Source: Arbacia lixula
Taxonomy: Eukaryota > Echinodermata > Echinoidea > Arbacioida > Arbaciidae
Length of the DNA: 64,000 nt
Assembly: GCA_963669155.1 (NCBI GenBank)
Contig: OZ022586.1
Location: forward strand, 21,880,392 to 21,944,391
Reading direction: 5' to 3'
This document shows, piece after piece, positions 1-64,000 of this stretch. The notes under the pieces were generated by a model. It was given only the letters and a program-made list of their open reading frames with translations. It was not told the origin of the DNA and searched no databases. A program made the position numbers and the translations under genes. Within the stretch, counting starts at the first letter, position 1, and the number at the start of each line of letters is the position of its first letter.

Positions 1-94
1 CCTTAAAATTGTGCTCAGTTACCCGTGAAAAAGCGTGAAAAGTGTCAAAATAGCTGTGAAAGCGTCAAACAATGGGTGATCAAACAACAGCAGC

Positions 95-360
95 ACTTTA
101 ACGTACACCAGAAACATAATCCGTCAAAATCTTGTTTTACAGACCCACAAAAATGACTATTGTGACCTTTGAAAAGTTACAGTTTTGTGTGTTTACTCAT
201 TCATGACTGATTGCATTAATTTGATTTTCACACCTTAATTAGTCAATAATTGAAGGAACTAGTTACTTTGCTTAAAACCTTTTTGATAAAAAGTTTTTGG
301 TTTGGGAGGATGGGAGGTAGGGGGGGGTACATTTTTTATTGTGTTTAGATAGCTGTTATG
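95..360 (+). repeat. Dispersed repeat family R1, copy 1
   Basis: About 265 bp that recurs in the window in both orientations (about 6570-6740 minus, 18000-18375 plus, 20990-21230 minus, 21400-21770 plus, 33060-33175 minus). Shared landmarks are a stretch reading cttttgaaaagttac, a catgactgattgcattaa block, an aaaacctttttgataaaaag block and a G-rich end followed by tttttattgtgttta. No coding potential. Probably a non-autonomous DNA element; its ends were not resolved. Confidence 0.6.
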
Positions 361-433
361 TTGTGCTTTACCCAAGAGCAAGTACCTCGATCGTGCCGAT
401 TTATCTATTTTTCATCGCAACCATCTTAGAGGT

Positions 434-691
434 GAGAAGGAATGCAAGAAGGTTGGCCTGGGACTCAACGCAAAGAAAACCAAGTACTTAGTTCACAACA
501 TCGACGATCCTGCCCCACTATGTACAGCAGATCGCACAGAGCTCCAAAGAACTCAGGATTTTAGGTACCTTGGAAGTTGGGTAGACAAGGACATCAGTGT
601 GAGGAAAGCGCAGGCCTGGAAAGCACTGAACGGAATGTCCAAAGTATGGAAATCAAACATGCAGAGGGAACTCAAAATTAGGTTATTTATC
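434..691 (+). pseudogene. Non-LTR retrotransposon reverse transcriptase, C-terminal fragment
   Basis: An open stretch of 86 codons without a start codon reads like the thumb region of a LINE reverse transcriptase. It contains GLGLNAKKTKYL, then DFRYLGSWVDKD, then AWKALNGMSKVWKSN and ends near LKIRLF. The order NxKKTK, FxYLGS and W..L is the usual one downstream of the YxDD motif in these enzymes. Nothing upstream or downstream is preserved, so this is a dead 5'- and 3'-truncated copy. It is unrelated to the LINE at 33.3-35.3 kb, which has a different sequence in this region. Confidence 0.75.
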
Positions 692-1734
692 GGTGTGGCG
701 AAGGTGTGGCGAAGAATAGTGATTGATCGGCAAGAGCCGATCAAGTGAATGAGTGAGTGTGAAATTGTCATCATACTGTTGACATTATTAGAGCGAGCGG
801 AGGTTTTTCGACCTTGCTTGGTTGGTGCGTAGCTACAGATAAAGTTATACAGTCAAACCTGTCTATAGCGGCCGCTCAAGGGAAACCACAAAAGTGACCA
901 CTATAGACAGGTGACCACTATAGACAGGTCGGCGGCCATTTTGATTTTGAGCATGGATATGTTTTGCACTATGTAACCTTCATGCTGCAACATAATTTAT
1001 TGCTTACGTATGATGTACATACATCTTATTTTTATGTGATATATAAATAGTATTTTATCATGTTTTCGTTCAATTAGAAATATGAATAAACCTGAAGGCA
1101 CATTTTCGTTATCTGTGTATTATTTCTGTGTGTGCGATTTTGTGTGAGAACTGTGTATTATTTCTTTTGTGCCCTGAAAGGGGCCCAACCAGTTGGCACG
1201 GTAAAGGGTCATGAGCATCGAGGGTATGTTTGTTTAGTCTAGATCTGCAAAAAGAAGAATGAAACACAATATCATGCCAGAAATTTGTCTTCAGTGTTCG
1301 AACAAAAATTAATAATCAAGCAGATCACTTGTAGAAAGTGATTTTATGTAAACTGTATCAAATGCGTCATTATCAGATGAATCTTAATTCAATATCATAT
1401 TTTCATCGGCTGTCTCAACTCTCGCGAGTCTCGGTGACAAATGCCATGTTAGATATCTTACGCCCCGAAAGACAATTTCTATTCTAACAGATGAAATAAA
1501 TGTGGTATAGCAGAGAAAACACATGTTATTAGATTTCTTTAAAATCTCAAGTTAATGTGCGTTTAGTTTCTTACGTTTGGGATATTCATAATGTCTTGAC
1601 CATGCAGCACTGCACGACCTAGCACTGCGAGGAACCACACGCATACATTAGTACGGGCGGGCGTAAATCGTTTAAAACTTTGAACAGAATTGTTAAGTTT
1701 GTCAAATAAATAGAATCTTGAATTGAAATACCCT

Positions 1735-2720
1735 TCTGAAAAAACCCGGAAACATTCGTTCATTACAAGAATCTGCAACTTATTCATGTCCACATTTTGA
1801 AAAGAAGAGAATGGAGCTCCACCGGCAGCCTACCGGATATTAAGAAAGATAGCAACAAGGGCTGCGTATGATGAAAAGCCCGCTTGCTTGGGCATTGGCG
1901 TTGCTTTGAATAGTAAATAAACGGCATAACAATTTCAAAAGAACGACAACTTGCCGAAAACAGGATCTTGAATTAAAATACCCACGTTAATGATAATCAA
2001 GTGTTCTCTTTTTCGTTGTTAGTAAGAATCTCCTCATCTTCGTGTCTATTGACTTTGTATCTCTCTCCGATCGATTTACAGCTAGTGCAAATGCCGTGCA
2101 TAGTGCACTCTTACTTCGTCTAAGGTAGCACGATAAATATTAATTTCAATTAATGAAAGAAAAAATATATACGGCTACAAATGCACATTAAAATATATCT
2201 TCTATCTTGACATATTTTATTTAATCCAGAAATATTCTTTATCGTGTCTTTTAAGATATTTTTGCCTCAATAATTTCCGAACGGGAGTTGATCGAAGTGA
2301 ACAACTTATTACATAGAGATATCGATGAGTTTCGAGTTGCAGCCGAGCTGTGTGCTTCTGAGATTGCGAACGCTGAAGAACCGCGCGCTGCTGCCAGCTT
2401 GCAGTAGCGCATATCGCGGATCCAGATTGATCTGGGCATGGGATGAGGGCGCGCGCGAACCCGGGCTGCGGTGGCCTCGGGGCCGGGCCGAGCGAGGATC
2501 CGGGGTATTATTCATCACAACAATAAAAGCATGGGATGCAGAGACTCACTAAAAAAAGAAAAACACCGGACATCGGGATTTCATTGATTAGGGTAATCAA
2601 GTTAAGATCCTGCTTTTTGTTTGGCAAGGTCTGAGAATGCGTTAATGAGCTGTATTACGTCATGCAGCTAGAAAGCAGGCTTTTCACGCCTCTAGCTTTT
2701 TTCACGGCCGTTTAAGTTAC
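1735..2720 (+). repeat. Repeat family R2, long copy (inverted partner at 63480-64000)
   Basis: The segments 1735-2035 and 2540-2720 match the inverted sequence of 63480-64000. Shared blocks include gaaaagaagagaat, the ccggcagcctaccgga block, cgaaaacaggatcttgaatt and gacatcgggatttcattgat. The right-hand copy lacks the 2035-2540 interior, so it looks like an internal deletion derivative. The sequences tgaaaagcccgcttgc near 1877 and its inverse near 2690 could be the element's own inverted ends. Confidence 0.6.
2255..2404 (+). other. Exon-like open segment inside R2, 50 codons, function unknown
   Basis: Between an in-frame TAA and a TAG lies a 50-codon frame of good amino-acid composition. It starts DIFASIISERELIEVNNLL and later has RVAAELCASEIANAEE. 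A pyrimidine-rich run ending in tcttttaag sits at its start and could be a splice acceptor. It lies in the part of R2 missing from the other copy, so it may be a coding remnant of the autonomous element. A GC-rich patch (2430-2510) follows. I do not recognise the protein. Confidence 0.25.
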
Positions 2721-3308
2721 GTCGCATCGCAAAAAGCCAACTTTCCACGCCGATAGGGACGGGTGATTTCAGAATTGGTGGCCGCTACACAGTAAAATTT
2801 TGGCCGAGGGAGACAAAATGGGTGGCCGCTGGCCGCGTTAGCCAGGTGGCCGCTATATCCAGGGTCTTTAACACTGATTTTCTCTGCGGAGGAGTCGAAG
2901 GTGGCTGCTATAGGCAGGTGGCTGCTGAATCCAGGTGGCCGCATAGCCAGGTTTGACTGGCTATGTAGTTTGTGTTGTCTACAAAACGTTTGGAGGAGTA
3001 AAGCTCCACTGCATATTGATATTTCGTTATTCCAAATTGTTAATTATATTGTATATTTTCTTGGCTTTTAATCAGATACTAATTGACCAATCAAATTGAA
3101 AAGATTCGTTAGCTCTTGTTATAATAGTTCATTAAATCTGTCAATATCTTATGGGGAAATCTGTCGAGCTTAATTATAATTATTAACGAGGTCAGGGAGT
3201 ATCGAACATGAACAAACCAGGACTATGGTCTAAAATTTCAGAATAAAGAAGACCAACAATTACAAGACTACATTGGTAAACAAATATTTGTAATAGTGGG
3301 TTCCTGAC

Positions 3309-4274
3309 CTACAATGCAGTAATGTATCTTACTGGGACATCGAAGATCAAAGCAGGGCTCCTCGATGTCATCTGCCAAATATGGAGATACGTGGAAAACT
3401 CGGTTCACTCCGGGGTATCCAAGAGTCCTGCAAATAGCTCTGGCCTCATAGATATCGAGGTAAGGTATAGACCCTGTGACCAATGAAAGTTGACCGCCAT
3501 CATCAGATACACCAACAACCTGAACAGTGCCCTCATGTGGTCCAGATCCGCCAACAAGAGAAACACCTACTGTAGATGTGGTAAAGAGTTAGAATTGATT
3601 TATCTGAGCTTTTGATTATTCTTAAACTGTACATTTCAATCAATCTACATGATCTATATCAGTTTATATTCTTCGTATTTTCCTAATAAGAACATTCAAT
3701 AATCAATAATCAATCATGTCATTTTTTCACTACTTTGATCAATTTATGTTGTTCATTTATTTATTCATTCATTGTTTAAACAAATTGTGCAATCCGACAT
3801 CTATGCTTGTATATTTCTTTCAAATTAACACATATTACGTAGATATCAGTGTACCAGCATGAACGTGACTTTGACCTGTCAAGGGAGCCTGCAAACACGC
3901 GGAACTTCATATTCAGCCATGTCGAGTAAGTTTGCCCCTGTCATTATGCGAGCTGTTCGGAACGTAACCGTGTCTGAAAACGGAGCGTCATGACGCGTTC
4001 GTTGCACCCGATTGCTGCGAACACGTTGAATAAAGCTAACGACTTTGATTGTGGATTTATTACATTTTGAAACAAGTTTTTCACTATTTTAAATATAACC
4101 ACTCACATTTTGTTCACTTGAATCAGTTTAGTGATATCCCTGCTGCCTTCGCGATGACCCGTCCATCAGATGACCCTGCCGCGCTGACGATTGTGGTCTT
4201 GCAAGGTGATGTTGCCAATATTCCTACTGCTACAACTACCATTACTACTACTGCCATAAGAATTACTACTACTG

Positions 4275-4327
<53 letters not shown>

Positions 4328-4328
4328 G

Positions 4329-4364
<36 letters not shown>

Positions 4365-4498
4365 TGAATTCTATGAATAACACTACTATAATAAATTAGA
4401 GGCTTACCTGTGACAATCCGTTCGTTAGCAAAAGCTAGTGACGCAAAACGAACCAGCATCAGATATACTGAGACTGTTTCCACAACGGATCCATTCAT
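3309..4498 (-). CDS. SRCR-domain secreted or membrane protein, first two coding exons (partial)
   Basis: Exon 1 is 4408-4498: ATG, a hydrophobic signal-like segment (SVYLMLVRFASLAFA) and NERIVT, ending at a strong donor ACAG|gtaagcc in phase 1. Exon 2 is 3309-3569: acceptor catctacag, then a phase-compatible SRCR start SLVGGSGPHEGTVQVVG, ARAICRTLGYPG and EEPCFDLRCPSKIHYC, ending at a GT donor in phase 1. SRCR domains are extracellular binding modules. This one lacks the usual Trp-Gly-Thr-Val-Cys segment and so one canonical cysteine. The (act)n tract at 4224-4365 lies in intron 1. Later exons would be to the left, but the sequence there is transposon debris, so the gene may be truncated. Confidence 0.6.
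4224..4365. repeat. (ACT)n trinucleotide microsatellite
   Basis: Nearly pure act/cta repeats of about 140 bp. They keep several frames open on both strands, giving long poly-Thr, poly-Ser and poly-Val frames that are artefacts. The tract lies in the proposed first intron of the SRCR gene fragment. Confidence 0.9.
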
Positions 4499-5429
4499 GA
4501 TTAGCAGCAAGGAATATCCTGTTAGGATGCGAGCCAATCAATGTTTTTGAGAGAGCGATTCCCTTTTATCGACGGTTTTCTGAAATCAGTTTGCAATTCT
4601 TTTCTGTAAGTCGTATTAAGATCGGTATGACGCTATGGTGCTAACCTGTTAGTGATGAAAACACGATGAACAATAGAAGAGCTGTATGAATAGTGTTTGG
4701 TATGAATCGAGTGAATATGACATAAATTGTATTTCTACTTCCTTGTTTTCACCATGATTGCTCAGGATTCAAGGAGCTCAGGCTGCCAAGCTTGTCTCAT
4801 GACCGTCATGTTAAAATAGGGGAAGTTTTATGTCACAAATGGGTCTACTTTCCTGAACAGATGTGGTGCTTTACCGTTAAATCAATTTAGATATTTTAAT
4901 AGCCAGCTAATAAACATTAGAACGAATATCTGCATTATCTTTGACATTGCTCAAAGTAACAGTATCACCAACTCATGTTGCTCCCTCACACCCTCACACC
5001 CCACCCCTACAACCACACTTACTCTCACTACATGGTTTACTGTACCTCCATTTTCCTGTGTAGACCTCCACTCCGTGTTTCTTTTCTAAAGTCGTCTTTT
5101 CCTGATTTTAAAGTGCTTAGTCAACATTCGTTCGATAGTAGTAGTATTTCAAGAAAAACGTCTTCTGGAGCAATTGTTATTCAAGGAGAAGGATATGGGC
5201 AGTGCCCTACCACCCATTTATGGGGGCGTGTGGGTGTGGGTGTGGGTGAGGATGTGGAAGGGGTGGGGTGGGATGTGATGATACGACAATTAATCTTCCT
5301 CATAATCCTTCGTGAGTTTGTAACATAGCCTCTGTATTTCCTGGTGTAGTTTATTGTTGTGTCCCTATTGTTAATTATTCATATAATTTTTCTAGATCTT
5401 CATTCAAAGTTCATGCTGGAATGGCCTAC

Positions 5430-5960
5430 CTGCTATGCTCAATCTTGCCCTCCCTTTGCTTTCTCCCCCCCCCCCCCCCTGCACTCCCCCTGCCCCCTCT
5501 TTCTCCTCACTTGAAATTTGTTGCCCTTCTCTGTCCACTCTCGCCTCCTTTTCCATGTCTGTAAGAATTTTGTGTCCAGGTATCTATTTTCCCCTCCCTC
5601 CACCCCACCCTCTTCCATTTTCCCCCTTCTTTTTCAACCGTATTTGCTAACACTCTCTTATAATGTATCCCTGTCAATCTCCTTATCAATCTTCATCTCT
5701 CACAGGCGCCCCCCCCCCCCCGCCTATTTATATCTCTTCCTTCTCTTCTTACCCCCTTTTCTCCCACTCCCGCCCATCTATATTCATCTCTCCATTCTCC
5801 ATCTTATTATTATCTTTATTCCTCTCTCCTTTCCCCACCTCTCTCCCTCCTTATCTCTCTCTCTCTCTCGTTCTCTCCATCTCTCTCTTTCTCTTTTTTC
5901 TCCCTCTCTTGCTCCCCCCTCTCTTTCATTTTTCTTCTCTTTCCCTCGCTCATCTTTTCC
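5430..5960. repeat. Polypyrimidine/polypurine tract
   Basis: More than 500 bp of almost pure C and T on the plus strand, with (CT)n and C-runs of 10 or more. Mirror-repeat tracts of this kind can form triplex DNA in vitro. All open frames across it are compositional. Confidence 0.8.
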
Positions 5961-6569
5961 TGCCTTGCCCCAACCAATTGGATCCGTAATAATCAGCAAC
6001 ATGAATCAGCAATAGTACTTTGAAAAGGGCAACCAAGATGTTTTATTGCTTTCATTGTACATGATATAAGAATAACACTTTACCACATCATGCATACATT
6101 GACAGGTCATGTTTTTAACCATCATACTACAATAGAATCAAATACAATAACACAATACACGTTCCAATAAGAAACTTTGTTCGTTCTTTATAGACAGGTG
6201 GTCTTTCTATACGTGGTCGCTACAGTAGGTTTCACTGTATTTTTTTTCTTTTCCCAATTTTTTTAGTCTCCTGAAAAGCTCTGTTTCACAGAATATATAA
6301 TTTCCTTTACAAACATTCCACCCTAAAATCATGGACCAATAATGAATGTAGAAAACAGCAAAATTGGATGAAAAGTGTTATCGTCAGTATACTTGTGTAT
6401 AGTGTGTGTCACACTATTAATGAACAAAAGATGAATATTGATCGTAACTAGTTGATCGCCAGCGTTGCCATTGTGTGTCTACTGGAAATTGTGCATTGTA
6501 GCTAAAAGGTGCCGTCAGAGCATGCAATGTGATGTGTAATATAGGTACTTTCTTCGGAGACAGAGAAAC

Positions 6570-6740
6570 AACTTTTTTTTTTATAAACACAACAAAAAAA
6601 GTAAGTCCTCCCCCTCCCTAAGCAAAATAGCATAACCTTTCATCGAAGAGGTTTTGGGCAAAGTACTTTGGCAGGATTGTTCTTTAACATATTCACTGAC
6701 TTTTATGTGTGAAAATCACATTAATCCAATCAGTTTTTGT
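6570..6740 (-). repeat. Dispersed repeat family R1, inverted copy
   Basis: Reads in reverse like copy 1: aaacacaacaaaaaaagtaagt, C-rich run, tagcataacctttcatcgaag, ggttttgggcaaa, caggattgttctttaac, then gtgtgaaaatcacattaatcc. Confidence 0.6.
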
Positions 6741-8607
6741 TGTGTTTGGTATCCTTCTCAGACAACATTTTCTCTAGGGGATTTCCACACTTATAATCTT
6801 GAACTGTAGCTAAACAATTCGCCTTCTAATTGTACACATCAACAGCATTCAAATGTAATTACAAAGTACTTAAAACAAGCTAAAATTAGTACGTTTCTGG
6901 GAAACGGATATACCCGGTTCCCGTTTCTGAGTAGGACGCTTGGGAACGGGGTGTACTCTGTTCCCGTAGTCAGCGGGTTAACCGGAAAATGTCACAAGGC
7001 AATGTCACCATGCTGTTGTGTATAAAGTAGTTCACTAATTGTTTAGGATACATTATATACTACAGTATTTTCTATATACACAATCAACAGGAACGGTGCG
7101 ATATGATGTTCACGATTATGCACGTACTACCGGATGTTATAACCATGGAAACTTAAAAAAAAGGAAACACTCAAATCTAGAACTCGACTTAAACTGAAAT
7201 GTAGATATACCATTAACAGGCATTTATATGCAGTAAAATGAACACTGCAAGCGCTGTGATGTAGAAACACATGTTTCCACATACTTTTTTTATGTACATG
7301 TACATAAGTATTAATGTGAACACTGTGCTTCGGAAGAGCGCTGCAAATAATACGCATATGAATCACACTGCATGAATAAGGGTTTACTCTAAAAACACAA
7401 AATAATTGTAATTGTTACATCATAAAACACTAGGAAGAATCTCGGAAATATTATCATTTCAAAAATCAATCTATACATACACTGATTCAAGTCAAAGTGG
7501 GGGCGATCGGAAATGTGAATTCTGTTTATAGCAAAACGCAATAAGACTCGGGTCATTTTATGCTAAAATCAAACGATAAATGACATTCGTGTTTGTTGAC
7601 AAAAAAACAATCATTTAACGATCACAAAATACAACTTGCGGAATTATATAGCTCGATCCACAATGTTTTATTGCAAGTATTTGCCATTACCATGACAACA
7701 CAGTTTCAAACATATTTGAAAACTGTTTTTTTTTGCACACCATTTCCCAAAGAAAAATGTGCGTGCCATATCTCACGAGCATTGATTCGCAAGATATGCC
7801 ACAGTCCGAGTGACCGCCCGCCGTGGACTTATTGCCTTTTGCAACAAAACGAGGAGTGGACTTTTAATAGCGGGTTTTGCTGCAAAACACATTTCAAAGT
7901 ACAATATGTAAAAAATTCCTATTGCTGCAGTTTTGATAAATTACACCTTCTACGAGGAAGGTTTCCAAATTCGTGACTTATTATTATATCATTTCATTCG
8001 ATGCTTCACGAACAAAGTTAAACAAAACAAAAAAAAACTGAAAGTTAAAAAAAAATGTTAAGCTAATGAACTCATCGGTTTTATTGATTACAATACATTA
8101 AATACATGTTATACATTGATATACATGTTAACACTCCGTGCTGCATATATCGGTGTATAATACACAAGTAGGATCTAGATCGTTAGCATTGTGGTGCAAA
8201 AACTCTGGTTGGTTGTTTTTTCACCATTAAAACACACACAATCCGATAGGGCAGCAGTATATAAAGCACACACAAAGTTAACATAATACATTCAACTACT
8301 GGCTCAGGAAAGTCTCGTTAATGTGAACACTGCTCTACGTTAGGGCCCTGCAAATACACATTGGAAATACCATTGGATACACATAGTTCGCCTCATATCA
8401 CTGCATGGATACTTACATATAAAACATAAAATGGTTGACGCAAGTGGGCGCTATATCATATAACACTGTAGAGCTGAAACACGTGCTTTTTCATGCATTA
8501 ACCATTTGCGTGATTACATAAATCAATAAAATGCGTCCGCGGTAATCAGAGTTGACATAGAAGGAGTCCGAGCTACCCTTGTTCTTCGTCATTACATCCT
8601 CACTGCC

Positions 8608-8738
8608 CTAACGCGCTTCTTCATATACCTGATCCATCTCCATTGCCACCACCGAGACCCCGGAGTGCGCCCAGCCCGGGTAGATATCGTGTCTGTCACT
8701 CGTCGTCGATGTGGCACCACGATACCACTTATCTGTTG
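8608..8738 (-). CDS. Possible last exon of a broken receptor gene: short cytoplasmic tail
   Basis: On the minus strand a frame runs from about 8738 to a TAG at 8608-8610. It reads DKWYRGATSTTSDR, HDIYPGWAHSGVSVVAMEMD and ends QVYEEAR. Upstream is ttcttcacag and gcag, either usable as a splice acceptor. Tyrosines in DIYP and QVYEEAR recall a signalling tail, but the sequence is unlike the tails of the SRCR-WSC genes. The only nearby exon upstream in transcription is the broken SRCR fragment at 9046-9095. I infer the 3' end of a decayed relative; an unrelated or chance frame is possible. Confidence 0.3.
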
Positions 8739-9045
8739 CTGCTTACCTGTGAAGAAATAGAAGCGGTAACATGTTTGTCAATGCAATAATCTTCATACAG
8801 ATTGATGTCATGCTAATGGCCTTGTCACACAGGTTGTGCTTGTGTCACGTAAACGCATTAACCAATGCGTCAATGTATTGATATCAATGAAAATAAATGC
8901 GTCAGTTCACATTGAATCCATTGCAATATAGTACATGTACTCCCGTTCGTACGCTTCCCGCGAGCGCAGTACATGTACTTCGTTTTGTGCACAGCTAACA
9001 AACGCTAGCTCCGATCCTGAAATTGACATCCCTGCAGCCGCGGCC

Positions 9046-9095
9046 GTCTTCCACGGTGCCTTCATAGCGTGATGGACCGTTCACAAGGCGGTCGT
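9046..9095 (-). pseudogene. Truncated SRCR exon 2 remnant
   Basis: After a gctccag acceptor the minus strand reads DRLVNGPSRYEGTVE, matching the start of SRCR exon 2 of the intact genes (DVRLVNGPSRYEGTVE). It then diverges and reaches a TAG within about 20 codons. Flanking sequence at about 9100-9640 matches intron 1 of the intact genes. A similar broken copy sits at 48741-48871 downstream of the third gene. Both look like scars of unequal exchange. Confidence 0.7.
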
Positions 9096-9099
9096 CTGG

Positions 9100-11400
9100 A
9101 GCAAAAAAAAAAAACAATTATCATTAGATATACGACATTGAATGGATTAACAAATCAAAATCATAGCTTCTCACATTGCATTTGTTGCAGTACCTATCAA
9201 TAGAACATTTAGCGTACTGACATGACTGAGTGGAAGCAAATGTTCTGTTTTTCACCTGCACCTTTCTTATGATTATATCATATTGACTATTGAGATTTGT
9301 ATCGCTTATTTTGAGAAGCCCGATACCGCCTCTCCAAAATCATCAAAAACCCATACAAACGCTCACATACGGAGGGTTATTTCTGTCTGCGTGTCATCTA
9401 TAGCTTCTTGTCTTCTTTATCATGTGTATACACACACTTCCCCAGCCTGTCTAGATGTATGTTTGTGTGTCTCTACGTATACCTCATCACCCCTCCTTAT
9501 GTATCTTCATGTTTTCTTTACCCACTCTCTTCACTCATTCTTTATCTCTCTCTCTCTCTCTCTCCCTCTTTGATTCACACCATCACAACTAAATATGTAC
9601 ATATACACATTGGTCTTTTTTATAATGCATAAAGCAATACATTTACACAGATGCAGGCACATAGACACATAAATTAATCAAAAATATCTTTATTTCCCTT
9701 TTCTCTTCCTATTCGAAGTACTTTACCGAATCAGTCAAGAGTATAATTTAAAAGTTTCCCTATAGTAATATTGTTTGAAATATATACTTATCATGTTTTG
9801 TTGAACAACAAATTGAAAATATTAGAAACATTTGATGACGTGTTTAATATGTCGTTTATTGAGTTAAAGTGCCCTTTCACTCAGTGTCTTCATGCACGCC
9901 CGAAATTACAGAACGCACTTTACGTACAGTCATTTCGAACGAATGCGAGAGTTTTGGTCGTAGAGGGAGCTATTTAGAATAGAATATTCGCGATGCGAAC
10001 ACAAAATAGGAGTGCACGGAAAGACGGACAAAGGAACGCTGGTATGAATAAGCCTTTGAACTCCACCGTTCCGTTCAACACAAAAGAACGCTGATCAGGA
10101 AAGCCGCATTGAAAAGACGCATGGGGTTTTGACAGCAAAAGACGCGGCAGGGACTTTTGACAAGCTGCCTAAAACTAAATCATCAACATATTCATAAAAT
10201 TGTTATCATCTATAAACTCATGAAGCAGCACTGAACAATGGCAACCTAGCAGTTTTTGTTTGTAGCTCATAATGAATCTGATTTCATAGAAGAAAATTAC
10301 CACAAACTGGCATTGTAGAACTTTACGGAAGAGAAGGACAACTTACGCTAAGCCGTATCTACATTCACAGCATACTATACATGCAACGATCAATGTGTAC
10401 ACTGGTCTTGCCAGAAATGTACTTTATCGAAATAACAGATAAACCTTCCATTTTGTCGTTATCTGTGATAAAAACTTACATTGAAGCAATATCAAAAATC
10501 AGCAAAACTCAAAATGTACATGTATACTTATCAAAAGTAAACATAAATTCAATACTTAGATATGTACTTTATCACTGGTGATACTATCTAATGTCTACTA
10601 GCCTAAGAAAAACAGGAGCATGTGTTCGCTATGCTGAAAGTTTACACATTTGTTTCGAGCTGCATATACATGTGTATATACACACATGTATACGATTATT
10701 AATGGCTGGCCTAGTATCAGTACTTTGGACTCGGGAAGGAGGTGCGATTTATTGATGTACACCCAGCAAAATAATCTGTGAGGCAAATACGTGACATTTG
10801 TAGCATGTCCATCTGAAACGAAAGTGCAGGCTTTCGAACATGTTTATAAATACCTTAACGAATCAAACCAAGTAATAAAAATCGCATGCTCGATTTGGTA
10901 AAATGATACAAAAGACAAAAAAAAATTAATTCCTTTATTTAAAAGATGAGCAAGCCATCATTCTTGATTTGATTTGATTGTTTGCATAATAATCTTCAAC
11001 AATGATATACAATTGAATTCAATGAATTAACAAGTTATAAACAAATATATATCAGGACAATTAATCTTGAACTGGCAAACAAAATGAATTGTACAAATTA
11101 TTATGGAGAGAAACCTAAAAAAGCATAGCTATAGGTATAGGTATAGGCATAGGTATAGGTTACCCATAGGTGGCGTAAAGGCCATAGGTACGGAACATTA
11201 ACATAATAATTTCTGTAAAATTGTTCATTTTCCTTCTTAAAAGCAACTATATGACTGTGATTACATATTAAAGAATAAACTATATTGTTGTCTGAGCTTT
11301 CTACAGCTGTCTCCAAGATGATTTCATAAAATAGAAAACATAGCATGAGTACAATATAAATTACAATGAGTAAACACCGACTTGCAATGTAGATACATGT
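9100..11400. other. Gene-poor downstream flank: intron-1 remnant then duplicated 3' flank
   Basis: About 9100-9640 resembles intron 1 of the SRCR-WSC genes (shared aagcccgataccgcc block) and ends in a (CT)n run near 9545; 48880-49440 is its counterpart. About 10140-10800 matches 29640-30200 and 49590-50200 and is the shared flank downstream of each receptor gene (atgaagcagcactga block). A short ataggt tandem repeat lies at 11128-11160. No gene seen. Confidence 0.5.
10934..10939 (-). promoter_or_regulatory. Candidate polyadenylation signal (AATAAA) for receptor gene A
   Basis: AATAAA on the minus strand, inside a block (tcctttattt, then agatgagcaa) conserved downstream of gene B at 30294-30299. 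The distance is about 1.15 kb after the stop here and 0.34 kb in gene B, the difference being largely the LINE remnant. Confidence 0.35.
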
Positions 11401-11412
11401 ATATAAGAGCAG

Positions 11413-11856
11413 TTATCTATATTTACTAATTAAATAATCCTTCAATTTGTTTTTAAATGAAATAAGTCTTAGGGACTGTATAATGTTCAATGACAAGGAA
11501 TTACAGAATAAGGGGCCGGTATAAAGTAATGTTCTTTGCATAAATTTGGTTCTTAGAGGTATATGAAATGATTTTGAGTGTCTTGTAGGATACTGATATA
11601 GACTGTCATTTCTTGCAAACAAAGAAGATAACGTTACAGGAAGTTCTTTTATATGCAGTTTAAACATAGGGGTTCCAATGTGAAAATAAAATATATCATT
11701 TAACTTTAGTATGTTATTATTACAAAATAATACATTTGATGGGGATTTGACGGGGTGAAGGCCATACAAACCATGGTACATGAACATTCCTGCAGATAAC
11801 TTCTTTATATTTTTTTTTTCTGTACAAGGCAATCGTATTACAAAAAAGTGGTACAC
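11413..11856 (-). pseudogene. LINE ORF2 C-terminal remnant
   Basis: The minus-strand frame contains LPVTLSSLFARNDSLYQYPT, then RHSKSFHIPL, LLYTGPLFCNSL and FKNKLKDYLISKY. This is the usual end of CR1/Jockey-type retrotransposon proteins (TRNS, then xxP, then Y.GP..WN.L, then FK..LK). The intact-looking LINE at 33.3-35.0 kb ends in the same way (YDTRNCNSFH, MFKKMLKTYLLHKY) but is not the same family. A shortened version survives at about 50345-50450, so this insertion predates the gene duplications. Confidence 0.6.
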
Positions 11857-12088
11857 TTCGATAAAACGTTTGAGAGAAAAGAAGGAAGATGAAAGCGCAA
11901 ATCATGTGCTTTGAAGGCACCGCAGTGCTATAGATCAAAATATTCAAACAAAATAACTAGGCAATGAAAAGGGTGCTTAAAGTACGTGTTAGCATATCCG
12001 TTATCTTACTTAAATGTGACTGTGTTTCAATCTACGCATGCTCTTGAGATCCTCAAAGAGAATATCCTCACACCTAACTTTGTCATCT

Positions 12089-15000
12089 TTATGAGTAGAT
12101 AGGGTTATCAACCATTTCTGTACCGTCCTCGTCGCCGTCGTCGGTCACTTTCTTCTTTTTATCCGGCATGGCGTACAAGGCATCCATGCCCGGCGGCGTA
12201 GACTCCTGCGTGCTAGGCTCTATTGCCTTCGAGGCGCCATTGCGTATCACGCGACTCTTCTTCCGTTTGTCAGGCATCGCATATAAATCGCCCAATTCGG
12301 CGCCTTCTGGTTCGGGCCTGTGCTTTGTCGACACAGCGTATAAGGCGCTCAGATCCTCTTTGTCTTTTGCGAATCCCATGTTAACCTGCGGTTCCTTGTT
12401 GACCACTGCGTAATTGACGCAGTCCTCGTAAGGATGATGGGAGCTTGGTTCTCGTTTACCAAGAGTGTTATCCATGAGAATTTCATCGTAGTTATTCGCA
12501 TCAAACTTGTCACGAGGCTGATCGGGGAGAGGCCCTTTGCTTGCCGCTCTACCATGTCTAGAGTAGATTGAATACAAAAAAAGATCGGGTCAAAAAGGAC
12601 ATTGGCGGAGACTTATGAACAGAGAGAGTAAATAAGCACAGGGTGAAGAATGATAAATAGAAAGAAAGAGAGGGGGGGGGGGGGAACAATGGAAATAATT
12701 GAGAAATTCAAAATATAAGGTTTTATTCATTGTACTAATTGAACTAATAATGCATGCCTGGAATTACTAATAACGATGTTACCACTTCTACTACATTGTT
12801 TCTATTGTTAAAACGGAATTCTAGAAGTACAAACATGTGAGCCATTTACTGCGATAGCACTACTACAGTTTCTCCTTTCACCATTACAATTGATTCTACT
12901 AGTACTACCACTTCACACGCGTATTTACGAATAATACCTCATCAAATACCTGCGTTTGTAAAGGACTACAACGACGATGATGACCACGAGGATGATCACG
13001 ATCACGGCAACCCCTCCACCTGCACCAGCTGCCACGCCTAGTTTGAAAGAGTATTTTGTAGCAATTAATAGACTAAAAGTTGCAATCATTTATTCAAATT
13101 CAACAACTGTCTGGCGCCAACAATGTCCATTCTCTGTGAATGACGTAACTAAGAAAACTCTTTATTAATACGATATGATTGGTTATACCTGGCCAATGCA
13201 GCAGTCCTTCTGAAGACAACATAGACCTACGAGTTACATGATTAAGACAATACTTGTTATAAGTGTGTTTTGGCGGTATTTCAGGTGATATCTTACCTAG
13301 GTTGCTGGTGTTCCCCACTGGCCTCGTGACAGTATCAGTGGTAGAAGACAGGGTCGTATCATCTGGAGTTGTAGAACCCGTCTCGTGGTTGTTTGATGGA
13401 GGGTCTGAAAGAATATAATTAATGATGATTATTAAACAATATTACAAGTTCCAATACCCCATTTCTTAAACTTGTCCTATTGTTACATCTAAAACCCACC
13501 TACCCTTGATATCAAAAAGGGGAAATATTGATACCTCATCAAGCCAGCAGTCCCTCTGGAGAGAGTCGTAAATGGGCCAGGGTCCTGTCACTTAAACGTT
13601 ATGCGACCGACGTCAATCGTAAATCTGTACATTAGAGCTATGAGATTGGACGTGCACTCGATTCAAATAAATCGCAATTCTTTATACGACGGGCCCAGTG
13701 TAAAAAGGTTATCAACATGATAACGAGAATGTTGGCTAAGAGTATGTTTGCGGTATTTCAGGTGTTATCCTACCTAGATTGCTGGTGTTCCCCGCTTGCC
13801 TCGTAACAGCAGGGGTGGTAGATGACAGGGGCGTATCATCGGGAGTTGTAGATCCTACCATGATAGTGTTCGTCGTAACGACTGTAGCTGTTTCATCATG
13901 ATGAACAATGATTTATAAATATTACGATCTATTACTCACCCCTTTCGTTGACGTAGGGCATATGAGGCATTTGAATTACTCCCGAAAAAAGAGTTAACAT
14001 GTATAACCAAATTACACATTTAAACATAATTGTATCACATTGTAACCCTTAGCATGAAACTGTCAGATTTGTTAACAAACACACAAATGCCATAGTGCAG
14101 CAGTTTGGCTAACACACAGGGTTGATAGAAATACCTGTCATATCGTAATCCTTAATGCTGGCCACGAGATGTGTTTTTTGAAACATTTTATTGCAACAGA
14201 AATGGAGGGAAATAACCTCGGCATCAAGAACAAATCCACTCTGAATGTCATAGTTGACATTCTTTGAGCACGATTCTAGTGAGGATGATTTTCCGTCCTG
14301 TAATCAATTTTATATTTGTATGGATAGCTTGTGTTCATTATGCTTTATCCCTTGTTTTGTAATGACGTTTACGTTCATTATAAATACCTGAACTTGTATC
14401 AGCATCCTCAGTTGTTACGATAACGATCGTAGGAGATGTGACTGGCTGACTCGACTCAGGAACTGAGTAAATTGTGAGAATTGATTAATGTTTCTTTGCG
14501 GTATACTGTTAACAAGCATATATTTGTGAAACCGTCACAGTCCGGCCTGTAATATTTGTATAAATAGCTTCTTTTAATTTTGCTTTATACCATGTTTTGT
14601 TATGACGTTAACGTTAAAGACAGCCCGTCCCTTTTTCAGATCACCACAAAACCATCGAAACATTGGCAAAACATATAGAGAAGTGTTAGCAAGCTATATA
14701 TTCATAATTTGAAACGGATACGTAGTGTAAAATTCAAATAATGCACGTAAACAACGTCTGATTAATAGTCTTTACCTCAGGCTCCTAGCAGTTTGTGTTG
14801 ATATATCTGCTTTATTGATTAATCTGTTTATTAAATTATAAAACGCATTATGAAAAAAAAATATTCTTTAGAAGGAATCATCTCCAAGGTTTGGTAGTTA
14901 CTCATAAAATTAAGATTTCACACATGCATAATAACCACATAGATACTGTAACAAAGACTAATACTTTTTTCGTAGTACGAAAAAAGTCGGTTTGAAATTT

Positions 15001-17319
15001 AACGGCTGAAATTTTTACATATACAGAAAGCTTCAACATGCTATATTCTTAGAAATGGTCTTGAAACACACTTTCTTTAATTTACGATCGTGATAGACGA
15101 TTTCAAATTTTAAGCTTGCAAAAGGGACGGACAATCTTTAAGTACAAATACCTGAAATTATATCAAGATCATCAGTTGTCACGATTGTGTGGTGTTGGGA
15201 GATGATTCAGGAATTGAAACATTAGAGACAGAAATTATTTTTATTTGATTAATATTTTCTCTCGGAGAGCTGTTAAAAATCACAGATTCACGAAAAATTC
15301 AAAATCATACAATTAATAAACGATCGCCATAGCTGCTACAATTGACTATTGTCCACGTTTTGTGAGAAATGTAAGACTTGAAAAAGAATGTTAGTATTCA
15401 CATTTAGCGACACGTTAACATGTTATGCAGAATAGAAAATAGTTCCTTAAAATCAATTGGCTTATAACCCTCATTACGAATTCTCGGGATATATTATTAC
15501 GTACTTTGAAATACTGCGATGTGACCAGTTCCGCCACAAGAGCTATTAGCGTCCCCTGTACATAGATTCTGGCAATCCTCATCACCATCCATCGCTGCCC
15601 CGAGCCGACTGTAGTCTGCTCCTGCGACACCGCAGTAACATTCCATTCCTAACTCCACTCCAGCATAGACGTAGTCAGCCATGGTGGATTCTCTGCAGTG
15701 GCTGATGCATTTGTTGGTTGTCATGGTGCTATCCATTGTCAGAGGATCACCAGTTAGAACGCGATTGTTTGGGTCATCCTCGTAGCATCCAAGGTAAGTC
15801 TCATCTGTAAAATGTAAAAACAAGCATGGACATTAGAACGGAGTTAGGAACGCAGTGATTGGACATGATGGGGAATGAATAGGTACGACTAACATGACTA
15901 AGGTTATACAAGTTGTATGAAAGTGCCCACCGTTTTTCCCCCGTGACTTCTACATTTTTTAGAATTAAAAGTGACACTATGTGTGTCAATATAATTGCTC
16001 CCAGATCTATCAAATATCCCTTGTGCTGACAAACTCCCCCAATAAGCATTATTGGCGAGAGGGGCAGAGCATCACCGCCCTCTCTATACCCCACCCCTTC
16101 TTTCTTTCTTTCCTACCTGGGCTACACTAATGAGGCTGAGTGAGGATTGGGTTGATGAGAAAAGACATACTTGTGATCTATGTATAAATGGCTGGGGTCG
16201 ACAAAAATAATTCGTATCTAAAACGACATCCTTCCTACCGTAACAAATTGCTGCTCCGATGACTGTTGTCGAACAAGAGTTGAGCAAAGTACACTCACTG
16301 ATAACTCTGTCACCTGTTAAGGATGCAGACTCATGGAAACATAAGAACATTTATCTTTAAATGTGTGTGTGTTGGGAAGGGAAGGTGGAGGGGAAGCCAA
16401 ACGAATTCCTATTTTCCGTTCAATTAAAAACACAAACAAATACACACACATTCATTCTACACAAACATGCACTCATACATACATATCATACACTCATGTA
16501 TGAAACGTAATGAAAGATTGAGTTCTATCATGTTGTCGCGCCCTGTTGATTACATCTGTCTTGTATGATACGCACAAAGTATAATCTACGTACCTTTCTT
16601 GCAGTGGAGACCTTTGGTTGGTTGTGTAAGGTTACTTTCAAAAGGAGAGTTTTGAATAGCCCTGTTAGTTCCATATGCTCCGATGTGTTCACAGACAACT
16701 CTAGCATCGTGGAAATCAAAGTTGACCCCACACGTCGTCTGCCACATGACATTATCTGTGGTGTACTCCACGGTGCCTTCATAGCGTGATGGGCCGTTCA
16801 CAAGGCGGACGTCTGGGGCAAAAAGTATCATTAAATATACAACACTGAATGAATTAACAATTCAAAATCCTCGCTTCTCATATTACATTTGTTTTAGTAC
16901 CTATCAGTAAAATATTGAGCGTACTGAGTGGAAGGAAATGTTCTATTTCCACCTGCATATTTTATATGATTATTTTATATTTTACTGTCGAGCTTTGTAT
17001 TATTTATTTTGAAAAGCCCGATACCGCCTTTCCTCTTACCACGTCACCCTCTGTGTATTTAGAGTCCAAGAGAGGCCAAGCAGTATGATTATACACAATG
17101 TGGTGATATTTTAACCCTTGTTTGTCACATGTAGTGCACACAAATCCCATAGAGCAGCAGTTTATCTGACACATAAAGGTTCACCATTCGCAATACTATA
17201 ATCACTGCAACTAGACCAGCATAATCGTCTCAGAACTCACCTACTACTTGGCCGCCAGATAGTAATGGAGTGATGGTAGCTACAAGCAAGACGAACCAGA
17301 TTAGAAACAGGGCATCCAT
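12089..17319 (-). CDS. SRCR-WSC type I membrane receptor, gene A (complete, nine exons, 506 aa)
   Basis: Exons in order of transcription: 17241-17319, 16594-16812, 16239-16313, 15505-15804, 14388-14462, 13774-13881, 13297-13404, 12950-13037, 12089-12557. All introns are GT-AG and phase 1 except the last (phase 2). The 1521-nt reading frame is unbroken. Residues 1-23 are a signal peptide (MDALFLIWFVLLVAT). SRCR is about 28-124, split over two exons with six cysteines (WQTTCG, VVCEHIGAYG, SECTLLNSC, IGAAICY), as in group A domains. WSC, a carbohydrate-binding-type cysteine-rich domain, is about 125-224 (TYLGCYEDD, CISHCRES, ECYCGVAG, SSCGGTG). A Thr/Ser stalk spans 225-321, a Val/Ile membrane helix 331-348, and the tail 351-506. 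The tail has YDEI, VNYAVV (ITIM-like), LYAVS, two LYAMPDK motifs and a terminal NPIY. Likely a cell-surface recognition receptor; ligand unknown. Confidence 0.85.
12950..13037 (-). other. Transmembrane exon of gene A
   Basis: Acceptor ttcaaactag, then Gly/Ala-rich GVAAGAGGG, an 18-residue Val/Ile/Leu helix and the stop-transfer YKRR, then donor gcag|gtattt. Near-identical exons at 31481-31568 (gene B) and 51564-51651 (gene C) differ by one to a few residues, much less than the ectodomain exons. Confidence 0.85.
14618..15137. mobile_element. 520-bp non-autonomous element with TTAA target duplication, copy 1
   Basis: Flanked by TTAA on both sides (14614-14617 and 15138-15141). Inverted ends are AGACAGCCCGTCCCTTTT on the left and, inverted, AGATTGTCCGTCCCTTTT on the right. 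A second copy lies at 19763-20279, also between TTAA. Inside is a perfect hairpin, cttttttcgta-g-tacgaaaaaag. TTAA duplication suggests mobilisation by a piggyBac- or Kolobok-type transposase (family knowledge). It sits in intron 4 of gene A. Confidence 0.8.
15152..15213 (-). pseudogene. Dead duplicate of the stalk exon 5
   Basis: Matches exon 5 (14388-14462) around PESS and the donor aatttcag|gtattt. The acceptor cag has become caa, a deletion shortens the middle and a TGA is in frame. It lies immediately beyond the TTAA element, between exons 4 and 5. It shows that the stalk exons have been duplicating within the gene. Confidence 0.6.
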
Positions 17320-17410
17320 TCTAAACTGATGAATTGTGTGGAAATCAAACTAGTTCTGTGATATGCTACACCAGCTACCAGTCAGCTAGGCGCTTTATTA
17401 GATCGCATAA
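17320..17410 (-). promoter_or_regulatory. Candidate 5' leader and core promoter of gene A
   Basis: The 90 bp upstream of the ATG is well conserved with 37459-37545 of gene B: ctaataaagcgc (B: cattaaagcgc), then ctgactggtagctg and gtagcatatca. The AT-rich motif lies about 75 bp before the ATG, a reasonable place for a TATA-like element with a short leader. Conservation may simply reflect recent duplication. Confidence 0.3.
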
Positions 17411-17913
17411 AATGGCTAAGCATCCATGTCCATCATGTCCATACGACTATCCCGTGGTGAAACTTGATTAAGTTTTCCTGGTTGTTGATTTGTTTTGCTG
17501 ATTTATTAACCGGTCTGTCCGATTAACTAATGGATAATCCTGTGTCCTAAAACGTAATCCAATCCTGGGAAAAGTATTACCAGTTGCATCATGTAACCGC
17601 TGGGGTACAAAGTGAGACGCGAAGTGTACAAGTTGTATTCCACTGTATTGCTTCATACGCAGCGTCGTAATGATTTGAAATATACCTGTCTACTTCCTCC
17701 TTCTCGATAATCCGTGTGTAATTACTGTATAGTTCGTCGCCAACTGCGAACAAATATCCTGAGGGTTCGATGATATTCACAATTCATAACACTCTTGGTA
17801 AACAAAGTAACAATGGTGCGCAAGAAAAACACAATAGACAGATAGAGAGAAATGTGGAGTTGATTGTTAAATAATGTGTAAATACTGGCGTTGAAATAGA
17901 GAGAACAAGAGAG

Positions 17914-17960
<47 letters not shown>

Positions 17961-18000
17961 GTGATAGCTAGTGTACTGGGGGTGGGGGATGATTAGTTGT
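17411..18000. other. Upstream flank of gene A, no gene seen
   Basis: Matches 37550-38330 of unit 2. It carries a (GA)n tract at about 17917-17957. A 63-codon minus-strand frame at 17589-17780 is broken by a TAG in the unit-2 copy, so it is not a conserved gene. Confidence 0.5.
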
Positions 18001-18375
18001 TAAACGGTGCTCACTCAACCAGAACAATGGGTTAAGTGTCGGGATATGTGTTAGTGCATCCAGAGATGGATGATAAACCTTGAAAGGACATAAATTATTT
18101 ACCAGAAATATAATTCATCAAAAATTCATCTGACAGAATTCCAAAATTACCCTCGTGACTTTTGAAAAGTGACATGTTTGCCTTTAAAATTTTTCCACGC
18201 ATGCATGACCAATTGGATTAATGTAATTTTCACACATAAGTAAGTCAATAAGTTAAGGAACAATCTTGCCAAATGATGTTGCCCAAAACCTCTTCGATTA
18301 AAAGTTATGTCCTTATGCTAAGGGAGGGGGGTTGGGGACTAACTTTTTTTGTTGTGTTTATGTTGATTTAGCAAA
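18000..18375 (+). repeat. Dispersed repeat family R1, long copy
   Basis: Begins ttaaacggtgctcactcaacc and ends at acttttttttgttgtg-type sequence near 18360. The same start occurs at 21405, giving the fullest view of the family (about 370 bp). Confidence 0.6.
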
Positions 18376-18535
18376 ACAACCGTGATCCTAGCAGGATTTC
18401 TCAATGAGAGTGCCCGACACTAGCCCGATAGACAATGTCGTACCCACTTGAGCGGTCATGTTGTTTAGAACCAGAAACCTGTATAACAATGGACATAACG
18501 TTACCACTTCGATACTCTATACAGGGATATTTGTG
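18372..18535 (-). repeat. Repeat family R3 (gagtacc-ended), unit 1 upstream copy, truncated
   Basis: Shares gatcctagcaggat, gagagtgcccgacactagcccgatag (in two parts) and ccacttcgatactctat with the full copy at 38825-39052. The distal end is cut off by the R1 copy. Opposite-strand relatives lie at 26895-27125 and 46408-46620. Confidence 0.55.
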
Positions 18536-18866
18536 ATTGCCTGGCATAATGTTCTCTTCTAGTCTGAATGGATTATGCCGTGAGCTACATGATAATAAAT
18601 AGGCTCCTCTCTTTTTTATATTGATGGAAGGTAGCAGGCAAGATCAAAATATACCGTCACATGGAGAGAAAAAAAAATATTAATAAGGGAGATATGGAAT
18701 GATCAACTGATCAAGACTGCGTTAAACTTTACAATAAGTATAAGAGGGCGTTTGTCAAATACAGATGTGCAGTCCTATTAATAGTTACTTTTCAAATTAT
18801 ATTAAACAAGGACTATCCACGAAAACATCAGAAGCACATGACCACACATACTCTCCCTCTCTCTCA

Positions 18867-18905
<39 letters not shown>

Positions 18906-19760
18906 ACACACACACACACACATACACACACACACACACACACGCACACACTTTTATACTATATACAGTCATCTGGCAGTCAAGGGGTTTGTAGGTTGGA
19001 GAGATCCTGGAAGCAACTTGCAGGTGACTTCCGGTCTCAGACCAAGTCCCTACTTCTGCTTCTTAAAGGTCAAGTGATACAAACACGGAGTATCGTGTTG
19101 ATCGCGACGTCCATTTCTCTAGCCGTCTTGATCACGTCAATGCACCTTACATTACTCCAATAGACCAGTTCGGTTATTTTTGCAAAAACTGGGCATGTTG
19201 CTCAAACAATACTATGGACTCTAGTGCTTTACTAATGGACACGTCAAGGTTATTCGAGGTTTGTAATTTTGTAATCCGGTATTTTCGTAAACGTTATAAG
19301 ATTATTTTTTAAATAGCTGACAGTTGAAATTGCACCAGTGCAAATATAAAAGCACACATTATATTCTCAATAATACAACTTGGATGATGTAACTTTAAAA
19401 ATGTTAAAGGAAACACGTAACATGATAAGAAAAGCAGAATATACAGCGATACAACAACACACAAACATAGTCCCAATATTGGTCAATTAGATGATGTTAA
19501 CTTAAAGAAAACTTATGACAGTGGAACAGGTGCAACAAGAGAGGAGAAACTCGTTTGAGGTGATGCCAAGAATCACAGGTTCGTACACTTGGGGGGGGGG
19601 GGATGACTGGGCTGCCAACGCTCGAGAGGGAGCGAACGCGCCCGAGCGAGGGAGCAAAGCGACCGAGCCGGGGGGAGGGTTTGGGAGGGGGGTGTCCCCC
19701 TCCCACGGTAGGGAGCTTTTGCAATTTTGAACTTGAAATCGTGAAATCTGATGCATACTT
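18536..19760. other. Duplicated intergenic stretch with (CA)n and a G-rich insert
   Basis: Matches 39060-40130 of unit 2 up to about 19590. A (CA)n array spans about 18868-18952. A 50-codon frame around 19000-19160 is shared with 39537-39690 but differs at many residues, so I do not call it coding. At 19590-19740 is a poly-G run followed by a GC-rich gagcgagggagcaaagcga block and gggtgtccccctccc. This is absent from unit 2 and looks like transposon end sequence. Confidence 0.45.
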
Positions 19761-19762
19761 AA

Positions 19763-20279
19763 AGACAGCCAGTCCCTTTTTCAGATCACCACAAAACGAT
19801 CGAAACATTGACAAAACATAGAGAAGTGTTAGCAAGCTCTATATTCACAATTTGAAACTGATACGTAGTGTAAAATTCAAATAATGCACGTAAACAACGT
19901 CTGATTAATAGTCTTTACCTCAGGCTTTTAGCAGTTTGTGTTGATATATCTGCTTTATTGATTAATCTGCTTATTAAATTATAAAACGCATTATGAAAAA
20001 ATTGTTCTATGGAAGGAATCATCTCCAAAGTTTGGTAGTTACTCATAAAATTAGGATTTCACACACGCATAATAATCACATAGATACTGTAACAAAGACT
20101 AATACTTTTTTCGTAGTACGAAAAAAGTCAGTTTGAAATTTAACGGCTGAAATTTTTTAAATATACAGAAAGCTTCAACATGCTATATTCTTAGAAATGG
20201 TCTTGAATCACAGTTTTTTCAATTTACGATCGTGATAGACGATTTCAAATTTTAAGCTTGCAAAAGGGACGGACAATCT
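19763..20279. mobile_element. TTAA-flanked non-autonomous element, copy 2
   Basis: About 517 bp, nearly identical in layout to 14618-15137, between TTAA at 19759-19762 and 20280-20283. It includes the same internal hairpin. It lies in the part of unit 1 that does not match unit 2, so it inserted there after, or the region was lost from, one copy. Confidence 0.8.
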
Positions 20280-20328
20280 TTAATGAGGTAAAATAACACA
20301 CACAAGAGTGCACGCACACACACATATA

Positions 20329-20329
<1 letters not shown>

Positions 20330-20380
<51 letters not shown>

Positions 20381-20395
20381 AACACACACACACAT
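20330..20395. repeat. (CA)n microsatellite
   Basis: ctctctct followed by mainly cacaca with two aaacac interruptions. No gene. Confidence 0.85.
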
Positions 20396-20587
20396 ACTAC
20401 GTCAGTCATAGTTTCGACAAGATCTACACACCGTGGCATACGAGTACAGAATGAACTGACACATATTGCAGGGAGGGTTCGTAATGGATCCCGGGGTAGT
20501 TTGGGTACCATTTGGCTTGAAACAGAATTTTCTGCGGTTTAACTTCTAGTACTGGAATGGAAAAAGTAATTTTTTTTTTATTTCTTT

Positions 20588-20623
<36 letters not shown>

Positions 20624-20656
20624 TGTGTTGGGTGGGGGGGGGGGGGGGGGGGGGGG

Positions 20657-20872
20657 GCTAACCCAGTCGTCAAAACCGGCATCAGTTCCATCATTAGTTT
20701 TCGCCTCGGATGCTCCATCACCCTCAACGGCACTTTCTTCTGCTTGAACTTCCGGAAGAACAAGTCTAACTCCGACATCATCCGATTTTGACGTAGACGG
20801 CTGTTCTTCATCATGTTCTTCTTTCTCATTATGCTTGAAAAAGAAGTGATCCTTGATGTTTTCTACTTCACA
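20657..20872 (-). pseudogene. Acidic coding fragment, unknown family
   Basis: A 72-codon minus-strand frame with clearly protein-like composition: CEVENIKDHFFFKHNEKEEH, then EEQPSTSKSDDVG and VEGDGASEAKTNDGTDA, ending DDWVS at a poly-G run. Just upstream, ATGGCTCATAATGTG in another frame could be the original start, joined by a one-base loss. An acceptor-like ttctag precedes it. I do not recognise the family. It lies between repeats in the unit-1-specific stretch, so a transposon or retrocopy remnant is likely. Confidence 0.35.
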
Positions 20873-20989
20873 TTATGAGCCATCCTAGAATCCGAAAATC
20901 AATTTACGCGGTGAACACACTCACATATATTTCCCCCTTAAAAAGTTAAGGAAGACAAGGCCTCCTGCTTAGCGAACTCACCACGTGTT

Positions 20990-21230
20990 TTTGTTTTCTA
21001 AACACAACAGAAAAGTAAGCCCCCCCCCCCCTAAGAAAATTAGCATAACTTTTTATCGGAGCGGTTTTGGGCAAAACAATTTGCAGGATTGCTCCTTAAC
21101 TTAATGACTAACCTCTGTGTGAAAATGATATTAATCCAATTATTCATGCATGAGTGGGCAAATTTTAAAGGCAAAAATGTAACTTTTCAAAACTCACAAG
21201 GGTAATTATTTATGCCGTTTTAACAGTACA
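20990..21230 (-). repeat. Dispersed repeat family R1, inverted copy
   Basis: Inverse of the 21400-21770 copy, so the two form an imperfect inverted pair with about 170 bp between them. It carries the C-rich run and the agcataactttttatcgga and ggttttgggcaaa blocks. Confidence 0.6.
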
Positions 21231-21399
21231 TTTTGGCATCTCTTGTGCGATTTTTAAAGTGTATTCACTCAACCATGACACGGAAATGACTTCTAATGTG
21301 TACATAACAAGTCATGTTACATTTTTGTCAAAATATCCAGTTGTATTTTTTCACAAAAATAAAGGGTTTTTAAAAGTTTCAAACCCAAGAAGGATAAGT

Positions 21400-21770
21400 A
21401 TTTTTAAACGGTGCTCACTCAACCAGAACAATGTCGGAACAATGTCAGAACATTGTCAGAACATTGTCAGAACAATGTCGGGATATGTGTACGTGCATCG
21501 AGAGATGGATGATAAACAATGAAAGGACATAAGTTATGCATCAGTAATGGAATTCATCCAAAATTCATATGACAGAAACCCAAAATTACCCTTGTGACTT
21601 TTGAAAAGTTACACTTTTGCCTCTAAAATTTGCCCACTCACGCATGACTTATTGGATTAATGTGATTTTCACACAGAAGTTAGTTGATAAGGTGAGAAAG
21701 AATCCTGCCAAATTATTTTGCCCAAAACCTCTTTGATAAAAAGTTATGCTATATTGCTTAGTGAGGATAA
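21400..21770 (+). repeat. Dispersed repeat family R1, long copy with local cattgtcagaa repeats
   Basis: Begins aacggtgctcactcaacca. Unlike 18000-18375, it carries about four tandem copies of acaatgtcagaa (21427-21480). It ends near 21770. Confidence 0.6.
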
Positions 21771-23223
21771 ACCACAAGATAACGACAAAGTACTTGTACG
21801 ATTTTCTCTTCTTTACCGTCTGAATTAGCTTGCACCGTGTGAATGCGGCTAATACCAATAAACACAATTACAATAATGATGAGGATTATTATCATCATCA
21901 TCATAATTACAACTATTAATATTATAATTGTTATCATTATCATTTGTACTATTATTATTATTATCATGACTAAGTAAGCAAACATCATTCCCCCAAACCT
22001 GGGGGGGGGGGGGGGGGGGAATGATTGTACATGCCATCCCCCCACCTTGTGAGTTGGGGGGGATGCATCCCACTCATCCCCCCCGTTGTCTACGCCCCTG
22101 GTCCCATCGTATCTATTGTAGTGCTACCTATTTCCTTTAAGAGTGGTTGGGACTGGTGGTGGGTGTGCGGGTGTGCGGGTTGCACAGGGGGGGGGGGGGG
22201 GGGGCGGGCCGAGGGGATGATGCGTGCTGCACATTAATGTCGATTGATGCTCATGAGTAACCGTTCGGATAAAATGACAAATCCTATTAGTGTTTCTCCG
22301 CTAGACAAGGTCTTACCCTATGTAACGTATGTGTATTAGACGTGCAACACTGCCTAAACGGCGCATAAAGTGCTAATTTTCCTATGTGAATAAGTACGTG
22401 AAATTGATTTGCGCGCGCGTGTGTGGTCTATATATACACGTGTATTAGGGAGGGGGTGGGGGGGGGGGGGTCATTGCCCCTTCTTGTGCTCTCTTGACTG
22501 TGGCTAACTGGCTACGCCCCCACTGCTCTGTCAGCAGTCACAGAACTGTCAGCATCGTGTGCAATCTGACCTGATCAAGAAGCCTTGGGTTGAAGCGATG
22601 ACTGACATGCGCAGTATGACTAGACAAAGAGGTCGTGATGATTCGTGACGTCATCCATCCGATGTGAATCCCTGTCGCCCCCATAATGGACTGTGTCCTT
22701 ATTATCAAAGAAGAGTTAACCCTAAACATTAATTAATTGGTATTTATTGACAGACATTTTTTTAATACACATACAAATATCGTTCTTCTTTTCTTCCTTT
22801 CCCCTATCATTGTGTTTTTTTGTGCTCCAGTGACACTTGTTGTCGACAGTATTAAATCAACACTAGAAGATATGAAAGGACGCACCAAAACAACAAATTC
22901 TAGCATACGAATAATTGATTGATTGATTTTTTCAATTATTTCAATTTCCGTCAAAATAAAGCATTATCTCAATACATAGTATGCAAAGGAATGAAAATAA
23001 ATCATTCATGCAATAAGCACACGTATTTGTCATTGAGAAGTGTCTGGCAATTCCTACCTTTCCTCCATCCCAACTTCCAACCCCTACCCATTCATTATTT
23101 AAAGTTTAGAAAGGCTTTGCGAAGATTTCATCAAGGTTTCTATCCTAATTAAACTGTTCAACCCTTCTACCCTCACCTTCTACCCCCCCCCCCCCCCCCC
23201 CCTCCCCCACCCTTTCTCTGCAG
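21771..23223. other. Upstream region of PPxY gene copy 1
   Basis: No open coding exon recognised. (ATT/ATC)n-like sequence lies at 21860-21980, with poly-G runs at about 22000 and 22187. From about 22100 it matches 42720-43850 of unit 2. The conserved part includes a perfect CRE-type octamer at 22646. A poly-C run of more than 20 at 23186-23213, just before the splice acceptor, is absent from the unit 2 copy. Confidence 0.45.
22646..22653. promoter_or_regulatory. CRE-like octamer TGACGTCA upstream of PPxY copy 1
   Basis: Perfect palindromic CREB/ATF consensus in a block conserved with unit 2 (43274-43281). Whether it regulates transcription is inference. Confidence 0.3.
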
Positions 23224-23831
23224 CCGACCTCTCCCAGCTCTTCCCGTGGATGCTGGCCATCTTCACGGTGCTGGGCCTCATCGCCTGCTGCGCCTGGTTC
23301 TACAAGTGCCTCAAGAAATGCAACGACCGCTGTTCACTCCTCCGCACTCAGCATAGCCTCGCTAACCAGTCTCCCTCCCGCCCTGACCCGCATGACTTCT
23401 ACCAGGTGGGTGCTTACCGCAGTGTCCGGCCACCCCCGCCATCATCCGTCCACCACCAGCTGGCTTCTTCGTCCATGTCTACGCCGCTGGTTTCGACCAT
23501 GCGGGAGAGCTACGCCTACCGCGGACCGTTTGCTCTCAAGACGAATTTCTCACCGTATACGCACCTACCACCGCCGCCGACCTATGACGAAGCTATGGCT
23601 GCGCCACCGAGGCCGCCCCCGGCCGTTCCCCCACCCGTAGCGGCTCCGTCACCGTATGTCATCTCGGTCGGAGATATGGCGGACACGAGAGAGATGACGG
23701 TTTTTGGAAGTCCTCACGAACATATTCCGATCGATAACGGCGAGATCGGGGAGGGTGAGATGCACGATGACAGGGCGCAGCTGACCGAAGACTCGAATGG
23801 ACATGCCGAAAGAATTCCTGACATTGTATGA
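23224..23831 (+). CDS. PPxY-motif single-pass membrane protein, last exon, copy 1
   Basis: Acceptor ctttctctgcag at 23223, then DLSQLFPWMLAIF and 201 codons to TGA. A membrane helix (LAIFTVLGLIACCAWFY) is followed by KCLKKCNDRC, a basic cysteine-rich juxtamembrane segment likely to be palmitoylated. The Pro-rich cytoplasmic tail has RPPPPSS, LPPPPTYDEAM and APPRPPP. PPTY fits the WW-domain (Nedd4-type ligase) ligand PPxY. The layout recalls Shisa, WBP1 or VOPP1-like proteins but I cannot place it. The upstream exon expected from phase 1 is not visible here, although unit 2 has a candidate at 40792-40900. Codon changes between copies are almost all silent. Confidence 0.8.
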
Positions 23832-24940
23832 TCGATCAAAATAGGTTGAATCTTAAAAATACGAACTACAATGAACATGATGATAGGCGAAATCTTCCTG
23901 ATCAATGAACTAAGATGTTGAGCTAAAGAAACAAGATAGTTCACTCTAATGATAAAAGCAAAGACACAAAATTGGTAACAGAAACGGATACAACAGGTGT
24001 GAGTAAAATGAGACAAGGGTAACCATAGTTTGTCGGAGAATGTGGTGGGAGTTTACGATCTTGAACTTGAGCTCGGCCTTCAAATGTTTGTGTGTGCAAA
24101 TGTAACGTATTATCATTTTTTTTTTATATAACATTTCATTCAAACTGTTTTATGTGATAATTGGAGAGTATCCCTACATGCTAATGATATACATCACACA
24201 GACCTAGTGTCTTGTATGTCCTGAAGTGGATTTGAGGTGCTTTACCAACAATAAAATCTCGCTATGACATCATACATGTGTTACCTGATTGAGGAATGCT
24301 CAAAACATCTATATATCTTGCCTTGTTTTGCGAAAGCATTCTCTGATCTATAGTATGTATCTTTCAATAGCATCATCCTTTCAATGTAAACATGGTGAAT
24401 ATACCGCTACAACTATTGTATGGGAGTTATGCTGCCTAGTATCTGAGTGGAAAGAAACCGTCTCACATATATGCAAATTTATATTCATAATATGCTGGCT
24501 CAGTAAAAGAACGGTTTAATCCAGTAATCAGTATTGAGAGCCAAATGTAATTTGTACACTTTTTTACAACATTGGGGATAATTGGCACAAATGGCATGTG
24601 CAATGAAAATATATGTCTTGTGGAATTTAATTACTTAAAATGATTTTTGATTTTATGAGTATTATTGTTATGAATTCGGTATGACATTGGACATGTTGGA
24701 TATCCAGTGTTCTTATATTAAATGCATGTAAAGTAATGTAAGAATGTGTAACGTGTTGTCTTTTTGGCACTAATTTGATGAGATAATGACGTTCGTCACT
24801 ATTCCATGGCATGCGTTGCTAAAGCAGTCCATTTACTGGCGATGCTGACAATCCGCCCTCACGCGACGTATGTTAGTTAGTTGTAGTACAGTCCCCAATA
24901 TTTTCAACCTACATGACCTGAGATAAATAAAGAGCTTATT
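23832..24940. other. 3' flank of PPxY copy 1
   Basis: Non-coding. It matches 44460-45660 closely, with few substitutions, so this part of the unit diverged little. It holds the 3' untranslated region and, at about 24922, a second AATAAA. Confidence 0.5.
24250..24255 (+). promoter_or_regulatory. Candidate polyadenylation signal, PPxY copy 1
   Basis: AATAAA about 420 bp after the stop, conserved at 44896-44901 after copy 2 within the same gtgctttaacaacaataaaatc-like block. Confidence 0.4.
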
Positions 24941-26142
24941 TCCCAAAGGCGTTAAATCCATTTATTACCAAAATGTAGTTATTAGTTCGAGTATATGCAC
25001 ATTGCACATATTCATTCATACAGCCATTCCTTTTCTTGAAATCATTTTAAGAAATATAAAAAAAATGGCATAAAAAATGTGTTTAGTTCCAAAAGGCGCT
25101 AAATCCATTTTTGTTTAGTTCCAAAAAGCGCTAAATCCAGATTGATTAACCTTCTGTGATTTGACCAATCAGAGCACGGTATTGCTTTAGTGATCCAGAT
25201 TATTAGCACAGAACTCTGAACTAAGTTCTTTTTAGTTCAGTAGCACAGACACATTGAGCTACTTTTGGCGACTCATAAGACTTCTGGTCCGCGACCATTA
25301 AGACTTCCGTCGTCTGCTACTCCTGAGAACAATATAATTTGTTGCTACGTTGTATTAAAAAAAAAGATAATTTAAAGCGTTACGTGTGAAAATAAAGAAA
25401 CAAAAAATGGAATAGAAAATACATTATGTGGCAATTAGAAGAAAAAGGAAGCTGTATCGTTTAAAGGATCAATGTATGTCTTGACTTGATTTACAAAAAA
25501 AAACGTGAAAACATTTCTTCCGTAGAGATGATGAACAAACCCAGCTTGAAAAACATTATACGAGCGGCATATCGGCCATGTCCTAAAACAAAGGCGTGTA
25601 ATCATTATCAAAATCCAGTTTTGTTAACACTATCGTTTGCAATTTTAACTAATAATTTATATCGGATAAAAACTGAATAATCGTTCTATACTATCATACA
25701 GGTGGAATTTCGGACCCTTTTGATATAAAATGGTTTGTGAACTATGTAAAATGTGGATTGAAAATAGCATGGAGCAAAAATATCTTGAAAGATGAGATGT
25801 AAGAAGTATGTTCAACATGGTGGAGGCTTTGAGTGTGTTTCATGGCAAAGATATGTGTGTGTTATTACCTGAATGATTACATTAAGAAGCTGACATGTGG
25901 AATGATCCTTGAAATTTTAGTTCCAAAAGGCGCTGAATCCGAAAAAAATGTATTTTAAAAAAAATATAAAAAAAAACTACTATAGCAGGAGTTTTTTTAG
26001 TATTATTTTAATATTAGTTTGGGGGTTCACCTTTAAACGGTGTGAAAGTTTTGCAGATTCATTGAAGCTAAAGTGGTCTAACAGAAAACTTTAAAAAAAA
26101 CTTACTCGAAAACACAACAAGTGGATTTAGCGCCTTTTCGAA
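24940..26142. mobile_element. About 1.2-kb insertion unique to unit 1, ends AAAGGCGTTAAATCCA
   Basis: Unit 2 runs straight across the site near 45665. The left end is AAAGGCGTTAAATCCA (24945-24960). The right end is the inverted form TGGATTTAGCGCCTTTT (26122-26138). Two more forward copies of ttccaaaaggcgctaaatcc lie at about 25086-25140 and one at 25920. Imperfect inverted ends and an empty site in the paralogous unit support a mobile element. Frames inside (for example 25486-25680) have no recognisable domain. Confidence 0.65.
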
Positions 26143-26894
26143 CCAACTCTTCAAATGTGTATAATCAGCCCCTTCGTAATTGCAATCTGCGCATGAACTG
26201 ATTATTGCTGGCAGAAAATGACCTCAGGTCAATTGCTCTATTCATTTAGTTCACTAGAAATTCATTAGACAAGTCAACCGCATTTCAACTTATTATCATA
26301 CATATATGGCAACAGCTACTCAGCGCTCAGAAGGTAGTGAAAGAACATTCCGTCATGTGCATTGATTATATCGTTGTTCCGGGCACAATGTAAGATGTCT
26401 TTACGTCCATCATCCAACACAGCTTCATGAAAAAATCCCAGTCAGCAGTCTAGTAGTATTTATTCAGCGGATTGTCCGACAATGGTGTAATTACGAACTG
26501 GTCTATTAAAAACGTGGAAATCTCATTAAATATTCCAAGGTTCATAACCAAAATAATGATTAATCAAATGTCACGAAACCTGCTTAAAAAAAAAAAACAT
26601 TGACATCCTTTTACTTTATGATATGTTAATATCAGCTTGATTCAAAGTGTAACTCATTTGTTATTATAATTCAAAAGTGTAAAAACAGTTTAACATTTAG
26701 AAGGTACAAGATGGAGCGAACTTCTTCCCACTGTCTTACCTTGTTCTTGAGTAATGTTTATTGCAAGCTTGTTGACAGAATTCCATAGGGCGAGCATGCA
26801 GCACACTCGACCCTTACATTTTCAATTTACACATTTCAGCTTGAAATCGAGTTACAGTTTTGAGTTTATTTTCAACCAAAAGTATCACAAATAG

Positions 26895-27125
26895 AGTACT
26901 GAAGTGGTGTCTTCATATAGGCATGTTGTCAAAACAAATGACTCTAAACAATATCACTTCAGCGAGAGGTTTATCGGTGCGATATTGTCTAGCGGGCTAG
27001 TGCCGGGTACTCCCAATTACAGTCCTCGCTGTGATCACTGCTGCTTGTTCTACCCGCAGTTTAGAACCAGTTGTCTTGATAATACTGCTAACATGACGTC
27101 TCACTTCCGTACTTTATTGCCTAGA
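26895..27125 (+). repeat. Repeat family R3, plus copy downstream of PPxY copy 1
   Basis: Runs from agagtactgaagtggtgtc to cacttccgtactttat. It is the opposite orientation of 38825-39052 and related to it over about 220 bp, including aaccagttgtc and cgggctagtg. The ends form an imperfect inverted repeat (agagtaccgaagtg). The counterpart in unit 2 is 46408-46620. Confidence 0.55.
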
Positions 27126-30100
27126 GCACAATTCTAAAATAGCGAATGTCTGCTATAACAAATCCTGGCTTCCAGCTTTCTGGATATGGTTAATTCAAAC
27201 TTACAAACAAGAGTCTGGTACTCATAAGACTAGTCGCTCTATCATTATCATCTATCCTCCCTCACGGCAAGCCAGGGAAGGAATTGAGAATGATTAGTCT
27301 ACTACAGCCAAACCCGTTTATTGAATATTGTAGTTTGGATACAAAATGAGTGGGGGGGGGGGATTTGTGTGCAGATATATTAATATTAGTATTGGGGATA
27401 CAAATTCACTTGTTTGCAGACATAATACTGTATCCTGTTTAACATCAATATTGGGGTTACAAATTAAACGTTCAGTCTTGTCACCGGAACATGTCAATCT
27501 TTGTATTGATCATTAAACATTGATATCTTTCTTACTAGTTGTTCGATTGTCTCAAAACTTGATTAGCTCTGCTTCTTATGTTATTTCTGCTTCTAAGTAA
27601 TTAAGTGTGTACGTCGTGCTATTTTGATTGACAATCGACAAGCAACTCCATTTGTTGAAGTTATGCCATAATGTATCAATAACTCTCAACAAGTTAAACT
27701 TTCGCTAACTAGATCCAATAGTTTTTCTATACGTCTGACGAATTGACTTATTTCATAAGCTCAGATACAGGGCTCATAGGGTCAAGATTTATGATTTATT
27801 GTGAGGTTTAGAATTAGGGTTGGTCTACAATTAACGATCGCATGTTTAGGCCTGCTGCTTTTAATTCCGATTATTGGTACTTCATTATATATATTCATGT
27901 GTAAAAGTTGTATCTTAACGCATCAATGTCACTCGAAAAGTTAAAAAGAGACATGATCGTCGTTACCCAAATAAACCCGACAACGCTCTTTGAAAACTCA
28001 AAGTGACCGTAAACTTGCAAACCCTCTCTGGGTTCCATTCTAAAAATGAACACGCATTAATCCCACAATGAGAGAGATTCGCTACTTAAGGCGATGTTTT
28101 TGTTTTTCTCCTGTTCACTGGAATTCCTAGAAAGCCTAATGACGTAGACCCAGTGATGTTCATTGACGTTAAGGATAAAAACAAAACATTCGTCACCACA
28201 ACACCCACTCAGTTGTTTATCGTTGATCTATAACTGTGAGATCTGTACAGCTGGCTGTGCATGGTGGACCGCGTTTCCTAGTCTGTCTAGTAGAGCTACC
28301 GACATGGCATCAGTTTTTTTTTGTTATCGCCATTACGTTCATTCAATTCAAATAAATTAAATACAAGGTTTATTAAAATCATCTTCGCTGCTATGTCACC
28401 TTGTCGACCTTATCAAAAGATTCATCTTTATCATTGTTAACAAAAATACTTCTCACCTCTCTCTCTGTTCGTATGCCTTAGACCCCACTACCTCTCCATG
28501 TTCTATTTACCTACTCTCCCCATATACGTTCGTTTTCTTGGTCTGTCTGTCTGTCTGTCTTTCTGTCTTTCTTTCTGTCTGTCTCTCTCTCTGATATCAC
28601 CACAATAAAAGAAAAAAAAAACTCACCTACACACACAATGTACTCACACATATACATCATTTACATACACACGTACATAAAATCATACGTACACACTGAA
28701 CGCCATAAATACTTCCGATATGTTATGACTGTTTCCATGCCTCCTTACAAAAGGGGTAGACATTTATGTGATAGAGCACAAAACCATTCACAGCCTCCCC
28801 CCCCCCCCACAAACGCACACGCACACATACACACACACACTCAATCACAGTTTACAACAACAACAACAAAATCTTAACTGCAAAAATGATAAGCAGCATG
28901 AATTTTAAAACAATCATAAAGATGAAGCATTAAATGAGATCAATTATATATCTACAACTATACATACGCCCAAGCCCCCACATTCTCCCTTCTTGCATAT
29001 TCATATTAGGTTATTTGCATATAATACATAAATGTACTAGCACATTACACAACTATAGAGACATTTGTACATATTCCGCATTACACATACCACCGTATTC
29101 AGTTACACATACATACATACATGTCATGCATATAGCAGTACTACTACAGAAATACAAAGGCCGAGACACATCAATTACTCGAGATGTTTTTTATTCCCTC
29201 TTCTGCCCTTGTTTGCGGTCCTTTACCAGTCCAGTAAAAAAATACCAAGGTTTCTCAACCTTTCGGTGTCGCAATGTATACTTCGATAAAGCGATAAATG
29301 GATCCATTATGCAATTTTGCGTTGGGATATATTTCATTACTGTTACTATAGATTTGCGATAACAAATATTTCAAGCCAAGAATTTCAACAAATAGACAAA
29401 GGTTGTAAACAATATTCATTGATGTATTATCTGGGATACGCCATTGATATATCAACAAGACATGCTATAATCATGACAATTACCCTTATACATTCCAACC
29501 ACCAATACACTAAATCGTATCGCTTTCCTAATAAGAACAAATAAATCGCGTATTCGCATACCTCACTTGTATCATGACGGCAAATTTGACGAAAGCGATT
29601 TATGTCAATAATGCTAAAAATACAAGCAGGTACCCAAAAGGTCACGAATATATTTTAAAATCCAGATCATTATCAAGATCATAAAATGGTTAGCGTCTGT
29701 AACTTAATGAAGCAGCACTGAGCAATAGAAATACAGCTGTTACTCTTTGTGGCTTAAGATAAATGTGATTTCAAAGAAAACAGCACACAACAAACTAGCA
29801 TGGTAGATTATTACTGTAGAAAAAAGTAAATTACGCTAAACCATATGTATTATTCACAGCATACTATAAATGCAACAATCAATGTACAAATTGGTCATGC
29901 CAGAAATGTACACTAGCGAAATGATAAAGAAACCTTTCTATTTTGTCGTTATCTGTGACAATAACTTACATTGAAGCAATATAAAAAAAGCAGTAGAGCC
30001 AATAATGTACATGTATACTGATAAAAAAACAAACGTAAATTCAATACTCAGATAATGTACTCTATCACTGGTGATAATATTCAATATCTACGAGTCTAAG

Positions 30101-30630
30101 AAAACCAGCAGCATGTCTACATTATGCCAAAATTTACATTTTTTTTCCAGTTGCAGTAGCATGACCAGCTGAAATAAAAGTGTAGGCTTTCGAACATAAT
30201 TTATAAAAACATTAACGAATCAAACTGAGCAATAGAAATCCCATGCTCGATTTTGTAAATTGATGCAAAAGACAGCTTAAAAATACTCTTTCCTTTATTT
30301 GCAAGATGAGCAAACAATCTTCATTTCTTAGGTGAAAGCCATACAAAACATAGAACATGAATATTCCTCCACAAAACTGTGTTTATAATTTTTTTTCTGT
30401 ACAGGGCAGTTGTGTTACAGAAAAGTGGTACTCTTAGATAAAACGTTTGAGAGAAAAGAAGAAAATGAAAACCCCAAATCATCTGCTTCGAAGGCACCAG
30501 TACTATAAATCAAAAGGCACAGACATGATAACAAAACTATGAAAAGGGTGATAAAAGCATGTGTTAACATATCCTTCAATTTACGCATGCTCTTTAGATC
30601 CTCAAAGAAAATATCCTCACACCTAACTTT
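27126..30630. other. Intergenic stretch between units 1 and 2
   Basis: About 27130-27620 matches the end of unit 2 (46620-47470). A poly-G run lies at 27351, and (tctg)n/(tctt)n at 28540-28590. About 29640-30600 is the duplicated 3' flank of the receptor genes, with the conserved AATAAA at 30294 on the minus strand. Frames at 28163, 28638 and 28934 are AT-rich and unsupported. No gene seen. Confidence 0.45.
30294..30299 (-). promoter_or_regulatory. Candidate polyadenylation signal for receptor gene B
   Basis: Minus-strand AATAAA in the tcctttattt block conserved with 10934-10939, about 340 bp after the gene B stop. Confidence 0.4.
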
Positions 30631-30637
30631 AACATTT

Positions 30638-33600
30638 CTATGTGTAGATGGGGTTTTCTACCATCTCTGTGCCGTCCTCGTCGTTGTCGTCGGTCACTTT
30701 CTTCTTTTTATCCGGCATGGCGTACAAGGCATCCATGCCCGGCAGCGTAGACTCCTGCATGCTAGGCTTCAGTGCCTTCGAGGCGCCATTGCGCATCACG
30801 TGACTCTTCTTCCGTTTGTCAGGCATTGCGTATAAATCGCCCAAGTCGGCGCCTTCTGGTTCGGCCCTGTGCTTTGTCGACACAGCGTATAAGGCGCTCA
30901 GATCCTCTTTGTCTTTCACAAATCCCATGTTTAGCTGCGGCTCCTTTTTGCTCACACCACATTTGATTGAATCCTCGTACGGGTGAGGGAGGGTTGGTTC
31001 TCCTTTACCAACTGTGCTATCCATGAGAATTTCATCGTAGTTATTCGCATCAAACTTGTCAGGAGGCTGATGGGGAAGAGGCGCCCTTCTTGCGGATCTG
31101 CCATGTCTAGAGTAGATTGAATACAATAGAGATCTGGTCAAATAGAACATTGGCGGATAATTATGAACAGAGGGAGAAAATAAGCAAAGGAGGGAGAATG
31201 AGAAATAGAGAGAAAGAGGGGGGGGGGGTGAGCAAGGGAAATAATTCTGGTTTTATTGTACTAATTGAACTAATAATGCATGGCTGGAATTGCTAATAAT
31301 AATGTTACCACTTCTACTAAATTATTTTTTATTGTTAAAACAGAATTCTAGAAGTAAAAACATGTGAACCATTTTAATACTGCGATAGCACTACTACAGT
31401 TTCTTTTTTCATCATCACAATTGCTTCTACTAGTACTACCATTTCACGCGCGTATTTACGAATAATATCTCATCAAATACCTGCGCTTGTAAAGGACTAC
31501 GACGACGATGATGACCACGAGGATGATCACGATCGCAGCAACCCCTCCACCTGCACCAGCTGTCACGCCTAGTTTAGAAAAGTATAACATTACATTCCAT
31601 TAATAGACTAAAAGTTGCAATTAGTTATTCAAATTCAACATCTGTCTGCTCTTTTTCTGTGAATGACGTAACTTAACAAACTCTTTGTTTATACGATATG
31701 ATTGGTGATACCTGACCAATGCAGCAGTCCTTCTAAAGACAGTAAAGACCTATAAGTTACATGATTGAGACAATGCTTGTTATAAGTGTGTTTTGGCGGT
31801 ATTTCAGGTGTAATCTTACCTAGGTTGCTGGTGTTCCCCACTGGCCTCGTGACAGTAGGAGTGGTAGAAGACAGGGGCGTATCATCTGGAGTCCGTCTCG
31901 TGTTTGATGTAGGGTCTGTAGCAATATTATAATGAATGATGATTATTAAACAATATTAAAAGTTCCAATACCCCATTTTTTAGACTATTGTTACATCTAA
32001 CCGTCCCTTGATATCAACAAGGGGAACTATTGCTATTGATACCTCGTCCAACCACCAGTCCCTCTGAAGAGAGTCGTAAATGGACCAGGGCCCTGTCACT
32101 AAAACGTTTTGCGACTGATATCAATCGTAAATCTCTACATTAGAGCTATGAGATTGGACGTGCACTCGATTCAAATAAATCGTAACGCTTTATACGACAT
32201 GGCCCAGTGTGAACAGTTTCTGCTGCTTATTAACATGATTAAGAGAATGTTGGTTATAAATGTGTTTGCAGTATTTCAAGTGTTATCTTACTTAGGTTGC
32301 TAGTTTCCCCTACTGGGTTTGTGCCAGTAGGAGTATTAGAAGACAGGGGCGTATCATCCGTAGTTGTAGATCCCACCATGATAGTGTTCGATGTAAGGAC
32401 TGTAGGTTTTTGAATATGATAATCAGTAATTTATAAATATCACGATCTGACACCCATCACTTTCTTTAGTGTAGGGCATATGAGGCATTTAAATTAAAAA
32501 AACGTAGCATTTATAAACAAAATACACATTTAAAGTTATTTAAAGAGAAATTTATCATATTGTAACCATCAGCATGCCCCTGTCGGATTTGTTTTTCCTT
32601 TAGATGCACACAAATCCTATTTATGCAGCAGTTTGTCTGGCACACACAGCTTGATATATATATACCTGTCATATCACCAACCTTGCTTATCGCTGGCCAA
32701 GAGCGCTATTGTATTTGAAATATTATATTGCAACAAAGTTAAGGGGGGGGGGGACCCTCGGCATCAAGAACAACTCCACACCCAGTGTCATATTTGACAT
32801 GCATAGAATACGATTCTACTAACGATGATTTTTCCGTATTCGTATAGATGGCCTGTGTTCATTATGCTTTAATCTTTTTTTTGTGATGGCGTTTACGCTC
32901 ATTATAAATACCTGGACTTGTATCAGCATCCTCAGTTGTCACGATAACGATCGTAGGAGATGTGACTGGCTGACTCGACTCAGGAACTAAACAAAATGTG
33001 AAATTTGATGAATGTTTACTTGCAGTATACTTTTAACAATCACATACTCCTGAAACCTTCACAGTCATGTAAATAAACTAAACAATACCCCCCCCCCCCC
33101 AAACCTGAGAAAAATAGCATAACATTTTAAAGAGATTTGGAGCAAAACAACTTAATAACATTATGAAGATTATAAGCCAACTGATGCGCAATGAACTACT
33201 GTGCATAACATGCTAACGTGTCCCAAAATGTGAGTTTAAGCTGTGCGTTTATTGATCATTTTCAAACTTTACTCTTCTCAGAACACGCAAACAATATTGA
33301 TGTTTGTAATCTGACGATGTTTGTAATCTGACTCAGACTGACGACTGAGGTAATATCAGAACAGTTTAATTCATACTTTTTTAATTGTTGCCGAACAGCT
33401 TTAGATTCATTACCTTCTTGTAATACTGATGTAAAGTTTTATTCTTATCTGAAAGACAATTACTCTCATTCTATATTTTTTGAATCCATCAGTGAGTATG
33501 AAGTAATAAGTTTGTGTAATTCCTTGCAAAACAGTAATTCATATGATTTTGATGTGATTAATGTTAATATTGTTAAGAAAATCATATAACCAATTGCAAA

Positions 33601-36600
33601 ACCTCTGGTATATATTTTTAACTTATCAATTGACACTGGAACTGTACCAAATAATTTAAAAATTTCTAAAATTATTCCTGTTTATAAAAAAGGTGATTCT
33701 CATCTATTGAAAAATTATCGGCCTATTTCTATCTTGCCATGTTTATCAAAAATACTAGAAAAATGTATCTATAATCGAACATATTCATTCTTATGTAAGT
33801 ATAATATTCTTTCTAATTCGCAATATGGTTTCAGGAAAAATAACTCTACTACTCATGCATTAATTGATTTACAAAGTAAAATTGTTTCTGCTATTAACGA
33901 AAATAATTTTGGTATAGGGGTCTTTATGGATCTATCCAAAGCTTTCGATATAGTTAATTTTGATATTTTATTGTATAAGTTAAATTACTATGGTATACGT
34001 GGCACACCTTTACAATGGTTTAAAAGTTATTTGTCTGATCGTTGTCAGTTCACTTCATTTTTAAATTCTTCATCAACTTGTAGTTCAGTTCAACAAGGTG
34101 TACCTCAAGGTTCAATATTAGGTCCCCTCTTATTCCTGATTTATATTAATGACATAACTAATTCTTCTGACATACTTGATTTTATATTATATGCGGATGA
34201 CACTACTCTTTTTTATACCCAAGGAAGTGATGTTGATATAAAAGAAAACATAGAAATTGAAATAGATAAAGTATCCACTTGGTTCTCCGTTAATAGACTT
34301 CTTGTAAATTTTGAGAAAACTAATTTTGTTACTTTTTGTAATAGATCAAATAACATATATAATACATTGCAACATATTGATATAACATTCTGTTCACATC
34401 CCATCAAGAAATGTAACACTGTTTTGTTTTTAGGTATATATATCGATTCTAATTTACACTGGAATACCCACGCAGATTATGTCATTAGTAAAGTGTCTAG
34501 GTGTATAGGAATCTTATTCAAATTAAAACATAGTGTGCCGACATTTGTCCTTATCGTATTATATAATACCTTAATCTTACCTTATTTATCATATTGTATT
34601 GTCGTTTGGGGCAACTGTAACCAATCTAAGATAAATTCCATAATTAAGTTACAGAAAAAAGCAGTTCGGATTTGTACAGATAGTCATTATCTTGCATCAT
34701 CAGCCCCTCTGTTTAAAAAATTGAATGTTTTGAAATTGTATGATTTGTTTTTGTATCATATTGCATTATTAGGATTCATGTACTTCAAGAATAAATTGCC
34801 TCACTTAATTTCTAAACTGTTTTGTATAAATAGTAATATACATCGGTATGACACCCGAAATTGTAATTCATTCCATTTGTTCAAACTAAAAACAACCTTT
34901 GCCAAAAAATCAGTAAGATATAATCTCCCCGAAGTTTGGAATTCACTACCTATTAACATTCGTACCTGCTTTTCGTTACAAATGTTTAAGAAAATGTTGA
35001 AAACTTACTTATTACATAAATATTGATCTTCTGTATGTCTTATTTAAATATCCTTTTGTGTGAATGAGTAGTTAAATGATATCTTTTGTGCCCTATTATT
35101 ATTATGTTATGTTCGAGGACTTTTTCCCCCACAAGGCCTCATGGCCTTTCTATGAAGTTCTCTTCATTTCACTTTGTTATATTATGGCTATATTTACTTC
35201 ATGTTTGATTATCTCGCGTGTGTTATGAATATATGTTGTTTATCTTGTAAATATGTTTTTAATGAAATGAATAAACCAACCAACCAACCAACCAGCCAAC
35301 TGTATATAAACTGAACACAGCAAAAAAGTAAGAAGTGGGTATGAAAATATAAGTACGCACTTTGAAATACTGCGATGTATCCACTTCCGCCACAAGAGCT
35401 AAGGGAGTCCCCTTGACATGTAGACTGGCAATTCTCATCACCATCCTCCGCTGCCCCGAGCCGACTGTAGTTTGTTCCAGCGACACCGCAGAAGCATTCC
35501 TCTCCGTACTCAACTCCAGCATAGACGTAGTCAGCCATGGTGGACTCATTGCAGTGGGTGATGCATTTATCGATTTTCATAGTGCTATCCTGCAGTGGAT
35601 CACCGGGTAGCACGCGATCGTTCGTTGCATCTATGTAGCATCCGAGGTAGGTGTCGTCTGCAAAATGAAAACAGAACGATGATCAGCACACATGGAGAAA
35701 GACATTCGTTCTCGTAATACATAACGGAAATGAATGTTAAGTATTGTTTCATTAAACCTTATTACATAACCAATCATTGACCTCAAAGAAACACAAACTA
35801 TGTATTGTTATATATTGCACTGCCCAAAACCCATGTTTGTATGCTTTACTTTGAATGCATTTGGATTAGTTTTTTTACGTGTATGTTAACGATATGGTCA
35901 ATAAGTCATATGCCCTTCCTGAAGCTCATGCTTGAATAGATATGGGTGAGTGGCTGGTCGGATGGTCAGGGTGATGATGGGGTGCAGGGGTGTGTATGGC
36001 CTTGGAATGAGGAGAGGGATAGGCTTGACAAATATATTCAACATAAAATTATGAACCTTCTTACCGTAACAAGCTGCTGCTCCGATCATGTCAGGTGACG
36101 AACAGAAATGCAATAATCCACAATCGCTGATAGAGGTGTGATCTGTTGAGGATGCAGAATTAAGACTGTGTAGGAAAATATAACAAATTTTAACGCAAGA
36201 ACGATGGTATCACATTTCTGACAACATATTTTGTTATTCTACAAACCTATGCATATTGACCATAGCAGAATTTAATTCAAGTGATAGGAAGATGTAGACA
36301 TAGCGGTTGCAGTATGTAAATGGATATCTTTCTCTTGACTACATTTCTTAGATCAAATAAGGGGAAGTGTAAGGTTGATTTTTAACGAGATGATAGTAGG
36401 AATGATGGTAGGAATAACGGCCATATCTTGAAGGACATGCACAAATGGTAATCTACGTACTTTCCTGGCATTGGAGAAATGTGGTTGGTTGACCAAGGTC
36501 ACTACCGAAAGGTGAGTTAGTAATGGCCCTGTTAGTTCCATAGGCTCCGATGTGATCACAGACAAGTCTAGCATCGTGGAAATCAAAGTTGATCCCACAA

Positions 36601-36939
36601 GTCGTCTGCCACATGCCATTATCTGTAGAGTACTCCACGGTTCCTTCATAGCGTGATGGGCCGTTCACAAAGCGGACGTCTAGGGGAGAAAAAAAAATCA
36701 GATATACAACCCTAAATGGATTAACAAATCAAAATCCTTGCTTCTCATATAACATTTGTTGCAGTACCTATCTGTAAAATAATTAGCGTACTGAGTGCAA
36801 GCGAATGTTCTGTTTCTCACCTACATCTGTCGAGCTTTGTATATTTTATCTTGAAAAGCCCGACACCGTCTCTCCTATTTCCACGCCACCATCTGTGTAT
36901 CAAGAGTTGAAGAGGTAGTGTGTGTGTGAGTGTGTGTGG

Positions 36940-36970
<31 letters not shown>

Positions 36971-37033
36971 GGTGTGTGTGTAAGTGTGTGTATGTGTGTA
37001 TGAGTGTGTGTGTGGGTGTAAGTGTGCGTGTGT

Positions 37034-37086
<53 letters not shown>

Positions 37087-37458
37087 TGTGTGTATGTGTG
37101 TGTGAGTGTGTGTGTAAGTGTGTGAGTGTGTGTGGGGGTGGCAGGGGGTCAATCAGTAGAGCCCAAAAGGTAGTGGGGGCGGGGGGGGGGGGGGTTAGAG
37201 GCCAAGCAGTATGATATACAATGTGGTGATATATTAACCCTTCTTTGTCACATGTTCCCTTTTCCACATGTAATGCACATAAATCCCACAGAGCAGCAGT
37301 TTATCTGACACATAAAGGTTCACCATTCACAATACTATAATCACTGCAACTAGACCAACATAATGGTCTCAGAACTCACCTACTACCTGACCGCCAGATA
37401 GTAATGGAGTGATGGTAGCTACAAGCAAGACGAACCAGACAAGAAACAGGGCATCCAT
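30638..37458 (-). CDS. SRCR-WSC type I membrane receptor, gene B (complete, nine exons, 502 aa)
   Basis: Exons: 37380-37458, 36461-36679, 36065-36142, 35361-35657, 32912-32986, 32292-32399, 31820-31915, 31481-31568, 30638-31106. All are GT-AG, phases match gene A, and the 1509-nt frame is unbroken. Order: signal peptide (MDALFLVWFVLLVAT), six-cysteine SRCR (about 28-125), WSC (about 126-224; TYLGCYID, CITHCNES, ECFCGVAG), Thr/Ser stalk, Val/Ile helix, tail. By eye, the first SRCR exon differs from gene A at about 16 of 73 residues, the second at about half, and the WSC exon at about 27 of 100. The tail keeps YDEI, LYAVS, two LYAMPDK motifs and terminal NPIYT. The VNYAVV motif of A is replaced by IKCGVS. 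A LINE occupies intron 4. Probably functional. Confidence 0.85.
33060..33175 (-). repeat. Dispersed repeat family R1, short inverted copy
   Basis: C-run, then tagcataacattttaaagag and ggagcaaaacaactt, matching the G-rich end of R1. It abuts the 5' side of the LINE. Confidence 0.45.
33340..35300 (+). mobile_element. 5'-truncated non-LTR retrotransposon (CR1/Jockey-like) in intron 4 of gene B
   Basis: A single long reverse-transcriptase frame is followed by about 270 bp of 3' untranslated sequence. It finishes with aaatgaataaa and a (CCAA)n tail at 35274-35300, the simple-repeat 3' end usual for these elements. No endonuclease domain precedes it, so the copy is 5'-truncated. It is inserted opposite to the host gene, and no equivalent is present in gene A. 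Confidence 0.8.
33359..35026 (+). pseudogene. LINE reverse transcriptase, one in-frame stop
   Basis: The frame 33359-35026 has one TAA at 33587-33589 and is otherwise open. Motifs in order: KNYRPISILPCLSKILEK, SQYGFRKNNSTTHA, FMDLSKAFDIVN (catalytic Asp), [29 protein letters not shown] (catalytic Asp pair), then the thumb (LFLGIYIDSNLHW) and a C-terminal TRNCNSFHLF. Such enzymes copy their RNA at a nicked target. The stop and missing 5' half make this copy inactive, but few lesions suggest recent insertion. Confidence 0.85.
36920..37135. repeat. (TG)n microsatellite in intron 1 of gene B
   Basis: About 215 bp of tg repeats with tgtgtgagtg and tgtatg variants. The long Cys/Val and His/Thr frames here are artefacts. 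Confidence 0.9.
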
Positions 37459-38181
37459 TCTGAACTGAAAAATTGTGTCGATATCGAACTAGTTCTATGA
37501 TATGCTACATCAGCTACCAGACAGCTAAGCGCTTTAATGATTGTTGTGTGTCCTCCCTAAGACGTGTAAAGATAGATTAATCAGTCAATATTGATTCGAT
37601 TATTGGAGGTAATTCATATACATGACATGTGAAATCCAATGAGTACAATCTGGCACCAAGATAGATCCGGTTATATTTCCGTCTCCGTACTACGCATTCA
37701 TCCGACTACTCCAAGGTGAAACTTGATTTAGTTGTCATGGTTGTTGATATTCATTCTTGCTGATTAATGACTGGACTGTCCTGTGGATAATGGATAATCT
37801 TGCGTCTCAAATCGTACTCCAATGCTGGGAAAAGTTTGGCCAGTTGCATCACGTACCCACTGGGTACAAAGTGAGACGCGGGGTGTACAAGTTGTATTCC
37901 ACTGTATAGCTTAACGTGCAGCATCTCAATGATTTGTAATGTACCCGCCTACTTCCTCCTTCTCGATACGTCTGGTGTAATAACTGTATAGTTCATTGCT
38001 AACTGCGAACAAAAATCATGAGGGTTCAATTATATTCACATTTCATCTCTTGGCAAACAAAGCAACAATGGTGCGCAAGGAAAACACAATAGACAGAACG
38101 AGGGAAATGCGGAGTTGATTGTTACGAAGGTATTAAGGATGCTGTGTAAATACTGGCATTGAAATACAGAGAACAAGAGAT

Positions 38182-38229
<48 letters not shown>

Positions 38230-38265
38230 TGAGAGCGAAAGAGAGAGAGAGAGAGGGAGAGAGAC

Positions 38266-38296
<31 letters not shown>

Positions 38297-38600
38297 CAAA
38301 GAGAGGGAGAGAGAGGGTGGGGATGATATTGCAGTGGAAATCTGGGGAGGCAGAGAAATTATTAGGGGAATTAATTCTTCCGTTAGTAAAACAGCATCCA
38401 CCAAATCGTGTATCATTACAAGACTCTATTAGTTAGTCGAATCGACACACAATCTTTAGTTAAAACGTTCATTATACTGATTGGGTTGTTGGGAAAAATA
38501 CTTTGTTGGTTGCGGAGATTGGAAGAATAGAAAGCAAATCGAGAAGGGTAATGCGTAATTACGTAATTAGTGCCACTGTACTATTTCATATCAATATCTC
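37459..38600. other. Upstream flank of gene B
   Basis: The first 90 bp match the gene A leader and promoter (ttaaagcgc motif). A (GA)n tract spans 38181-38310. No gene seen; the 126-codon and 67-codon frames across the GA tract are compositional. Confidence 0.5.
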
Positions 38601-38824
38601 TGAAATTAACATTGAATTTCACATTCTGCAATCGCGGAACATGACCCATATCTGCTGCTGTTCAGTAAAAAGAATAATAAACGGATCCCCACTACATAGA
38701 TAAACAAGACGAAACATTTTTAGGTATCGTGTATTGTGTACATTATATGTTTCCACTTTGTATTATCCTGTCGCAATCTTGACTTTTCTGCTCTCTAAGC
38801 AACTCCTGTTTTTACCCAACTTCT

Positions 38825-39052
38825 CTATAGAGTACCAAAGTGTGACATGATGTGAGCATGTTGTCATGACAACTGGTTTTAAACTATGTGGATTGAGCAA
38901 ACGGCCGTGATCATAGCAGGATCTCTCGATGAGAGTGCCCGACACTAGCCCGATAGATAATGTCGTACCAGTGTAACTCTCACTTGAGCGATGTTGTTTA
39001 GAACTGGAATCCTGCATAACAATCGACATGGCGTCATCACTTCGGTACTCTA
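38825..39052 (-). repeat. Repeat family R3, unit 2 upstream copy
   Basis: Full-length copy: tatagagtaccaaagtgtga at one end and cacttcggtactctata at the other, forming an inverted repeat of about 14 bp. An 88-codon frame crosses it, but relatives do not preserve its residues. Confidence 0.6.
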
Positions 39053-40715
39053 TAAGGAGATCTGTGTGAGTGCATAGCGTGTATTATGTTCTAGTCTGAA
39101 TGGATCATGCCGTGCAGCTATATGAAAATGAATTAGCTGCTCTGTTTTTTTTTATTCTGATGGAAGGTAGCAGCCAAGATCAAAATATATCGTCAGATGG
39201 AAAGAACGAAATATGAAATAAGAGGTATATGGAATTATCAACTGATCAAGACTGCGTTAGACTTAACAATATCTGCAAGAGGGCGTCTGTCAAAAAAAGA
39301 TGTGCAGCCTTATTAAAATATCTTAAACACGGTTAATCCACAAACACATCATGGGAAACACATGTATGCTCACACATACAAACACTCACATACACATACA
39401 TAAATACACATTCGCACTCACGAACAATTGCTCGAACACATTCACACATTACACACTCACATTTACTCACACACACACGCACACATTTATTAGCACGTAG
39501 CGCAGCAAATCATCTGGCAGTCAAGGGGTTTGAAGGTTGGAGAGATCCTGGAAGCAACTTGCAGGGGACTTCCGCTCTCTGATCGAGCCCCTACTTCCGC
39601 TTTTTAAAGGTCACGTGATACAAACACGGAGTATCGTGTTCATCGCGACGTCCATTTCTCTAGCCTTCTTGATCACGTCAATGCACCTATATATTACTCT
39701 AATTGACCAGTTTGGTTATGTTTGCAAGAACTGGGCATATCGCTTAAACAATACTATGAATAATAGTCCTTCACTAATGGTAACCCCAAGCTTATCCGAG
39801 GTTTGTAACATTAATCCAGTATTGTCGTAAATGTTTTCCGATGTACTTTGAAATAGATAACATTTAAAATTGTACCAATGTAAATACAAAAGCATGCATC
39901 AAAGTCGCAAAGATAACACTCGGATGATGTGACTTTAAACATATTAAAGGAAACATGTAACATGATAACAAGTAAATCAGAATATAGAGTGATACAACAC
40001 AGAAACATTGTCCAAATATTGGTCAATTAGATGATGTTAAGTGATGTGAAAACTTATAACAGTGTAACAGGTGCAACACTAGAGGAGAAACTCGTTTGAG
40101 TTGATGCCACGAATACATACGTACACACAGCTGAACTTCTACTTGAGTGATGTATTCATCTGATATCACTAATTGAAGCATCTAGTTCTCTCTCAGTATT
40201 AGTGATAACATGTATGATACATAGCGCCCAAAGTCAGCGCGTCCCTTCAATCCGTTTTCTGTTTTTGGATTTAAATATGGTTGTCCCTTTGGACAAGAAC
40301 TTGTTGGACTGCGATGGAGGGACTAAAATAGAATGTCGTAATTAGATAATAACTTCCTGGCCAGGGCTGATGAGATCAGAGGTTTGGCAAAATTGGTCAG
40401 AATAGCAGTTGTATATGTCATTTTCACATCACGTGATAAGCTTCCCATTCCCGTTTGTTTTACCCTCTAATTTTGATCATATTGTTAGTCAAGTATTATT
40501 TCATAATGCCTGTCTGTCTGTCTGTCTGGCTGCCTGCCTTGGTCACGTATATGCACACACAGATTTACTCTCTCTTCATTTTTCTTTCTTTCTGTCTGTA
40601 TTAACTTTGTTGTGCCAGATACACTTTTGGACTATGGGATTTGTGTGATATAACATGTGTAAAAAAGTGGCAGTTGCGCCTAAAGTGTTAAAGGTGTATC
40701 CCGTCTCCCCCTCAT
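39053..40715. other. Intergenic, unit 2
   Basis: Up to about 40130 it matches unit 1 (18540-19590). After that it is unit-2-specific, with a short (tgtc)n run at 40510-40530. No gene seen. Confidence 0.45.
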
Positions 40716-40776
40716 GCAGCAGACGACGGACCAACCTGATTCCCGCCATTATCTACGACCAGTCCATATAATACCA

Positions 40777-40784
40777 TGACGTCA
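40777..40784. promoter_or_regulatory. CRE-like octamer TGACGTCA before the candidate 5' exon
   Basis: Perfect CREB/ATF octamer 8 bp before the candidate ATG and just after catataatacc. Could be promoter, leader or chance. Confidence 0.25.
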
Positions 40785-40791
40785 TCGAGCA

Positions 40792-40900
40792 ATGCCTGAC
40801 CGAATCAGCCTGATCAGGGGACACTACTCATCGGCCTACCACCAGAGGGCGTTCTCTCTCGTCAGTCGAGTGGACTTCAGCGACTCGGTCATGTTTCACG
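40792..40900 (+). CDS. Candidate upstream exon of PPxY gene copy 2
   Basis: ATG, then MPDRISLIRGHYSSAYHQRA and SLVSRVDFSDSVMFH, ending at a good donor cacg|gtgagt in phase 1. The PPxY exon at 43852 starts in the matching phase, so the join gives FHADLSQLFPWM without a break. An in-frame TGA lies 15 bp upstream of the ATG. The segment has no signal peptide, so orientation in the membrane is unclear. Unit 1 has no equivalent because the surrounding 2.5 kb does not match. It could belong to another transcript. Confidence 0.35.
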
Positions 40901-41225
40901 GTGAGTTACCCCCCCCCCCCCCTCCCTCCATCAAATACACATACACACAAAAAGCCTCTTTACTTTTTCCTAAATACATGTAGTATCTATTTATACACTC
41001 TCATCATAGAAACATTCAAAAAATATTTAAAAAAAGAACAACAAAACAAATAGAACAAAAGCAAGAACACAAAGAGGAAGGTGACAAAATTATGAAGAAA
41101 CCGAAAAAGAGAATAAACCTGGAAAAGGAAAGAGAAGGAGAGAAAAGAGATCAGACTAGGAAAACGAACACCTAACACAGTCGGCTAGCATTCAGCGAAC
41201 ATGATAATGTGGGGGGAAATTAATG

Positions 41226-41498
41226 TTATGGGTCCATGATGGCAGCAGCATGACTTCGAGGTTCTGTACACTTGTAGTACTGGTCCTCCTCCAACCTCAG
41301 TAGAACCCTTGCCACATTCCGAAACATTTGTGACGTATGATTTCCTCCTCGCTCCTTGACTTGTTGGCCTGGCGCCTGGCCGTGCCTTGGCCTCGGGTCT
41401 TGGCACCCGTTCAAGGCGTACCACCAGCATGACCAGCGAAAGATCATGGAATTCAACTTTAGCGACACATTTCTTGCTTTTATTGAAACATAACACAC
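41226..41498 (-). other. Unassigned 90-codon frame, unit 2 only
   Basis: A minus-strand frame with fairly protein-like content (CWWYALNGCQDPRPRHGQ, VARVLLRLEEDQYYKC) ending TAA. It has no recognised domain, no clear splice context and no counterpart in unit 1. An overlapping frame also stays open. Weak evidence. Confidence 0.15.
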
Positions 41499-41579
41499 TT
41501 TCTATAATCACGATAATTGTATAATGAGAACTGCATGACCACTGACTGTATAATTTATATATCAATATGTTATACATTT

Positions 41580-43851
41580 TTGTTTGTGCCTTAGAGCATC
41601 TGTAGCCTCCTCATTTTTCCTCGTCATATATATCTCATTTTTTCTGTTTTCCTAATTGAATAGGAAGTCATCGACAAAATGTTCACATAGATAACTTCGT
41701 ATGATGTTCTCAAGTGTTTACCAAATTATGTTTCGCCCTAATACCTTTTTGTTCACCATTTTTGCTTGAAATGTATATTTATATGTATCTTGTATTTTGA
41801 AAATAAATGAAATGTAATGAAAATGTTCTGAATATAAAGATAATCACAAGCAATTTAAAGGTTAGGGGTAATAGAGTTTAGGATTATATGTTGTTGTAAT
41901 CATGACAGAGGCGTGTTGCCGTTGTCTTCAGATCTCGTTTGACTAAAAAATAAGAAAATCATTATCTCGACATGATTCCTTCTTGTTATCCCAATAACGA
42001 TCAAGTTTGGGTACCATGGTCTTGGCACGATGATACATCATTGATAACGGGACAGCTAGACTTTATTTCTAGTATCGCAGGACTTACCTTAAACAAAGTC
42101 AGATCATATTTTTATCAGCTTGCCAAACAAAGCAACACGCGCCATGTTGCTCCCTATTGAAACCGGGTTGGCCAAATTCTGAGTTAAAATGATTCTGTGC
42201 ATAATGACATAATACCGCCCTCTACTGCTACACATGTTGATTTGATATCTAAATGTAACACGCAAACAAGGGAGAACATAACATAATGCCCCGCTAGCCA
42301 TCTCGGCTGTAGGTTCGGTCATGTTGGCAGTAGCTTCCCCTTCAATTCCTGTCTCTATTACCAATGTTTCCATTTATACTCGCGACATCGGCATCATGCC
42401 AACTCTTTAAGGCAAAGGGTGTACTTGTAATGGTTATAATCACAGCTGAACGTACATGGGACTATGTCGCCATCTCTGTGTCCAGATTACGTTTCATGTA
42501 AAAAGGTTTATAATTTCGAGACGATCTGTTCCAGAAAACGAATAAGAAGAGGAACCATGTTTATGAAAGAATAAAGTCGAGACGTTTTTTTTTTCCAGAA
42601 TTAGAGTACATAGCGCGCTATGAAAGCTAAGTACAGCGAGTTGAGTCGAGTTCCGCAGAGCGCTATGTACTCGTATTTGGGCTTTAGAACCTAGACTGGG
42701 AAGAATGGCATGCGATTTATTACCGTCCCATCGTATCTATTGTAGTGCTACCTATTTCCTTTAAGAGTGGTTGGGAGTGGTGGTGGGTGTGCGAGGGTGC
42801 GGGGTGCACAGGGGGGTGGGGGGGGGGGGGTGGGGGGCGGCAGAGGGGATGATGCGTGCTGCACATTGATATCGATTGATGCTCATGAGTAACAGTTCGG
42901 ATAACGAAAATGAATAATCCTATTAGTGTTTCTCCTCTAGACAAGGTCTTACCCTATGTAACGTATGTGTATTAGACGTGCAGCACTGCCTAAATGGCGC
43001 ATAAAGTGCTAATTTGCCTATGTGAATAAGTACGTGAAATTTGTATTGCGCGCGCGTGTGTGGTCTATATATACACGTGTATTAGGGAGGGGGTGGGAGG
43101 GGGGTCATTGCCCCTTCTTGTGCTCTCTTGCCTGTGGCTACGCCCCCACTGCTCTGGCAGCAGTCACAGAACTGTCAGCATCGTGTGTAATCTGACCTGA
43201 TCAAGACGCCTTTGGTTGAAGCGATGACTGACATATGCGCATTATGACTAGACAAAGATGCCGTGATGATTCGTGACGTCATCCATCCGATGTGAACATC
43301 TGTCGCCCCCATAATGGACTGTGTCCTTATTATTAAGGAAGATTTAACCCTAAACATGAATTAATTGGTATTTATTGACAGACATTTTTTTAATACACAT
43401 ATAAATATCGTTCTTCTTTTCTTCCTTTCCCCTATCATTGTGTTATTTGTGCTCCAGTGACACTTGTTGTCGACAGTATTAAACGAACACAACTAGAAGA
43501 TATGAAAGGACGCACAAAACAACAAATTCTAGCATACGAATAATTGATTGATTGATCGTTTCAATTATTTCAATTTCCGTCAAAATAAAGCAATATCTAA
43601 ATACATAGTATGCAAAGGAATGCAAATAAATCATTCATGCAATAAGCACACGTATTTGTCATTGAGAAGTGTCTGGCAATGTTTCTGTTCTCTTACCATT
43701 CCTACCTTTCCTCCATTCCAACCTCCAACCCCCTACCCATTTATTATTTAAAGTTTAGAAAGGCTTTGCGAATTTTTCGTCAAGGTTCCTATCCTAATCA
43801 AACTGTTTAACCCTTCTACCCTCACCTTCTATCCCCACCCTTTCTCTGCAG
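41580..43851. other. Upstream region of PPxY copy 2
   Basis: 41580-42720 is unit-2-specific and includes an inverted repeat, gagtacatagcgc near 42606 and gcgctatgtactc near 42659. From 42720 it matches unit 1 (22100-23223), including the CRE-like site at 43274-43281. A poly-G run lies at 42811-42832. No coding exon recognised. Confidence 0.45.
43274..43281. promoter_or_regulatory. CRE-like octamer TGACGTCA upstream of PPxY copy 2
   Basis: Same site and context as 22646-22653 (gattcg before, tccatccgatgtga after). Confidence 0.3.
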
Positions 43852-44459
43852 CCGACCTCTCCCAGCTCTTCCCGTGGATGCTGGCCATCTTCACGGTGCT
43901 GGGCCTCATCGCCTGCTGCGCCTGGTTCTACAAGTGCCTCAAGAAATGCAACGACCGCTGTTCACTCCTCCGCACTCAGCATAGCCTCGCTAACCAGTCT
44001 CCCTCCCGCCCAGACCCGCATGATTTCTACCAGGTGGGTGCTTACCGCAGTGTCCGGCCACCCCCGCCATCATCCGTCCACCACCAGCTGGCTTCTTCGT
44101 CCATGTCTACGCCGCTGGTTTCGACCATGCGAGAGAGCTACGCCTACCGCGGACCGTTCGCACTCAAGACGAATTTCTCACCGTATACGCACCTACCTCC
44201 CCCGCCGACCTATGACGAAGCTATGGCTGCGCCACCGAGGCCGCCCACGACCGTTCCCCCACCCGTAGCAGCTCCGTCACCGTATGTCATCTCGGTCGGG
44301 GATATGGCGGACACGAGAGAGATGACGGTTTTTGGAAGTCCTCATGAACATATTCCGATCGATAACGGCGAGATCGGTGAGGGTGAGATGCACGATGACA
44401 GGGCGCAGCTGACCGAAGACTCGAATGGACATGCCGAAAGAATTCCTGACATTGTATGA
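43852..44459 (+). CDS. PPxY-motif single-pass membrane protein, last exon, copy 2
   Basis: Acceptor ctttctctgcag, then 201 codons to TGA. The protein is identical to copy 1 except two residues (RPPTTVPPP here, RPPPAVPPP there). About 11 further base changes are silent, which is direct evidence that this exon is coding and constrained. It has the same membrane helix, CLKKCNDRC juxtamembrane segment and PPTY ligand motif. The candidate preceding exon is 40792-40900, giving a 2.95-kb intron. The 3' flank at 44460-45660 also matches copy 1. Confidence 0.8.
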
Positions 44460-44895
44460 TGGATCAAAATAGGTCGAATCTTAGAAATACGAACTACAAT
44501 AAACATGATGATAGGCGAAATCTTCCTGATCAATGAACTAAGATGTTGAGCTAAAGAAACAAGATGGTTCACTCTAATGGAAAGCTTTCTTAGATAAAAG
44601 CAAAGACACAAAATTGGTAACAAAAACGGATAAAACAGGTGTGAGTAAAATGAGACAAAAGCAACAATAGTTTGTCGGAGAATGTGGTAGATGTTTACGA
44701 TCTTGAACTTGAGCCCGGCCTTCAAATGTTTGTGTGTGCAAATGTAACGTATTATCATTTTTTTTTCTCGAATATAACATTTCATTCAAACTGTTTTATG
44801 TGATAATTGAAAAGTATCCCTACATGCTAATGATATAAATCACACAGACCTAATGTCTTGTATGTCCTGACGTGGATTTGAGGTGCTTTAACAAC

Positions 44896-44901
44896 AATAA
44901 A
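44896..44901 (+). promoter_or_regulatory. Candidate polyadenylation signal, PPxY copy 2
   Basis: AATAAA about 440 bp after the stop, at the position equivalent to 24250-24255. Confidence 0.4.
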
Positions 44902-46400
44902 ATCTCGCTATGACATCATACATGTATTACCTGATTAAGGAATGCTCAAAACGTTTATATATCTTGCCTTATTTTGCGAAAGCATTCTCTAATCTATAGT
45001 ATGCATATTTCAATAACATCATCCTTTTAATATAAACATGGTGAATGTATTGCTTCAATTATTGTCCGAGCAGTAGATTGTTTGGGAGTTATGGTGCTTA
45101 GTATCTGACTGGAAAAAAGCCAGCCCGCATATTTGCATATTTATATGCATTATATGCTGGCTCAGTAAAAGACTGGTTTAATCCGGTAATCAGTATTGAG
45201 AGCCAAATATAATTTGTACACTTTTCTACAACATAGGGGATGATTGGCGCAAATGGCATGCGCAATGAAAATATATGTCTTGTGGAATTTAATTACTTAA
45301 AATGATTTTTTATTTTATAAGTACAACCTGTATTATTGTTATGAATTCGGTATGACATTGGATATGTTGGATATCAAGTGTTCTTGTATTAAATGCATGT
45401 AAAGTAATGTAAAAGTGTGTAACGTGTTGTCTTTTGGGCACTAATTTGATGAGATCATGACATTCGTCACTATTCCATGATATGCGTTGCTAAAGCAGTC
45501 CATTTACTGGCGATGCTGACATGAACTTTACAGAACTGAGCAAATATAGTAACAGCCATTTCTCAAAATATAAAAATACGCTCAGTTGGTATGAGCAGTC
45601 CGCCCTCACGCGACGTATGTTAGTTAGTTGTAGTCCCGTCCCCAATATCTCCCACTACATGACCTAAGACAAATGTTTTTGTTTGAATGTGTATAATCAG
45701 CCAATTCGTAATTGCAATCTGCGCATGAGCAGATAATTGCTGGCAGAAAATGACCTGAGGTCAATTGCTCTATTCATCATGTTCATAGAGTTCACTGGAA
45801 ATTAATTAGACACGTCCACTGCATTTCAACTTATTATCATACAGATATGGCAACAGCTACTCAGCGCTCAGAAGGTAGTGAAAGAACATTCCGTCATGCG
45901 CATTGCTTCTATCGTTGTTCCTGGCACAATGTAAAATGTCTTTACATCCATCATCCAACACAGCTTCATGAAAATAAAAATCCCAGTCAGCAGTCTAGTA
46001 GTATTTATTCAGTGGATTGTCCGACAATGGTGTAATTACGAACTGGTCTATTCAAAACGTGCTAATCTCATTGAATATTCCAAGGTTCATAATCAAAGTA
46101 ATAAGTAATCAAATGTCACGAAACATGCTTTAAAAAAAAACATTGACATCCTTTTACTTCATGATATGTAAATATCAACTTGATTCAAAGTGTAACTCAT
46201 TTTTATTATAGTTCAAAAGTGTGAAAAAATGTTTAAGGTACAAGATGGAAATAACTTCTTCCCACTCTCTTACCTTGTTCTTGAGTAATGTTTATTGCAA
46301 GCTTATTGACAGAATTCCATAGGGCGGGCATGCAGCACACTCGACCCTTACATTTTTCAATGTTCACATTTCAGCTTGAAATCGAGTTACAGTTTTGAGT
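44902..46400. other. 3' flank of PPxY copy 2
   Basis: Matches unit 1 apart from the absent 1.2-kb insertion (empty site near 45665) and an extra about 60 bp at 45520-45590. The 62-codon frame at 45847-46035 is stopped by a TGA at the same place in unit 1 (after 19 codons), so it is not a gene. Confidence 0.5.
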
Positions 46401-46407
46401 TTACTGA

Positions 46408-46620
46408 AGTGGTGTCGTCATATAGGCATGTTGTCAAAACAAATGACTCTAAAAAATATCACTTCAGCGAGAGGTTTATCGGTGCGATATTGTCTAGTGG
46501 GCTAGTGTACTCCCAATTACAGTCCTCGCTGTGATCACTGCTGCTTGCTCTACCCGCAGTTTAGAACCAGTTGTCTTGATAATACTGCTAACATGACGTC
46601 ACACTTCCGTACTTTATTGC
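46408..46620 (+). repeat. Repeat family R3, plus copy downstream of PPxY copy 2
   Basis: Matches 26895-27125 over its length, with a small deletion of tgccggg. It forms an inverted pair with 38825-39052 around the PPxY gene. Confidence 0.55.
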
Positions 46621-46900
46621 CTAGAGCACAATTCTAAAATAGCGCATGTCTGCTATAACAAATCCTGGCTTCCAGCTTTCTGGACATGGCTAATTCAAAC
46701 TTACAAACAAGAGTCTGGTACTCATAAGACTAGTCCCTCTATCATTATCATCTATCCTCCCTCACGGCAAGCCAGGGAAGGAATGATTAGTCTACTGCAG
46801 CCAAACCCGTTTATTGAATATTGTAGTTTGGATACACAATGAGTGTGTGTGTGGGGGGGGGGGGGATTTGTTTGCAGACATAATACTGTATCCTGTTTAA

Positions 46901-47264
46901 AGGGCATATACTGTACTGGGAAGGCAAAAAAGCCTTCAAAATATAATTGTTAGCAATCTTCTTGCCAATGGTCCTAAATTCATGTATTGTCTATTTTAGA
47001 AGCTTGCTGAAAGTAATTTGCCCTCAAATGATGTACATTTGAAGTAATGAGTGATTAAATCACAAATCCTCAAAATGTTCGGTCCGATCATTTTGAGGAT
47101 TTAAAAATTAATCACTCATTACTCCACATGTGGGTCATTTGAGTGCAAATAACTTTCAGCAAGCTTCTAACATAGACAATACATGAATTTAAGACAATTG
47201 GCAAGAAGATTGCTAACAATTACTTTTGAAGGCTTTTTTGCCTTCACAGTACAGTATATGCCTT
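46901..47264. mobile_element. 364-bp foldback element with TTAA target duplication
   Basis: TTAA lies on both sides (46897-46900, 47265-47268). The whole element is a near-perfect inverted repeat. Ends read AGGGCATATACTGTACTG and, inverted, AAGGCATATACTGTACTG, and the centre is caaaatg-ttcggtccgat-cattttg. Unit 1 has the uninterrupted site (cctgtttaacatcaatatt at 27437), so this inserted after the duplication. Ends of the AGG/AAG type with TTAA fit Kolobok better than piggyBac (family knowledge). Confidence 0.8.
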
Positions 47265-47559
47265 TTAATATCAATATTTGGGATACAAAAAAAAAAAACC
47301 CTTTCGGTCTTGTCACCCGAAAATGTCAATCTTTATATTGATCATAAAACATTCATACTTTTCTTACTAGTTGTTCGATTGTCTCAAAACTTGATTAGCT
47401 CTGCTTCTCATGTTATTCTGTTTCTTCTTCTAAGTAATTAAGTATGTACGTCGTGCTACTTTGATTGACAATACTGTGCTGTTACGAGTAGAAAAAAAAG
47501 GACACACTTGAAACTTGATTTGTTTTGCACTGGTGTTTCCTGTGTTAACTTTGCAATGA

Positions 47560-47672
47560 TTATTTGCATTCATAGCTCCATTGGCGCGATTTTGGTATTG
47601 GCGTATCCGAGTTCATTGTTTTGGTCATTGTTGTACCCGTAGTAATTGTTGTAGGCATTGGTGTAGTAGAAG
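47560..47672 (-). other. Thr/Ser-rich exon-like segment
   Basis: After a tattatcaag acceptor-like site the minus strand reads STTPMPTTITTGTTMTKTMN, then SDTPIPKS and a TAA. The composition resembles the stalk exons of the receptor genes and the phase (two bases before the first codon) matches theirs. It has no neighbouring exons in frame except the broken SRCR piece 1 kb upstream. Probably a leftover stalk exon. Confidence 0.3.
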
Positions 47673-47948
47673 CTTGATAATACATAAAAAAAACATCATT
47701 TCTTTATGGAATATACAATAAAGGAGTAAATGTCGCCGAAACTGTTCTCACATTTGAACATGTAACAATGCCAACAATTCATCTCAGATTTTAATGACAA
47801 AGTTTACTCTCAACCAAACCAGGGATACCCTCTAAAGTCGCAGACAGGCCAGCAAACTCACTTCCGTTAGCAAGTGAGAAGCACTTAAGCACTGGTAAAT
47901 TACACCGTTCTCATTGGGCAGTGTGGAGTCTGGCAGAGCAGGACTTCA

Positions 47949-48101
47949 AGGGATAGTTCACCCTGATTTTTTTTTATTTCAGTAAAAGGAAACATATGAC
48001 ACGTGACGTCACAAAATCAACATCTTAAAATAAAAAACCTTCCTTTTATATGCCTTTTTTTATTGAAACCAAAAAAAAAATATTCAGGGTGAACTATCCC
48101 T
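47949..48101. mobile_element. 153-bp inverted-repeat element, ends AGGGATAGTTCACCC
   Basis: AGGGATAGTTCACCCTGA at the left and its exact inverse, tcagggtgaactatccct, at the right, with an A/T-rich middle. Ends of this sequence are very common in small fish DNA transposons, as I recall; shared ancestry is inference. Confidence 0.75.
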
Positions 48102-48740
48102 AAGAGAACATTCATGTATTAAAGTAACCCCATAAGGTTAAGTTCAGTTAAAAGTTTACCAACAATTGTTAACTTGACGTTAACTCTCAAATTTGTTTTA
48201 GTCGGGGTGCGCTACACTAGATAGACTTCCCGTAGAAACCAAAGGTTAATGTACATGAAGAAATTATATGATTTAGAACTTCACTTACTTTTTCTGTGCG
48301 CATAATCGGCCCGTCAATTAAGAGAAGATATTTGCTACATGTAAGGCTGTATGAATCGAGCATGGACCAAGCTGATACAAAGTACAGTATAGTGCACATG
48401 TACTCAACATTGTCCGAGGGAGGTGGTTATTTATAACTTTCATCGGAATGCACGCTCTAGATTACTTTCATAAGTCTTAAAATACGTTGTATTTATTGGC
48501 TTACTTTATTTTAAGCAGATGGCTGTGAATCGTTTGAAATGAACATAAATCAATTGCATAGTTTTTGTTTAAACAGTCAACTAGCAAGATCTATAGAACA
48601 GTATCATAGATTCATTACGTTCAGATGAACTTATCACGACATAATTTTTTTTTGATTATTTTCAAATTATGAAGCGTTAATACTGTTTTGGACGTACTAA
48701 ATGCGCTGTTACATGAAAACATCATATCATAGTCTCAATA
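48102..48740. other. Gene-free stretch
   Basis: AT-rich, no splice-compatible exon or repeat recognised. The 60-codon minus frame at 48217-48399 has no support. Confidence 0.4.
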
Positions 48741-48871
48741 GCCAGGCTGGTTCCATATACTCCGATGTGTTCACAGACAAGTCTAGCGTCGTGGAAATCA
48801 GAGTTGACCCCACACGTCGTCTGCCACGTGACATTATTTGTGGTGTACTCCACGGTGCCTTCGTAGGACGT
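48741..48871 (-). pseudogene. Broken SRCR exon 2 remnant downstream of gene C
   Basis: After the normal ttgccccag acceptor the minus strand starts ACGTCC and then lacks about 20 bp (the RLVNGPSR part), shifting the frame. The rest still matches: YEGTVEYTTNNVTWQTTCG, HDARLVCEHIG. It then diverges and no donor is found. Flanking sequence to about 49440 matches receptor intron 1. It corresponds to the 9046-9095 scar. Confidence 0.7.
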
Positions 48872-49302
48872 CTGGGGCAAAAGTATCATTAGATATACGA
48901 CATTGAATAAATTAACAAATCAAAATCCTTGCTTCTCACATTGCATTTGTTGCAGTCAATAGAACATTTAGCCTACTGACATGACTGAGTGAAGGGAAAT
49001 GTTATGTTTTTCACCTGCATCTTTCTTATGATTGTAGCATATTCACTATTGAGATTTGTATTGCTTATTTTGAAAAGCCCGATACCGCCTCTCCAAAATC
49101 ATCAAAAACCCATACAAACACTTACATACGGAGGGTTATTTCTGTCTGTGTGTCATCTATAACTTCTTGTCTTCTTTATCATGTGTATACAGACACTTCC
49201 ACCAGCCTGTCTGGATGTATGTTTGTGTGTCTCTACGTATACCTCATCGCCCCTCCTTATGTATCTTCATGTTCTCTTTACCCACTCTCTTCACTCATTC
49301 TT

Positions 49303-49346
<44 letters not shown>

Positions 49347-50776
49347 ATTCACACCATCACAAATAAATATGCACAAATACCTATCGGTCTTGTTTATCAT
49401 GCATAAAGCAATACATTTAGACAGATGCGGGCACATAGACACATTAATTACTCAAAGAAATCTTTATTTCCCATTAATCTTCCTATTCGAAGTCCTTTAC
49501 CGAATATGTGAAGAATATAATTCAAAGGTTTCCCTACAGTAATGTTGTTTGAAATATATACTTCTTTTACATCTCTTTTTTAAATTAAATTATCAACATA
49601 TTCATGAAATTGTTATCATCTTTAAGTTCATGAAGCAGCACTGAACAATGACAACACAGCAGTGTTTGTTTGTAGCTCATAATAAATCTGATTTCAAAGA
49701 AGAAAAAAAAATCCACAAACTGGCATTGTAGAATTTTACGGAAGAGAAGGACAACTTACGCTAAGCCGTATCTACATTCACAGCATACTATACATGCAAC
49801 GATCAATGCGTACACTGGTCTTGCCGGAAATGTACTTTATCGAAATAACAGATAAACTTTCCATTGTGTCGCTATCTGTGATAAAACTTACACTGGATCA
49901 ATATAAAAAAAAAATCAGTAAAACTGATAATGTACATTTATACTTATCAAAAGAAATCATAAATTCAATACTTAGATATATACTTCATTACTGGTGATAC
50001 TATTTGATGTCTACTAGCCTACAAAAAACAGCTGCATGTTTTTGTTATGCAGAAAGTTTACACATTTGTTTCGAGTTGCATATATACACACACACATGTA
50101 TACGATCATTTATGGCTGGCCTAGTATCAGTACTTGGGACTCGGGAAGGAGGTGCTATGTATTGATGTACACCCAGCAAAATAATCTGTAAGGCAAACAC
50201 GTGACATTACTAATACTAAAGAATAAACTATATTAGGGTCTGGGATTTATACAGCTGTCTACAAGATGATTTCATAAAATAAAACATTGCATGAGTGCAA
50301 TATAAGTTGCAATAAGTAAACACCGACACGCAATGTAGATATATAGGAACAGTTATCTATATTTCCTAATTGAATAATCCTTCAATTTATTTTCAAATGA
50401 AATAAGTCTTAGGGAATGTATAATATTCAATGGCAAGGAATTCCAGAAAAAGGCCATACAAAATATGGTACATGAACATTCCTCCAGATAACTTCTTTAT
50501 ACTTTTTTTTTCTGTACAAGGCAAACTTATTACAGAAAAGTGGTACTCATAGATAAAACATTTGAGAGAAAAGAAGGAAGATAAAAGCGCAAATCAGCTG
50601 CATTGAAGGGAATCGCAGTAGATGAAAAGACACAAAAATAATAACAAAGCAATAAAAAGGGTGCTTAAGTACGTGTTAGCATATCCGTCAATTCACTTGA
50701 ATGTGAAACTAGTTTCAATCTACGCATGCTCTTTAGATCCTCAAAGAAAATATCCTCACACCTAACTTCATCATTT
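48872..50776. other. Intron-1 remnant and duplicated 3' flank of gene C
   Basis: Matches 9100-12088 with deletions. (CT)n at 49307-49341; the aagcagcactgaacaatg block at about 49630; a shortened LINE remnant at about 50345-50450. No gene seen. Confidence 0.5.
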
Positions 50777-51454
50777 TTATGTGTAGATTGGATTTTCTAC
50801 CATTTCTGTACCGTCCTCGTCGTCGGTCGCTTTCTTCTTTTTATCCGGCATGGCGTACAAGGCATCCGTGACCGGCGGTGTAGATTCCTGCGTGCTAGGC
50901 TCTGTTGCCTTCGAGGCGCCATTACGCATCACGTGATTCTTCTTCCCTTTATCAGGCATCGCGTATAAATCGCCCAACTCTGCGCCTTCTGGTTCGGGCC
51001 TGTGCTTTGTCGACACAGCGTATAAGGCGTTTTTAGCAGGTCCAATGTTAACCTGCGGTTCCTTGTTGACCACTGCGTAATTGACGCAGTCCTCGTAAGG
51101 ATGATGGGGGCTTGGGTTTCGTCCATCAAGTGTGATTTCCATGCGAATTTCATCGGAGTTATTCGGATCAGACTTGTCAGGAGGCTGATCGGGGATATGC
51201 GCTTTATCTGTGGCTCTGCCATGTCTAGAAAGGATTGAATACAATAGAGATCGGGTAAAAAAGGACATCAACGGAGAATTATGAACAGAGGGAGAAAATA
51301 ATAAGCACAGGAGGGAGAATGAGAGATAGAGAGAAAGGGGGGGGGGGGTGATCAAGAGGAATTATTGAGCAATTAAAAATAGGCCTATATTGTTTATTGT
51401 TTGTACTTGAATTAATAATGCATGACTGGAATTACTAATGATAGTACAAAAATG

Positions 51455-51490
<36 letters not shown>

Positions 51491-54400
51491 TCACCATTAA
51501 AATTACTTCTACTTAGAACCATCACTTAACACGCGTACTTTCGAATAATACCTCATCAAATACCTGCGTTTGTAAAGGAGTACGAAGACGATGATGATCA
51601 CGAGGATGATCACGATCGCAGCAACCCCTCCACCTGCACCAGCTGTCACGCCTAGTTTAGAAAAGTATAAAAATTGATTCCATTAATAGACTATAAATTG
51701 CAATCAGTTATTCAAAGTCAACAACTGTCGGGCGGCATCAATGTCCATTTTCTGTGAATGACTTAACTATGCAAACTCTTTATTAATACGATATGATTGG
51801 TGAATATCCAGGCAGGAAGGTGTTAGAGCTGGAGTCAGCACGAAGAATAATTTATTCCTACACCAGTCGCGATCATTGATAGCACAATAGAATATTTGAC
51901 GCATTTGGTTTTTTGATCCAGTGACGACTATGGCACGCCATAAGGGAATCAATTCAAAATATATTTCACTTGAACAAATATATGTTTCTCTTTCACTAAA
52001 CCATTTCACTCAAGCAAATTTATATTTCACTTTCCAAAAATATATTCTACTTTTCAAAAAAATTCATTCCACTTTATCACAAAGATATCTTTCACTTTAT
52101 TCCAAAATGCATTTCACTTTTTCACAAAATTATATTTCACTTCTCACAAAATATCATTTCACTCAATGTCAAAATACTTTTCACTTTCTAAAAAAAAAAA
52201 TCATTTCACTCTTTACAAAACTACTTTTCACTCTTTACCGAAATTCATTTCACTTTTTCACAGAAATACATTTTACTTTTCATAAAAATAAATTTCACTT
52301 GATCACAATAAATCGTTTCACTTTCCACGAAAATATATTTCACTTTTCACAAAAATATATTTCACTTTTGAGCAAAAAAAGAATAATTTTACTTTCAGCA
52401 AAAAAAAATCATTTTACTTTTGTTGGATAATACAATCCAATGAATTGATCTTGAGCCTCTACCTAAGGCCATAACAGTACGTTGATAAAATTCATTCCTC
52501 TTTGTTGTCACGTAAAAATCCATTCCTCTCTTTCGCAAGAAATCATTTCACTCTTTCCAAAAATACGTTCCTCTTTTTTCTCGGCCAAAAGGGGGCGCTG
52601 TATTTTGAGCAAGCGCAAGCTAGATCATCAGCTCGGACGGCAGTACAGTACATACAGACGGCGCGGTACGACCTGTCTCGCCTGTCGGTACTGCGGTGAA
52701 GGTGCCTGCAGTCTAGCCGCAGCGCCTGCACAATCGCACGTATTTATACAAGTCGTATGCACGAAACCTTTGTCGCTGCATATGTAATGAGCAATGACAG
52801 ACCTGAATTCACAATAGAATAACTCAGGAAAGAAACGACACATTTCCATGAAATCTTCGGGGTTATGGAGATAAAACTATGAAATTCCGTTTGTCTCAAG
52901 GAAAATCTTAGGTGAATCACAGAAATATTTGAAAATCTAAGAGATTTATCGGAGGAAAATGTGTGTTGTTACAAAACATCTTAAAAATTAAGTTCTTTAT
53001 ACATGATTCACCGAAATAATTGCTTCAGAGTCTCAAGAAACCTTCTTTCTAGTAAAAAGTAGCCAAAATGTAATATTCTACAATCTATACCAGTCAGGAG
53101 CTAGCAAAATATAACCAGTGTTTCAAAAGGCTGAAGGAAAAGTTGCTCGCCGTACGAGCGGGATGCTTTGATCGGAATCTCGCCCGGGGGTCCCCCACAA
53201 TGCTTCACACGAGTTCCGTATATAACTGCTAGCGAGGAAAACAGTGCGCGCGTGTCGGTTGTCCATCGTGATTAATCGTACGGTATATTTAATAGTGAGT
53301 GCACCCCCGTTACCAAAAGCCCTCCGACTTGCATTATTGCACCACTCGTTGACTATTGTGTGTGTATCACTTTTGGAAGTGGTTCGTCGTCTCGGGGTCG
53401 TTTAGCAGGGCGTTTTAGTAGTTATGGTATCTGTCTGTTTGCATTGCCATCTTCCTGTTCTTGGTATAACATGTACTGATCGATGTTTGATACTGTTATT
53501 TTTATACTCCATGAAGTGATAAAGGAATGAAAATCAAAGTTTAACACCACAAACTGACGTATGTAGTTTAAGCAATTTTATTTTACCCATGATGGGAAGC
53601 ACTTGTTATTCCGAAGGTTCATTTAGTACAAAGGTTGGAATACATGTACTCGAAAGCTTTGTTATTCCGAAGGTTCATTATTCCGAAGGTTCATTAGTCC
53701 GAAAACAAAATAAGGTTTGTTATTCTGAAAACGAAATAAAGTTTGTTTTTCCGAAGGTTCGTTAATCCAAAAGTGAAATAAGGTTTGAACCCTTTTAACG
53801 AACCTTCTAAAAAACAAACTTTTGTTTTCAGATTAACAAACCTTCGAAAAGACGAACTTTATTTCGTTTTCGGAAAAACTAACTTTATTTCGTTTTCGAA
53901 TGAACGAACCTTCGGGAAAAACGAACTTTATTTTTTTTTCCGAGCCTTCGGAATATCGAACTGTAACCGATGATATAGCCATACTTCATGTATTGGCATG
54001 AAATTATTAAATCTCTTTGGTAAATTAAAACTTTAATCCACGCTAGATGAGGGTATAAAGTGATAGATCCCGACGAAAGGGCACAAGTTCCCAAAGGATT
54101 TTTTTTATTGTGGGGGGGGAGGGGGGGGGGGTGGGGCTCGACAGTAAAAAATAAAAACAAAATTGAAAACTTACACCCCCCCCCCAGCCCCCCCCCCCCA
54201 ACATGCACACAATGCACTCTTTTTATTCTGAAAATGCACCATTGCATTGTAAATCATATTTCTAAAGTATCATTAAGAAAGTCATTTACCCCCCCCCCCT
54301 CTCTCTGAACATGTTTCTTTCACTCCTTTTCTCCTTGTTTCCCAACTCTTCTCTTCTTTTTATAGTATCTCTTTCTCACTCTCACCTCTAATATTTCTGT

Positions 54401-57400
54401 AATTTTTCTTCCCTCACACACATACTTTTACTCAATTATCAACAGCACATAGGCCTATCCATTGAAAAGTAATTGGTAAATCGGGCACAAAAAAGAGCGG
54501 TGTACTAGATGAAATTAAATAGTGCTGCAAATGGCAAGACAACTTTTATTAACAGCTGACAGTGGATGAGCATGCAAAAACATTTAAAACTACTGTACAT
54601 CTCTTGTTTGAATACCTGACTTGTCACAATTTACATGAGGTATTGAAATGCTGGCAATGTTATCGTATGGGCCCTACCACATGGCCCATGATAACTACAT
54701 CACACACTGTAGTACAAATCACAAAGTTGCCTACATTTATATTTTACAGTGTCCCAGGAGGTACACCTGTACACTTCATAACTGTGATGAAAATATAATG
54801 TATCCAAAGTATTATTTCTTCATGTCACAATGTCTACCTTCTAAGTACAAACTGTGTTGATACTCTACATGGCAAGATACCTCTTGTAATTGCATTTACA
54901 TTCTTAAAAGCTAGAATTCTTGCACTTTCTTTGGCAATTTCTTTTAAGTTCATGTACAAACTAAGTTAAGAACAACTTGAATGTGAAGTGAAAACTACAT
55001 AAAAGAAGATATCATATTTTTCTTTTCTGAAATAAATTATGTAACAAAAATACTTAACTTGAAAGAAGAGATGTTACTCACATATTCCCTTTTTGATTCA
55101 CACACATGTCTGAGAATATTTGCGAGAATATTTCCTGATAAAAGAAGTAATCTTAGAATGTATTTTGGCAAACTTTCAGATACAAAAAAATAATAAATAT
55201 GTTGTTGTACAGTGAATGAGTTATACATGCGTGCATCTCTTTGTAATTCACACATGAAACACAATTTGAACATCATGTGAGGCTTGAACAATAACACAAA
55301 AGATTGAAAATAAAATGACCGTGATGCACATTCTATAAAATATAGAATTAAACTTAAGCCACAAAACCAAACAATGGTTAAATATAAAACATCAAGCATC
55401 ATATTTCCACATCTTCATATTCAGAGTCTATGCTTTCTCTGTCATATTCTTTTGGCAGTATATTAACTTCCAAGCCACTTTCAATGTCTTCATCATAAAG
55501 GATACTTAAAGTACTGCTTACAGTAGAATCATCATCATCCTCAACATCATCATCATCATCATCATCATCACTAGCATCACTAGCATCATCACCATCATTA
55601 TCAAGATCAGCTGAATATTCTGTTGTGGTGTCACATGTCGATGTAGATTGCATTGGCATAGTTACATTAGGAACATTTTCACAGTGTTTGCATCTACAAC
55701 CAGGGCCACATTTTCTTTTATCCTTAACACATTTACAAAGCCTATTTGTACATTTGCTCTTAGAACAAGCACAGCCTCGTGTAAGGTATATAACATTTTC
55801 TCTAATGCGATTAATATTTTTTTCTGTATCCCAAATAATGCTGACCTTGTTCTTATCATCTTGATTTGTTATATTATATCCATAAAAAGAAATGTTTGGA
55901 TATATGAAAATTGGAGAATTAACTTCATCCCATACTGTTGATACCCAACAACTCCTTAACCAGTGAAGGTTCAAAGCAGAATTAGAAGGGAGCAGATCAT
56001 CTTCATATTCACCCTTCCATGAAGCTAAACGTACTATATCCAGAGCCTTATGATGCCGTGACATAATATCAGAATCTTCTATACTATTGTACAGATCAAT
56101 AATCGAATTGTAATTATGAAGACAAGAACGGTTAACATGGTAAAATATGCACATAATAAGGCGATAAAAAGACATTAAACCATCATCTGAATTAACATTA
56201 AATTCAGTTTGAGCTAAGTTACCTTGTGTATTACTGTAGCATCCAGTAATAAAATGTGCATGTTGGAAAAATAATTTAAAAAAGGTAGGCTTCCCTATAT
56301 GCGCAAAGTATGAAACAAAATCACAACCTGACGTGATATATAAAACCTGAAGAATCTTCCAAACATTTAACTGCTTATTTATCAAACTTGCCAAATCAGA
56401 ATCATGGTCACATGCAGACTGTAATGAATTGAGATTTAGATATTTTTCATCCCCCGCTCAGGCACTGTATTGCACTGTGACATGTTTATTACCAAAGTTC
56501 AAGGGAAGTCCTATCACACCGATATCTCGATCAATAGAATATATTAAAATATTATTGCATGGAGTATCATTTACATGTAACCAGATCTGTGTATCACTTT
56601 CCTCGTGATTATGGACAATATTATGATGATCAATGCCTTGCTCACTTATTGAAACACCTGTCCATTGACTAGAACTCTCAATTCCGACATGAAATCCTCC
56701 AGAAGTAACAAAAACTTTACCACTGTTTATTTCAATATCATTTTTTACAAGCTCAATAAATTTATTGGACAAGTAACGACATAAGGTGTATTTGTTCTGG
56801 CGAACTTTAAGAAAATTATTCCATTGGTTTGGAAGAGGGACTTTGTCATCAAGTGACTCATAATAATAACATTCTCCTTCAGTTTTATCCCTTCTGCTAC
56901 GTTCTACATCTTTTGGAGAAATACCCTGTGTTCCGACTTGATCAAAGAGGATCCGGACTTCTTTTACATTTTTCTTGAAAAAAAGAAAACACCCATCTAG
57001 CTATCAGAAATTGTGCATATTCGTCAAATGTTTTTAGATTTTTCAGGGGAGAACTATATATTATATTCACGCCTTCTACAATCACGCACGTATAAGACAC
57101 AAACTTGAAAGACGGGGACACTTTTTCATAACTTGATGAATATCTTTTTTTTTTTTTTTTAATCTTTGTCTGGTGTATAGGACTCATTCTTCAACTTTTT
57201 TGAATATTTTTGCCTGCAACTGTTACATATACAAGAAAAATCTGAAATGTCTGTAAACTTTGATTTGATTAAATCTTTTAGCATTTCAGACTTAATTAAA
57301 TTGAAATGGGTGTATTTGTGAGATGTTTTTTGACAAAGGCGACATGGTCCACATGAAAAATTCCCACAGGGCTGCTTATGTTTGGTAAGCTTTTCTTTCA

Positions 57401-60400
57401 CCCCAACGAAACATTTGTGTTTTTGTTGAACAATATTGCACGAGGGGCGATTGAAGGTAGAACTGGTCTGGTGGTGGATGAGGATCAGGAGCTAGAGGTG
57501 CGATTGAAGGTGGAACTGGTGGTGGATGAGGATCAGGAGCTAGAGGTGCGATTGAAGGTGGAACTGGTGGCGGATGAGGATCAGGAGCTAGAGGTGCGAT
57601 TGAAGGTGGAACTGGTGGCGGATGGGGATCAGGAGCTAGAGGTGCGATTGAAGGTGGAACTGGTGGTGGATGAGGATCAGGAGCTAGAGGTGCGATTGAA
57701 GGTGGAACTGGTGGCGGATGGGGATCAGGAGCTAGAGGTGCGATTGAAGGTGGAACTGGTGGTGGATGAGGATCAGGAGCTAGAGGTGCGATTGAAGGTG
57801 GAACTGGTGGTGGATGAGGATCAGGAGCTAGAGGTGCGATTGAAGGTGGAACTGGTGGCGGATGGGGATCAGGAGCTAGAGGTGCGATTGAAGGTGGAAC
57901 TGGTGGTGGATGAGGATCAGGAGCTAGAGGTGCGATTGAAGGTGGAACTGGTGGTGGATGAGGATCAGGAGCTAGAGGTGCGATTGAAGGTGGAACTGGT
58001 GGCGGATGGGGATCAGGAGCTAGAGGTGCGATTGAAGGTGGAACTGGTGGCGGATGAGGATCAGGAGCTAGAGGTGCGATTGAAGGTGGAACTGGTGGCG
58101 GATGGAAATCAGGAGCTACAGGTGCGACTGGACGAGTGACATGAAGATGAGAAAGTGGAACTGGTGGTGGATGAGGATCAGGAGCTACAGGTGTGACTGG
58201 ATGAGTGACATGAAGAGGAGAGGATCTTACTTGTGGAGAATCACACAAGTGGCCATCCTCATATTTGATCTGTGGTTAAAGTGAAAAAAAAAACACATTT
58301 AGGCAAAACATTAGTAAAACTGAAAGAAAAAAATGTTCCTTACAAGTCAATATCACATACAGAAACATTTCTTACTTAAGTCAAATTAAATGTGTTTTTT
58401 TTTTCGCAGAGCAAGATCACTTTAATCACAACTAAAATGACGAAAAAGGACTTTACCAATTTCTCAGTCAAACAGAGGGACATTAAGGCCAGTCCAAACT
58501 GCATCCATGGAAAGAAGTTAGGAACGTGTAAAAAAAAAAATTATGGTAATGTATTTTACAACCCTATCATTTAAAACACCCTGCCCCACCCCCACAAAAT
58601 ATAAAAAAGGAAGAAGGTGTTTAGGTCTACTAACTTTGGTGGCTGGGCAGCCACCAAAGTTAGTAGACCTAAACACCTTCTACCTTTTCCGGTGCTTCTT
58701 GATCCTCTGCCGCCTCCTCTTCCTTTCTCTGGCCTTCTTGCGTGTGGTAACATATGGAGCAGGTGACTTGGGGAGTGGGGAACAGGGTAGCATGATGATT
58801 GTGCTGGGAATGTTATGTATGGAATAAGGCTCAGGTTCTTAGATGATAGCTCATGATATTTAGGGGGAGGAGGGAGCAACACTGGATCTCGTTTTTTAAC
58901 AACTTTCTTTTTTTTTCTCTTTGGTTGATCCACCTTCGGTTTAAGATAAGGCTTTCCATATCGTTCCCTTTTTCTGTATTTTATTAGGGCTTTTTCCTTT
59001 TCTGATAGGATTGGTTGTTGAACAGTTGATTTTGAGCGGGAACTGCAGGAAATTTTAATCAAAATTTTTAATTCTTTAGGTATTCAAGTTGTTTGCTTGG
59101 GTTTGAAGTTTTGGTAGTAAACAAATTGAGATATTAAATTTGTGAATTCAGAAGCAAGTGCTGACTTCCCTTCAAGAGTTAAATGAACACCATCAAAATG
59201 AAAAAACCTATCACTGCACAAAAAGGGGGAAGTGGCGAGTATCACATAGCAATTAAAAAAACCTTAGCACAATTTGTGTAAATTATTGATATACACTGTA
59301 GTACCTCGACTTCGTGTATAAATCTTCTTTAAAAAATTTTAAGAGGACGAGTCGAAGGTAATCGAAGCAGTCTAAATGTTTTTAAAAGACAAGTCGACCA
59401 CATATACCCCCCATCACTATACCAAAAACATAACACGGAAATACACGTACGGGACTGGACACTAGTTATTTCGTTCACAAGTTTTCGCGCGGTTTCACCA
59501 ATTCTACAAAGCAAACGAGGGCTACTTCCGGTCAAATAGGATATTTAAGTCATTTTCAAACTGATTTTTAAGACAAAAGAACTGGTGATTCGATCAAAAT
59601 CCCCGATGTCATCACAAATCAACATTTCATCTTTTCACGTAAGAAGTTTCAATACAAAACGATTTTCAACTGTTAATCATTGACATTTAAGCTATTGACT
59701 CGGGCTTTTCTACCGCGATGACAAACGTGGACATGATGGAGTGGAATCTTGTATTTTAATATAGAATCTCACATAAGCTTGTATGATGGGGGGACCCTAG
59801 GGCGGCTAGGCTTGTCTGCGCACCTAGTGATATTTCACTGAAAATTGACAAACTTTCATTGTGTATTCCTCTAATGGCTGACCTCATTAACAGTTACATA
59901 CTAAATAAATCTAGATCTCCAGTAGTACAGGATCTAACATTCATGGCATTAGAGCTACCACACTACATAACCGGCGTTAGAATCTAGATCTAACACGTAC
60001 TAGCGTTAACGTTGTAACTGTAGTGTTAGTTAACAAAATAATTTAGACCTTTTGGTCTTGCCTCTAGGATAACCACAAACGTACAAACTACAGTGACATA
60101 CCTTTGATTTTGATTCCAGCAATATAATAACGTTAGACATCCGTGTCTATATAGTAGATCTTCACGGTGTCTACTCTAGTGTGGCTCGGTAGGTACGCGT
60201 ATACATGTGTAACTGTTAGGCGGCCGGGCGCGGCCGGATGATCGGAGGCCTAGGCACCTTCACCGCAGTACCGACAGGCGAGACAGGTCGTACCGCGCCG
60301 TCTGTATGTACTGTACTGCCGTCCGAGCTGATGATCTAGCTTGCGCTTGCTCAAAATACAGCGCCCCCTTTTGGCCGAGAAAAAAGAGGAACGTATTTTT

Positions 60401-61949
60401 GGAAAGAGTGAAATGATTTCTTGCGAAAGAGAGGAATGGATTTTTACGTGACAACAAAGAGGAATGAATTTTATCAACGTACTGTTATGGCCTTAGGTAG
60501 AGGCTCAAGATCAATTCATTGGATTGTATTATCCAACAAAAGTAAAATGATTTTTTTTTGCTGAAAGTAAAATTATTCTTTTTTTTGCTCAAAAGTGAAA
60601 TATATTTTTGTGAAAAGTGAAATATATTTTCGTGGAAAGTGAAACGATTTATTGTGATCAAGTGAAATTTATTTTTATGAAAAGTAAAATGTATTTCTGT
60701 GAAAAAGTGAAATGAATTTCGGTGAAGAGTGAAAAGTAGTTTTGTAAAGAGTGAAATGATTTTTTTTTTTAGAAAGTGAAAAGTATTTTGACATTGAGTG
60801 AAATGATATTTTGTGAGAAGTGAAATATAATTTTGTGAAAAAGTGAAATGCATTTTGGAATAAAGTGAAAGATATCTTTGTGATAAAGTGGAATGAATTT
60901 TTTTGAAAAGTAGAATATATTTTTGGAAAGTGAAATATAAATTTGCTTGAGTGAAATGGTTTAGTGAAAGAGAAACATATATTTGTTCAAGTGAAATATA
61001 TTTTGAATTGATTCCCTTATGGCGTGCCATAGACGACCGCCGCCAAATATGCAAAACGAATTTTGGATGCATTTAGAGGAATATATGTTCTGTATGCGCA
61101 GATGATTTCAGAACCGCTTTATGTACTGAACTGCATGTGCAGTAGTAGTACATATTTTAACGATACGATTGTGTGAATTTCAGATTATATTGTTGCTTCG
61201 TTTTTGTGATAAAGGGAGAATACTTTAGAAAACATGTCAGAGAAATGCCTCCATATCGAACATTGGGAAATCATATTTCCTTAAAAGTATCTTGTAAATT
61301 GTTTATTGAGTGTTTCACCTTTCATGAATACAACCTCAATTTCGTGTCCATAGATGTCCGAAAAAGTTACGGACCAAATTCTTTCTACAATTTTATCAAA
61401 AATTTTATTCGCTCACACCAAAACTTATTTACAGTGTGTGTAAAAAGATCAGCTATGAACTCCCAGCAAAGACTGAACGGTTGACATATTTCTCAAAACA
61501 GATTTTCTTTTGTTATTGAGAGGAAGGCACTGCCTAATTAGAAATACAGCGTATTGTTTGAAACACCTGAATGTCTTGAGGCGGCGGTCATCATAGATCA
61601 AAGGAGGTCTATCCGAGCGCAGTCCATCCATGCTAGGTCAATGATCCAGGGAAGTCAGAGGGATTAGGGCCTAGTCTGTATTACTAGACATGGTTGTTAA
61701 CAGACTCAGTTGTCACCTTGCACTCCTCATCCTTCTTACTAGGCTAGGTGATACCTGGCCAATGCAGCAGTCTTTATTAAGACAATATAGACCTGTGCTT
61801 GTTATAAGTGTGTTTTGGCGATATTTCAGGTGTAATCTTACCTAGTTTGCTGGCGTTCCGCACTGGCCTCGTGACAGTAGGAGTGATAGAAAACAGGAGC
61901 GTGTTATCTGGAGTTGTAGAGCCCGTCTCGTGGTTGTTTGATGTAAGGT
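50777..61949 (-). CDS. SRCR-WSC receptor gene C, last three exons (5' part not in window)
   Basis: Exons in view: stalk 61842-61949 (GSTTPDNTLLFSITP), transmembrane 51564-51651, tail 50777-51224. All three keep acceptor, donor, phase and an open frame. The intron between the first two is now about 10.2 kb because it holds the 9.9-kb insertion; splice sites are intact, so splicing across it is possible. The tail keeps VNYAVV, LYAVS, two LYAMPDK-type motifs and NPIYT, but NNYDEI has become NNSDEI. Similarity to the other units stops near 62290, in the next intron, so exons 1-6 are either deleted or beyond position 64000. Could be a pseudogene. Confidence 0.65.
51929..52707 (+). repeat. Left terminal inverted repeat with TTTCAC subterminal array
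   Basis: 779 bp. The first 500 bp holds roughly 20 units of about 23-26 bp of the type tttcacttttcacaaaaat (variants tttcactctttac, ttttactttc). The inner part reads cattcctcttt, gcgctgtattttgagc and ends ggtgaaggtgcct. Units of this kind are the usual place for transposase binding. The 169-codon open frame across it (Phe/His-rich) is a product of the repeat. Confidence 0.9.
52708..55398. other. Non-coding left interior of the transposon
   Basis: No coding domain recognised. 53140-53420 is more GC-rich, with ctcgcccgggggtcccccac and a cgtatataactg TATA-like string. 53600-53960 is the aggttcg hairpin repeat. Poly-G and poly-C runs lie at 54100-54310. 54560-55398 is AT-rich, with scattered short frames, and may contain the 3' untranslated region of the minus-strand gene. 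Confidence 0.45.
53600..53960. repeat. Inverted array of ccgaaggttcgtt / aacgaaccttcgg units
   Basis: The left half (to about 53790) repeats gttattccgaaggttca and gaaaacgaaataaagttt. The right half repeats the inverse (cgaaccttcgg, aaactttatttcgttttcgga), so the block can fold into a long imperfect hairpin. Low-complexity repeat nested in the transposon. Confidence 0.75.
55399..57000 (-). pseudogene. Transposon protein, C-terminal half with CXC domain; in-frame TGA
   Basis: One frame is open from 57000 to the stop at 55399 except a TGA at 56458-56460. In order: FDQVGTQGISPKDVERSRR, PLPNQWNNFLKVRQNKYTL, IVHNHEESDTQIWLHVND, LIYSIDRDIGVIGLPL, TSGCDFVSYFAHIGK, then an insert. A tesmin/TSO1-like CXC zinc-binding motif follows (CACSKSKCTNRLCKCVKDKR, CGPGCRCKHCENV), then an acidic Asp-run tail. 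I recognise this series (NHEExDT, xxxDTDVxVL, TGCDxVSxF, CXC) from multicopy transposon-linked proteins of aquatic animals; its biochemical role is not known to me. The Asp expected in DTDV is RDIG here, perhaps damaged. Confidence 0.6.
57001..57401 (-). pseudogene. Transposon protein, zinc-binding N-terminal half in two frames
   Basis: The frame ending at 57159 has QPCGNFSCGPCRLCQKTSHK and FSCICNSCRQKYSKKL, two cysteine clusters (CxxxxCxxCxxC and CxCxxC) that look zinc-binding. It stops at a TAA next to a 15-A run. The continuation is in another frame (SYTCVIVEGVNIIYSS, LKTFDEYAQFLIARW), which in turn gives way to the 55399-57000 frame at a T/A-rich run near 56980. Three frames joined at homopolymers look like one coding sequence with two indels, or with base-calling errors. 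Confidence 0.55.
57376..58248 (-). CDS. Proline-rich tandem-repeat protein segment (16-residue units)
   Basis: A 290-codon frame: MCDSPQVRSSPLHVTHPV, two degenerate units, then about 13 copies of PLAPDPHPPPVPPSIA. It leaves frame after an extra gacca in the last unit (PPPDQFYLQ) and ends TAG-side at 57376. Each unit is 48 bp, so expansion keeps the frame. Probably an exon or leader region of the transposon protein upstream of the zinc-binding part, but the joining splice or frame is not clear. The opposite strand is also open, because the unit has no stop in that frame. Confidence 0.4.
   Translation of the reverse strand: MCDSPQVRSSPLHVTHPVTPVAPDPHPPPVPLSHLHVTRPVAPVAPDFHPPPVPPSIAPLAPDPHPPPVPPSIAPLAPDPHPPPVPPSIAPLAPDPHPPPVPPSIAPLAPDPHPPPVPPSIAPLAPDPHPPPVPPSIAPLAPDPHPPPVPPSIAPLAPDPHPPPVPPSIAPLAPDPHPPPVPPSIAPLAPDPHPPPVPPSIAPLAPDPHPPPVPPSIAPLAPDPHPPPVPPSIAPLAPDPHPPPVPPSIAPLAPDPHPPPDQFYLQSPLVQYCSTKTQMFRWGERKAYQT
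57466..58140. repeat. 48-bp minisatellite, about 13 near-perfect units
   Basis: Unit ggaactggtggtggatgagg plus atcaggagctagaggtgcg and attgaaggt, period exactly 48. Variation is almost confined to two sites (ggtgg/ggcgg and gatgagg/gatgggg). Call the variants A (ggtgg..agg), B (ggcgg..agg) and C (ggcgg..ggg). The order from left is A A B C A C A A C A A C B, then a degenerate unit. The A-A-C triplet repeats with a 144-bp period in the right half. Confidence 0.95.
58571..59062 (-). other. Basic-N-terminus open frame in transposon, 163 codons
   Basis: The minus-strand frame starts MIKISCSSRSKSTVQQ, then EKEKALIKYRKRERYGKPYL and a KRKKKK basic run, then Pro/Ser-rich sequence. Its last 40 codons lie in the palindrome. 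An acceptor-like ttcctgcag at about 59043 could start an exon here. Possibly a coding exon of the transposon upstream of the proline repeat. Not recognised. Confidence 0.35.
58613..58680. repeat. Perfect 32-bp-arm palindrome, 4-nt loop
   Basis: Arms gaaggtgtttaggtctacta and onward (58613-58644) and their exact inverse (58649-58680) around gggc. With one mismatch the pairing extends about 9 bp further. Both strands therefore read the same peptide, CLGLLTLVA.QPPKLVDLNT. Confidence 0.95.
59084..59213 (-). pseudogene. C-terminal end of an SGNH/GDSL-type hydrolase-like domain
   Basis: After a textbook acceptor (cgccacttccccctttttgtgcag) the minus strand reads DRFFHFDGVHLTLEGKSALA, then SEFTNLISQFV and a TGA after PKQTT. 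DGVHLTLEG is the last conserved block of SGNH hydrolases (the catalytic Asp-x-x-His pair). The Ser-containing block would be in an upstream exon that I cannot find in 59214-60251. An SGNH-type domain as part of the transposon's coding set, or a captured fragment, are both possible. Confidence 0.5.
59214..60251. other. Right interior of the transposon, likely 5' region
   Basis: No domain recognised. A 68-codon minus frame (59329-59535) lacks support. The minus-strand transcript should start here or inside the right terminal repeat. About 59900-60110 is AT-rich with several aacgtta/tctaga motifs. Confidence 0.35.
60252..61031 (-). repeat. Right terminal inverted repeat
   Basis: Inverse of the left end over 780 bp. 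By eye they differ at one substitution (ctcttcaccg against ctctttaccg) and one or two indels in A-runs; the inner 230 bp looks identical. Confidence 0.9.
61038..61746. other. Flank between transposon and gene C sequence
   Basis: Foreign to units 1 and 2. A 103-codon plus frame (61173-61484) has no recognised domain. gaccgccgcc beside the target duplication recurs inverted as ggcggcggtc at about 61579. Probably the right arm of the older insert. Confidence 0.35.
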
Positions 61950-63479
61950 CTGTACCAATATTATAATGAATAATGATTATTAAACAACATTAGTATAATA
62001 TATAAGTTCCAATACCTCATTGTTTTTAGACTTGTACTATTGTTACATCTAAAACCCACCGTCCCTTGATATCAACAATGGGAAATATCGATACCTCGTC
62101 AAACCAGCAGTCCCTCTGAAGAGAGTCGTAAATGGACAAGGGCCCTGTCACATAAACGTTTTGCGACCGACGTCAATCGTAAATCTGTACATTAGAGCTA
62201 TGAAATTGGACGTGCACTCAATTCAAATAAATCGTAAAGCCTTACATGACATGGCCTAGTGTGAAAAAAAATCTGCTGCTTATTAGCATGCTTAAGGCGC
62301 CACGGAGAAACTCGGTAGCAATACCTCTTCGCAGCGACGATATCCTATTATGTTAGTAAAATGATTTGCATATGAACAGGCGTGTCTTGCATATGAATAG
62401 GCGTCTATGCATATGAATAGAGATACTTCCTTTTCATCGCTTGTTGATCCGTACCGACGATGAGGGACGATGAGCGACGCTCGGAACAAAGACTCTTTCA
62501 CTGATCGTCGCTCTTCGTCCGGACTCATTAACTCCTCTGATATTTGCGCAAATCGTCGCACATCGTCCCGATGGATTACTTTACCATGGAAGTTCACTCT
62601 ATTGTTCGATCGTCGGTCAACGTCCCGACCATATGGCTTCGATAATCTAGTGTGTCTATTCAAGTTTCGTTAGGGAGCACATCCATATTATTTTGGCAGC
62701 GTGCACGCCGCGAGCGTACGCCTGCACGCTCTAAGACGGGATAATAGCGTCAGCCATCGGCAGCTAGCTGCGATAATTAAAGCACAATAGAACTCACATC
62801 CACTCTCGCAGCTCCCCCTGTGCCCGCTGCCGCTCGCTGCCATACTTCTTAATCGGTCGGATTATAGCTTTAATCCCCGGCCCGCTGCAGCTCGCGGCAG
62901 CTCGCTGCAAGCTAGCTGGCGGCAACTGCAGCTATAAATGAGCTATTGCTGCCCCCGTATCATGTCTATCGGAATTCGCAGATGCAATTTCTATGATCAG
63001 ATTCCCGTGGCCACTAGACTTCAATTCCGCGGCGGAGCTTGCTCTCGAATGAAGATGAAACATGTGCCTGTACTATAGTTCCACGTGTAGTACTAGTGTT
63101 CGACTTCTAATTATTTCTTAATTTAAAAGCATGTCAACGAAAGGCGTTCTTTGATGTCCGTAGCGAAGCATGGTATAGCACGGACCAAAGTTCGAAACGA
63201 CGTACAGCTAGCCAGTGCGCCGCGTCGTCTCGCATGCATGGCGACCGAGTAGCGATCAACTTCCACGGCCACATGCTCGAACGATTTGGATAACAATTAT
63301 TATCGCAATTTACTACTGTACTAGGTACGACTTGGCGAGATACTTTATCTTGCGAAATGTTATCTTGCGAAGTTGACTTAGATAAAGTTATATGTCAACA
63401 TGGCGAGATATTTTAGCTTTGCCAAGTCGACTTATAAAAAAATATAATCAACTTGGCGAGATGTTTATCTCCCCCTTCT
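61950..63479. other. Remaining intron of gene C, then unrelated repeat-rich sequence
   Basis: To about 62290 it matches the intron before exon 7 of genes A and B. After that come three tandem tgcatatgaa-tagg units (62368-62425). Next are several ggacgatg/gcgacgat-type repeats (62440-62640) that keep a 123-codon Arg/Asp-rich minus frame open. Then come gcagctcgctgc-type repeats (62700-62940). About 63330-63475 has gagata/cttggcgagat-type tandem units. No gene supported. Confidence 0.4.
63330..63475. repeat. Tandem units of the type acttggcgagatatttatctt
   Basis: Four to five loose copies of (a)cttggcgagata, ttatcttgcgaa and gttgacttagataaag. Short satellite-like array. Confidence 0.6.
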
Positions 63480-64000
63480 TTTTTCTCACACACTCATCTT
63501 TTCCTACCTCTCGGCGTGAAAAGCCCGCTTTCTAGCTGCATGACGCAATACATTTCATATCAACATATTCTCCAATTGTATGAAACTTGTAAAAGACCTT
63601 ACCAAACAAAAAGCAGGATCTGAACTTAGTTACCCTTAATCAATGAAATCCCGATGTCCTTTTTTTGTGAGTCTCCTGCTCTGCACTATCGATCGGAGAG
63701 TAAAACAATAGAAACGAAGATGGGGAGGTTCTTACTACATGTAACAACAAAGAGAACACTTGATTATCATTAACGTGGGTATTTTAATTCAAGATCCTGT
63801 TTTCGGCAAGTTGTTCTTTTGAAATTGTTACGAGGTTTATTCACTATTAACAGCGTCCTGCCAAAGCAAGCGGGCTTTTCAACATTCCTAATCTTTCCTA
63901 ACCATTCTGAATGTCCGGTAGGCTGCCGGTAGAGCTCGATTCTCTTCTTTTCAAAATTTGGACATGAATTATTGCAGATTCTTGTAATCAACGAACGTTT
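63480..64000 (-). repeat. Repeat family R2, internally deleted inverted copy
   Basis: Inverse of 1735-2720 without its 500-bp interior; it runs off the window end. Blocks shared are cggcgtgaaaagcccgcttt, gaaatcccgatgtcc, tcaagatcctgttttcgg and ccggtaggctgccggtaga. Confidence 0.7.

Follow-up and report, generated by a model that had tools for sequence, protein, structure and literature searches.

The question raised by this locus is whether a row of genes that join an SRCR domain to a WSC domain forms an undescribed echinoderm recognition system, as a sequence-only reading of the DNA had suggested. Echinoderm genomes contain large SRCR families, and to our knowledge hardly anything is known of how the receptors among them act inside the cell. 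The window is the whole stretch of 64,000 nucleotides analyzed here (C11:21880392-21944391), and the genome searched was the window's own assembly (606,990,701 bases in 590 contigs). Genes A and B were each reconstructed from the sequence as nine exons on the minus strand, with GT-AG at all inner boundaries and no inner stop; introns 1 to 7 are in phase 1 and intron 8 is in phase 2. Both genes are complete, as had been claimed, and the frame of gene B has exactly the length given for it (1509 nt; 502 aa). The frame of gene A is 1527 nt (508 aa) instead of 1521 nt, and the shortfall of 6 nt fits the use of a CAG six bases deeper in exon 6. A third gene, C, had been credited with its last three exons only. 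Exons 7 to 9 lie where they had been placed, but the gene is complete: exons 1 to 6 were found at contig positions 21954624-21948754, past the window end at 21944391, which rules out a truncated copy, and the joined frame of 1497 nt is without inner stops. The features of the window were as follows.

17241..17319, minus strand: gene A exon 1, signal peptide MDALFLIWFVLLVATITPLLSGGQVV, judged by eye
16594..16812, minus strand: gene A exon 2, first part of SRCR, three cysteines
16239..16313, minus strand: gene A exon 3, second part of SRCR, three cysteines
15505..15804, minus strand: gene A exon 4, WSC, eight cysteines, CGG
14388..14462, minus strand: gene A exon 5, Thr/Ser stalk
13774..13887, minus strand: gene A exon 6, stalk
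13297..13404, minus strand: gene A exon 7, stalk, paralogous to exon 6
12950..13037, minus strand: gene A exon 8, type-1 transmembrane helix
12089..12557, minus strand: gene A exon 9, type-1 tail with YDEI, YEDC, YAVV, YAVS, two YAMP, and NPIY
37380..37458, minus strand: gene B exon 1, signal peptide
36461..36679, minus strand: gene B exon 2, first part of SRCR
36065..36142, minus strand: gene B exon 3, second part of SRCR
35361..35657, minus strand: gene B exon 4, WSC
32912..32986, minus strand: gene B exon 5, stalk
32292..32399, minus strand: gene B exon 6, stalk
31820..31915, minus strand: gene B exon 7, stalk
31481..31568, minus strand: gene B exon 8, type-1 transmembrane helix
30638..31106, minus strand: gene B exon 9, type-1 tail
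61842..61949, minus strand: gene C exon 7, stalk
51564..51651, minus strand: gene C exon 8, type-1 transmembrane helix
50777..51224, minus strand: gene C exon 9, type-1 tail
51929..61031, no strand assigned: DNA transposon in gene C intron 7, with terminal inverted repeats of ~780 bp (99.6% identical to each other) and the 6-bp repeat GACGAC on its flanks
48734..48865, minus strand: relic of SRCR exon 2, downstream of gene C
9049..9090, minus strand: relic of SRCR exon 2, downstream of gene A
3337..3564, minus strand: divergent SRCR exon of a neighboring gene (17.4 bits in Pfam, where the cut-off is 26.1)

The transposon in gene C, 9.1 kb long, is young. The 64-kb window contained no tRNA, and no Rfam family reached its gathering score there.

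In genes A and B, the order that had been read from the sequence, namely, signal peptide, six-cysteine SRCR over two exons, WSC, Thr/Ser stalk, helix, and tyrosine tail, was borne out, and in Pfam searches all four SRCR and WSC scores of the two genes exceeded the curated cut-offs (gene A, WSC 1.3e-15 and SRCR 4.5e-9; gene B, WSC 4e-16 and SRCR 1.3e-9). The SRCR domains of genes A, B, and C scored 37.0, 38.8, and 34.9 bits, respectively, against a cut-off of 26.1; that of G8, a gene with the second type of membrane module described below, was marginally under it at 25.9 bits. The WSC scores of the same four genes were 57.8 to 62.4 bits (cut-off, 27.8). A group A SRCR domain is typically split over two exons, and the same division was found in genes A and B and in further array copies. 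The cysteines agree, with three in exon 2 and three in exon 3 in 14 of 14 intact copies of each; group A is defined by six cysteines and group B by eight (PMC10855680). In the WSC exon, exon 4, eight cysteines, the number in the domain definition used here (PMC9024836), and CGG were present in all 14 intact copies. These counts cover 14 copies each of exons 2, 3, and 4, which do not all come from the same 14 genes. A search of the PDB gave the SRCR chains PIT54 and M130 as the closest solved structures for the first part and Kremen 1 (7.5e-12) for the WSC part. AlphaFold, run on the WSC exon with a two-row alignment, returned a pLDDT of 39.6, and no relative of this exon was found in viral contigs. 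The three window genes belong to a tandemly arranged family of type I membrane receptors, whose layout is a signal peptide, one six-cysteine SRCR domain, one eight-cysteine WSC domain, a Thr/Ser stalk (one to three exons), a single helix, and a tail.

Many relatives of these genes lie close by. In a genome scan with the WSC exon, in which 150 of 173 candidates were scored, 125 of the 150 were on contig C11, and 74 fell within C11:21.655-23.79 Mb, at the end of the contig (23.786 Mb), where an even spread would have put ~0.5. These 74 matches, of which 67 are minus-strand and 7 plus-strand, have a median spacing of 14.5 kb; 69 of them pass a chosen cut of E<1e-11 and are termed the stronger WSC exons. 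The array thus defined consists of ~70 units of WSC plus tail exons over the last ~2.1 Mb of C11, with gaps. A total of 260 kb, comprising the window and further array DNA, was analyzed in full, and elsewhere the genes are represented by exon matches. The same exon chain repeats along the 260 kb, where nine genes besides A and B were modeled, each with GT-AG at all inner sites, a frame length divisible by three, no inner stop, and 14 ectodomain cysteines. Genes C, G4, G5, G6, G8, G10, and G11 are complete from the ATG; in G12 the ATG lies three codons inside the projected start, and the modeled frame begins before it; and G7 is complete except for exon 1, which was not located. An open frame across all exons found is therefore present in eleven genes. 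The nine-exon design proposed for the family holds for genes A and B but is not general: the ten array genes with a model that reaches a start codon comprise five with nine exons, three with eight, and two with seven. The difference lies in the stalk, which varies in its exon count (a single stalk exon was placed in each of G6 and G8).

For the family alignments, exon hits with wrong splice sites, stops, or a length that is not a multiple of 3 were removed, as were hits of exon 2 or 4 with <90% cover. Among the remaining paralogous exons, from which rows out of frame had already been taken, lengths step by 3 (exon 2, 216 or 225 nt; exon 3, 69 to 87 nt; exon 4, 291 to 309 nt). The parts that vary most between copies are the latter half of exon 2 and exon 3, which also differs in length in its middle. 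A comparison of genes A and B, made with a custom Nei-Gojobori script, gave dN/dS values of 0.64 for the SRCR domain, 0.71 for WSC, 0.67 for the stalk, 0.26 for the helix, and 0.43 for the tail. Five parts were tested against equality with Fisher's test, the helix being excluded; the skew toward synonymous change was significant for the tail (p = 0.0024) and for the whole (p = 1.6e-4), and was not significant for SRCR (0.11), WSC (0.20), or the stalk (0.17), implying neither clear constraint nor a signal of positive selection in the ectodomain. In the 260-kb set, exons 2 and 4 had mean dN/dS values of 0.72 and 0.60, the helix exon and exon 9 had means of 0.70 and 0.45, respectively, and the type-2 tails had a dS of 0.155 and a dN of 0.061. 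This pattern indicates conserved tails next to an ectodomain that drifts or diversifies. Together, the synonymous skew between genes A and B, the frame-keeping lengths, and the recurring exon chain are more than chance.

Two unrelated pairs of helix and tail exons occur in the array. Type 1, found in the window genes A, B, and C, has a 155-residue tail, and type 2, a helix exon (PIIGLGVVVLLFAIYSISLTVLYLRI in G8) followed by a tail exon with the same intron phases as in type 1, has a 95-residue tail; the 260 kb, where genes lacking the tail of the window genes carry this one instead, contains five type-2 helix exons and five type-2 tails, always paired. Genome-wide, the type-1 tail gave 50 matches (63 of 63 candidates scored), all within C11:21.658-23.712 Mb, so the idea that this tail is common to unrelated receptors elsewhere was rejected. 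The 50 matches correspond to 46 places after four split pairs were merged by hand, and to 41 once five pieces beside type-2 tails are subtracted. The type-2 tail gave 37 matches (41 of 41 candidates scored). At E<1e-36 there are 31: 30 array copies and a single copy on C22, next to a WSC exon. The other six are a partial copy, also in the array, and five weak relatives outside it. The full copy on C22 and the five weak relatives imply that type 2 or its ancestor is more widespread, and the weak relatives favor, tentatively, type 2 as the older form. Neither tail had a match in the PDB, and no relative of the type-1 tail turned up in a search of genome contigs.

The stronger WSC exons are followed by a type-1 tail in 37 of 69 cases, by a type-2 tail in 25, and by neither in 7, so that 62 of the 69 have a tail; the value of 37 supersedes the 42 obtained with a looser pairing rule. 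Along the array the tail types form 39 runs, against a mean of 36.3 in shuffles, and are ordered as if shuffled. Five type-1 tail pieces lie 311 to 336 bp from a type-2 tail in the genome-wide search, and the 260 kb added another two. There, a degenerate type-1 piece was present at three of the five type-2 loci (one of the three also belonging to the genome-wide five), and none was found at the remaining two at E<0.01. At least some type-2 loci therefore carry a degenerate type-1 end; no type-2 piece was found at the type-1 loci of the 260 kb. Since the type-2 loci hold a degenerate type-1 tail or none, the possibility that the two tails are alternative exons of one gene was rejected for the 260 kb.

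Tail type does not follow the descent of the ectodomain. In a tree of 14 ectodomains, which included three of the five type-2 loci and in which G13 was represented without exon 3, the three type-2 genes fell in three separate places. Strong support was obtained on 2 of the 11 inner branches; forcing a single type-2 clade cost 32.95 log-likelihood units (AU test, p = 3.7e-5), and tail type as the mark of two old subfamilies was rejected by this test on the ectodomains. The similarity between genes also changes from segment to segment. Genes A and G4 are 99% identical in intron 1 and 30% identical in the WSC-stalk intron; G4 and G11 are 99% identical in the tail and 65% identical in the WSC-stalk intron; and G6 (type 2) and G11 (type 1) are 93% identical in the SRCR-WSC intron, identities being taken over the longer sequence, so that low values partly reflect insertions. 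Because tail type does not track ectodomain ancestry, we conclude that recombination between neighbors has exchanged the modules.

The two tails also differ in their motifs. Seven tyrosine columns were recognized in the type-1 tail, based on 9 full tails out of 12 in the 260 kb. Columns 43 (YEDC), 92 (first YAMP), and 154 (NPIY) are tyrosine in 9 of 9; columns 49, 73, and 128 in 8 of 9; and column 23 (YDEI) in 7 of 9. An NPxY, in the form NPIY, closes 8 of the 9. A subtype, 1b, is without ~28 residues including YDEI, and the proline of NPxY is missing in both copies read. All five type-2 tails of the 260 kb have YTDL or YTDV, YQDL, YVNQ, and YEDF, and none of the five has NPxY. We take the YxxI/L, YxxP, YxN, and NPxY sequences of the tails to be readable as SH2, PTB, or sorting motifs. 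A canonical ITAM has its YxxL/I pair 6 to 12 residues apart; the type-2 YTDL and YQDL are 15 residues apart, and by this spacing the type-2 tail has no canonical ITAM.

From the domains and tails, we infer that these genes probably encode paired-receptor-like endocytic or phagocytic recognition receptors with two outputs. Beyond the domain anatomy, we infer the following steps. The SRCR and WSC domains, raised off the membrane by the stalk, would jointly bind microbial or altered-self glycan or protein ligands, and clustering driven by the ligand would lead to tyrosine phosphorylation of the tail. The type-1 tail, with YxxI/V, repeated YAMP, and NPIY at its end, would promote uptake and bind adaptors in the manner of CED-1/Draper/MEGF10, and the type-2 tail, with YTDL, YQDL, YVNQ, and YEDF, would recruit another set of SH2 proteins, so that one ligand-binding repertoire would be read through two signaling outputs, as in vertebrate paired receptors. 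A range of ligands is known for SRCR proteins (PMC10855680), and WSC has a PAN/Apple fold, for which a fungal beta-glucan lectin with WSC domains is cited (PMC9024836). The solved domain of yeast Wsc1 has no apparent glycan pocket (PMC9024836), which weighs against this reading, as do the absence of NPxY from some tails, the wide YxxL spacing, the 7 of 69 WSC exons without a tail, the relics and broken copies, the strong support on only 2 of 11 branches, the ectodomain dN/dS values that do not depart significantly from 1, and the place of WSC outside the top five SRCR partners in the sea star Acanthaster planci. Rival functions and origins of the array were also considered.

If the genes encoded purely endocytic scavenger receptors for soluble ligands, the tails would differ in sorting and not in immune signaling; the terminal NPIY of 8 of 9 full type-1 tails and the YxxI/V motifs, presumably readable as internalization signals, would suit this view, but it is somewhat unlikely, because sorting would require neither a tail of 155 residues in which three of seven tyrosines are invariant among nine copies nor the YVNQ that each of the five type-2 tails in the 260 kb has. 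That the genes are Kremen-like developmental co-receptors (Wnt/Dickkopf) amplified by chance is hardly to be expected: among solved structures the WSC part comes closest to Kremen 1, but one or two copies are typical of a developmental receptor such as Kremen, quite unlike an array of ~70 with fast ectodomain change. The resemblance to Kremen 1 and 2 lies in a WSC domain within a single-pass receptor (PMC3927609); Kremen has kringle and CUB domains and no SRCR domain, whereas the array genes show the reverse, Pfam giving neither kringle nor CUB for A, B, C, or G8. The large array, the two tails, and the mosaic exchange would also be in keeping with self/non-self or cell-cell recognition (allorecognition or coelomocyte aggregation), the array being read through two tails of opposite effect, a scheme proposed for fester/FcoR in Botryllus. 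We regard this as unlikely; the balance of ITAM and ITIM is tied to allorecognition in tunicates (PMC12065747), but starfish SRCR proteins are said to be opsonins and to act in coelomocyte aggregation (PMC13409769), which fits either reading. Fester/FcoR resemble the array genes in being clustered invertebrate receptors for which ITAM/ITIM balance is discussed and differ in their Sushi/Ig ectodomains, fester itself being without a known signaling domain (PMC12065747).

The array itself might be doubted. Haplotype copies or a misassembled repeat could have inflated it, since it lies at a contig end, some copies are broken, and the close pair C and G10, with introns 94 to 97% identical, could be haplotypic. 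Such an artifact is very unlikely, given the mean synonymous divergence of 0.15 to 0.33 between copies, depending on the exon (exon 3 was not computable), and the different transposons and relics that separate them. Runaway duplication that left mostly pseudogenes would fit the relic exons and the tailless WSC exons (7 of 69), but it is highly improbable, as eleven genes are open across all exons found and exons 2, 3, and 4 retain their cysteines in every one of 14 intact copies apiece, rows with stops or broken splice sites having been removed beforehand.

These receptors can be set beside known systems. CED-1, Draper, and MEGF10 have EMI/EGF-like ectodomains and are not known to form a large tandem array; EMI or EGF-like domains, which set those receptors apart from the genes described here, had no Pfam match in A, B, C, or G8. 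The likeness is in the single pass and in NPxY with further tyrosine motifs, which here applies to type 1 (8 of 9 full tails) and not to subtype 1b; engulfment receptors carry NPxY and ITAM in the tail (PMC8092387). Vertebrate paired receptors (CEACAM1/CEACAM3, KIR, LILR, and Siglec) likewise have similar binding parts and different tails, and recombination and gene conversion among related genes swap the signaling regions, as described for CEACAMs, or hold the binding exons alike (PMC2832619). The array combines closely similar ectodomains, found with either membrane module, with different tails in one cluster, which is what marks a paired family. Vertebrate paired receptors have immunoglobulin folds, in place of SRCR-WSC, and are described as signaling in opposite directions; neither array tail has, by the spacing given above, a canonical ITAM. 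A wider proposal, which we put forward with some reserve, is that the array is an invertebrate paired-receptor complex built on SRCR-WSC and not on immunoglobulin or C-type lectin folds, in which a fast-evolving recognition part has been repeatedly recombined onto one or the other of two fixed signaling modules in ~70 linked receptors, so that the animal would read a single recognition repertoire through two outputs, convergent with the vertebrate leukocyte and natural-killer receptor complexes.

The sequence-only reading had suggested that this may be an undescribed echinoderm recognition system. The joint occurrence of SRCR and WSC is already in print: a 2024 survey counted 36 WSC domains in SRCR proteins of Strongylocentrotus purpuratus and lists WSC among the top five SRCR partners in that species and in P. 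australis, not in A. planci (PMC10855680), and the skeletal proteome of Patiria miniata has one "Scavenger Receptor/WSC/Sushi" entry (PMC5460417). The S. purpuratus superfamily resembles the present one in its tandem SRCR genes, its WSC domains, and the dominance of group A domains. On the scaffold described for that species, 15 of 16 genes are SRCR only, with one exon per SRCR domain save in one gene (PMC10855680), unlike the array genes with an SRCR domain over two exons, one WSC domain, a helix, and one of two tails. The preprint of a sea-cucumber genome gives 37 SRCR genes, and the word "WSC" is nowhere in its text (PMC13228809); no receptor of this kind appears in the excerpts of PMC6767649, PMC8242945, PMC3927612, or PMC12784826. 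A transmembrane array with a single SRCR and a single WSC domain, two tails, and tail exchange was not found described in the excerpted open-licence literature, supplementary tables aside. The array and its two tails may thus be undescribed, and a recognition function is probable. The array, with two tail modules and traceable exchanges, is a natural experiment in which the same ectodomain lineage is placed on two tails. If the tails signal differently, paired-receptor logic would have arisen without vertebrate-type lymphocytes and on different protein folds.

Inside the receptor array, the last exon of another membrane protein has been amplified, and the four copies in the fully read 260 kb, with 99-100% protein identity, are far more alike than the surrounding receptors. 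This exon encodes a helix and then a proline-rich tail containing PPPPTYDEA; a Pfam search with it returned no match.

Last exon of the other membrane protein (C11, the window's contig):
window 23223-23828, plus strand, copy 1
window 43851-44456, plus strand, copy 2
C11:21969603-21970208, copy 3
C11:21987563-21988168, copy 4

Among the receptors' own cytoplasmic tails, subtype 1b is a type-1 tail without approximately 28 residues, including the YDEI motif, and 8 of the 50 genome-wide type-1 tail matches begin at query residue 33-35. Intron 7 of gene C contains a DNA transposon with TIRs of approximately 780 bp (99.6% identical), a 6-bp flanking repeat, GACGAC, and an internal 48-nt tandem repeat (window ~57324-58247), and intron 4 of gene B contains a reverse-transcriptase ORF.

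Subtype 1b tails and inserted sequences:
C11:22109658-22110117, subtype 1b tail, copy 1
C11:22130122-22130581, subtype 1b tail, copy 2
window 51929-61031, DNA transposon, 9.1 kb
window 55402-56457, minus strand, ORF with Tesmin/TSO1 CXC domain, within the transposon
window 33590-35026, plus strand, reverse-transcriptase ORF (RVT_1, 8e-33)
window 11416-11901, minus strand, piece related to that ORF

Immediately upstream of genes A and B, window 17440-17968 and 37699-38236 show 82% likeness, and this shared block is a candidate promoter region.

Outside the main array, another contig carries a single WSC exon and a type-2 tail (C22:6626080-6631171), probably the result of a type-2 gene copy having dispersed there. 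The adjoining C11:20.0-21.655 Mb contains 25 more WSC matches, weaker for the most part, and these, along with a divergent SRCR exon (window 3337-3564), perhaps represent an older sister family.
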